From a virus: a DNA stretch of 36,377 nt. Under the pieces are notes generated by a model, which was given only the letters and a program-made list of their open reading frames with translations, was not told the origin of the DNA and did no database searches. Made by a program: the position numbers and the translations under genes. The stretch is from positions 1 through 36,377 of the IMG/VR virus record IMGVR_UViG_3300001920_000013. One strand, given 5' to 3'. Numbering within the stretch: the stretch's first letter is position 1; each line of letters opens with the position of its first letter. Of this stretch, positions 1 through 36,377 are shown piece by piece.

Positions 1-234
1 ATGCAAGAGCGCAACCCAGCGCAGGCCGTCACCGACGAGCCGCGCGCCTTCGATGAGACCCAACTGGCCCGACGCTGGGACATCTCCGTCCGCACCCTGC
101 AGCAGTGGCGGCGGATGGGGATCGGGCCGATCTACCTGAAGCTCGGCAACCGGGTCAGCTACCGGCGCGAGGACATCGAGCTGTACGAGCGTCAGGCGCT
201 GCGTCGCGGCACCGGCGAGCGCGCGTTCACGTGA
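1..234 (+). CDS. Small helix-turn-helix DNA-binding protein (MerR/excisionase-like)
   Basis: This 77-residue protein probably binds DNA, as an excisionase-type or regulatory factor. Residues about 19-65 fit the HTH_17 pattern: a first helix (TQLARRWDIS), a recognition helix (VRTLQQWRRMG), then the short wing GIGPIYLKLGNRVSYRREDIELY typical of this family, written here only as a landmark around residues 40-62. The window begins exactly at this ATG, so its upstream control region is not visible. Its stop overlaps a possible GTG start of the next gene in a GTGA arrangement, which suggests a shared operon. The fold is well supported; whether it acts in excision, replication or regulation is not known. 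Confidence 0.75.
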   Translation: MQERNPAQAVTDEPRAFDETQLARRWDISVRTLQQWRRMGIGPIYLKLGNRVSYRREDIELYERQALRRGTGERAFT

Positions 235-239
235 GCGCG

Positions 240-725
240 ATGTCGATGAGTGAGGCGTTGCGCGCGGTGTCGGTGTGGGTGGATCTGCCCGTCGATCAGC
301 TGATGGCGCTGACACCGCTGCAGACACTCCGCGTCGTCGAGCACCTTGAGGCGGCCACTGCGGGGCTGGATGCCCTTCGTCGCAAACTCGATGCAGCGCT
401 CGACGCGACTTACGGAGAGCGCGTTCGTCGTGCGTGCGCAGAGGCGGGCCAGGACGTGGGCTTCGTCGACATCGATGCAGGCGGGGTCCGCCTTCGCGTC
501 GAGATCGCCGAGCAGGTGACGTGGGATCAAACCCAGTTGGCCGCGATGGCCGCGCGCATCGCCAAAGGCGGCGAGTGCGTCGAGGCGTATCTCGACATCA
601 CCTACGACATTCCCGAGACGCGGTGGTCGCAGTGGCCGCCCACGCTCCGCGACTCGTTCGCGCGCGCACGTCTCGCGACGCTTGGCCCACCGACGTATCG
701 ATTGCGTCCACGCGATCCCGTCTGA
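240..725 (+). CDS. Conserved phage hypothetical protein
   Basis: A soluble 161-residue protein with no name I recognise. An N-terminal helical stretch (residues about 15-60, rich in Leu, Ala and Glu) is followed by a mixed region with two recognisable patterns: VTWDQTQLAAMAARIA and a C-terminal block YLDITYDIPETRWSQWP. I recall similar blocks in proteins from replication regions of proteobacterial phages. ATG at 240 is used. A GTG at 231 that overlaps the previous stop (GTGA) would add three residues and is an equally good coupled start. No membrane segment, signal peptide or catalytic motif is visible. It lies between two helix-turn-helix genes ahead of the primase, so a role in replication is possible but is only an inference. 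Confidence 0.65.
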   Translation: MSMSEALRAVSVWVDLPVDQLMALTPLQTLRVVEHLEAATAGLDALRRKLDAALDATYGERVRRACAEAGQDVGFVDIDAGGVRLRVEIAEQVTWDQTQLAAMAARIAKGGECVEAYLDITYDIPETRWSQWPPTLRDSFARARLATLGPPTYRLRPRDPV

Positions 726-823
726 CGCGCGTTTGCCGACGCAGTCGGCTTTCCGCCTAGTCGCATCTTTTCCTTTCTGTTCGACGACGGGTGCCGCTGA
801 CGGCACCGGCGCTGGAGATTCTC

Positions 824-1075
824 ATGTCCCAAGACCCCGTGCATCCGCCTGCCGAGCCGATGGTCGATGCCCGCACCGCGCATCAGACGCTGTGCATTCC
901 GCTGCAGTGGCTCAACGACAAAGCCCAGCGCCGAGCGCGCGGGATCCCGGCGTATAGGATTGGCCATCTGCTTCGATTTCGGCTGAGCGAGCTGGAACGA
1001 TGGCGTGATCGAACCGCCACGGTGATTGCGCCTGGGCGCGCGCAGCCTCCGGAGGCGGACGATGGCCACGTCTGA
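824..1075 (+). CDS. Second small helix-turn-helix protein
   Basis: An 83-residue protein whose middle part (residues about 15-65) resembles the excisionase/AlpA type of DNA-binding fold: DARTAHQTLCIPLQWLNDKA, then PAYRIGHLLRFRLSELERW, where the last block is the usual wing and closing helix. ATG at 824 is chosen because GGAG lies six bases upstream; a GTG at 791 lacks such a site. The gene overlaps the primase start by 14 bases, so the two are probably translated together. It is probably a DNA-binding accessory factor for replication or regulation. The match rests on pattern and size and is weaker than for the first gene. Confidence 0.6.
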   Translation: MSQDPVHPPAEPMVDARTAHQTLCIPLQWLNDKAQRRARGIPAYRIGHLLRFRLSELERWRDRTATVIAPGRAQPPEADDGHV

Positions 1076-3341
1076 CCGAGGCGATCGCCACGCGTCCGGT
1101 GCATCGACGGCGGACGACACCACCAACGCACTCCGCCTCGCGTTGCTGGAGCGCTTGGAGACGGTGCTGGCAATCCTTTTTCCGGACGGCAAGACACGTC
1201 GCGGCACCTTCCTGATCGGCGACGTATTGGGCAGCTCGGGCGACAGTCTTGAGGTCGTGCTCACGGGTGAGAAGGCAGGCCTGTGGATCGATCGCGCCGA
1301 AGGGACGGGTGGCGATGTTTTCGATCTGATCGCCGCACATCACCGGCTCGATGCGCGCTCCGAATTCCCCCGCGTGCTGGAAGAGGCCCGCCGCCTGCTG
1401 GGGCGCGCGCCGTCGTCACCCCTTCCGAAAGGCAAGCCGCACAAGCGACTGCCGGCGGAACCCCTCGGTCCGGCGACCGCGCAGTGGGAGTACCGCGACA
1501 TCGCCGGCCACCTGCTCGCGGTCGTCTATCGCTACGACCCGCCCGGCGGCAAGAAGCAGTTCCGGCCTTGGGACGCGGTGCGTCGCAAATGGGCCGCGCC
1601 AGTGCCACGACCGCTGTACCACCCCTCGGGCATCGCGACGGCCGACACCGTCGTACTGGTCGAAGGCGAGAAGTGCGCCCAAGCGCTGATCGAAGCCGGC
1701 GTCATCGCGACCACGGCGATGCACGGCGCGAATGCGCCGGTCGAGAAGACCGACTGGACGCCGCTGACCGGCAAGGCGCTGTTGATCTGGCCCGATCGCG
1801 ATCGCCCCGGTTGGGAGTACGCGATGGCGGTGGCGCAGGCCGCGCTCGCCACCGGCGTGACGGCCTGCGATGTGCTGCTGCCCCCCGAGGACAAGCCGGA
1901 GGGCTGGGATGCGGCCGACGCGCTGGCAGAGGGGTTCGATGTTGCCGGCTTCATCGCCAGCGGCCCACGCATGAGCATCAAACCCGCAACCGCGACACCA
2001 ACGCAGGAGGCCTCGGTGTGGGCGACCGACGATGCGCTCGCGCTGTCGTTCACCACCCGATATGCCGAGGACTGGCGCTACTGCGCCGCCTGGGGCAAGT
2101 GGTTGCTCTGGGACGGCCGGCGCTGGCAAGCCGACGAGACGCTCCTGGTCCAGCACTTGGTCCGGGCGGTCTGCCGCGAAGCCGCGCTGAACGCCGACTC
2201 GCACCGCCTTGCCGCCAAACTCGCCGCCAGCGGCACCGTCGGCGGCGTGGAGCGCCTCGCGCGTACCGATCGCCGGCACGCCGCCACCGCCGAGGTGTGG
2301 GACGCGAACCCCTACGCACTGAACACGTCCCGCTGCATCGTCGATCTGCGCAGCGGCCAGGTTCGGCCACACGCACGCAGCGAGCACCACACGCGCCTGG
2401 CGACAGCCACGCCCCGCGGCGAGAGCGCTCGCTGGCGCGCGTTCCTGGGCGATGTCACCGGCGGCAACGCCGAATTGCAGGCGTACTTGCAACGCATGGC
2501 CGGCTACTGCCTCACCGGCGCAACCAGCGCACATGCGCTGTTCTTCCTCTACGGCACGGGCGCGAACGGGAAGTCAGTGTTCGTGAACGTGCTAGCGACG
2601 ATTCTCGGCGACTACGCGACCAATGCGCCCATGGACACGTTCATGGAAGCACGCGGCGATCGGCATCCGACGGATCTTGCTGGCCTGCGCGGTGCGCGCT
2701 TCGTCGCCGCGATCGAAACCGAACAAGGCCGGCGCTGGAACGAGTCGAAGGTCAAAGCGATCACCGGCGGCGACAAGGTCTCGGCACGCTTCATGCGCCA
2801 GGACTTCTTCGAGTACACGCCGCAATTCAAGCTCGTGATCGCCGGCAATCACAAGCCGGCGATCCGCAACGTCGACGAGGCGATGAAACGGCGCATGCAT
2901 CTGATCCCGTTCACGGTGACGATCCCGCCCGAACGTCGCGATCCTAAGCTCACGGAAAAACTCCTCGCGGAGCGCGACGGCATCCTCGCCTGGGCGCTGG
3001 CCGGCTGCCTGCACTGGCAACGCACGGGTCTTCAACCGCCCGCGATCGTGGTCTCGGCGACTGAGGAGTATTTCGAGGCCGAGGATGCGCTGGGACGGTG
3101 GATCGACGAACGATGCGTGCGCGAAGTCAACGCCAAGGCCCTGACCGGCGAGCTGTTCAACGACTGGAAGACCTGGGCCGAGGCCGCGGGCGAGTTCGTT
3201 GGCTCGCAGCGTCGCTTCTCCGATCTGCTGATCACCCGCGGCATCGAGAAGTGGCGCAACCCGCTGGGTGTGCGCGGCTTCCGAGGCCTCGGACTGAAGG
3301 TCGCTCCCCGCGTCGGGCACACCCCCTATGCCGACGACTGA
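1062..3341 (+). CDS. Phage primase-helicase (TOPRIM plus P4/D5-type SF3 helicase)
   Basis: A 759-residue replication protein expected to make primers and unwind DNA at the phage origin. The N-terminal half holds a TOPRIM-like segment: VEGEK near residue 200 and the acidic WPDRD near 244-247. The C-terminal half is a D5/P4-type module: a D5_N region (about 330-470) followed by a superfamily 3 helicase with Walker A GTGANGKS at residues 498-505 and a downstream acidic and arginine-rich region (VIAGNHKP, AMKRRMHLIPF) typical of the family. ATG 1062 is chosen over an upstream in-frame start because GGAGG sits six bases before it. Length and domain order fit phage DUF5906/P4-like primases. A polymerase gene, often found upstream in such phages, would lie outside the window. 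Confidence 0.92.
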   Translation: MATSDRGDRHASGASTADDTTNALRLALLERLETVLAILFPDGKTRRGTFLIGDVLGSSGDSLEVVLTGEKAGLWIDRAEGTGGDVFDLIAAHHRLDARSEFPRVLEEARRLLGRAPSSPLPKGKPHKRLPAEPLGPATAQWEYRDIAGHLLAVVYRYDPPGGKKQFRPWDAVRRKWAAPVPRPLYHPSGIATADTVVLVEGEKCAQALIEAGVIATTAMHGANAPVEKTDWTPLTGKALLIWPDRDRPGWEYAMAVAQAALATGVTACDVLLPPEDKPEGWDAADALAEGFDVAGFIASGPRMSIKPATATPTQEASVWATDDALALSFTTRYAEDWRYCAAWGKWLLWDGRRWQADETLLVQHLVRAVCREAALNADSHRLAAKLAASGTVGGVERLARTDRRHAATAEVWDANPYALNTSRCIVDLRSGQVRPHARSEHHTRLATATPRGESARWRAFLGDVTGGNAELQAYLQRMAGYCLTGATSAHALFFLYGTGANGKSVFVNVLATILGDYATNAPMDTFMEARGDRHPTDLAGLRGARFVAAIETEQGRRWNESKVKAITGGDKVSARFMRQDFFEYTPQFKLVIAGNHKPAIRNVDEAMKRRMHLIPFTVTIPPERRDPKLTEKLLAERDGILAWALAGCLHWQRTGLQPPAIVVSATEEYFEAEDALGRWIDERCVREVNAKALTGELFNDWKTWAEAAGEFVGSQRRFSDLLITRGIEKWRNPLGVRGFRGLGLKVAPRVGHTPYADD

Positions 3342-3480
3342 GCCCGTCACCGCCCCCCGTCTGACGCAGACGCCACAGCCCATGATTAACCCCTACACGT
3401 GCGCGCGCACGCACACATGGGACTTAACCATGGACTGCGGCGACTGCGTCAGGCACACCTCCCACTGGACCTGTGTATGA
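3328..3480 (+). CDS. Small cysteine-containing ORF
   Basis: A 50-residue ORF that starts inside the end of the primase gene (14-base overlap) and ends in an ATGA overlap with the next small ORF. The C-terminal half contains four cysteines (CARTHTW, then CGDC, then TC at the end) and two histidines, which could form a small zinc site. No ribosome-binding site is visible, so it would depend on translational coupling. I do not recognise the family. The main support is its place in an unbroken chain of ATGA-overlapping ORFs leading to the DUF6362 gene. It may be a small phage protein or a degraded remnant. Confidence 0.4.
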   Translation: MPTTEPVTAPRLTQTPQPMINPYTCARTHTWDLTMDCGDCVRHTSHWTCV

Positions 3481-3584
3481 CCCGCACACTTCTCGCGCTC
3501 GACCTCGGCACCCACTCCTTTACGCGGCAACGCCTCAAGCGCGGCGGCATGCACGCGGCCATCTCACGGGAGGACGTGGCATGA
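3477..3584 (+). pseudogene. Probable truncated RuvC-like Holliday junction resolvase
   Basis: A 35-residue ORF that begins RTLLALDLGT, the opening strand and first acidic residue of phage RuvC-like crossover junction endonucleases. In full-length members this is followed by a GW-containing stretch, a second block of the form SGT-x-SF, and later GGGM. Here DLGT runs straight into HSFTRQRLKRGGMHAA, as if an internal deletion had joined the two GT motifs, and the reading frame stops soon after. The remaining catalytic acids and most of the fold are missing, so it cannot be an active resolvase. It keeps ATGA overlaps on both sides. The family comparison is from memory; a profile search would settle it. 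Confidence 0.5.
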
Positions 3585-4000
3585 CCGTGTGGACGTTCGA
3601 TGAGGTCGAGCACCGCTTCCACGAGGCGGCCGTGACCTCGCACCGCCTGCCGCCGGCACGCGTCGCCGGCTACGTCACGCACTGGCCGGAGATCGCGCGC
3701 CAATCCTGGGAGGGCTACGCGGATGAGCTGACGATCATGCGGATCCCGGCGACGCCGGTCGCGATCGATCGCTTGATCGAAACCACGCAGTGGCTGCTGT
3801 GGTTGAGCGTCGAGCAGCGCAAGTTGGTCTGGGCGCGCGCGCGTTACGTGCCGTGGAAAGTGATCTGCCAAGAACTCGGTTGCGTGCGGCACACAGCGTG
3901 GCGTCGGTGGCGACATGCCTTGACGATCATCGTCGTTGAACTCAACGGGCAACCGCCGCGCATCCAAGACGAAACAGCAGCGTCAAGCAACGTGACGTAA
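3581..4000 (+). CDS. DUF6362 family phage protein
   Basis: A 139-residue protein that matches the DUF6362 pattern along its length: RLPPARVAGYVTHWPEI near residues 19-36, a central AIDRLIETTQWLLWLSVEQ, then a basic helical tail VWARARYVPWKVICQ and HTAWRRWRHAL that looks like a helix-turn-helix. The family is common in phage genomes beside replication or resolvase genes; its function is unknown, though the tail suggests nucleic-acid binding. ATG 3581 is preceded at good distance by GGGAGG and overlaps the stop of the preceding small ORF. This is the last gene of the left operon; a possible terminator follows 18 bases later. Confidence 0.8.
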   Translation: MTVWTFDEVEHRFHEAAVTSHRLPPARVAGYVTHWPEIARQSWEGYADELTIMRIPATPVAIDRLIETTQWLLWLSVEQRKLVWARARYVPWKVICQELGCVRHTAWRRWRHALTIIVVELNGQPPRIQDETAASSNVT

Positions 4001-4017
4001 TCGGTCGCAAGCGAATG

Positions 4018-4044
4018 CACAGGATCGCAAAACCCCTGTGTTTT
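4018..4044 (+). terminator. Possible rho-independent terminator
   Basis: CACAGG (4018-4023) and CCTGTG (4035-4040) can pair around an 11-base loop and are followed at once by TTTT. It lies 18 bases after the stop of the DUF6362 gene. The stem is only six pairs and a competing pairing (GTGTT with AACAC, 4038-4055) exists, so support is moderate. Confidence 0.4.
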
Positions 4045-4239
4045 CAGTGCAACACACCCCCCGCTCGCGGTGTATCGTTTGCCCCACGGTCGACATGCTC
4101 CCTGAAGCGCAACCCCTTCACCGCAGCAGCGACCGGGAAGGTCAAATCTAGCCCCACACGGTCTACGGGTCCTTCCTGCGCCTCGGCTTGAGCGGGGGGC
4201 AGCGCCGCAGAACCCCGCTACCGTCTGCACACGAATTGA

Positions 4240-4300
4240 GGTTTGCACGGTTTGCAGGGTTTGCGGTTTGCACCTCACGGTTTGCAGCCTTCGGTTTGCA
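4240..4300 (+). repeat. Cluster of GGTTTGCA direct repeats
   Basis: Six copies of the octamer GGTTTGCA start at 4240, 4249, 4258 (last base G), 4265, 4279 and 4293. The spacing is 9, 9, 7, 14 and 14 bases, so they form a compact iteron-like array. All copies have the same orientation and lie about 95-150 bases before the first methyltransferase. They could bind a ParB-like or regulatory protein, or mark a replication or packaging-related site. The repeats are seen directly; any function is inferred. Confidence 0.8.
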
Positions 4301-4368
4301 CCCCATCTTCTCTCCAGCCCATCGGCCATTGCGATCGCGATCCCCCCTGTTCCCGGGCGCGATGGTCG

Positions 4369-4391
4369 GTGGGCTTCTTTTTCGAGCCCAC
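4369..4391 (+). promoter_or_regulatory. Hairpin abutting the methyltransferase start codon
   Basis: GTGGGCT (4369-4375) and AGCCCAC (4385-4391) form a perfect seven-pair stem around a nine-base T-rich loop. The stem ends one base before ATG 4393, exactly where a ribosome-binding site would be expected, and no Shine-Dalgarno sequence is visible. It could limit translation of the methyltransferase or act as a protein-binding operator. It could also be a degenerate terminator whose T run lies in the loop. Confidence 0.5.
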
Positions 4392-4392
4392 G

Positions 4393-5841
4393 ATGTCCAA
4401 AGTCCTCACCGTCGAGACTCGCCCGGTCGAGACGCTGATTCCCTATGCTCGCAATCCCCGAACGCACAGCGATGCGCAGATTGCGCAGATCGCCGCGAGC
4501 ATCGTGGAGTTCGGCTGGACGAATCCGATTCTCGTCGATGGCGAGAACGGTGTGATCGCCGGTCACGGGCGATTGCTCGCCGCGCGCAAGCTCGGGTTGA
4601 GCGAGGTGCCGGTGATCGAGTTGGCCCACCTGAGCGCAGCGCAAAAGCGCGCGCTGGTCATCGCCGACAATCGCATTGCCCTGGAAGGTGAGTGGGACGA
4701 TGCGATGTTGGTGCTGGAGCTGGCGGACCTTGCGGAGGCCGGGTTCGAGTTGGACCTGACCGGCTTCTCGGCAACCGAGATCGAACGTCTGCTCGACGCG
4801 GTCGAGACCTCGGGCACCACCGAAGCACCGGTCGCATCGAACGACGCTGCGCCGGCCGACGCCGAAGACGACGATACGGAAGACGAGGATGGTGCGACTG
4901 TGCCGCCGACGGATCCCATCTCGCGCGTCGGCGACGTGTGGCGCATCGGCTCGCATCGTCTGATCTGCGGCGACGCCGCCGATCCCGCGGTCGTCGCCTC
5001 GCTCATGCAGGGCGAGCAGGCACACCTGTGCATCACCTCGCCGCCCTATGCCCAGCAACGCGACTACGCCACTGGTGGCATCGGCGATTGGGATGCGCTC
5101 ATGCGCGGGGTCTTCAGTGCCGCGCGCGCCGCGCTGCGGGACGATGCGCAGCTCTTGGTCAACCTGGGCCTCGTGCATCGCGACAACGAAGTGCAGCCCT
5201 ATTGGGATGCCTGGATCGCGTGGATGCGCGATCGCGGTTGGCGTCGATTCGGCTGGTATGTCTGGGACCAGGGGCCGGGCTTGCCGGGCGACTGGGCCGG
5301 TCGCCTCGCTCCGAGCTTCGAGTTCGTCTTCCACTTCAACCGCCACAGCCGCCGAGCGAACAAGACGGTGCCGTGCAAGTTCGCGGGACGGGACACCCAT
5401 CTGCGTGCGGACGGATCCTCGACCGCCATGCGTGCCCCGGATGGCGAGATCGACGCATGGTCGCACGCCGGTCAGCCGACGCAGGCGATGCGGATTCCTG
5501 ACTCCGTCATTCGCGTGATGCGGCACAAGGGCGTGCTCGGTCGCGGCATCGATCACCCGGCGGTGTTCCCGATTGCGTTGCCGACGTTCGTGATCGAGAC
5601 CTACACCGATGCGGGCGAGATGGTGTACGAACCGTTCGGTGGTAGCGGCACCACGCTGATCGCGTGCGAGCGCACCGGCCGCATCTGTCGCGCCGTGGAG
5701 ATCGCGGCCGAGTACGTCGATGTCGCGCTGGAACGCGTGCGCCAACAATTGCCCGGACTCCCGATCACGCTCGAAGCGACCGGGCAGTCCTTCGATGCGG
5801 TGGCGGCCGAGCGCCGTCAAGCAGCGCGAGCGGCAGCATGA
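4393..5841 (+). CDS. ParB-domain DNA methyltransferase, SPPY type
   Basis: A 482-residue enzyme expected to transfer methyl groups from S-adenosylmethionine to DNA bases. Residues about 5-110 are a ParB/sulfiredoxin-like domain (RNPRTHSD, QIAASIVEFGW, VIAGHGRL). An acidic linker of Glu and Asp (about 155-175) separates it from a methyltransferase domain with motif IV TSPPY at 215-219 and motif I FGGSGTT at 415-421. This order is that of class beta enzymes, and SPPY most often goes with N4-cytosine methylation. ATG 4393 is chosen by alignment to the domain start. It overlaps the next methyltransferase by ATGA. No restriction enzyme is next to it, so it is probably a phage protection methyltransferase. 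Confidence 0.9.
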   Translation: MSKVLTVETRPVETLIPYARNPRTHSDAQIAQIAASIVEFGWTNPILVDGENGVIAGHGRLLAARKLGLSEVPVIELAHLSAAQKRALVIADNRIALEGEWDDAMLVLELADLAEAGFELDLTGFSATEIERLLDAVETSGTTEAPVASNDAAPADAEDDDTEDEDGATVPPTDPISRVGDVWRIGSHRLICGDAADPAVVASLMQGEQAHLCITSPPYAQQRDYATGGIGDWDALMRGVFSAARAALRDDAQLLVNLGLVHRDNEVQPYWDAWIAWMRDRGWRRFGWYVWDQGPGLPGDWAGRLAPSFEFVFHFNRHSRRANKTVPCKFAGRDTHLRADGSSTAMRAPDGEIDAWSHAGQPTQAMRIPDSVIRVMRHKGVLGRGIDHPAVFPIALPTFVIETYTDAGEMVYEPFGGSGTTLIACERTGRICRAVEIAAEYVDVALERVRQQLPGLPITLEATGQSFDAVAAERRQAARAAA

Positions 5842-7082
5842 GCTGGGTCGCCGACACCATCGCGCACTGGCCGCTCGCACGGCTTCTGCCGTATGCGAAC
5901 AACGCGCGCACACACTCGGACGAACAGATCGCGCAGATCGCGGCGAGCATCGTCGAGTTCGGGTTCACGAACCCGATCCTGGTCGGCGGCGACGGCGTCA
6001 TCGTGGCCGGCCACGGTCGGCTCGCTGCCGCGCGCAAGCTGGGTCTGACGGCGGTGCCGGTGGTCGTCCTCGATCACCTGACGCCGACGCAGCGCCGCGC
6101 GCTGGTCATCGCGGACAACCGCATCGCTGAGAACGCAGGCTGGGACGAGAGCCTGCTGCGCGCCGAACTGGAAGCGCTGCAGGATGAGGGTTTCGATCTG
6201 GACCTGACCGGCTTCGATCCGGATGCGCTCGCCGACTTACTGGCCGGCGAGGAGACCGACCAGACAGGTGAAGTCGACGACGACGAAGTCCCCGAGGAGA
6301 CCATCGAGCCAGTGTCGCGCCCCGGCGACCTATGGGTGCTGGGCGAGCACCGTGTGCTCTGCGGCGATGCCACGGACCCCGAGAGCTACGCGCGTCTGCT
6401 GCCGGGCGAACGCGCCGACATGGTCTTCATCGATCCGCCCTACAACGTCGACTACGCCAACAGCGCCAAGGACAAGCTTCGCGGCACGCAGCGTCCGATC
6501 CTCAACGACAACCTCGGCGCCGATTTCCACGCATTCCTGGTCGCGGCACTGACCCCGACCCTTGGCCACTGCCAGGGTGCGGTCTACATCGCGATGTCGT
6601 CCAGCGAACTGGATACCCTGCAGGCCGCATTCCGCGCCGCGGGCGGTCACTGGTCGACCTTCATCATCTGGGCGAAGCACACCTTTACCCTTGGCCGTGC
6701 CGACTACCAGCGCCAGTACGAACCCATCCTCTACGGCTGGCCCGAAGGCGCACAGCGCCACTGGTGCGGCGATCGCGACCAGGGCGATGTGTGGCAGATC
6801 AAGAAGCCGCAGCGCAACGATCTGCACCCGACCATGAAGCCGGTGGAACTGGTCGAACGCTGCCTCCGCAATTCGAGCCGGCCGAGCGATCTGGTGCTGG
6901 ATAGCTTTGGCGGTTCGGGCACGACCCTCATCGCCGCCCACAAGAGCGGTCGGCGCGCGCGCCTGATGGAACTGGACCCGAAATACGTCGATGTCATCGT
7001 GCGCCGCTGGCAGACCTGGAGCGGTGAGCAGGCGGTGCGGGAGGCCGATGGTGCCCCGTTCGATGCGGTGGCCCATGCCTGA
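5838..7082 (+). CDS. ParB-domain DNA methyltransferase, DPPY type
   Basis: A 414-residue enzyme expected to methylate DNA, most likely adenine at N6. The ParB-like domain (residues about 5-105: NNARTHSD, QIAASIVEFGFTNPILV, VIVAGHGRLAAARKLGL) is nearly the same as that of the preceding gene. The catalytic domain has motif IV DPPYN starting at residue 199, HPTMKPVELVERCL near 330-345, and the S-adenosylmethionine motif FGGSGTT at 357-363. The start overlaps the upstream stop (ATGA), so the two enzymes are translationally coupled. The shared ParB domain with different catalytic signatures suggests duplication of one half and replacement of the other. It is followed by a separate toxin-antitoxin unit with its own promoter. 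Confidence 0.92.
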   Translation: MSWVADTIAHWPLARLLPYANNARTHSDEQIAQIAASIVEFGFTNPILVGGDGVIVAGHGRLAAARKLGLTAVPVVVLDHLTPTQRRALVIADNRIAENAGWDESLLRAELEALQDEGFDLDLTGFDPDALADLLAGEETDQTGEVDDDEVPEETIEPVSRPGDLWVLGEHRVLCGDATDPESYARLLPGERADMVFIDPPYNVDYANSAKDKLRGTQRPILNDNLGADFHAFLVAALTPTLGHCQGAVYIAMSSSELDTLQAAFRAAGGHWSTFIIWAKHTFTLGRADYQRQYEPILYGWPEGAQRHWCGDRDQGDVWQIKKPQRNDLHPTMKPVELVERCLRNSSRPSDLVLDSFGGSGTTLIAAHKSGRRARLMELDPKYVDVIVRRWQTWSGEQAVREADGAPFDAVAHA

Positions 7083-7114
7083 ACGCGACGGGCGCGGGTC
7101 TTCTCCGGCGCACC

Positions 7115-7143
7115 TTGACTGTATCGCAATTGAGAGACAGGAT
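7115..7143 (+). promoter_or_regulatory. Candidate promoter and operator of the RelB/RelE-like pair
   Basis: TTGACT (7115-7120) and CAGGAT (7138-7143) are separated by 17 bases. Between them is an imperfect inverted repeat, TGTATC (7120-7125) and GAGACA (7134-7139), a plausible operator for antitoxin autoregulation. The -10 match is weak. A strong AGGAGG (7151-7156) and the antitoxin start follow. Confidence 0.5.
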
Positions 7144-7164
7144 AGCCACCAGGAGGGTCCTCTC

Positions 7165-7464
7165 ATGGCCGGTCAGACCTCAATGCTCCACGTCCGCGTG
7201 GACGAAGCGCTCAAGACCCAAGCCGCCGAAGTGCTGGCCGGGGTCGGGCTGACCGTGTCCGACGCGGTGCGGATTCTGCTGACCCGCGTCACCAAGGAGG
7301 GCGGACTGCCGGCGGGTCTGACGGTCGATGCCGAAGCCTACGACGCGTGGTTCCGCGCCAAGGTGCAGCAGGCCCTCGCCGACCCGCATCCTCCGATCGC
7401 GCACGACACGGTCATGGATGAGGCTCAGGCCATGATCGACAAGAAGCGTCGTGCTCGCAGTTGA
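7165..7464 (+). CDS. RelB/DinJ-family antitoxin
   Basis: A 99-residue antitoxin of a type II toxin-antitoxin pair. The N-terminal segment SMLHVRVDEALKTQAAEVL followed by LTVSDAVRILLTRV is the ribbon-helix-helix pattern of RelB/DinJ proteins, which bind the operon's own operator. The C-terminal part (about 50-99) is acidic and then basic and should wrap the toxin. AGGAGG lies eight bases before ATG 7165. It overlaps the toxin gene by 14 bases. Its role in a prophage is probably maintenance of the element or defence against other phages, which is an inference from the family. Confidence 0.88.
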   Translation: MAGQTSMLHVRVDEALKTQAAEVLAGVGLTVSDAVRILLTRVTKEGGLPAGLTVDAEAYDAWFRAKVQQALADPHPPIAHDTVMDEAQAMIDKKRRARS

Positions 7465-7726
7465 GTGGCGATCGACGGCACGCGCCGATCTGCTGGCGAT
7501 CATCGACTACATCTCCGACGACAATCCCGACGCCGCGCAGGCGCTGAAGGACGAGATCGAGTCCAAGGTGTCGTTGTTGCGAACGCATCCGATGGCGTTC
7601 CGGCAGGGGCGCGTCGAGCGTACGCGCGAGTGGGTTGTTCGATCGAACTATGTGGTGGTGTATCGGGTGGACACGCGGACCATCACCATTCTTCGGATCC
7701 TGCACGCCGCGCAGCAGTGGCCCTAA
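7451..7726 (+). CDS. RelE/ParE-family toxin
   Basis: A 91-residue toxin paired with the upstream antitoxin. The family pattern is clear: an N-terminal strand VEWRSTARADLLAIIDYI, a central helix region QALKDEIESKVSLLRTHP, then the C-terminal strands REWVVRSNYVVVYRVD and TITILRILHAAQQWP. RelE-type members cut mRNA on the ribosome and ParE-type members poison gyrase; the sequence alone does not decide which. The start is GTG at 7451, inside the antitoxin gene. It ends 15 bases before the converging minus-strand gene. Confidence 0.87.
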   Translation: MLAVEWRSTARADLLAIIDYISDDNPDAAQALKDEIESKVSLLRTHPMAFRQGRVERTREWVVRSNYVVVYRVDTRTITILRILHAAQQWP

Positions 7727-7741
7727 ATCCAATCGCGACGA

Positions 7742-8116
7742 TCAGTCTTCGGTGACCTCGTCGTTGATCTTGGCGTGAATCACAAACCCGGTGAGGTAAG
7801 GCAATCCGCGTGGGATGCCGTAGTCGATCGCGGTGCGCCGCTTGATCGTCATGCGCATCCACGCCGCGACGGTGGTGGCGATCGCGTCGGGCAGCGCTTG
7901 ACCGTGGTACTGATGGCCGCAGACTTCATCGGCAAAGTGCCGTCCGGCCTTGCTGTCGAGAAAAGCGCGCACATCCTCCAGCGGTTGGCCGGTGGCCTCG
8001 GCGATGCCGGTCATCGCCAGGGGCCAGGCGACGCTGGCGTAGCCGCCCATCGTGCCCCAGAAGCCCCAGCTTTCGTTCTCGGTGGCGGGGATGTGGGCCT
8101 GTGTGTTCGTGTTCAT
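7742..8116 (-). CDS. Conserved plasmid/phage hypothetical protein
   Basis: A 124-residue soluble protein with two blocks that I recall from proteins on proteobacterial plasmids and integrative elements: SWGFWGTMGGYASVAWPLA near residues 17-35, and RRTAIDYGIPRGLPYLTGF near 92-110. No function is known to me. ATG at 8116 is used, but there is no visible ribosome-binding site. An in-frame ATG at 8152, which is part of the dispersed repeat, would add 12 residues. It lies on the strand opposite to its surroundings, behind the DUF3489 gene, and is preceded by a repeat copy. Confidence 0.7.
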   Translation of the reverse strand: MNTNTQAHIPATENESWGFWGTMGGYASVAWPLAMTGIAEATGQPLEDVRAFLDSKAGRHFADEVCGHQYHGQALPDAIATTVAAWMRMTIKRRTAIDYGIPRGLPYLTGFVIHAKINDEVTED

Positions 8117-8147
8117 GTGGTGATGTCTGTGGCGTGGTTTGTGTGCG

Positions 8148-8180
8148 GACATGAACGCGCTGTTCGCAGTAGAAGCCAAG
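8148..8180 (-). repeat. Dispersed 33-base repeat, copy A
   Basis: Reads CTTGGCTTC, then TAC, then TGCGAACAGC and GCGTTCATG on the minus strand. It points toward the gene at 7742-8116; its internal ATG (8152) is 36 bases upstream of, and in frame with, the chosen start. Confidence 0.85.
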
Positions 8181-8275
8181 CGTTATTCCGCTAGTTTTTG
8201 CTTCCTTTTCGAGCGCTCATTCGCTGCACAATCAATCCGTGAAAGCGCGGCTTGCGGGCGATTGTCGATGCGCAA

Positions 8276-8295
8276 GGCCGTGCCGGGGCACGGCC
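8276..8295 (-). terminator. Strong hairpin after the DUF3489 gene
   Basis: GGCCGTGC (8276-8283) and GCACGGCC (8288-8295) form a perfect eight-pair GC-rich stem with a four-base loop, 28 bases downstream of the DUF3489 stop on the minus strand. No T run follows, so it may be a terminator of the GC-rich kind, an RNA-stabilising hairpin, or a protein-binding palindrome. Confidence 0.4.
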
Positions 8296-8323
8296 CTACG
8301 AGGCGCTGCGTTGCGCTGCGACA

Positions 8324-8905
8324 TCACGCGGTCGCTTCGGCGTCTTGGATGCGATAGACGCGAACGCCGCCTTCGGCCTTGTCGGAGGTGATCGTCAGGT
8401 TGAGTTTCTTCTTGAAGGCACCGGCGAAGGTGCCGCGCACGGTGTGGGCCTGCCACTGCGTCGCGTCGCAGATCTGCTGGATCGTGGCGCCCTCGGGGCG
8501 TCGGAGCATGGCGATGACCTGCGCTTGCTTGCTGTTCTCCCGGCTACGCGGTGCATCGCGTGTCGCGGCGACATCCGGCTTCGGTGTCGCGGCCTTGCGC
8601 GCATTCTTGCGTGCGGGCTTGGCGGCGTTGTCTCCGGCAGGTTTGGTCGCCTTGCTGGTCGTGGACGCGTGAGGGCGCGGGCGGCCCAGCGCATCGTAGG
8701 CCTCGACGGTGACGATCCAGTCGCCGCCGTGACCGATGACCAGGCCACGCTTGAATAACGATTCGATCACCTTCTGGCGTGCGCCGCCTTTGATGGTGTC
8801 GGGGAACCAGTCGAGTTTGCCTTGCGGATGCGCGATGGCGCGCGTGAGGATGGCGGTTTGGTTTTCGGTCAAGGTGGGGGGCTTGGCGTTCGTTTCGGTG
8901 TTCAT
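8324..8905 (-). CDS. DUF3489 domain protein
   Basis: A 193-residue protein with a C-terminal DUF3489 domain (residues about 130-187): SKQAQVIAMLRRPEGATIQQ, then WQAHTVRGTFAGAFKKKLNL and a closing VYRI. This looks like a winged helix, so DNA binding is likely. The N-terminal part (about 10-60: LTENQTAILTRAI, then WFPDTIKGGARQKVIESLFKRGL) looks like a second winged helix. A Lys/Ala/Pro-rich linker joins them. AGGAG lies at good distance before ATG 8905. The family is frequent on proteobacterial plasmids and phages; its function is unknown. A dispersed-repeat copy lies just upstream. Confidence 0.85.
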   Translation of the reverse strand: MNTETNAKPPTLTENQTAILTRAIAHPQGKLDWFPDTIKGGARQKVIESLFKRGLVIGHGGDWIVTVEAYDALGRPRPHASTTSKATKPAGDNAAKPARKNARKAATPKPDVAATRDAPRSRENSKQAQVIAMLRRPEGATIQQICDATQWQAHTVRGTFAGAFKKKLNLTITSDKAEGGVRVYRIQDAEATA

Positions 8906-8938
8906 GGGTGCTCCTGAGGTGGGTGTGGTTGGCGCGAT

Positions 8939-8971
8939 GTGATGAACGCGCTGTTCCGCACCGAAGCCAAG
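8939..8971 (-). repeat. Dispersed 33-base repeat, copy B
   Basis: Reads CTTGGCTTC, then GGT, then GCGGAACAGC and GCGTTCATC on the minus strand. The ATG of other copies is ATC here. It points toward the DUF3489 gene, whose start is 33 bases past the repeat end. A more degenerate match, CTTGACTTC followed by GAGCAGCGCG, lies farther upstream at about 9024-9052. Confidence 0.82.
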
Positions 8972-9071
8972 CCGTAACCCCTGCAATCCGTGCGTGTTCA
9001 GCACACAGACGGCCTGTCGCCGCGAAGCGCGCTGCTCGCGCGTGAAGTCAAGTCATTCATCGATCATCGGC

Positions 9072-9611
9072 ATGGGACTTTCGATTCGCGCCTACGCGCG
9101 CCATCGCGGCGTGACGGACACCGCCGTCCACAAAGCGATCCGCGCCGGACGCATCACGCCCGAGGCCGATGGCACGATCGATGCGGTGAGGGCCGATGCG
9201 GAGTGGACGCGCAATTCAGCGCCCGCACGCAACGGCACACAGGCACGCGCGCCGCGTGTTGCGGTGCCGGAGGCGGCTGACGCTGGCCGCGACACCGGCG
9301 CGGCGGCGCTTCCTGCGGGCGGCGCGTCGCTGTTGCAGGCGCGCACCGTCAACGAAGTGGTCAAAGCGCAGACGAACAAAGTGCGACTGGCGCGGCTCAA
9401 GGGCGAGCTGGTCGAACGTTCGCAGGTGGTCGCGCACGTCTTCAAGCTGGCGCGCGATGAGCGCGATGCCTGGCTCAACTGGCCGGCGCGCGTCTCGGCG
9501 CAGATGGCAGCGACGCTCGCGGTTGATCCGCATGCGCTGCACCTGGCGCTGGAGGCGGCGGTGCGCGACCACCTGCGCGAGTTGGGCGAGCTGCGTCCAC
9601 GGATCGATTGA
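9072..9611 (+). CDS. Terminase small subunit-like protein
   Basis: A 179-residue protein that sits directly before the large terminase, where the small subunit is expected. It would recognise phage DNA for packaging. The N-terminal residues about 3-35 form a helix-turn-helix (SIRAYARHRGVTDTAVHKAI, then AGRIT), a feature of such subunits. A variable Ala/Pro-rich middle is followed by a helical C-terminal part (about 95-175: KVRLARLKGELVERSQVVA, then ARDERDAWLNWPARVS) similar to Nu1-like packaging proteins. ATG 9072 starts at the helix-turn-helix; the ribosome-binding site is weak. The gene ends two bases before the large-subunit ATG. Position and domain layout make the assignment likely. Confidence 0.75.
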   Translation: MGLSIRAYARHRGVTDTAVHKAIRAGRITPEADGTIDAVRADAEWTRNSAPARNGTQARAPRVAVPEAADAGRDTGAAALPAGGASLLQARTVNEVVKAQTNKVRLARLKGELVERSQVVAHVFKLARDERDAWLNWPARVSAQMAATLAVDPHALHLALEAAVRDHLRELGELRPRID

Positions 9612-9613
9612 GC

Positions 9614-11575
9614 ATGCTCGATTACGAAGGCGCGGACGCGATCGACCGCGCCTGGCGCGACGGTTTGACGCCCGATCCGCTGGTATCGGTCTCGGAGTGG
9701 TCCGACCAGCACCGGATGCTCTCGAGCAAGGCGTCCGCGGAACCGGGACGCTGGCGCACCGCGCGCACGCCGTACCTGCGCGAGATCATGGATTGCCTCT
9801 CGCCGGCCTCGCCGGTCGAGCGCGTGGTGTTCATGAAAGGCGCGCAGGTCGGCGGCACCGAGTGCGGCAGTTGTTGGATCGGCTACGTGATCCACCACGC
9901 GCCGGGGCCGATGATGGCGGTGTGGCCGACCGTGGAGATGGCCAAACGCAACTCCAAGCAGCGGATCGACCCGCTGATCGAGGAGTCGCCGGTGCTGGCC
10001 GAGCGCATCGCCCCCGCGCGGGCGCGCGACTCGGGCAACACGATCCTCGCCAAGGAGTTCCGCGGCGGCGTGCTGGTGATGACCGGCGCCAACAGCGCAG
10101 TCGGCCTGCGCTCGATGCCGGTGCGGTATCTGTTCCTCGACGAGGTCGACGGCTACCCGCTCGATGTCGAGGGCGAAGGCGATGCGATCTCGCTGGCGGA
10201 GGCGCGCACACGCACCTTCACGCGGCGCAAGATCTTCATCGTCTCGACGCCGACGATCGCGGGCGCCAGCAGCATCGAGCGCGAGTACGAGGCGTCCGAC
10301 CAGCGTCGGTACTTCGTCCCGTGCCCGCACTGCGCGCATGCGCAGTGGTTCCGATTCGAGCAATTGCGTTGGGAGCGCGGCCGACCGGAGACGGCGGCCT
10401 ATGTCTGCGAGTCGTGCGAGCAGCTCATCGCCGAGCACCACAAGACGGCGATGTTGGAGCAGGGCCAGTGGCGAGCGACGGCCACCGGGACGGGCCGCAC
10501 GGCCGGGTTTCACCTGTCGTCGCTGTACAGCCCGGTGGGCTGGCGCAGTTGGCGCGAGATCGCAGCGGCGTGGGAGAGCGCGATCGACAAGACGACGGGT
10601 TCGGCCTCGGCGATCAAGACGTTCAAGAACACGGAACTCGGCGAGACCTGGGTCGAGGAAGGCGATGCGCCGGACTGGCAGACGTTGCTGGAACGGCGCG
10701 AGGACTACCGCATCGGCACGGTGCCGCGTGGCGGGCTGCTGCTGGTGGCCGGCGCCGACGTGCAGAAGGATCGGATCGAAGTCTCGGTGTGGGCGTTCGG
10801 CCGCGGCAAGCGGGCGTGGCTGATCGAGCATCGCGTGCTGATGGGCGATACCGCGCGCGATGCGGTGTGGACCGCGCTCGACGCCATGCGCCGCGAGACG
10901 TGGACGCATGCGGGCGGTGCCCAGGTGCCGCTGGCGCGGCTCGCGATCGACACCGGCTTCGCGACGCAGGAGGTGTACGCCTTCGTGCGCGCGTGCCGCG
11001 ACAGCCGGGTGATGGCGGTCAAGGGCGCCGCGCGCGGTGCGGCGCTGATCGGCACACCGACGGCGGTCGATGTGACCGTCGCCGGCAAGAAACTGCGCCG
11101 CGGCGTGAAGGTGTACACGGTGGTGGTCGGCATCGCCAAACAAGAGCTGTTTCAGCACCTGCGCCTGCAGGCCGATGTCGCCGCCGACGGCATCACGGCG
11201 ATCACGCCCGCCGGTTACATCCACTTGCCGAAGATCGACGCCGAGTTCCTGCAGCAGTTGTGCGCGGAACAGTTGATCACGCGGCGGGACCGGAACGGGT
11301 ATGCGGTGCGCGAGTGGCAAAAGCTGCGCGAACGCAACGAGGCGCTCGACTGTTACGTCTATGCGCGCGCGGCGGCAGCAGCGGCCGGATTGGACCGGTT
11401 CGAGCACCGCCATTGGCGCGAGTTGGAACGTTCGCTCGGCATCGCCGAGACGACGGACCCGCCGCCCATCGCGAACACCGAACTGCCTGATCAGGCCACC
11501 GGAGACGGTGGCCTGACCGTTTCTGCGCGTCCGAATCGTCGGCGCGTGATCAAGAGCCGTTGGCTCCATCGCTAA
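9614..11575 (+). CDS. Phage terminase large subunit, GpA family
   Basis: A 653-residue packaging motor of the lambda GpA family; it pumps DNA into the prohead using ATP and cuts it with a nuclease domain. The ATPase has a Walker A-like KGAQVGGTE around residues 75-83 and Walker B YLFLDEVDG with the acidic pair at 176-177, followed by STPT (coupling motif). Two CxxC pairs (237/240 and 265/268) form the zinc site often seen in this family. The C-terminal nuclease region has DVQKDRIEVSVWAFG, LAIDTGFATQEVYAF and the late RNEALDCYVYARAA. An earlier TTG at 9608 overlaps the previous stop, but ATG 9614 is the better start. Length is typical. Confidence 0.96.
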   Translation: MLDYEGADAIDRAWRDGLTPDPLVSVSEWSDQHRMLSSKASAEPGRWRTARTPYLREIMDCLSPASPVERVVFMKGAQVGGTECGSCWIGYVIHHAPGPMMAVWPTVEMAKRNSKQRIDPLIEESPVLAERIAPARARDSGNTILAKEFRGGVLVMTGANSAVGLRSMPVRYLFLDEVDGYPLDVEGEGDAISLAEARTRTFTRRKIFIVSTPTIAGASSIEREYEASDQRRYFVPCPHCAHAQWFRFEQLRWERGRPETAAYVCESCEQLIAEHHKTAMLEQGQWRATATGTGRTAGFHLSSLYSPVGWRSWREIAAAWESAIDKTTGSASAIKTFKNTELGETWVEEGDAPDWQTLLERREDYRIGTVPRGGLLLVAGADVQKDRIEVSVWAFGRGKRAWLIEHRVLMGDTARDAVWTALDAMRRETWTHAGGAQVPLARLAIDTGFATQEVYAFVRACRDSRVMAVKGAARGAALIGTPTAVDVTVAGKKLRRGVKVYTVVVGIAKQELFQHLRLQADVAADGITAITPAGYIHLPKIDAEFLQQLCAEQLITRRDRNGYAVREWQKLRERNEALDCYVYARAAAAAAGLDRFEHRHWRELERSLGIAETTDPPPIANTELPDQATGDGGLTVSARPNRRRVIKSRWLHR

Positions 11576-11596
11576 TTCCCAACGAGTCACTACCGC

Positions 11597-11818
11597 ATGG
11601 CCTACACCCACGAACAGCTCGCCGCACTGGAGCGCGCACTCGCGACCGGCGAGCAACGCGTCACCTTCGGCGATCGCACCGTCGAGTACCGTTCAGTCGA
11701 GGAACTGATCGCCGCGATCGACGTCGTGCGGCGCGCGCTGGAGGCGCAGGCGATCGCGGCCGGGACCGCGAAGCGTCGTCCGCGCCGCGTCGTCGTGAAC
11801 ACCGACAAGGCGACGTGA
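11597..11818 (+). CDS. gpW-like head-tail joining protein
   Basis: A 73-residue protein similar in size, position and pattern to lambda gpW, which closes the portal channel after packaging. TLike gpW it starts with a short helix (EQLAALERALATGE), a beta hairpin (RVTFGDRTVEYRS), a second helix (VEELIAAIDVVRRALEAQ) and a basic tail. It lies between the large terminase and portal, the same place as gpW in lambda. The upstream ribosome-binding site is weak. Confidence 0.85.
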   Translation: MAYTHEQLAALERALATGEQRVTFGDRTVEYRSVEELIAAIDVVRRALEAQAIAAGTAKRRPRRVVVNTDKAT

Positions 11819-11822
11819 TCGT

Positions 11823-13307
11823 ATGAGCTGGTGGTCTCGGCTGCGCACTCGACTGTTTGGCGCGTCGCCGACGTATGACGGCGTCGGCGGCGGACGCCGC
11901 GCCCGCTTCTGGCAGGTCGGTAACCCCGGCGCGGTCGCGGCACTGGTGTTTGCGCAGGACGAGTTGCGCGCCAAGAGCCGCGATCTCGTCCGTCGCAATG
12001 CCTGGGCCGCCGCCGGGGTCGAGGCCTTCGTGGCAAACGCGATCGGCACCGGCATCAAGCCGCAGTCGATGCTGGGCGACACCGACCAACGCGAAACCAT
12101 CCAAGCGCTGTGGCGCGATTGGTGCGAGGAGGCGGACACCGCGGGCCTGACCGACTTCTACGGCCTGCAAGCGCTGGCCTGCCGGGCGATGCTCGAAGGC
12201 GGCGAGTGTCTGGTGCGGCTGCGCTACCGGCGTCCGGAGGATCGCCTCAGCGTCGGTCTGCAGTTGCAGTTGCTCGAACCCGAGCACCTGCCGGCGACGT
12301 TGAACCGCGAGTTGCCGAACGGCAACGCGATCCGCGCGGGCATCGAGTTCAACGCGCTCGGGCAGCGCGTCGCCTACCACTTGTACAAGAGCCATCCCGG
12401 CGACGGGATGCTCGCGCCGATGTCCGCGCATGGCGGCCTGGACACGGTGCGTGTGCCGGCCGATGAGGTACTGCACTTGTTCCGGCCGTTGCGACCCGGC
12501 CAGATCCGCGGCGAGCCGTGGCTGGCGCGGGCGCTGGTCAAGTTGCACGAACTCGATCAATACGACGATGCCGAGTTGGTGCGCAAGAAGACCGCGGCGA
12601 TGTTCGCAGGCTTCATCACCCGTGGCGCGCCCGACCATCCGCTGCTCGGCGAAGGTGAGGCCGATGCGCAAGGTGTGGCGTCGGCGAGTCTGGAACCCGG
12701 CACGATGCAGTTTCTGGAGCCGGGTGAGGACGTGAAGTTCTCCCAGCCGGCCGATGTGGGGTCGAGCTATGCCGAGTTCATGCGCCAGCAGTTCCGCGCC
12801 GTCGCGGCTGCGATGGGCATCACCTACGAGATGCTCACCGGCGACCTGACGCAGGTGAACTACTCGTCGATTCGTGCCGGGTTACTGGAGTTTCGGCGCC
12901 GCTGCGAGGCGATCCAGCATGGCGTGATCGTCCATCAACTGTGCCGCCCGCTGTGGCGGGCGTGGATGACGCAGGCCGTACTCGAAGGCGCGCTGGTGCT
13001 CCCCGGTTACGCGCGCGGCGGCGTTGCACGCCGTCGCGCCTACACGGCCGTGAAGTGGGTCGCGCAAGGCTGGCAGTGGGTCGATCCGAAGAAGGAATTC
13101 GACGCGATGATCGCGGCGATCCGCGGCGGCTTGCTCTCACGCTCGGAGGCGATTTCCAGTTTCGGCTACGACGCCGAAGACATCGATCGCGAAATCGCCG
13201 CCGACAACGCCCGTGCCGATGCGCTCGGACTGGTCTTCGATTCCGATCCCAGGCATGACCGCCCGACGACCACGTCGGCCACTGAACCTTCTTCGCAGAC
13301 GTCTTGA
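11823..13307 (+). CDS. Phage portal protein, lambda gpB family
   Basis: A 494-residue portal protein that forms the ring at one capsid vertex, through which DNA enters and leaves. Family features are clear: RDLVRRNAWAAAGVEAFVANAIGTGI near residues 55-80 (shown as a landmark only by its ends, RNAWAA and IGTGI), the tract DFYGLQALACRAMLEGGE, the conserved VRVPADEVLHLFRPLRPGQIRG region near 205-225, and YAEFMRQQFRAVAAAMGITY near 318-337 followed by LTGDLTQVNYSS. It begins with ATG four bases after the previous stop. Its stop overlaps the start of the protease gene. Length and order match lambda-type packaging modules. Confidence 0.95.
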   Translation: MSWWSRLRTRLFGASPTYDGVGGGRRARFWQVGNPGAVAALVFAQDELRAKSRDLVRRNAWAAAGVEAFVANAIGTGIKPQSMLGDTDQRETIQALWRDWCEEADTAGLTDFYGLQALACRAMLEGGECLVRLRYRRPEDRLSVGLQLQLLEPEHLPATLNRELPNGNAIRAGIEFNALGQRVAYHLYKSHPGDGMLAPMSAHGGLDTVRVPADEVLHLFRPLRPGQIRGEPWLARALVKLHELDQYDDAELVRKKTAAMFAGFITRGAPDHPLLGEGEADAQGVASASLEPGTMQFLEPGEDVKFSQPADVGSSYAEFMRQQFRAVAAAMGITYEMLTGDLTQVNYSSIRAGLLEFRRRCEAIQHGVIVHQLCRPLWRAWMTQAVLEGALVLPGYARGGVARRRAYTAVKWVAQGWQWVDPKKEFDAMIAAIRGGLLSRSEAISSFGYDAEDIDREIAADNARADALGLVFDSDPRHDRPTTTSATEPSSQTS

Positions 13308-14599
13308 TGACCGCACTTGTCCACCTGGCGTCCCGTCTCTACGGGACGCCACTGCTGATCGCGCGCGCCAAACTCGACACGATTCTTGCCGTGCTCGGTC
13401 CGCGCATCGGTCTGGCGCATACGGACCTCGCGTTACCGATGATCGCGCCATCTACGCAAGCACCGACGCCATCGATGCCGGGCATCGCGATCATTCCGAT
13501 CCACGGCACGCTGGTGCGCCGCGCACTAGGGCTCGAAGCCGCTTCGGGCCTCACGTCCTACGCGCGCATCGCGGCCGATCTCGATGCGGCGCTTGCGGCG
13601 CCAGATGTCACGGGCATCCTGCTCGACATCGACTCGCCCGGCGGCGAAGCCGGCGGCGTGTTCGAGTTGGCCGAACGGATCCGCGCAACGAGTGCGATCA
13701 AGCCGATCTGGGCGCATGCCGGCGATAGCGCGTTCTCAGCCGGATATGCCATTGCCTGCGCGGCGCAGCGCGTGACGCTGGCGCAGACCGGCGGCGTCGG
13801 CTCGATCGGCGTGATCGCGCTGCACATCGACCAATCGGTGCGCAACGCGCAGAACGGCTTGAGCGTGACCGCGCTGTATGCCGGCGCGCACAAGAACGAT
13901 GCCACCCCGCACGCGCCGCTGACGCCGCAGGCCACCGACGCGCTGCAATCGGAAATCGATCGCCTCTACGCCCTGTTCGCCGCTCACGTCGCGCAGATGC
14001 GCGGCCTGGATGCCAACGCCGTGCGCGCGACCGAGGCGGCGCTGTTCTTCGGCGATGACGCGGTCACCGCGGGCCTGGCCGATGGCGTCGCGTCCTTCGA
14101 CGCGACGCTCGCCGACTTCGCCACCGCCCTGCGCGGCCGCGGCCGTTTGCCCGGTTCCTCCACACCGCTCGCGTTGCCGATGCGGCTTGCCCTTCCCCCA
14201 CCCCCGGAGTCCTCCATGACTGTGCCCATCGATTCGGCGCCCGCGCCGCCCACGCCCCCTGTTGTGCCCGCACCCACCCCTGCGCCGGCCGTTGCGCCCG
14301 CCCCGCCTGCACCGGCGACGTCCGCCGTGTCACCTCCCGCGGATCCCCACGCCGATGCGGTCGCGGTCGCCGAACTGTGTCTGCTCGCCGGCTGTCCCGA
14401 GCGCACCACCGAGTTTCTTGCGGCACGCCTGTCCGCGTCGCACGTCCGCCAGGTGCTGCTGCAGGCCCGTGCCGATCAGGTCGAGATCGCCTCGCACCAC
14501 CTCGCCGACGCAGCGCCTGCCGCCGCCGCAACCACCGCCAATCCCGTCGCCGACGCGGTGCGCAAGCGCATCGGCACGACCCCAGCCGCAGGAGCCTGA
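13307..14599 (+). CDS. S49-family prohead protease with C-terminal scaffold region
   Basis: A 430-residue protein that cuts scaffold and capsid-associated proteins during head maturation. The protease domain (about residues 45-270) has the SppA/ClpP-like fold: LLDIDSPGGEAGG with SPGG at 110-113, the nucleophile Ser144 in AFSAGYAIA, GGVGSIGVI near 164-172, and the conserved AGAHK lysine. From about residue 290 it turns into a long Pro/Ala-rich scaffold-like tail. ATG 13307 overlaps the portal stop. An internal ATG with its own ribosome-binding site starts a separate scaffold product, as with lambda C and Nu3. Confidence 0.94.
   Translation: MTALVHLASRLYGTPLLIARAKLDTILAVLGPRIGLAHTDLALPMIAPSTQAPTPSMPGIAIIPIHGTLVRRALGLEAASGLTSYARIAADLDAALAAPDVTGILLDIDSPGGEAGGVFELAERIRATSAIKPIWAHAGDSAFSAGYAIACAAQRVTLAQTGGVGSIGVIALHIDQSVRNAQNGLSVTALYAGAHKNDATPHAPLTPQATDALQSEIDRLYALFAAHVAQMRGLDANAVRATEAALFFGDDAVTAGLADGVASFDATLADFATALRGRGRLPGSSTPLALPMRLALPPPPESSMTVPIDSAPAPPTPPVVPAPTPAPAVAPAPPAPATSAVSPPADPHADAVAVAELCLLAGCPERTTEFLAARLSASHVRQVLLQARADQVEIASHHLADAAPAAAATTANPVADAVRKRIGTTPAAGA
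14216..14599 (+). CDS. Nested scaffold protein (internal start in protease gene)
   Basis: An in-frame ATG at 14216, residue 304 of the protease, is preceded by GGAG at 14206-14209 with six-base spacing. This would give a 127-residue product: a Pro/Ala-rich N-terminal half and a helical C-terminal half (AVAELCLLAGCPERTTEFLA, then ASHVRQVLLQARADQ). Such products act as the inner scaffold in lambda-type phages. The start and the site are seen directly; use of the start is inferred by analogy with lambda Nu3. Confidence 0.65.
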   Translation: MTVPIDSAPAPPTPPVVPAPTPAPAVAPAPPAPATSAVSPPADPHADAVAVAELCLLAGCPERTTEFLAARLSASHVRQVLLQARADQVEIASHHLADAAPAAAATTANPVADAVRKRIGTTPAAGA

Positions 14600-14602
14600 G
14601 TG

Positions 14603-15010
14603 ATGGCCGTTCTTCACGAACCGATCACCCTCGGCGATCTGCTCAAGTACGAAGCGCCGAACCTCTACTCGCGCGACGAGGTCGTCATTGCGCCTGGCCA
14701 GACCCTCGCGCTCGGCACGGTGGTCGGGCGCGTCACTGCGACGCACGAGATCGTCGCCCTCGATCCCACCGCCAGCGATGGCCGGGAGATCGTCGTCGGC
14801 GTTCTGCTCGAAGCGGTGACCGTGGCACGCGCCGAACGCCGCCGCAGTGTGATCGTCTCGCGCCACGCGATCGTCTTCGGCGGCGCGCTGGTGCTGCCCG
14901 CCTCCCTTACCTCCGAACAGACTGCCACTGCGCTTGCGCAGCTGGCGGCGCTCGGCGTCCTCGTCCGTCAGTACCCGCAGAGCACGACCCATGCAGAATC
15001 CCTTCAGTAA
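14603..15010 (+). CDS. Head decoration protein (lambda gpD-like)
   Basis: A 135-residue protein expected to bind the outside of the expanded capsid and stabilise it. Family features are LYSRDEVVIAPGQTLALGTVVGRV near residues 22-45 (landmark SRDEV and PGQTL), a central LEAVTVARAERRRSVIVSRH and a C-terminal helical end. It follows GGAG at suitable distance and starts four bases after the protease stop; GTG 14600 is an alternative start one codon upstream. It overlaps the major capsid start by 20 bases, which is the same order as lambda D and E. Confidence 0.88.
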   Translation: MAVLHEPITLGDLLKYEAPNLYSRDEVVIAPGQTLALGTVVGRVTATHEIVALDPTASDGREIVVGVLLEAVTVARAERRRSVIVSRHAIVFGGALVLPASLTSEQTATALAQLAALGVLVRQYPQSTTHAESLQ

Positions 15011-16001
15011 TCCCGCGTTCTCGATGGCCGCGCTCACGGCCGCCATCAACCTGATTCCGAACCGCTACGGACGGCTGCAGGAACTCGACCTGTTCCCCGA
15101 GAAGCCGGTGCGGCTGCGCCAGATCCTCGTCGAAGAGAAGGCCGGCGTGCTGACCCTGCTGCCGACCCGGCCGCTCGGCGCACCGGGCACCGTCAGCGCC
15201 AGCCCCAAGCGGCGGATGCGCTCGTTCGTCGCACCGCATATCCCGCACGATGACGTGATCCTGCCGGCCGACGTGAGCGGCTTGCGCGCCTTCGGCTCCG
15301 AGACCGAGCTCGAATCGATCGCGAGCGTCGTCGCCGAGCGCCTGGAGATGATGCGCAACAAACACGCGATCACGCTCGAACATCTGCGGATGGGTGCGCT
15401 CAAGGGCCAGATTCTCGACAGCGACGGCAGCGTGCTTTACGACTTGTACGAGGAGTTCCGCATCGCTCAGCAGCACGTCCCGTTTGGGATCGACAACCCG
15501 AACAACGGCACCGATGTGAAGCAGAAGTGCATCGAGACGCTGGCGTTGATTGAGGAGGGCCTGCTCGGCGAGTTCATGACCGGCGCGCGCGTGCTGTGCT
15601 CGCAGGAGTTCTTCGCCGCGCTCACCTCGCACAAGGACGTGAAAACGGCCTACACGCAATGGCAGCAGGGCGCGGTGCTGATCAACGACGTGCGCAAGGG
15701 CTTCAACTTCGGCGGGCTGGTGTTCGAGGAGTACCGCGGCAAGGCGTCGGATCTGGAGGGCACCGTGCGGCGCTTTATCGCGCCGGGCGAAGCCCACGCC
15801 TTCCCGATCGGCACCCTCAACACCTTCGCGACCTACAACGCACCGGCGGATTTCAACGAAACGGTCAACACCCTCGGCCAGCCGCTCTACGCCAAGCTCG
15901 ACGCGCGCAAGTTCGACCGCGGCACCGACGTCCACACCCAGTCCAATCCCCTGCCGCTGTGCCTGCGTCCCAGCGTGCTGGTGAAACTCTCGATCAACTG
16001 A
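14991..16001 (+). CDS. Major capsid protein, lambda gpE family
   Basis: A 336-residue major capsid protein that builds the icosahedral head. It has the gpE family layout: an N-terminal FSMAALTAAINLIPNRYGRL, then VRLRQILVEEKAGVLTLLPT, APHIPHDDVILPADVSG, RNKHAITLEHLRMGALKG, and the C-terminal KGFNFGGLVFEEYRG with FIAPGEAHAFPIG. The length is close to that of lambda gpE (341 residues). ATG 14991 is placed by the family start and lies within the end of the decoration gene. Next comes the muramidase gene, which is not the usual neighbour. Confidence 0.95.
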   Translation: MQNPFSNPAFSMAALTAAINLIPNRYGRLQELDLFPEKPVRLRQILVEEKAGVLTLLPTRPLGAPGTVSASPKRRMRSFVAPHIPHDDVILPADVSGLRAFGSETELESIASVVAERLEMMRNKHAITLEHLRMGALKGQILDSDGSVLYDLYEEFRIAQQHVPFGIDNPNNGTDVKQKCIETLALIEEGLLGEFMTGARVLCSQEFFAALTSHKDVKTAYTQWQQGAVLINDVRKGFNFGGLVFEEYRGKASDLEGTVRRFIAPGEAHAFPIGTLNTFATYNAPADFNETVNTLGQPLYAKLDARKFDRGTDVHTQSNPLPLCLRPSVLVKLSIN

Positions 16002-16009
16002 GGCCCACC

Positions 16010-16534
16010 ATGACCACGACCACAGGGCTGGCGGCCTCGCCACCGGCCGGGGATCGCTTTGCCCGCGCGATCGAGCGTGTCCTGATCCATGAGGGCGGCG
16101 ATGCCGACGATCCACGCGACGCGGGCGGCAGGACACGCTGGGGCATCAGCCAGCGCACCTATCCCACGCTCAATATCGCCACGCTCACGCGCGCGGAAGC
16201 GATCACGCTGTACCGGCGCGACTTCTGGATACCACTGCAGGGCGATGCGTTGCCGCCCGCGCTCGCGTTCCAAGCGCTCGATGCCGCGGTGAATCACGGC
16301 GTCGGGCGCACGGCGCGCTGGCTGCAGCGGCTGGTCGGCGTGCGCGTCGATGGGCAGCTTGGGCCCCTCACGCTGGCCGCCATTCAGGCCGCCGATCAGC
16401 GCGGGTTGATCCAGCGCTTACTCGCCCTGCGCCTGGACCTCTACGTCGAACACGACCGCTTCGCGGCGTTCGGACGCGGTTGGACCCGGCGCATCGCCGA
16501 GAACCTGCGCTATGCCGCGCGAGACCTCGCATGA
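16010..16534 (+). CDS. GH108-type N-acetylmuramidase (endolysin)
   Basis: A 174-residue peptidoglycan-degrading enzyme. The N-terminal part has the glycosyl hydrolase 108 signature: HEGGDADDPRDAGGRTRWGI near residues 27-46, with Glu28 as the expected catalytic acid. The C-terminal part (about 115-170: RVDGQLGPLTLAAIQAAD) matches the peptidoglycan-binding domain 3 that usually follows. No signal peptide or membrane segment is seen, so a holin would be needed for release during lysis. It lies between the major capsid and head-tail joining genes, with an ATGA overlap into the next gene. This is an odd place for a lysis gene, so it may act as a virion-associated or transcript-coupled lysin. Confidence 0.88.
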   Translation: MTTTTGLAASPPAGDRFARAIERVLIHEGGDADDPRDAGGRTRWGISQRTYPTLNIATLTRAEAITLYRRDFWIPLQGDALPPALAFQALDAAVNHGVGRTARWLQRLVGVRVDGQLGPLTLAAIQAADQRGLIQRLLALRLDLYVEHDRFAAFGRGWTRRIAENLRYAARDLA

Positions 16535-16836
16535 GTACGCCGCTCGATCCCGCGTTCGAAGCGGCGCATGACGCCCTGTTCGCGGTGTTCGGCGAATCGG
16601 CATTCGTGCGCCGCGGACGTGCAGCCCCGAAGGCTGTGCATGTCGTCATCACCTTTGGCGTGCGCGAACTCGGCGACCACAGCCAGGGCGTCTCGAGGGT
16701 CACGACCGTGAAGTTTCGCAACACCGAGTGGACGCCCCGCACCGGCGATTGGCTGCAACTGCCGACGACTCGACTGCGGATCGATCGCATCGTGCTCGAC
16801 GATGGGATCGTCACCGAGGCGGTGCTCTTTGGCTGA
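16531..16836 (+). CDS. Head-tail joining protein (FII-like)
   Basis: A 101-residue protein that fits the lambda FII/head-tail attachment family by size, position and a C-terminal WTPRTGDWLQLPTTRLRIDRI, which resembles the beta barrel segment with a conserved RxGD turn. The N-terminal helix (PAFEAAHDALFAVFGESA) also matches. Such proteins attach the tail to the filled head. The start overlaps the muramidase stop by ATGA. Sequence similarity to FII is weak, so the assignment leans on context. Confidence 0.65.
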   Translation: MSTPLDPAFEAAHDALFAVFGESAFVRRGRAAPKAVHVVITFGVRELGDHSQGVSRVTTVKFRNTEWTPRTGDWLQLPTTRLRIDRIVLDDGIVTEAVLFG

Positions 16837-17269
16837 CACACCAATTCCGTGGGCGATTCTCGAATTGGTGCAGACGCGCCTGCGCACACTCCGGAAGGCG
16901 GGTGGCTATCGCACCGACGCCGGCCGCGATGTGCGTCTGGAACCCGCGCCTTTCGATCCGAACGATGCGCCGCGGCTGACGGTGTATCCGCTGACGATGC
17001 TCGTGCCCGACGACGCGCGCAGCGCAGGCGAACGCGGCTTCACCTTTGTCGTCGAAGCGCTCGTGCCGGTCAAGCTCGATCACGCACAAGCGCGCATCGT
17101 CGACACGATGGCCGACATCGAGGACGTGTTGGACGGCTATCTGCAAGCGCCGCTGGCCTTGCCGTTGCAGTTTCAGGAAGCGGTCTTGCTCGATCGTCCT
17201 GATGGCGTGGCGGCGATGGCGGCGCAAGTGATGTTCGGCACGCGCTATCGGCGCGTGGGGCGTCTCTGA
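16829..17269 (+). CDS. Probable tail completion/terminator protein
   Basis: A 146-residue soluble protein located where tail terminator or completion proteins (lambda gpU position) are found. An N-terminal helix (PWAILELVQTRLRTLRKAGG) is followed by strands RLTVYPLTMLVPD and GFTFVVEALVPV, a helix (DHAQARIVDTMADIEDVLDG) and a C-terminal strand region. This alternation fits gpU-like folds, but I cannot confirm the family. The most likely start is TTG 16829, eight bases inside the previous gene, with GAGG about nine bases upstream; no ATG lies nearby in frame. Confidence 0.6.
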   Translation: MADTPIPWAILELVQTRLRTLRKAGGYRTDAGRDVRLEPAPFDPNDAPRLTVYPLTMLVPDDARSAGERGFTFVVEALVPVKLDHAQARIVDTMADIEDVLDGYLQAPLALPLQFQEAVLLDRPDGVAAMAAQVMFGTRYRRVGRL

Positions 17270-17280
17270 TGTCGGCGTGC

Positions 17281-17577
17281 TCAGCGCTGTGCCGGCGGCC
17301 ACAACCGCGCAGCGTGAACCAGTGCCAGCACCCAGATGATCTGCGCGGTCTCGTCGACCTCATACACGAGTCGGTAGTTTTCGTGCGGCACCAGCTCGCG
17401 CGTCCCCGGTACGAGGCCGGCACGACCCATCAGCGGAAACTGCACCAACGCCGCAGCGGCCTCACCGAACCGTTCATCCAGTGCCAGCGCCGCCATCGGC
17501 GCGTCGCGGCACACGGTCTCGAAGATGGTCAGACGGTCTTGGCGGGCGGCGTCGCTCCAGCGGACCTTCACGCTCAA
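17281..17577 (-). CDS. ParE/RelE-family toxin
   Basis: A 98-residue toxin on the minus strand, paired with the antitoxin just upstream. It has the RelE/ParE pattern: KVRWSDAARQDRLTIFETV at the start, a helix pair with ALDERFGEAAAALVQFP, then GLVPGTRELVPHENYRLVYEVD and IIWVLALVHAARLWP. The C-terminal HAARLWP is typical of the family and close to the first toxin's HAAQQWP. The GTG/ATG start overlaps the antitoxin stop (ATGA at 17574-17577). It sits tail to tail with the plus-strand tail gene ending at 17269, inside the tail operon, so it is an inserted accessory unit. Confidence 0.85.
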   Translation of the reverse strand: MSVKVRWSDAARQDRLTIFETVCRDAPMAALALDERFGEAAAALVQFPLMGRAGLVPGTRELVPHENYRLVYEVDETAQIIWVLALVHAARLWPPAQR

Positions 17578-17858
17578 GCGCCGGCCTGGCGCCGCACGGC
17601 ATCGCGGCGGGCCGCGAACTCAGCCTCGACCGTCTCGTCGGAGGCATGCCGTCCCTCGGCGATTTGCGCACGGGCAAGCGCGACCTTGTCCTGCACGAAC
17701 GCCTCATACGCCTCGCGCTGCTCCCGGCTGCGCACGTACTCCCGCATCAGCTCACGCACGACCTGCGAGGCCGGGCGATGTTCGGCCTCGGTCGCGGCGA
17801 TGAAGGCATCCCGCAATTCCGCCTCCAATTTCAATGTGAACACGGTGGCTTTGGTCAT
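17574..17858 (-). CDS. CopG/ribbon-helix-helix antitoxin
   Basis: A 94-residue antitoxin. The N-terminal TVFTLKLEAELRDAFIAATE followed by RPASQVVRELMREYV is the ribbon-helix-helix pattern used for dimerisation and operator binding. The C-terminal part is a charged helix (YEAFVQDKVALARAQIAEG) that should bind the toxin. ATG 17858 is chosen; a GTG at 17894 would place the start inside the promoter. The gap between the predicted -10 box and ATG is short, so the mRNA may be almost leaderless. Antitoxin and toxin overlap by four bases. Confidence 0.85.
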   Translation of the reverse strand: MTKATVFTLKLEAELRDAFIAATEAEHRPASQVVRELMREYVRSREQREAYEAFVQDKVALARAQIAEGRHASDETVEAEFAARRDAVRRQAGA

Positions 17859-17875
17859 GGCCGAGGCGCCAAAAG

Positions 17876-17904
17876 ATACTAACGTCGTATGCACAATATC
17901 ATAA
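17876..17904 (-). promoter_or_regulatory. Candidate minus-strand promoter of the CopG/ParE-like pair
   Basis: Read on the minus strand: TTATGA (17899-17904), 17 bases, then TAGTAT (17876-17881). The stretch is much richer in A and T than its surroundings and contains the inverted halves ATAC and GTAT, a possible antitoxin operator. It overlaps the leader of the plus-strand tail gene at 17915. Confidence 0.55.
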
Positions 17905-17914
17905 CGAGGCGGCC

Positions 17915-18547
17915 ATGAGTGCCGGCAGCCGCCCGACTGGCGGTGCCTGGGGCCTCCACGCGGATCTCGACGGCCACCTCGCCGCCGCCCGCAATCTCAG
18001 CGCCTTGGCCAGTCACCTGCCGACCCTGCACACCCGAGCGATCGGCACCCTGCGGCGACGCCTGCCGGTCCACGCCCGTCGAGACATCCAGGCCGAGTAC
18101 CAGATCGGCGCACGTCGCCTCACGCAAGACCTGCAATCGCGCGCCACCGATGACGGCGTGCGTCTGGTGGGCCGTTTCCGCGGGATCGGCCTGCGCAACT
18201 TCGCGGCACGCCAGACCAAACGCGGCGTGACCGCCTCGGTCCTGCGCGGCAAACGCAGCCTGCGCGCGCATGCGTTCCTCGGCGTCGGTGTGAACCGCAA
18301 CGCGCAGGTCTTTCGGCGCGAAGGCCCGAAGCGCGTGATGCAGCAGGGACGCTACGCGGGCAAACAACGTCAACCGCTGGTCGCCGAGTACGGCGCCACC
18401 GCCGCGCAAATGCTCGCCAAGGGTCGCCGCCCCGCACGCCTCATCGACTACGCCCGCGGCGTGCTCGCCGCCGAGGCCGATCGCCTCCTGCGGCTCGCTG
18501 CCGCCTCTTCCGCCACCGCACCTTCCGCCAACGCCACCTCGCCATGA
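17915..18547 (+). CDS. Minor tail protein Z-like
   Basis: A 210-residue basic protein that fits the prophage minor tail Z family by position, length (lambda gpZ has 192 residues) and pattern: a helical N-terminal half with RRRLPVHARRDIQAEY, then FRGIGLRNFAARQTKRGVTA and AQVFRREGPKRVMQQG, similar to the FxRxG segment of gpZ. gpZ works in tail termination and assembly. GAGG lies before ATG 17915. It overlaps the next gene by ATGA. Because the inserted toxin-antitoxin unit separates it from the upstream tail gene, its transcription must cross that unit. Confidence 0.65.
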   Translation: MSAGSRPTGGAWGLHADLDGHLAAARNLSALASHLPTLHTRAIGTLRRRLPVHARRDIQAEYQIGARRLTQDLQSRATDDGVRLVGRFRGIGLRNFAARQTKRGVTASVLRGKRSLRAHAFLGVGVNRNAQVFRREGPKRVMQQGRYAGKQRQPLVAEYGATAAQMLAKGRRPARLIDYARGVLAAEADRLLRLAAASSATAPSANATSP

Positions 18548-18771
18548 AGACCCTCCGCCTCTATCACCCGCACACGCACGAAGGCATCGCCTACATGCCG
18601 CCGCCCGAAGGCATCGAACTCACCGTCAACGACGCCGATGCCGCGCTGCTCGCGGCCTGGGGTCTGACCTCGCCGCCGCCGACGCTCGTGGAGGCACACG
18701 CGGCTTCGACCGATGCGCAAGCGCCTGCGCACGACCACGCCGTCGCCGATCACGAGGACGCCAACGCATGA
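18544..18771 (+). CDS. Small tail-operon protein of unknown function
   Basis: A 75-residue acidic protein. The N-terminal half is a compact strand pattern (KTLRLYHPHTHEGIAYMPP, then GIELTVNDADAALLAAWGL); the C-terminal third is Ala/His/Asp-rich and probably disordered. It overlaps both neighbours by ATGA and is therefore very likely translated. I do not recognise the family. Its position between gpZ-like and tail tube genes suggests a minor tail or assembly role. Confidence 0.6.
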   Translation: MKTLRLYHPHTHEGIAYMPPPEGIELTVNDADAALLAAWGLTSPPPTLVEAHAASTDAQAPAHDHAVADHEDANA

Positions 18772-19523
18772 AAGACTTCTCCTTCCAAGGTGGTCTGTAT
18801 CTTGGCACCCGCCTCGCCGGCGGTCGGCCCGGTGCGCTGCGCTGGGTCGGCGATGCGCCCAAGTGCGATCTCACGCTCAAGACCGAGACCGAGACGCGCA
18901 AGGAATCGTACTCGGGCAATCGCCTGACCTCGGCCGTACTGCAGAAGGGCAAGGAAGCCGAGCTGTCGATCGCGATCAACTGGGCCGACATCGACAATCT
19001 GCTGCTCGGCTTGTACGCGACCAAGGCAACCATCGTCGGCGGCACGCTCACCGGGGAGCGCCTGCCGGTGCCACTCGCCGCGAACGATCTGATCGCGCTC
19101 GACCACAGCACGGTCAGCCAGCTCGTGCTCACCGACAGCAATGCCGCGCCCGCGACGCTGGTCGCAAACACGCACTATCGCCTGCAGAGCGCACGCGCGG
19201 GTCTGGTGCAACTGCTCGATCTCGCCGCGTTCACGCTGCCCCTGCGCGCGGCATATCGCTATGGGGCGCGGGTCAGCGTCGCGATGCTCACCACCGCGGC
19301 GCCCGAGCGCTATCTGTTCCTCGATGGCATCAACACCCTCGACGGTGCGCCTGTGCAAGTTCGGCTGTATCGCGTGCAGTTCAACCCCGTCTCCAATCTC
19401 GGCCTCATCCACGAGTCGTTCGGCCAGTTCGAGATGACCGCATCGGTGCTGTTCGATCCCGAGGCCGCGGCCGATCCCTTGCTCGGCGGCTTCGGCCGGC
19501 TCGATCTGCCGGAGGTGCCGTGA
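18768..19523 (+). CDS. Major tail tube protein
   Basis: A 251-residue protein that should form the tube of the non-contractile tail, as lambda gpV does. It lies directly before the tail chaperone and tape measure genes, the usual place. The sequence alternates strands, for example FQGGLYLGTRL at the start, CDLTLKTETETRKESYSG, AELSIAINWADIDNLLLGLY, RYLFLDGINTLDGAPVQVRL and a C-terminal FEMTASVLFDPEAA. No sheath gene is present in the window, so the tail is siphovirus-like. Overlaps by ATGA on the left and shares one base with the next gene on the right. Confidence 0.8.
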   Translation: MKDFSFQGGLYLGTRLAGGRPGALRWVGDAPKCDLTLKTETETRKESYSGNRLTSAVLQKGKEAELSIAINWADIDNLLLGLYATKATIVGGTLTGERLPVPLAANDLIALDHSTVSQLVLTDSNAAPATLVANTHYRLQSARAGLVQLLDLAAFTLPLRAAYRYGARVSVAMLTTAAPERYLFLDGINTLDGAPVQVRLYRVQFNPVSNLGLIHESFGQFEMTASVLFDPEAAADPLLGGFGRLDLPEVP

Positions 19524-20038
19524 TGGCCACGAAGATTCCCGCGGCGCCACTGTCCGTGGATGCAGCAGCGTCGGCCGCCGACGATCTGGCCGTCCTACAC
19601 CCCGATCGCACGCTCGTGTTCGCTGGACGCACGGTGACGATCCGCGAGTACGGCTTCTTCGAGGGGCTCGAGATCGCCGATCGCGCGCATGCGTTCATTG
19701 CGGACCTGATCGCTGCGAGTGATAACGGTACGCTGCGCTATGCCCATGTGCGCCGGCTGTTCGGGCGTCATCGTGTGGTGATCCCTGCGATCGCGGCGCA
19801 GGCCGGCGACGTCGACGTCGCATGGCTCGAATCGCTTGCGCCCGACGATCTGGAGCTGTACCTCGCGACCTGGTTCGCGACGAACGCGGCTTTTTTCGTG
19901 CGCGAGGTGCTGGCGGAGGTCCGCGAGGGCCAGCTCCTCGACGCGCATCCGCTCGCGAGCGGCGCGTCGGCTGGCGCGACCTTTTCGTCCGACTCGCCGC
20001 CGCCGGACACGGCGATTCCGCCCGACTCGGCCGCATGA
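19523..20038 (+). CDS. Tail assembly chaperone, zero-frame product (G-like)
   Basis: A 171-residue protein in the position of lambda gpG, which guides tail tube polymerisation on the tape measure. The core (residues about 25-125) is mostly helical: TVTIREYGFFEGLEIADRAH, LRYAHVRRLFGRHRVVIPAI, then APDDLELYLATWFATNAAFF. Codons for Ala-Phe-Phe at residues 123-125 form a T TTT TTC slippery heptamer. After it, the zero-frame tail is a poorly structured Ser/Ala/Pro stretch, whereas the -1 frame continues into a helical domain. ATG 19523 overlaps the tail tube stop by one base. Confidence 0.78.
   Translation: MATKIPAAPLSVDAAASAADDLAVLHPDRTLVFAGRTVTIREYGFFEGLEIADRAHAFIADLIAASDNGTLRYAHVRRLFGRHRVVIPAIAAQAGDVDVAWLESLAPDDLELYLATWFATNAAFFVREVLAEVREGQLLDAHPLASGASAGATFSSDSPPPDTAIPPDSAA
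19891..19897 (+). promoter_or_regulatory. Candidate -1 ribosomal frameshift site (T TTT TTC)
   Basis: In the zero frame the codons are GCT TTT TTC, so the heptamer allows both tRNAs to slip back one base onto TTT TTT. The -1 frame is open from 19822 to the stop at 20184 and gives a 220-residue fusion: 125 residues of the G-like protein plus 95 more. Programmed frameshifting here is a general feature of lambda-type tail chaperone genes. A GC-rich sequence with a GCTCGCGAGC palindrome follows downstream and could stimulate slipping. Confidence 0.72.
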
Positions 20039-20184
20039 CCGAACGCCAGCTCACCGCCGCGTTCGAGGCCGTCGATCGCGACGAGCGTCGCCGTCGCGCG
20101 GACTTCATCGAAGACGTGGCCACGGCCGTGTGGGGCGGCGAGGCCGCCGAGGCGCGCGTGAAATCCCTGCGCGGCCGGGACTGA
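20035..20184 (+). CDS. Tail assembly chaperone, -1 frame C-terminal part (T-like)
   Basis: As a free-standing ORF this gives 49 residues starting MTERQLTAAFEAVDRDE, then RRADFIEDVATAVWGGEAA. This resembles the second half of the GT chaperone, with the TxRQ start and RAD central motif I recall from many phages. The same frame is open far upstream (WRDLFVRLAAAGHG before the ATG), so the main product is more likely the frameshift fusion made from the slippery site at 19891 than an independent protein. ATG 20035 overlaps the zero-frame stop by ATGA, so separate translation also remains possible. Confidence 0.65.
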   Translation: MTERQLTAAFEAVDRDERRRRADFIEDVATAVWGGEAAEARVKSLRGRD

Positions 20185-20205
20185 GGACAACGTACCGATC
20201 GCGCC

Positions 20206-23046
20206 ATGAATCAGGATTTCGTGCTCAATCTGAAGGTCCGCGGCGATTCCGCGCAGGCCGAGGCCAGCCTCGCCCGTGTGGAGGGCGCGCTCGGCCGCGC
20301 CGACCGCGCCGTGGCCCAACTCAACGCCACCAGCACGGCCGCCGCGCGCACCAGTGCCGGGCAGGCGCAGGCGCAGGACGCCGTCGCGGGCGCGCACCGC
20401 CGCGGCGCACGCGCGGCCGAGGTCGGCGCGCGGGCCGTGAACGAATACGGCGTGTCCGTCGGCCAGACCCGGCAGGCGATGCGGATGCTGCCGGCGCAGA
20501 TCACCGATATCGTCACCTCGCTCGCCGGTGGCCAAAAACCGTGGCTGGTCGCCATCCAGCAAGGCGGTCAGTTGAAGGACTCCTTCGGCGGCATCGTGCC
20601 CGCCGCGCGCGCCCTGCTCGGCGCGGTCACGCCGCTGGTCGCCGGCGTCGCTCTGGTCGCCACGGTCCTCGGCAGCGTTGCGGTCGCGACGGTGTCGAGC
20701 TACCGGGAAACGCAAGCCTACGAACGTACGTTGATCGCAAGCGGCAACGCGGCGGCGACCACGGCCGGACAACTGCGGGTCCTGAAGGACAGCGTCGGTG
20801 GCGCCACGGGCGAGTACGGCAATGCGCAGACCGCGCTCACCGCCCTCGCCGGCTCGGGCAAGGTGGCGGGCGACACCCTGGACGCGGCCGCGCGTGCCGC
20901 GGTGAGTCTCTCGACGCTCACCGGGGCGTCGATCGAAGACACCACCCAGAAGATCATTGCACTCGCGGCGGCCCCCTCCGCGCAACTGATCGAACTCAAC
21001 CAGCAATACCGCTTCCTCTCGGTCGAGGTCTACCAGCATGTCCGTGCGCTGGAAGCGCAGGGCCGGGCACAGGACGCCGCGCGTCTCGCGATCGAGACCT
21101 TCGCCCGCGTCCACGAGCAGCGCGTGCAGGAGGCGTATGCGCGCGCAGGATCGCTCGAACGCGCGTGGATCAATGTCGGCAAAGTCATCGGCGGCGTCTG
21201 GCAGACCATCCGCAACATCGGGCGCGACGATCTCGCGTTCCGGCTGTCGAAGACGACCGATGAACTCGATCGCATCGGCAACGAATGGCGGGAACTCGGC
21301 GGTCTGAACTCACTCGATGCGGTGCTCGCAAGCGCCGACGTCGATGCCGGCACCAAGCAGCGCATCCGTGCGCTGCGGCAAGAGCAAGCGACCTTGCAGC
21401 GCGAGGCGAACGCCGAACAGGCGAAGGCCGATGCACAGGCGGCGTCGCAAGCCAAGCAGACGAACGCAATCAACGCGCTAGGTCGCGCCCAGGCGGCGCT
21501 CGGCCAGGACCGTGCGATCGCCAAAGCGCAGCAGCTGCGCGCGCTCGAACGCGATATCGCCGCGCTGCGCGCGGGGGGCGTGACGCAGGTCGAGGGCGTG
21601 TCTCTCGCGGCCTTCGAGGCCACGCGCCGCGCGCAGATCGACGACCAGTTCAAAGCACCGAAGGCTGCCCGCGGGCCGAAGCCCAAAGCCACCGACGCCG
21701 ATCGTGCCCGCGAGTCGGCCGAGCGCGAACTCGAATCGCTGCGTCGCGAGATCGCGCTGCTCGGCGAGGTCGAAGCCGGTCAGACCCGTGCCGGCGAGGC
21801 CGCACGCCTGCGCTACGAGACGACGCAGGGCGCGCTCAAAGCCCTCACGCCCGCGCTCAAGGCACAACTGATCACTGAGGCCGAGGCGCTCGACACCGCG
21901 CGCGCTGCGGCGGAGGCCGAACGCGAGCGTAAGGCCGAACTCGAGAAGACGACGCGCGCCTATGAGGCGCTCCGCGCCAGTCTGCGCACCCCGGCCGAGG
22001 TCGCACTGGAGGAGGCGCGCACGCAGGTGGCGCTGTTGAACGACGCGCTGCAAGAGGGGATCGCGACCAAGGTCGCGTTCGATGCGGCAATGGCGCGCGT
22101 GGTGCAGACGAGTTTTCGAAAACCTGACGCCATTCCTGGCGCAGCGCCGGATCTCGGCCCGGCCGGCAGCGAGCTGGCGCAGATCGAACAGTCGCGTGTG
22201 CGCTTGCAAGCGTGGCACGCCGAACAGCTCGCCCTGCTCGCGCAATTCCGCGCGCAGCGCGCCGACCTCAACGCGCAATGGGACGCGCAGGAAGAAACGA
22301 TTGAGCGCCAGCACCAGGCAGCGCTCGCGCAATTGCAATCCGCGCAGACGCAGGTGCTGCTCGCCGGTGCCTCCGCGACGTTCGGCCAACTCGCCGATAT
22401 CGCCCGCACGTTCGGCGGCGAGCAGAGCGCGACGTATCGCGCGCTGTTTGCCCTCAGCAAAGCCTTCGCCATCGCCCAGGCGGCGATTGCCCTCGCCCAG
22501 AACGTCGCCGAAGCGAGCAAGGTGGGCTTTCCGCAAAACATTCCGCTGATCGCCGGGGCCATCGCCCAAGGCGCCACCATCGCCGGGCTGATCGCGCAGG
22601 CCACCTTCAACGGCGGAGGTGGCTACGCGACCGGCGGCCATGTGCGCGGACCCGGCACGGCGACCTCCGACAGCATTCCGGCGTGGCTGTCGGATTTCGA
22701 GTTCGTCACCCGCGCGGCCGTGGTGCGCCAGCCGGGCGCGTTGCCGTTTCTGGAGGACTTCAATCGCCGCGGCATGCCGGCGTTGGAGGCCTGGCACGCA
22801 CGTCGCTTCGCCACCGCCGCGCCGCCGCAGGTCTCGCTCCCCCGCGCGCCGCGCGTGAACTTCGCCGAGGGCGGCCTCGCCCGCGCCGCCGCCGGCCTGA
22901 ACCCGCAACTCAACCTGCGCCTGATCAATGCGATCAATACCGATGCGCTCGCCGAGTCGATGGCGCAGAGCCGGGGTCTGGAGCAGACCATCCTCAACGT
23001 GATCGACCGCAACGGCAGCTTCCTGCGCCAAAGGATCGGTGGCTGA
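20206..23046 (+). CDS. Tail tape measure protein
   Basis: A 946-residue protein that sets tail length and is ejected into the host with the DNA. The N-terminal half has the lambda gpH type segment: MRMLPAQITDIVTSLAGGQ and PWLVAIQQGGQLKDSFGG near residues 92-130, then a hydrophobic stretch (about 137-165). The middle is a long Ala/Glu/Arg-rich coiled coil with repeated heptad-like runs (about 370-700). The C-terminal part has GGGYATGGHVRGPGTATSDS near 803-822 and SDFEFVTRAAVVRQPG, common in tape measure ends. Using the usual rule of about 0.15 nm per residue, the tail would be near 140 nm. Confidence 0.93.
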   Translation: MNQDFVLNLKVRGDSAQAEASLARVEGALGRADRAVAQLNATSTAAARTSAGQAQAQDAVAGAHRRGARAAEVGARAVNEYGVSVGQTRQAMRMLPAQITDIVTSLAGGQKPWLVAIQQGGQLKDSFGGIVPAARALLGAVTPLVAGVALVATVLGSVAVATVSSYRETQAYERTLIASGNAAATTAGQLRVLKDSVGGATGEYGNAQTALTALAGSGKVAGDTLDAAARAAVSLSTLTGASIEDTTQKIIALAAAPSAQLIELNQQYRFLSVEVYQHVRALEAQGRAQDAARLAIETFARVHEQRVQEAYARAGSLERAWINVGKVIGGVWQTIRNIGRDDLAFRLSKTTDELDRIGNEWRELGGLNSLDAVLASADVDAGTKQRIRALRQEQATLQREANAEQAKADAQAASQAKQTNAINALGRAQAALGQDRAIAKAQQLRALERDIAALRAGGVTQVEGVSLAAFEATRRAQIDDQFKAPKAARGPKPKATDADRARESAERELESLRREIALLGEVEAGQTRAGEAARLRYETTQGALKALTPALKAQLITEAEALDTARAAAEAERERKAELEKTTRAYEALRASLRTPAEVALEEARTQVALLNDALQEGIATKVAFDAAMARVVQTSFRKPDAIPGAAPDLGPAGSELAQIEQSRVRLQAWHAEQLALLAQFRAQRADLNAQWDAQEETIERQHQAALAQLQSAQTQVLLAGASATFGQLADIARTFGGEQSATYRALFALSKAFAIAQAAIALAQNVAEASKVGFPQNIPLIAGAIAQGATIAGLIAQATFNGGGGYATGGHVRGPGTATSDSIPAWLSDFEFVTRAAVVRQPGALPFLEDFNRRGMPALEAWHARRFATAAPPQVSLPRAPRVNFAEGGLARAAAGLNPQLNLRLINAINTDALAESMAQSRGLEQTILNVIDRNGSFLRQRIGG

Positions 23047-24071
23047 TGGCCTACGCGATCGACACCGTGGTCAAAGGCGGGGGCGACGATGCGCACTATC
23101 GATTGCTCGGGGTGATTCAGACCCTTGCCGAAAGCGTGGGCTGGACCACGCTGCGCTACGACACGTCCATCCCGGAGCGGGAACTGATCCTGCGCTCGAC
23201 CGGCACCACGGGTGAGGAAGAGATCACCGTCGGCTTCAAGGCGTACCAGAACGTCGCCGCCGATTACTACAACCTGCTCGCCGCGACGATGGTGGGCTAT
23301 GTGCCGACCGCGCCGTTCGAGGCACAACCGGGGATCAAGACCTCGGGCGTGCCGAGTCACAACCAGGCGGTGACGTACTTCCTGACCGCGAACCCGCGGC
23401 GGATCGTCGGCGGCTTCAAAGTCGGTTCGCCGATCTACGCCCACGTCTATGTCGGCAAGGCGCTCGCCTATGCGCGGCCGAAGGAATTTCCATCGCCCCT
23501 GGTCGTCGCCGGTCATTTCGATGGCCGCGAGGCGCGGCGATACAGCGATCTGCACTGGTTCCCCTACAAAGGCCGAAAAGGCAGCAGCGACAGCGGCTAC
23601 AACGACGGCCACTTGTATATGCGCGATGCGGCAGGTGCCTGGAAGAAGGTGCAGATCGCGCCCTTCGGCAACGGGCAGGCGAGCGAGACCACCTATGCCG
23701 GACTGGCGGGCGAATACGTGGCGCGCAACGGGAGCGGCTATCGCTGTCTGGTCCCGGCCGGCACGCTCTACCAGCCGCAGCCGCTCGAACTGTACGAGAT
23801 GAGCTTCGGCGCCTGGGACAACGACAGCCGCAGCTATGCGAGCAGCGGCAATCTCTATGGTGTACTCGATGGCGTGAGCTTCGTCTCAGGCTTCAACAAC
23901 GCCTCCGAGAATGTGCTGCAACTGGAAGGCAGCACCGTGATCGATCAGACCGGCATGAGCGTCCGGCAGGCGGTCGAAGCGATCCGTGCGGTCGGCGGCC
24001 GGGCGTTCGTCCTGCTGCAGGACGGCGCGCGCGTGACCTGGCGCGACTTTGTCGCTGTGGAGATGACGTGA
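23046..24071 (+). CDS. Tail-associated virion structural protein
   Basis: A 341-residue protein directly after the tape measure, where distal tail or tail tip components lie. It begins with VQTLAESVGWTTLRYDTS-like sequence (residues about 22-42) and contains ELILRSTGTTGEEEITVGFK, which resembles a small domain found in several phage structural proteins, followed by beta-rich segments (GKALAYARPKEFPSPLVVAG, LELYEMSFGAWDND). A late QAVEAIRAVGGRAFVLLQDG may be a second small domain. No signal or membrane segment. The exact role is not known; the distal tail is the best guess from position. ATG overlaps the tape measure stop. Confidence 0.65.
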   Translation: MAYAIDTVVKGGGDDAHYRLLGVIQTLAESVGWTTLRYDTSIPERELILRSTGTTGEEEITVGFKAYQNVAADYYNLLAATMVGYVPTAPFEAQPGIKTSGVPSHNQAVTYFLTANPRRIVGGFKVGSPIYAHVYVGKALAYARPKEFPSPLVVAGHFDGREARRYSDLHWFPYKGRKGSSDSGYNDGHLYMRDAAGAWKKVQIAPFGNGQASETTYAGLAGEYVARNGSGYRCLVPAGTLYQPQPLELYEMSFGAWDNDSRSYASSGNLYGVLDGVSFVSGFNNASENVLQLEGSTVIDQTGMSVRQAVEAIRAVGGRAFVLLQDGARVTWRDFVAVEMT

Positions 24072-24991
24072 TGGCGACGTTCACCGGTCAGGTCGCGAGC
24101 TTCGCAGCACTGAAGGTTGCGATTGAAACGACGCTCGCCGCACGCGGCTGGACGCTCACGAACGGGATTCTGAGCAAAGGGGCTGCGTTCGTGCAGCTCA
24201 CCGCCACCGCGACCGAACTGCGCCTGCAGGCCGGGACCGGACAAGCCGGTGCCGCGCTGACCAGCGCGTGCCCGCAGTCGTTGAAGGTGATGACCTTCAC
24301 CAACGCGCCGATCCAGTGGCCGGCCGTCTACGTGCTGCACGTCTTCGATGCGCCCGACGAGGTCTACTGTGTGCTCCGTTACAACGTCGATCGCCACCAG
24401 CACCTGAATTTCGGCCTCTCGACGATGCCGCAGATCGGCGGCACCGGCCTGTGGTGTACGGGGTCGTTCCGCGGCGATGTCGACGGCACCCGCGCGGGCG
24501 TCAAAGTCTTCATCGACTCCAACTCGGGCACCCAACTCGGGGCGCAGCCCTACGACGGGTTCGGACTCGGCTTCTTCTTCGCGAGCATCGCCGGCACCTA
24601 TCACAGCAGTTTCATCCACTGCAGCCTTGAAGGGCCAGCCGCCTGGCGCACGAGTGTCGGCGGCGCAGCGGGTGAGTTGCTCGGCGTCTCGCACAAAGCC
24701 GGACTCCTGCATGCGCTGCCGTCCGCCTTCAACCAAGCCACGGTCCTGCTGCCGATCGACGTGCTGCTCGCGCGCCAGGCCCAGGGCCAGACGATCGTCG
24801 CGACACTGGCGCACGCGCGCTACTGCCGGCTGGATCACCTCGATCTGAGTCAACCGCTGCTGTACGGCCCCGAGCGCTGGATTGCGTATCCGCTGCACGC
24901 GGTCCACCCCGTGCAGCGCAATGGGGCGGGCTGGCCAATCGGCGCGCAGCACAGCGGTACCTTCGGCGTGGCTCTGCGCGAGACGCCGTGA
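24071..24991 (+). CDS. Tail-associated virion structural protein
   Basis: A 306-residue, mostly beta-type protein. It begins FTGQVASFAALKVAIETTLA and then GWTLTNGILSKGAAFVQLTA, a pattern similar to the N-terminal part of the upstream protein, where a short helix is followed by GWT. The middle holds VYVLHVFDAPDEVYCVLRYN and HLNFGLSTMPQIGGTGLWCT. The two genes may therefore encode related tail components. I do not know a named family. It starts with ATG 24071, sharing one base with the upstream stop; a GTG at 24068 is an alternative. Confidence 0.6.
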   Translation: MATFTGQVASFAALKVAIETTLAARGWTLTNGILSKGAAFVQLTATATELRLQAGTGQAGAALTSACPQSLKVMTFTNAPIQWPAVYVLHVFDAPDEVYCVLRYNVDRHQHLNFGLSTMPQIGGTGLWCTGSFRGDVDGTRAGVKVFIDSNSGTQLGAQPYDGFGLGFFFASIAGTYHSSFIHCSLEGPAAWRTSVGGAAGELLGVSHKAGLLHALPSAFNQATVLLPIDVLLARQAQGQTIVATLAHARYCRLDHLDLSQPLLYGPERWIAYPLHAVHPVQRNGAGWPIGAQHSGTFGVALRETP

Positions 24992-26706
24992 TGGCCGGAC
25001 GGATCGGGATCGCACCGACGCCTCGGGCGTTCGGTGCGACGAATCCTGCGCTCTCGATCGAAGTGAATGCGCTCGGCGAGGCGCGACTCGACCCGGCCGC
25101 CTACGCGCGCGAGCGCCTCACGGCGCGCAGTGGCGCGTACCGGCACCCCGCGGCGCTGCGGTGGCCTGCGACCGGGCGCCTCGGGCACCGCTTCGCCGAG
25201 GACTATTTTGATCGCATTCACCTCACGCCGATCGCGCTCGCGCTGGGCAACGTCGTGTCCGAACTGACGCGTGAGATCGCGGTGTGGAATGCATGGCGCA
25301 TGGCGCCGCAGACGTTGATGGCGCTGCGCCTGGACGGCGATGCCGGCAGCACACTCGCGGCACCTGCGCCGCTGCCGCTGGTGCTGCGACCGTTGCAGGA
25401 GCGGGCGCTGACACTGACGGTCGGCCTCGACGGCCCGCCCGTGATCGATGCGCAGGCCGTGCTGTCCTTCGCAAATGGCGCGACGTGGTCGCTCCGCATC
25501 GACGGCCTGCGCCTCAACGCCTGGACGCTGCCGCCGAACTGGACCGAGCCGCTGATCGAGACGCTGGCGTGGTTGACCGACGTACAGGTCGCGGTCGCCG
25601 GTACCGTGACGCGCACGCCGCTGCGCGACGCGCCGCGACGGTCGTGGGAATTTGCGGTGCTCGCCGATCGGCAGGAGCGTCGCTGGATCGAGCACGCCCT
25701 GTTCGACTGGACCGGCCGCGTGTGGGCGCTGCCGGTGTTCGTCGACACGGTGTGGTTGCGTGCGCCGGTGCCGGCGGGCGCCACCGAGATCGGGGTCGAG
25801 ACCGGGGGATTGGATTTTGTGGTCGGTGGTCTCGCGATGCTCTGGCGTGGGGTGGCGGACGTCGAACTGGTCGAAGTTGCGCAGATCGCAACCAATCGGA
25901 TCGTGCTGCGCTCGCCGACGCGCCGTGCGTGGCCGAGTGGCACGCGCCTGATCCCGTGCCGCACCGCGCGCCTGACCGATGCGCCGGAGTTGCGCCGCCT
26001 GAGCGATCGACTGATGCGGACGCAGGTGCGTTTCGAGGCCACCGAGCCCTGCGACTGGCCGGCCGCGCTGCCGGCGACCCGCTATCGCGGGTTCCCGGTG
26101 CTCGAACACCGCCCGGACGAAACCGTCGATCCGAGCGCCAGCATCGCGCGACGCGTCGATCGGCTCGATGGCGAGATCGGTCGCGCAAACCTGGACGATC
26201 TGTCCGGCTTTGCCTGGACGACGCAATCGCACGCCTGGCGGTTGTTCGGCCGCGCCGAGCGCGCCGACCATCGCGCGTTGCTCTACGGCCTGCAGGGCCG
26301 CGCCGAAGCGCTGTGGCTACCAACCTGGACGGACGATCTTGAAGTGGTCGAGACGATCGGCGAGACCGCGCTCACGCTCACGGTCGTCGCCTGCGGCATC
26401 GCGCGCAGCCTCCGCCAGCAAGCGGGCCGTCGCCACGTCCGCATCGCACTGAGCGACGGCACCGTGTTCTATCGCGCCATCGAAGCGTCAAGCGAACTGA
26501 CGCTGGCGAGTGGCGAGACCGTCGAGCGCCTGCGACTGGATGCGGCGCTGGGGCGCGTCGTCCGGCCCGACCAGGTCCGTCTCGTGTGTTGGCTGGCCTT
26601 GGTCACGCTCGCGGGCGACACGGTCGAGCTGCGCCACCACGCCGACAGCGACGGTCTGCTCGACTGCACCGTGTCCTTTGCCGGCATCCCCGCCGAGGAG
26701 CCGTAA
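24991..26706 (+). CDS. Large tail structural protein
   Basis: A 571-residue beta-rich protein without transmembrane segments. It lies between two structural genes and the BR0599 gene, in a module I have seen in proteobacterial siphoviruses. Visible segments include ALALGNVVSELTREIAVWNA near residue 90, then VWALPVFVDTVWLRAPVPAG near 245 and PDETVDPSASIARRVDRLDG near 380. There is no enzymatic motif that I recognise. A role in the tail tip or distal tail is inferred from position only. It starts with ATG 24991, overlapping the previous stop by one base; a GTG one codon upstream is possible. Confidence 0.65.
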   Translation: MAGRIGIAPTPRAFGATNPALSIEVNALGEARLDPAAYARERLTARSGAYRHPAALRWPATGRLGHRFAEDYFDRIHLTPIALALGNVVSELTREIAVWNAWRMAPQTLMALRLDGDAGSTLAAPAPLPLVLRPLQERALTLTVGLDGPPVIDAQAVLSFANGATWSLRIDGLRLNAWTLPPNWTEPLIETLAWLTDVQVAVAGTVTRTPLRDAPRRSWEFAVLADRQERRWIEHALFDWTGRVWALPVFVDTVWLRAPVPAGATEIGVETGGLDFVVGGLAMLWRGVADVELVEVAQIATNRIVLRSPTRRAWPSGTRLIPCRTARLTDAPELRRLSDRLMRTQVRFEATEPCDWPAALPATRYRGFPVLEHRPDETVDPSASIARRVDRLDGEIGRANLDDLSGFAWTTQSHAWRLFGRAERADHRALLYGLQGRAEALWLPTWTDDLEVVETIGETALTLTVVACGIARSLRQQAGRRHVRIALSDGTVFYRAIEASSELTLASGETVERLRLDAALGRVVRPDQVRLVCWLALVTLAGDTVELRHHADSDGLLDCTVSFAGIPAEEP

Positions 26707-26708
26707 GC

Positions 26709-27506
26709 ATGGGGCTGCTCTCGCGCGAGATCGAGCTGTACGACTTCTCGATTGGGCTGCACCACTGGCGTTACACCGATTCCGGCCGCGAGGCGATCGT
26801 CGAGGGCCAGCGCTACGCCCCGGTCGCGCTTACGCGCGGGCGGATCGCGCAATCGGCCGAAGACGCGAAGAACGCGCTGGAGATCACCGCGCCGCTGGAT
26901 CTGCCGCTATTGAACCTGTTCCGTCCGGTGCCGCCGGGCCTGCGCGTCCGCCTGGACCTCAAGCGCGTGCGGATCCGCGACGGTCAGGTGCGCCTGGGCT
27001 GGACTGGCTTTGTGGCCGATCTCGACGAAACCCAGAGCGTCGCGAAGCTGCGCGGCCAATCGCTCGCCGCCGCGGTTGAAACGCTCGGCTTGCGCCGCAG
27101 CTGGCAATCGAATTGCCCGCTGGTGCTTTACGGCCAAGGGCCGGGGCTGTGCAACGCGGATCCAGACGCCTTTGCCGTGCCCGCGGTCCTCAGTGATGCC
27201 ACTGGCTACACGGTCGCATCGGCCGCGTGGGGTGGTTACGACGACGGCCATTTCGACGGCGGGGTCTTGCAGTGGACGTCGAGGCTCGGCATTGAACGCC
27301 GCTTCATCGTCCACCACACGGGCACGACGTTACGCCTGCTCACGCCCGCCGCACTTGCGCCCGACGCGCGCGTCGTCGCGCTGCCCGGCTGCGATCGCAC
27401 GATGGGACCGAACGGCTGCGCCAAGTTTCGCAATGAATTGAATTTCGGCGGCCAGCCGACCCTGAAGGGCATGCGCAATCCCTTCGGCAACGACCCGGTT
27501 TTTTGA
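26709..27506 (+). CDS. BR0599-family (DUF2163-like) tail hub protein
   Basis: A 265-residue protein of the phage BR0599 family, found in tail tip modules of siphoviruses and gene transfer agents. The N-terminal half (REIELYDFSIGLHHWRYTDS, then YAPVALTRGRIAQSAEDAKN) and the C-terminal motif with two cysteines, GCDRTMGPNGCAKFRNELNF, followed by GG and NPFGNDPVF, are diagnostic. In relatives this protein carries cysteines that support a hub structure next to the tip protein. It starts two bases after the previous stop. The stop is followed by a 59-base gap before the next small gene. Confidence 0.88.
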   Translation: MGLLSREIELYDFSIGLHHWRYTDSGREAIVEGQRYAPVALTRGRIAQSAEDAKNALEITAPLDLPLLNLFRPVPPGLRVRLDLKRVRIRDGQVRLGWTGFVADLDETQSVAKLRGQSLAAAVETLGLRRSWQSNCPLVLYGQGPGLCNADPDAFAVPAVLSDATGYTVASAAWGGYDDGHFDGGVLQWTSRLGIERRFIVHHTGTTLRLLTPAALAPDARVVALPGCDRTMGPNGCAKFRNELNFGGQPTLKGMRNPFGNDPVF

Positions 27507-27565
27507 TCACGCCCTCTCCCTCCCGTTCGGCACGCGTCGCGTGCCGGCCTTGCCGTGCCTTCGCC

Positions 27566-27793
27566 ATGTGGATTTACGCCATCGTCCTGATTCTCGCCAT
27601 CGCGCTCAGCGTCGCGATGCGCCCCAAACCGCAGTCGCAGAAACCGCCGTCGCTCGCCGAGTTCTCGGTGCCCACCGCCGAGGAAGGGCGCGAGGTGCTG
27701 GTGATCTTCGGCGAGGTCTGGGTGGACGATCCGAACGTCCTCGCCTATGGCGATCTGCGCACGACGCCGATCAAGGCCAAGGGTGGAAAGTGA
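27566..27793 (+). CDS. Small membrane-anchored tail-module protein
   Basis: A 75-residue protein with one N-terminal membrane segment (WIYAIVLILAIALSVAM, residues 2-18), then a Pro/Lys/Gln stretch and a conserved soluble end: VPTAEEGREVLVIFGEVWVD and PNVLAYGDLRTTPIKA. The PTAEEG and YGDLRTTPIKA blocks are common in small proteins beside phage tail tip genes; their function is not known to me. ATG 27566 is chosen since it begins at the membrane segment; a TTG at 27503 would add 21 residues. No clear ribosome-binding site is seen. Confidence 0.75.
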   Translation: MWIYAIVLILAIALSVAMRPKPQSQKPPSLAEFSVPTAEEGREVLVIFGEVWVDDPNVLAYGDLRTTPIKAKGGK

Positions 27794-28053
27794 GCACGCC
27801 GACTGATGCGTTGGACGGCCTGCGCGTTCACCTGCGGCATGTCCGGGCGATCGATCCGACGGGCGGGCCGCTGTGTGCGCCGGGCATTCGCGCGTGGTGT
27901 CGCCAGCACGGGATCGATGTGCGCGTTCTTTGCGACGAAGGCATCGAGATTGCCGCGCACCCGGCGCTGCACGACGACCCGTTCGTCGCGCGCGCGATCG
28001 CGATTGCGCGCGCCGAAGCGGCGTCACCCGTCGAGACCCGCGATGCGTCGTGA
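27790..28053 (+). CDS. Conserved small tail-module protein
   Basis: An 87-residue protein with the pattern RVHLRHVRAIDPTGGPLCAP and GIRAWCRQHGIDVRVLCDEG, which I recall from small proteins between the BR0599 and tip protein genes of many phages. A helix near the C terminus (DPFVARAIAIARAEA) follows. The start is GTG 27790, overlapping the upstream stop as GTGA. No catalytic motif is seen. It probably supports tail tip assembly, by position only. Confidence 0.68.
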   Translation: MSTPTDALDGLRVHLRHVRAIDPTGGPLCAPGIRAWCRQHGIDVRVLCDEGIEIAAHPALHDDPFVARAIAIARAEAASPVETRDAS

Positions 28054-28324
28054 GCGTCTCTACCGCGTCTGGATCGTGTGCGCCTGCATCGCCTCGATCG
28101 GATCCGGCCTTGTGTTGTGGGCTGCGGGCGAACGCGCGTTCGGTGCGCTCGGCATCGCGAGCGGGCTCGTTCACGCACTGTGGGGATGGGATGTGCCGGC
28201 ACTCGTGCGCGGTCGTCTGCGGCGAAAGCCGATCGTGATTCCGCGGTTGCGGCCCTTTGTCGTGTCGCCGCCGCGCCCGTCGTTCGTGCAGCGCCTGCGC
28301 GCCCGGGTGCGCCACCGTGGGTAA
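28043..28324 (+). CDS. Small membrane protein with two predicted helices
   Basis: A 93-residue protein with two hydrophobic segments, VWIVCACIASIGSGLVLWAA (about 9-28) and FGALGIASGLVHALWGWDV (about 33-51), and a basic C-terminal tail (RLRRKPIVIPRLRPF onward). The layout, two membrane helices with a charged tail in under 100 residues, would fit a holin, and no other holin candidate is seen. The position inside the tail module is unusual for that. It overlaps both neighbours (11 bases upstream, 8 downstream). No ribosome-binding site is evident. Confidence 0.6.
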   Translation: MRRERLYRVWIVCACIASIGSGLVLWAAGERAFGALGIASGLVHALWGWDVPALVRGRLRRKPIVIPRLRPFVVSPPRPSFVQRLRARVRHRG

Positions 28325-30803
28325 GTCCAGCAAGCCGACGATCGGCTATCGCCACTTCATGTACCTGTACATGGGCGAGTCGATCGGCCCGAACGACTAC
28401 CTCGCAGGCGTCAAAGTCGGCGGTCAGACCGTGTTCGAAGGCGAACGCGCGGGCAGCGGGACGCTCGCGATCGATCTACCGCAATTGTTCGGTGGCGATA
28501 AGAAGGAAGGGGGCCTGGTCGGCACCCTGCAGATTCGGATGGGCGAAGCGACACAGTTGCCCGATCCGTATTTGCAGCAGCAAGTGCCAGGCCCTTGGCC
28601 GGCCGCGCGCGGGCTCTGCACCACGCTGTACCGCGGGATGGTCGGGGCGATGAACCCCTACCTGAAGCTCTGGGCCAAGCGCTGGGGGCGCTTCGTGCAG
28701 GGCTGGTCGACGCCGGTGTGGCAACCGGCGCTCGCACGCATCGGCCGCGGCATGAACGCAGCACACATCCACTACCAGTGCCTCACCGATACCGTGTGGG
28801 GCTGCGGTCTGGATCCCGCGTTGATCGATGGCGAGAGTTTTCTGCGCGCGGCCGAACAACTCCACGACGAGCAGTTCGGCTTATGCCTCGGTTGGCGGCG
28901 TGGCGATTCGATCGGAAATTTCCTGCAGACGGTCAACACCCATGTCGGCGGCCTATGGGCGTTCGATCCGATGCGCGGCCAGTTCGTGTATCGGCTGTTC
29001 CGGCCGGACTACGACGTCCGTGCGCTGCCGCTGCTCGACGAAACCAGCGTCCTCGCGCTGGAGAGTTGGCAGACACCGCTGCTCGACGGATCCGTGAACG
29101 AAATCACCGTGATCGGCCGCGACTGCGTGACCAACCTCGAGATCGCCGCGACGTTTCAGAACATGGCGAACGTGCAGGCGCAGGGACGCGTGATCGCCGA
29201 TCGCCGCACGCTGCCGGGGCTGTGGAACCGCAGCCTGTGCGAGCGCGTCGCCGCGCGCGAAACCGCCGCCGCGAGCAGCCTCCTGCAGCGGATCAAACTC
29301 ACGGTTGATCGTCGCTGGTGGGGCATCAAGCGCGGCGACGTGCTCGCGCTGTCCTGGCGCCGCAAGGGCGTGCAGCGCATGCCGGTGCGGGTGCTGGAGG
29401 TGGACGAGGGCACGCGCACGGACGGCGCACTCGCGCTGGTGCTGGTGCAGGACATCGACGGCATGGCGGCGACCACGTATCTGCGGCCGGTGATCGGGCC
29501 ATGGACGCCACCCGACACGCGTCCTCTACCGCTGCCCTCGCAGCGCCTGGTCGAGGCGACCTACCGCGATCTCGCCGGCCGGCTACGCCCCGCCGATCTC
29601 GCGCAGATTGAAGACGATGCCGGCTTCGTGGTTGCGCTCGGCGCGCGCCCGAACGGGCCGGCCTACGGCTATGCGCTCACCACGCGCACAGCGGGCGGCA
29701 CGTTCGAGGAGGTCGCCAGCGGCGACTTCTCGGCCACCGCGACCCTCGCGGGCGCGCTGAGCCCAACCGACACCGTCGCCACGCTCGCCGAACGGCGCGA
29801 TCTGGACCTCGTCGTCGTCGGCAGCGAAGCGCTGATCGACGAGGAACTGGTGCGGATCGAGGCGATCAACGCGGTCGCGGGCACGCTGACGATCGCACGC
29901 GGGTGCGTCGACACCGTGCCGGCGCCGCATGCTGCGGGGGCGCGCCTGTGGTGCAGCGACACCTACGTCGGCGCCGATCCGACCGAGTATCTCGCGGGGG
30001 ACACCGTCGAGGCGAAACTGCTCACGCGCACGCCACAAGGCACCCTCGATCCCGCCCTTGCGCCGATCACCCAGGTCCGGCTCGATGCGCGCCATGCGCG
30101 GCCGTATCCACCGGGCCGGCTGCGAATCAATGGCGCGGCGTGGCCGGCGACCAGTTTCGCGCGCCTGACGACCGCGTGGGCACACCGCGATCGCGTCCTG
30201 CAAGGCGATCGCCTCATCGAACACGAGGCTGGAAGTATCGGTCCCGAACCCGGCACGACGACGACCGTGCGCGTGCTCCACGCGCTCAGCGGTGCGCTGC
30301 TGCACGAGACGACCGGCATCACCGGCACGAGCCACAGCGTCGATGTGCTGCTCGCCAGCGATGCGCCGCTGCGCATCGAAGTGAACAGCCGACGCGGCGT
30401 GCTCGCCAGCCGGCAGACGCACGTTCGCACGCTGCAGTGTGAGTGCGGCGAGAAACTCGCGAACGCCGACTTCGATACGCAGGCCGCCTGGTCGCTCGGT
30501 GCTGGTTGGTCGATCGCCCCAGGGGCCGCGGTGAAGGGCGCAGGCGTCGCCTCCGATCTCGAACAAGTCTTCGCGTTTGTGGACGGTGGCGTCTATCGGA
30601 TCGAGTGGGTACTCGCCCAGGTCACTGCGGGCACGGCACGCGTGCGACTGGCGGGCGTGACGCCTGTGGAGGGTGCGGCGCGCAACGCAAACGGCACCTT
30701 CATCGAGACCCTCACCGCCAACGCGCACACCGCGCTGCGTATCGCCACTGATGCCGCGTTTGCCGGCCGGATAGAGCGCGTCAGCCTGCGCCGATTGGCG
30801 TAG
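28317..30803 (+). CDS. Tail tip/baseplate hub protein (lambda J-like)
   Basis: An 828-residue protein that forms the end of the tail and contacts the host. The N-terminal part (KPTIGYRHFMYLYMGESIGP, then YLAGVKVGGQTVFEG) and the middle (HIHYQCLTDTVWGCGLDPAL, DEQFGLCLGWRRGDSIGNFL, then VGGLWAFDPMRGQFVYRLFR) match phage tail hub proteins of the Phage-tail_3 type. The C-terminal third is beta-rich and may hold the receptor-binding part, including a late NADFDTQAAWSLGAGWSIAP that resembles a carbohydrate-binding or jelly-roll segment. The start is GTG 28317, eight bases before the upstream stop. It is the last structural gene. Confidence 0.85.
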   Translation: MGKSSKPTIGYRHFMYLYMGESIGPNDYLAGVKVGGQTVFEGERAGSGTLAIDLPQLFGGDKKEGGLVGTLQIRMGEATQLPDPYLQQQVPGPWPAARGLCTTLYRGMVGAMNPYLKLWAKRWGRFVQGWSTPVWQPALARIGRGMNAAHIHYQCLTDTVWGCGLDPALIDGESFLRAAEQLHDEQFGLCLGWRRGDSIGNFLQTVNTHVGGLWAFDPMRGQFVYRLFRPDYDVRALPLLDETSVLALESWQTPLLDGSVNEITVIGRDCVTNLEIAATFQNMANVQAQGRVIADRRTLPGLWNRSLCERVAARETAAASSLLQRIKLTVDRRWWGIKRGDVLALSWRRKGVQRMPVRVLEVDEGTRTDGALALVLVQDIDGMAATTYLRPVIGPWTPPDTRPLPLPSQRLVEATYRDLAGRLRPADLAQIEDDAGFVVALGARPNGPAYGYALTTRTAGGTFEEVASGDFSATATLAGALSPTDTVATLAERRDLDLVVVGSEALIDEELVRIEAINAVAGTLTIARGCVDTVPAPHAAGARLWCSDTYVGADPTEYLAGDTVEAKLLTRTPQGTLDPALAPITQVRLDARHARPYPPGRLRINGAAWPATSFARLTTAWAHRDRVLQGDRLIEHEAGSIGPEPGTTTTVRVLHALSGALLHETTGITGTSHSVDVLLASDAPLRIEVNSRRGVLASRQTHVRTLQCECGEKLANADFDTQAAWSLGAGWSIAPGAAVKGAGVASDLEQVFAFVDGGVYRIEWVLAQVTAGTARVRLAGVTPVEGAARNANGTFIETLTANAHTALRIATDAAFAGRIERVSLRRLA

Positions 30804-30833
30804 TCCACGCGCGAAGTCAACACCTTGTTGAAG

Positions 30834-30871
30834 CCTGTCCGACAGGTGTCTGGATGTCGCAGCGCGACATC
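30834..30871 (+). terminator. Tandem hairpins after the structural operon
   Basis: Two inverted repeats lie 30-70 bases after the tip protein stop. The first is CCTGTC and GACAGG around one base (30834-30846), with an overlapping outer pair ACACCT/AGGTGT (30820-30849). The second is GATGTCGC (30853-30860), loop AGC, GCGACATC (30864-30871). No T run follows. They could end transcription of the late operon, act as operator sites for the small-gene block, or both. Confidence 0.45.
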
Positions 30872-30879
30872 GAACTTCG

Positions 30880-30912
30880 CTTGGCTTCACCGCCGAACAG
30901 CGCGTTCATGGC
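30880..30912 (+). repeat. Dispersed 33-base repeat, copy C
   Basis: Reads CTTGGCTTC, then ACC, then GCCGAACAGC and GCGTTCATG. It starts nine bases after the hairpin at 30853-30871 and points to the gene at 30950. Its own ATG (30908) opens a five-codon frame that stops before the gene's AGGAG. Confidence 0.88.
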
Positions 30913-30949
30913 CTCGTCGCATTGACGACACCGACGCCCAGGAGCCGAT

Positions 30950-31309
30950 ATGCCCACCATGACCCTCACCATCGAACGCACACCACGCACGCTCACCTTC
31001 CGCGACGCCACCATCGAGGTCGAGGAACTCGGCGTGCGTCTGCCCTTCGCACGCAAGCCGGCCGACTTGCGCGAGATGTGCGCCAGCGGGAACGAATTGA
31101 TTTACATCACCGAGACGGTCGAGATGACGCCTGCCGAGTTCGATGTCTTCGCGAACAGCTTCTACGCGCCGCGCGCGTGGCTGAAAGGCAAGGGCGGATC
31201 GATCTGCGGCGGCCACTTGTGCGTCGAAGTGCATGCACCGGGCCGGCCCTACCTCTACATCGATCCCTCGGGCGGCGACGACGCCCGCTATGTCGCGCGC
31301 CTCGGATGA
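30950..31309 (+). CDS. Conserved accessory protein of unknown function
   Basis: A 119-residue soluble protein. It starts with strands (TMTLTIERTPRTLTFRDATI, then VEELGVRLPFARKPADLREM) and holds two cysteines near the end (ICGGHLCVEVHAPGR), where the PYLYIDPSGGDDARY segment follows. I recall similar small proteins on proteobacterial plasmids and phages, but no name. AGGAG lies six bases before ATG 30950. A dispersed-repeat copy lies 37 bases upstream of the start. It is the first gene of the accessory block after the tail operon. Confidence 0.68.
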   Translation: MPTMTLTIERTPRTLTFRDATIEVEELGVRLPFARKPADLREMCASGNELIYITETVEMTPAEFDVFANSFYAPRAWLKGKGGSICGGHLCVEVHAPGRPYLYIDPSGGDDARYVARLG

Positions 31310-31340
31310 GCCACATCCGAGATTGAACTCAGGCCATGCG

Positions 31341-31373
31341 CTTGGCATCGGTCGCGCACAGCACCTTGATGAC
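31341..31373 (+). repeat. Dispersed 33-base repeat, diverged copy H
   Basis: Reads CTTGGCATC, then GGT, then CGCGCACAGC and ACCTTGATG. It has the same length and the same fixed ends as the other copies but about eight changes. It points toward the DUF6900 gene; its ATG (31369) is in frame with and 33 bases before the chosen start. Confidence 0.6.
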
Positions 31374-31401
31374 TCTCACGAACCCTGTCCCGACAATCAC
31401 C

Positions 31402-31599
31402 ATGACCCACATCCACACCACGCTCACCCGCATCGCCCGCGCCACGCTCGGCATCGAGACCCTGGAGACCCGCGGTTCCGACCGACTGGACTTCCACGAG
31501 GTCTCGGTCGCCAGCCTGCGCGCGGCGCTGGAAGCGGCTTATCACGCCGGCGCCGAACAAGCGCGCAAGGCGGCAACTCGCAAGGCGTCTGCACGCTGA
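31402..31599 (+). CDS. DUF6900 family protein
   Basis: A 65-residue protein that matches the DUF6900 pattern: LTRIARATLGIETLETRGSDR followed by LDFHEVSVASLRAALEAAYHAG. The landmark segments are IARATLGIETLETR and LDFHEVSV. Function unknown; the family is found on plasmids and phages. ATG 31402 is at the family start, and no good ribosome-binding site lies before it. An in-frame ATG at 31369, inside the diverged repeat copy, would add 11 residues. The stop is 19 bases before the next repeat copy. Confidence 0.78.
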   Translation: MTHIHTTLTRIARATLGIETLETRGSDRLDFHEVSVASLRAALEAAYHAGAEQARKAATRKASAR

Positions 31600-31618
31600 A
31601 TCTTCGAATCGCCGCGCG

Positions 31619-31651
31619 CTTGGCTTCGCATGCGAACAGCGCGTACATGCA
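31619..31651 (+). repeat. Dispersed 33-base repeat, copy D
   Basis: Reads CTTGGCTTC, then GCA, then TGCGAACAGC and GCGTACATG. The TTC to TAC change near the end is shared with copy G. It points to the gene at 31678, whose start is 31 bases after the repeat ATG and in another frame. Confidence 0.87.
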
Positions 31652-31677
31652 CTCCCCGACACGGACAGCGACCCTGC

Positions 31678-31998
31678 ATGAAACACAGAGCACCCCACAA
31701 ACCCAAACCGGTCAAGGAGTTCTTCCTCGCCTCCCTGCTCGTCCGCGTCCCCGGTCGACGAGGACGCCACGCCTGGCGCCGAGAAGTCTTGCGCGCACGC
31801 ACGCCTCGCGCCCTGATGCGCCAGATCGACGGCCGCAAGCACATCGCTTACGCCAGCAATGGCGTCGATGTGATTCGCATCGAATTGATCGACACCGGCA
31901 GCACGCTGCTCGCACCGATCGCGGATGGTGCCGAGGTCGAGCCGCTGGGCGATCTGCTCGCGCGGATCGCCGCGAATCCCACCGGTTTGGTTTGGTGA
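31678..31998 (+). CDS. Small accessory protein of unknown function
   Basis: A 106-residue protein with a very basic N-terminal half (KHRAPHKPKPVKEFFLASLL, then VRVPGRRGRHAWRREVL) and a C-terminal half that looks like strands followed by a helix (HIAYASNGVDVIRIELIDTG, then LGDLLARIAANPTGLVW). The basic part suggests nucleic-acid binding. I do not recognise the family. No clear ribosome-binding site precedes ATG 31678. It is followed 14 bases later by the next gene, probably on the same transcript. Confidence 0.6.
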   Translation: MKHRAPHKPKPVKEFFLASLLVRVPGRRGRHAWRREVLRARTPRALMRQIDGRKHIAYASNGVDVIRIELIDTGSTLLAPIADGAEVEPLGDLLARIAANPTGLVW

Positions 31999-32012
31999 AA
32001 CAGGAGGCCGCC

Positions 32013-32381
32013 ATGAGTACGACAACGCTTCGGAACGATCAAGACCCCTATCGGCGTATCGCGAAGAATCGGTTCGGCATCGACGTCGATACGGTCGTCG
32101 CCACTGGCGACGCCGCGGCAATCGCCGATCTACAACGCCTGCTCGACGCGCTCGCCGAGGCCTACGAGATAGGTTTCGAGGATGGCGAACGCTACGTCAC
32201 CAGCAACGATGTGCCGCTGCACGAAAGCATGGCGTCGCTCGACACCGCCTTCCTGCTCGCAATGCATCGCGGCGACACGGACCTGCGCGCGCACGTCCTG
32301 GCCGAAATCACCCGCCGCGCCGCCTCCGGCACCGACGCGATTGTCGGGTTCGCGCCACCACTGTCCGAGCAGGACACCTGA
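32013..32381 (+). CDS. Small acidic accessory protein
   Basis: A 122-residue, acidic, mostly helical protein: DPYRRIAKNRFGIDVDTVVA at the start, AIADLQRLLDALAEAYEIGF in the middle and AHVLAEITRRAASGTDAIVG near the end. GGAGG lies about five bases before ATG 32013. No known domain, membrane segment or catalytic motif is visible. It is downstream of the basic protein at 31678, so a pair of basic and acidic partners is possible, but this is speculation. Confidence 0.62.
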   Translation: MSTTTLRNDQDPYRRIAKNRFGIDVDTVVATGDAAAIADLQRLLDALAEAYEIGFEDGERYVTSNDVPLHESMASLDTAFLLAMHRGDTDLRAHVLAEITRRAASGTDAIVGFAPPLSEQDT

Positions 32382-32444
32382 TCCACAGGGCGTGTGCGAA
32401 TGCTGTACGACGCTTGTCCATCGATTGGAACGACCGAAGGGTCG

Positions 32445-32477
32445 CTTGGCTTCACGGCCGAACAGCGCGTTCATGGA
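32445..32477 (+). repeat. Dispersed 33-base repeat, copy E
   Basis: Reads CTTGGCTTC, then ACG, then GCCGAACAGC and GCGTTCATG. A small hairpin CGACC/GGTCG (32431-32444) ends at the base before it. Its ATG (32473) is 33 bases upstream of, and in frame with, the start at 32506. Confidence 0.88.
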
Positions 32478-32505
32478 TGCAAACCACCACACAAGGTATT
32501 TCCCC

Positions 32506-32787
32506 ATGAGCAGTCAATTCGACGAACACGCCTTCAACACACGCCGCGCCATCACGCAAGGTGAGGACGCGCTGACCAGCATCCGGCAAGCACTGGAGCA
32601 CGCCTTGCGCGAGATCGAACGCTGCCAGGCGCGCTATCAGGCGGCCCCGCTCCTCGAGAAGCCGCGTGTCCTGAACCATGCGCTGTCCACGGCCTGTACG
32701 TGGGCGATCGTCAACGCACGGATCGGCTTGGCGGCAGATGCACAGGCGGAGCTGCACGCCATTGCGCAGAACGCGCCGCCGGCATGA
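32506..32787 (+). CDS. Small helical accessory protein, paralogue 1
   Basis: A 93-residue helical protein. The core ALEHALREIERCQARYQAA, then LNHALSTACTWAIVNARIGL and AQAELHAIAQ can be aligned with the next gene's product with one gap (shared ALxxxxxxIE, ARY, HA, and a final IA). AAGG lies eight bases before ATG 32506. An upstream in-frame ATG in the repeat would add 11 residues. It overlaps a tiny ORF by ATGA. Function unknown. Confidence 0.62.
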   Translation: MSSQFDEHAFNTRRAITQGEDALTSIRQALEHALREIERCQARYQAAPLLEKPRVLNHALSTACTWAIVNARIGLAADAQAELHAIAQNAPPA

Positions 32788-32900
32788 TGCCAGATCATCG
32801 TTGTGCTGCGGTTGGGACACTGGCCGCAGCCTTGTCGGCCGTTCGCGCCAGTCCATTGCGCCTGTGCGAGCGACGGATCCGACCACGGACGGAGCGTTGA
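32784..32900 (+). CDS. Possible 38-residue coupled ORF
   Basis: Starts with ATG overlapping the previous stop (ATGA) and reads MMPDHRCAAVGTLAAALSAV followed by a basic tail with LRLCERRIRP. It has no ribosome-binding site and no recognised family. The overlap is the only support, so it could be chance. Confidence 0.25.
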   Translation: MMPDHRCAAVGTLAAALSAVRASPLRLCERRIRPRTER

Positions 32901-32931
32901 ACGCACGCTAAGAACAAGTTGCGCTGAAGGA

Positions 32932-32964
32932 CTTGTCTTCCGTTGCGAACAGCGCGTTCATGTG
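32932..32964 (+). repeat. Dispersed 33-base repeat, copy F
   Basis: Reads CTTGTCTTC, then CGT, then TGCGAACAGC and GCGTTCATG. The single change near the start (GGC to GTC) lets it pair with ACAAGT at 32914-32919. Its ATG (32960) is 27 bases before and in frame with the start at 32987. Confidence 0.86.
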
Positions 32965-32986
32965 CCCACGCCCACACAGACATCCC

Positions 32987-33259
32987 ATGATGCAAGACGA
33001 ACACGCCACGCCCACCACTGACCGGGACGAAGGTCATCGCCAACTGGAGCGCATGATCGAGGCGCTGACGGCGACACGATCGTTGATCGAACAACAGATC
33101 GCCCGTTATGCCGACGCGAAGTCGCCATCGGAACGCGGCGACATCCTCCACGCCGCCATCATCGCTGTCGAAGATCGATTACGCCCGCGATGCCGACTCG
33201 ACGACCTCGCGAAGATCCGCGACGCGCAGCACACCATCGCCGGCCGGCGCGGGATTTGA
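32987..33259 (+). CDS. Small helical accessory protein, paralogue 2
   Basis: A 90-residue helical protein related to the product of 32506-32787: RMIEALTATRSLIEQQIARY, then AKSPSERGDILHAAIIAVED and a final DAQHTIAGRRGI. The ALxxxxxxIE, ARY and HA positions align with the neighbour with a single gap. Two adjacent ATG codons are possible starts, and the repeat ATG at 32960 is a third in the same frame. No ribosome-binding site is visible. Function unknown; a tandem duplication of gene plus repeat is the simplest origin. Confidence 0.6.
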   Translation: MMQDEHATPTTDRDEGHRQLERMIEALTATRSLIEQQIARYADAKSPSERGDILHAAIIAVEDRLRPRCRLDDLAKIRDAQHTIAGRRGI

Positions 33260-33410
33260 TCGAGACGCCCACACCGCCCGCCCGCCATCCGGACGGGCAT
33301 CGACGTCACTCACATTGGAGAACAACCACACCAACGTAGGCGCATGACGCGCAGGAAGCACGGTCGCGTCATCGCCAGTACCACTCCCCGGCAAACACCG
33401 GAAACGCGGA

Positions 33411-33438
33411 CGGCCGAGGTGCGTCAACACCCCGGCCG
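33411..33438 (+). promoter_or_regulatory. GC-rich hairpin before a leader peptide
   Basis: CGGCCG-A-GGTG and CACC-C-CGGCCG can form a ten-pair stem with one mismatch around the six-base loop CGTCAA. It lies about 30 bases before the 29-residue ORF at 33472. No T run follows. The layout of hairpin, ribosome-binding site, short ORF and coupled gene suggests attenuation or translational control. The rest of the gap 33260-33471 shows no gene. Confidence 0.45.
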
Positions 33439-33471
33439 CCCTAACCACCACCGTTCACGAGAGGAACGACA

Positions 33472-33561
33472 ATGGCTGCAATTACTTTATCAGGCCCGAA
33501 TCGGGTCGAACATCGTTCGTCGCGCTTGGCGACTTCTGGCACTTCAGGAGCGCGGACATGA
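33472..33561 (+). CDS. 29-residue leader ORF coupled to the DUF3077-like gene
   Basis: A short ORF, MAAITLSGPNRVEHRSSRLA and so on to a stop at 33559-33561. It has GAGAGG at good distance upstream, a better site than most genes here, and its stop overlaps the next ATG (ATGA at 33558-33561). It may be a leader peptide that controls translation of the following gene, or a truncated gene end. The family is not recognised. Confidence 0.45.
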   Translation: MAAITLSGPNRVEHRSSRLATSGTSGART

Positions 33562-33800
33562 GCGAAACCACACGCGAAACCCCGTTCCGCGACATTCCTG
33601 CGGAGCAGCGCCCTTTGCTGATGGTCGCCAGCGGCGTTGGAAGCGCCACCGCCCTGCGGGAAGCTGCGGATCTGGAGGACGCCGTGCGCCGCCTGCTGGT
33701 GATCGGCACAGAGACCGGGATCGACGGCGGCTTGGCCTACCTGTGCGAGTTCGCACTGGAAATTGCAGGCGCGCTTCGGAGATCAACTGACGACGACTGA
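33558..33800 (+). CDS. Small protein resembling DUF3077
   Basis: An 80-residue protein. RPLLMVASGVGSATALREAA, DLEDAVRRLLVIGTE and YLCEFALEIAGALRRS resemble the DUF3077 layout, where a PLFxVxxGV start is followed by an ALExAS-type helix and a second helix. CAGGAG lies about nine bases before ATG 33558, and the start also overlaps the upstream ORF stop. DUF3077 function is unknown. The match is from memory and moderate. Confidence 0.58.
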   Translation: MSETTRETPFRDIPAEQRPLLMVASGVGSATALREAADLEDAVRRLLVIGTETGIDGGLAYLCEFALEIAGALRRSTDDD

Positions 33801-33947
33801 CCACTCTGTGACCGACGACTGAGTCACCGCGTCGATTGAATCGTTGATCTCTGGATGCTCGTCCTCGCATTGCGTTGCGGTGCGATACAGCCGTCAGTCG
33901 CCGCGTTGACACTGGCGACTGGTTTGATGCCCTTCAGAGGTCCTGTG

Positions 33948-34160
33948 ATGCCTTCCAACGATTGTGATCCTGCACGCATGACGCCTGCCCAGCGCCGCAC
34001 GGAAGCGGCCGGGCTGTTGGCGCTTGGTCTTCACCGTTTGCGCGCTCGCGATGTCGATGCGACCGCTGTACTTCCTGTCTCTCCGGCTGACCGTGGACTT
34101 GGCTTCCCGGCCGAACCACGCGTACATGCCAACCCCGCTCACCGGAGTCCAGAGGCATGA
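33948..34160 (+). CDS. Small protein of the serine-recombinase cassette
   Basis: A 70-residue protein. The core ARMTPAQRRTEAAGLLALGL followed by HRLRAR matches the small proteins that commonly come before DUF2924 and serine recombinase genes in proteobacteria. AGAGG lies before ATG 33948. A dispersed-repeat copy lies inside its C-terminal coding part (frame LGFPAEPRVH). The stop overlaps the DUF2924 start by ATGA. It has no known function; the conserved linkage suggests a helper role for the recombinase. Confidence 0.7.
   Translation: MPSNDCDPARMTPAQRRTEAAGLLALGLHRLRARDVDATAVLPVSPADRGLGFPAEPRVHANPAHRSPEA
34098..34130 (+). repeat. Dispersed 33-base repeat, copy G
   Basis: Reads CTTGGCTTC, then CCG, then GCCGAACCAC and GCGTACATG. 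It lies within the end of the small gene at 33948-34160 and ends 26 bases before the DUF2924 start at 34157, so this copy overlaps coding sequence. Confidence 0.82.
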
Positions 34161-34627
34161 CGCAAGCATCTTCCTCCCCCACCGCACCTTCACCGATGGC
34201 GGCCCGAATCGCCGGGTTGAGCACGTGGACGTGGCTGCAATTGACCCAAGAGTGGCGGCGGCTCTACGGTACCGATCCGCTGGTGATCAATCGCCGTTTC
34301 GTCGAGAAGCGGATCGCGTATCGCTGGCAGGAGATCGAGTACGAGAAGACCCATCCCGGCGTGCTCGCGCGCAACCAGCGCCGCATCGACGAGCTGATCG
34401 CGACCGGGCAGTTGAAGCGGCAGCCCGTCGGTGCAATCCCGATCGCCGGCACCGAACTGATCCGCATCTACGACGGCATCGAACATCGCGTGCTCGTGCG
34501 GTCCGATGGTGAGTTCGAGTACGCCGGGAAGCGTTATCCCAGCCTGTCGATGGTCGCGCGGATCATCACGGGCACGCGTTGGAGCGGGCCGGCGTTCTTC
34601 GGACTGCGCAAGGCAGGTGGCCGATGA
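34157..34627 (+). CDS. DUF2924 family protein
   Basis: A 156-residue protein that matches DUF2924: LTQEWRRLYGTDPLVINRRF near residues 29-48, then VEKRIAYRWQEIEYEK, GTELIRIYDGIEHRVLVRSD and a C-terminal YPSLSMVARIITGTRWSGPA with FFGL. The C-terminal segment resembles a small DNA-binding domain found beside recombinases. The gene is almost always directly before a serine recombinase, as here (ATGA overlap at 34624). Function unknown; a co-factor for recombination is a fair guess. Confidence 0.9.
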   Translation: MTQASSSPTAPSPMAARIAGLSTWTWLQLTQEWRRLYGTDPLVINRRFVEKRIAYRWQEIEYEKTHPGVLARNQRRIDELIATGQLKRQPVGAIPIAGTELIRIYDGIEHRVLVRSDGEFEYAGKRYPSLSMVARIITGTRWSGPAFFGLRKAGGR

Positions 34628-35967
34628 GCGCCGCACCGAAGCGCCTGCGCTGCGCCGTTTACACGCGCAAGTCCAGCGAGGAGGGCTTGGAGCTGGAGTA
34701 CACCTCGATCGACGCCCAGCGCGACTCTGGCGCCGCTTACATCGCCAGCCGGCGGGCCGAGGGCTGGATCCCGGTGGCGCACGACTACGACGATGGTGGC
34801 TTTTCTGGCGGCACGCTCGATCGGCCCGCGCTTCGGCGACTGCTGGCGGACATCGAGGCCGGCCAGGTCGACATCATCATCGCCTACAAGATCGATCGTC
34901 TCAGCCGCTCGCTGTACGACTTTGCCGAACTAGTGAAGGTCTTCGACCGGCACGGCGTGACCTTCGTGTCGGTGACCCAGCAGTTCAACACCACCGACGC
35001 GATGGGCCGGATGCTGTTGAACATCCTGCTGACCTTCGCACAGTTCGAGCGCGAGCTGACGTCCGAGCGGATTCGCGACAAGTTCGCGGCCAGCAAGAAG
35101 AAGGGGATGTGGATGCACGGCATCACGCCCCTCGGCTACGACCTCAAGGATCGACGGCTGGTGATCAACGAGGCCGAGGCGGAGCAGGTGCGGACGTTGT
35201 TCCGGCGCTTCGTCGAGATCGGCTCGCTGATGAAGGTGGCGCAGGAGGCACGGGCGCGCGGCTGGCGCAACAAGGACTGGACAACGAAATCCGGGCGGCA
35301 GCACATCGGCAAGCTGCACGACCGCAGCTCCCTGCACAAGATCCTGCACTGCCGCACCTACCTCGGTGAGTTGAAAAGCCGGGATCAGTATTTCGAAGGA
35401 ACGCACGCGCCGATCATCGACCGCGCCCTCTGGGACGCGGTGCATGCGCGCCTCGCGACCTGTAGCCGCGCACGCGCCGCCGCGTCGCGCGAGGGCAAAG
35501 TGCCCTTCCTGCTCAAGGGCCTGCTTACCGGCCCCGACGGCCGCGCCATGACGCCCTGGCACACGACCAAAGCCGGCGGGCGGACCTACCGCTACTACCT
35601 CAGCACCCGCGACACCCACGAGGGCCGGGGCGCGTCGGGCTTGCCGCGGCTGCCGGCGGCGGAACTGGAGGCGGCGGTGGTCGGGCAGCTTCGGCACTTG
35701 CTCCGAGCGCCCGAGATGATCGAGGCGGTGGTCCCGCAGGCCACCGCCCTTGACCCGACCCTGGACACAGCCCAGGTGACAGTGGCCATGGCCCAGGTTG
35801 ACCGGGTGTGGGACGAGCTATTCCCGGCCGAGCAACGGCGCCTGGTCCGTCTGCTGGTCGAGAAGGTCATCGTGACCCCGACCAACCTGGAACTGCGCCT
35901 CCACCCTGTCGGCATCGGCAGCCTCGCCGTCGAGTCGCGAAAGGTCGGCGAAGGGGCTGAAGCATGA
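34624..35967 (+). CDS. Large serine recombinase (probable phage integrase)
   Basis: A 447-residue serine recombinase that could integrate and excise the phage. The N-terminal resolvase domain (about 8-155) has YTRKSS with catalytic Ser17, DDGGFSGGTLDRPALRRLL, IDRLSRSLYDFAELV and FAQFERELTSERIRDK. The recombinase domain (about 160-275) includes GWRNKDWTTKSGRQHIG and ILHCRTYLGELKSRD. The following segment LLKGLLTGPDGRAMTPWHTT is the zinc-ribbon position without cysteines. It overlaps both neighbours by ATGA, forming one translational unit. No other integrase is visible, so it is the best integrase candidate, although this cassette also occurs outside phages. Confidence 0.93.
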   Translation: MSAAPKRLRCAVYTRKSSEEGLELEYTSIDAQRDSGAAYIASRRAEGWIPVAHDYDDGGFSGGTLDRPALRRLLADIEAGQVDIIIAYKIDRLSRSLYDFAELVKVFDRHGVTFVSVTQQFNTTDAMGRMLLNILLTFAQFERELTSERIRDKFAASKKKGMWMHGITPLGYDLKDRRLVINEAEAEQVRTLFRRFVEIGSLMKVAQEARARGWRNKDWTTKSGRQHIGKLHDRSSLHKILHCRTYLGELKSRDQYFEGTHAPIIDRALWDAVHARLATCSRARAAASREGKVPFLLKGLLTGPDGRAMTPWHTTKAGGRTYRYYLSTRDTHEGRGASGLPRLPAAELEAAVVGQLRHLLRAPEMIEAVVPQATALDPTLDTAQVTVAMAQVDRVWDELFPAEQRRLVRLLVEKVIVTPTNLELRLHPVGIGSLAVESRKVGEGAEA

Positions 35968-36377
35968 CCCGGCCGACCCTGTCTGTCTCCGGGCCGGCCA
36001 CCGAGGTGGTCGCCAGCAACGGGGGCGTCGTGCTGAACGTCCCGATCGCCCTGAAGCGACGCAGCGGCCGCCGGGTCGTCCTGCCCGCCGGGGCCGAAGC
36101 CGCGGCAAGTCGGACGCCCGCCACCCCACTCCAACTGGCCCTGGCCCGCGGCCACCGCTGGCTGCGCATGCTGGAGACGGGCGAAGCTGCCTCGATGTGC
36201 GACATCGCCCGCTGTGAAGGCACCAACCACAGCTATATCGCCCGGCACATCAACCTGACCCTGTTGGCACCGGAGATCGTCGCGGCTATCCTCAACGAGA
36301 CGTTGCCGGAGGGGGCTCAGCTATTGATGCTGGCTATCAATCCGCCGATGTTGTGGAGTGCGCAGAGGCATGGGTAG
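35964..36377 (+). CDS. Helix-turn-helix protein of the recombinase cassette
   Basis: A 137-residue protein that regularly follows this recombinase type. The core (about 58-130: LALARGHRWLRMLETGEAAS, then MCDIARCEGTNHSYIARHIN and LTLLAPEIVAAIL) contains a helix-turn-helix in the CDIARCEGTNHSYIARHI part. It probably controls the recombinase or its direction. The start overlaps the recombinase stop (ATGA). The window ends at its stop codon, so nothing downstream, including an attachment site, can be judged. Confidence 0.78.
   Translation: MTRPTLSVSGPATEVVASNGGVVLNVPIALKRRSGRRVVLPAGAEAAASRTPATPLQLALARGHRWLRMLETGEAASMCDIARCEGTNHSYIARHINLTLLAPEIVAAILNETLPEGAQLLMLAINPPMLWSAQRHG

Follow-up and report, generated by a model that had tools for sequence, protein, structure and literature searches.

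A dispersed 31-base promoter-like tag upstream of unrelated small genes in phages and prophages of proteobacteria

Gene content and copies of the tag in the window

The window analysed here, the whole 36,377-base linear IMG/VR virus record IMGVR_UViG_3300001920_000013, encodes a DUF5906 primase-helicase, a DUF6362 protein, two ParB-type DNA methylases, terminase, portal, tail genes and a DUF2924-serine recombinase pair (terminase, portal and tail were named from the protein sequences and by comparison with phage AcaML1). A preliminary description of the sequence reported a 33-base repeat, with seven clear copies and one diverged copy, each in the orientation of the gene after it, before accessory genes with nothing else in common. 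The relevant features are:

3581..4000 (+), DUF6362 protein, predicted fold like sigma region 4 and phage 21 Q; weaker candidate regulator
7742..8116 (-), 124-aa protein without Pfam match, of a family seen in 86 loci with the element upstream
8150..8180 (-), element copy, perfect; 33 nt before gene 7742-8116
8324..8905 (-), DUF3489 protein with predicted winged-helix domains; candidate regulator
8941..8971 (-), element copy, 2 mismatches; 35 nt before the DUF3489 gene
9022..9052 (-), decayed element copy between the DUF3489 element and the terminase gene; possible remnant of a lost cassette
30880..30910 (+), element copy, perfect; 39 nt before gene 30950-31309
30950..31309 (+), 119-aa protein of unknown function headed by an element
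31341..31371 (+), diverged element copy, 5 mismatches; 30 nt before the DUF6900 gene
31402..31599 (+), DUF6900 protein headed by the diverged element
31619..31649 (+), element copy, 1 mismatch; 28 nt before gene 31678-31998
31678..31998 (+), 106-aa protein of unknown function headed by an element; first gene of a two-gene unit
32013..32381 (+), second gene of that unit, 14-nt gap, no element of its own
32445..32475 (+), element copy, perfect; 30 nt before gene 32506-32787
32506..32787 (+), 93-aa protein of unknown function headed by an element
32932..32962 (+), element copy, 1 mismatch; 24 nt before gene 32987-33259
32987..33259 (+), 90-aa protein of unknown function headed by an element
34098..34128 (+), element copy, 3 mismatches; 28 nt before the DUF2924-recombinase operon
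34157..34627 (+), DUF2924 protein headed by an element
34624..35967 (+), serine recombinase, directly after DUF2924 in the same unit

The repeat is real and far beyond chance: all seven clear copies and the diverged copy were found at the places and in the orientations first reported. A profile made from 619 copies in other genomes scored the seven copies at 49.6, 49.2, 49.0, 45.4, 42.9, 35.1 and 24.8, and the diverged copy at 31341 at 9.3, whereas the best score in 60 random windows of the same dinucleotide make-up was -5.1. The same profile revealed the ninth, decayed copy (minus 9022-9052, score 9.7), which had been missed. Some details of the preliminary description were corrected: the element is 31-32 bases long rather than 33; the free part is 5-6 bases, not 3; and the last base of the apparent 'ATG' is not conserved (G 43%, A 28%, C 27%), so it is not a start codon, which rules out a short upstream ORF beginning at the repeat. 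The distance from the element end to the start codon in the window is 24-39 nt.

Distribution, consensus and position of the element

The 26 specified bases match exactly in 77 stretches of IMG/VR (the number expected by chance was roughly estimated to be below 0.001). A looser pattern was found in IMG/VR and in the GTDB genomes, among the matches examined mostly in Burkholderiales, Rhodocyclales, Lysobacterales, Thiobacillus, Pseudomonas and Halotalea, with single cases in Nitrospira and Elioraea. Hundreds of copies occur in other phages and prophages, mainly of beta- and gamma-proteobacteria, a spread over hundreds of phages not seen in the preliminary description: the 19 element-bearing genomes examined carry 1-8 copies, and phage records 2-7. 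In an even draw of Pseudomonadota, 4 of 398 genomes have the element, one of them being the genome used to define the group. A search of plasmid genomes had been named beforehand as a check, and BLAST of one 31-mer against plasmids gave only weak hits at chance level; against named phages only AcaML1 stood out, which has the element in the same methylase-terminase gap.

Over 622 unique copies the consensus is G-CTTGGCTTC-N6-GAACAGCGCGTTCAT, about 46 bits. These copies were fetched by the pattern, and the count was consequently repeated on copies found only through the DUF3489 protein, and so free of search bias, with the same blocks as a result (51.9 bits over 32 columns). The comparison with flanking bases, also proposed in advance, showed nothing further upstream to be conserved except a short A-rich stretch.

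A scatter of the copies at random relative to gene starts was the outcome that had been set to count against the preliminary description, and it was not observed: with a simple gene caller of our own that knows nothing of the element, 84% of copies have a same-strand gene start 15-60 nt downstream (median 34 nt), against 2.9% of random positions. The downstream genes form 32 sequence clusters, the largest being DUF3489 (165) and a DUF6900-type family (117). Relatedness among loci inflates such counts, and figures are given for unique copies or by gene family where possible. Of 80 DUF3489 loci found by protein, 73 have the element at the same place as in the window; in the 7 without it, another gene's stop codon lies shortly upstream of the start (within about 40 nt in six, about 75 nt in the other). 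The element also heads the DUF2924-recombinase operon in other prophages, which had not been recognised before.

Evidence bearing on a promoter function

If TTGGCT is taken as -35 to -30, the last conserved T is -7 and +1 falls on the sixth base after the 31-mer. That base is a purine after a pyrimidine in 86% of copies, compared to 3% and 5% for the neighbouring steps, and the step is found in most of the 32 gene clusters, although several clusters mostly have CC there, and in the window it is kept in 5 of 8 copies only. The geometry is that of a sigma-70 promoter (-35 and -10 about 17 bp apart, start 6-7 nt after the -10 at a pyrimidine-purine step), no transcription start having been mapped. 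The element is used once per inferred transcription unit: when the gap to the previous element-headed gene is under 65 nt, 135 of 144 genes have no element, while at 65-300 nt, 307 of 332 have one; the physical room needed explains part of the first figure but not the second. Units that are first in line show no other conserved sequence above background upstream of the element, and no clear excess of sigma-70 promoters.

The element does not have the sequence of an ordinary promoter. The -10 hexamer GTTCAT is not close to TATAAT and lacks the A at -11 that sigma-70 needs (T at -11 is nearly invariant), and the conserved stretch from -21 to -13 has no counterpart in sigma-70 promoters. The sigma-54 signature (GG at -24, GC at -12) is absent, as the GG at motif positions 4-5 is followed 10 bases later by GA; and sigma-32, which CTTG and CAT resemble, was rejected because the spacing is 18, not 13-14. 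A phage-encoded sigma factor was not found: Sigma70_r2 is absent from 37 records of element phages, in a search whose positive control was detected in 10 of 14 genomes. A single-subunit T7-like RNA polymerase was likewise found in 0 of 37 records, but here the control was detected nowhere, so this search speaks neither for nor against such a polymerase.

The dispersed promoter, used once per transcription unit, is the best reading, and we hold it with reasonable confidence. What the sequence itself shows are the two blocks separated by 6 weakly conserved bases, the pyrimidine-purine step 6 bases after the last conserved T, the gene start about 34 bases after the element, the lack of other conserved sequence upstream of first-in-line units and the 3' arm described in the next section; from these we infer that the first block is the -35 region (-36 to -27), that the second spans -21 to -7, that transcription starts at the purine, that a leader of about 29 nt carries the Shine-Dalgarno site, and that the 3' arm pairs with the next element in RNA. 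All of this rests on sequence, and start sites, activity, timing and the recogniser are untested. As 46 bits is also more than one protein would need to find a site, host RNA polymerase probably uses the element only with a further factor, or with a non-sigma-70 factor; no recogniser has been identified. The interpretation first offered was supported in part: of its three options, the shared promoter (TTGGCT, 17 bases, GTTCAT) is the best supported, the 5' leader is not supported as an RNA with a conserved fold, and the recombination boundary is better read as a consequence than as the function.

The distance to the start codon is tight (33-35 nt in 371 of the 613 unique genes), which a promoter alone does not require and which, together with the location 5' of the Shine-Dalgarno site, would fit a leader RNA signal controlling translation, as proposed for the SAS of cluster K mycobacteriophages. 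This is very unlikely: the outer pair of GAAC/GTTC in the right block holds in 76% of copies and departures are not compensated; there is no Rfam match in the window or in alphaproteobacterial DUF3489 loci; genes inside operons do not have the element; and the pyrimidine-purine step and two-block spacing would be unexplained.

Alternatively, the element could be a DNA site for a phage regulator (operator or stoperator type) over or next to a weak promoter, the high information content, more than a promoter usually needs, coming from the regulator, perhaps DUF3489. This protein is found in 48 of 51 element phages (of the other three, one holds a cut DUF3489 gene and two lack that genome region), and the right block holds GAAC-N5-GTTC, a partial palindrome. 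We consider this reading unlikely, as the element is asymmetric and fixed in orientation, the palindrome is broken in many copies, and DUF3489 also occurs in alphaproteobacteria, mostly without the element and with a nearly identical recognition helix.

It is also improbable, though possible, that the promoters are served by DUF6362, binding the block between -35 and -10 as lambdoid Q proteins do. The DUF6362 model matches phage 21 Q (Z 8.4 over 108 residues) and sigma region 4, and the protein is found in 41 of 51 element phages. However, the Foldseek E-values are above 0.1 and a Z of 8 is middling; DUF6362 was not found in AcaML1 or in a second element phage (G025) whose methylase region is present and carries elements; and known Q proteins serve one promoter per phage. 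A resemblance to Q21 in a protein missing from some element phages leaves a Q-dependent late promoter undecided.

Cassette junctions and related systems

The first block of the element can also pair with the end of the upstream cassette, a detail absent from the preliminary description. About a third of copies have GAAGCCAAG, the complement of CTTGGCTTC, starting 18 or 14 bases upstream; 52 of 615 match perfectly, against about 0.2 expected from shuffles. When the gene upstream points the same way and ends close by, about half of its 3' ends carry GAAGCCAAG, 5 or 9 bases before the CTTGGCTTC of the next element. This 9-bp arm depends on the upstream neighbour: it is present in 154 of 316 copies with a close co-directional gene and in 8 of 128 with an opposite one (Fisher p 7e-20), and within one downstream family in 29 of 31 against 1 of 65; it therefore belongs to the end of the upstream cassette. 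Two loop lengths fit an RNA hairpin better than a protein dimer site. The arms would pair in the upstream transcript and end or protect it, the -35 block doubling as half of a terminator-like hairpin across the cassette junction; there is no T run after the right arm, so termination is an inference.

Recombination between copies does seem to happen. In pairs of related loci, 198 of 268 cassette indel junctions lie at an element, 300 of 317 junctions with 20 or more shared bases are at an element, and the spacer in the shorter form comes from the upstream copy in 33 cases and from the downstream copy in 47. Linkage of the spacer to the upstream or the downstream gene was equal, so it does not tell where cassettes break. 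That the element is chiefly a recombination boundary is nevertheless very doubtful: any gain or loss of an element-plus-gene unit would leave much the same junctions; a recombination patch needs no fixed distance to a start codon, no orientation rule and no pyrimidine-purine step; and no recombinase specific to the site is known.

The closest systems described are ESAS and SAS of cluster K mycobacteriophages (PMC3203893, PMC11373665): short repeats, several per genome, of fixed orientation before starts of unrelated non-structural genes in larger intergenic gaps, ESAS now being read as holding a repeated, SigA-like promoter. The element works like an ESAS but is not one: it has no 13-bp GGGATAGGAGCCC 3-7 nt before the start codon, lying instead about 34 nt from it; no paired imperfect 17-bp inverted repeats; and no SigA-like -10; it is spread over phages of several proteobacterial orders and has the junction hairpin. 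Cluster O mycobacteriophages carry dispersed identical 17-bp repeats, with deletions explained by recombination between copies (PMC4351075), but those are palindromic and not tied to one distance from a start. T4 early promoters are many near-identical strong promoters, one before each small accessory gene or short operon, but have sigma-70 hexamers, which GTTCAT does not fit. Morons of lambdoid phages are accessory genes with their own promoter and terminator inserted between structural genes, but do not share one promoter sequence, nor a hairpin formed jointly with the next cassette. No paper naming GAACAGCGCGTTCATG, DUF3489 with phage, or DUF6362 was found in the literature searched, which did not include most subscription papers, and a promoter of this type was not described there.

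A more far-reaching reading, which we propose only tentatively, is that a non-sigma-70 promoter class, shared by an under-sampled group of proteobacterial temperate phages and read by host RNA polymerase with a phage-encoded recogniser (DUF3489 being the first candidate), is used as a standard part: every cassette begins with the same -35 block and many end with its complement, so any two cassettes placed side by side can form a hairpin at their junction.

The element gives a sequence handle on the accessory genes of a large phage group: one 31-base pattern marks starts of dozens of unknown small genes and of the integrase operon, and corrects start annotation (AcaML1 gp30 is annotated to start upstream of the tag). 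It points to an unidentified way of directing RNA polymerase, and shows a simple way in which gene cassettes can stay interchangeable: a shared start block and a matching end arm.

Leader of alphaproteobacterial DUF3489 genes and start of AcaML1 gp30

A different conserved leader was found upstream of the DUF3489 genes of alphaproteobacteria (loci L376, L378, L382, L389, L390, L394, L396, L402 and L403): a terminator-like hairpin, then GGGCTYGGGGTGGTRGNAGS, and then a short stem whose arms change together between genomes; a search of this leader against Rfam gave no match. In phage AcaML1 (locus L085), the annotated start of gp30 (5989-6351) lies upstream of the element, the true start being probably about 34 nt after it.

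Other features of the window

9022-9052, a decayed ninth element copy, 50 nt upstream of the DUF3489 element
7165-7726 and 17281-17816, two gene pairs
3581-4000, DUF6362

The decayed copy was possibly left by a lost cassette. The two gene pairs, which are not headed by the element, read like RelB/RelE-type toxin-antitoxin pairs from their sequences. DUF6362, a family without assigned function, is predicted to fold like sigma region 4 and the phage 21 antiterminator Q, and may be the late regulator of these phages.
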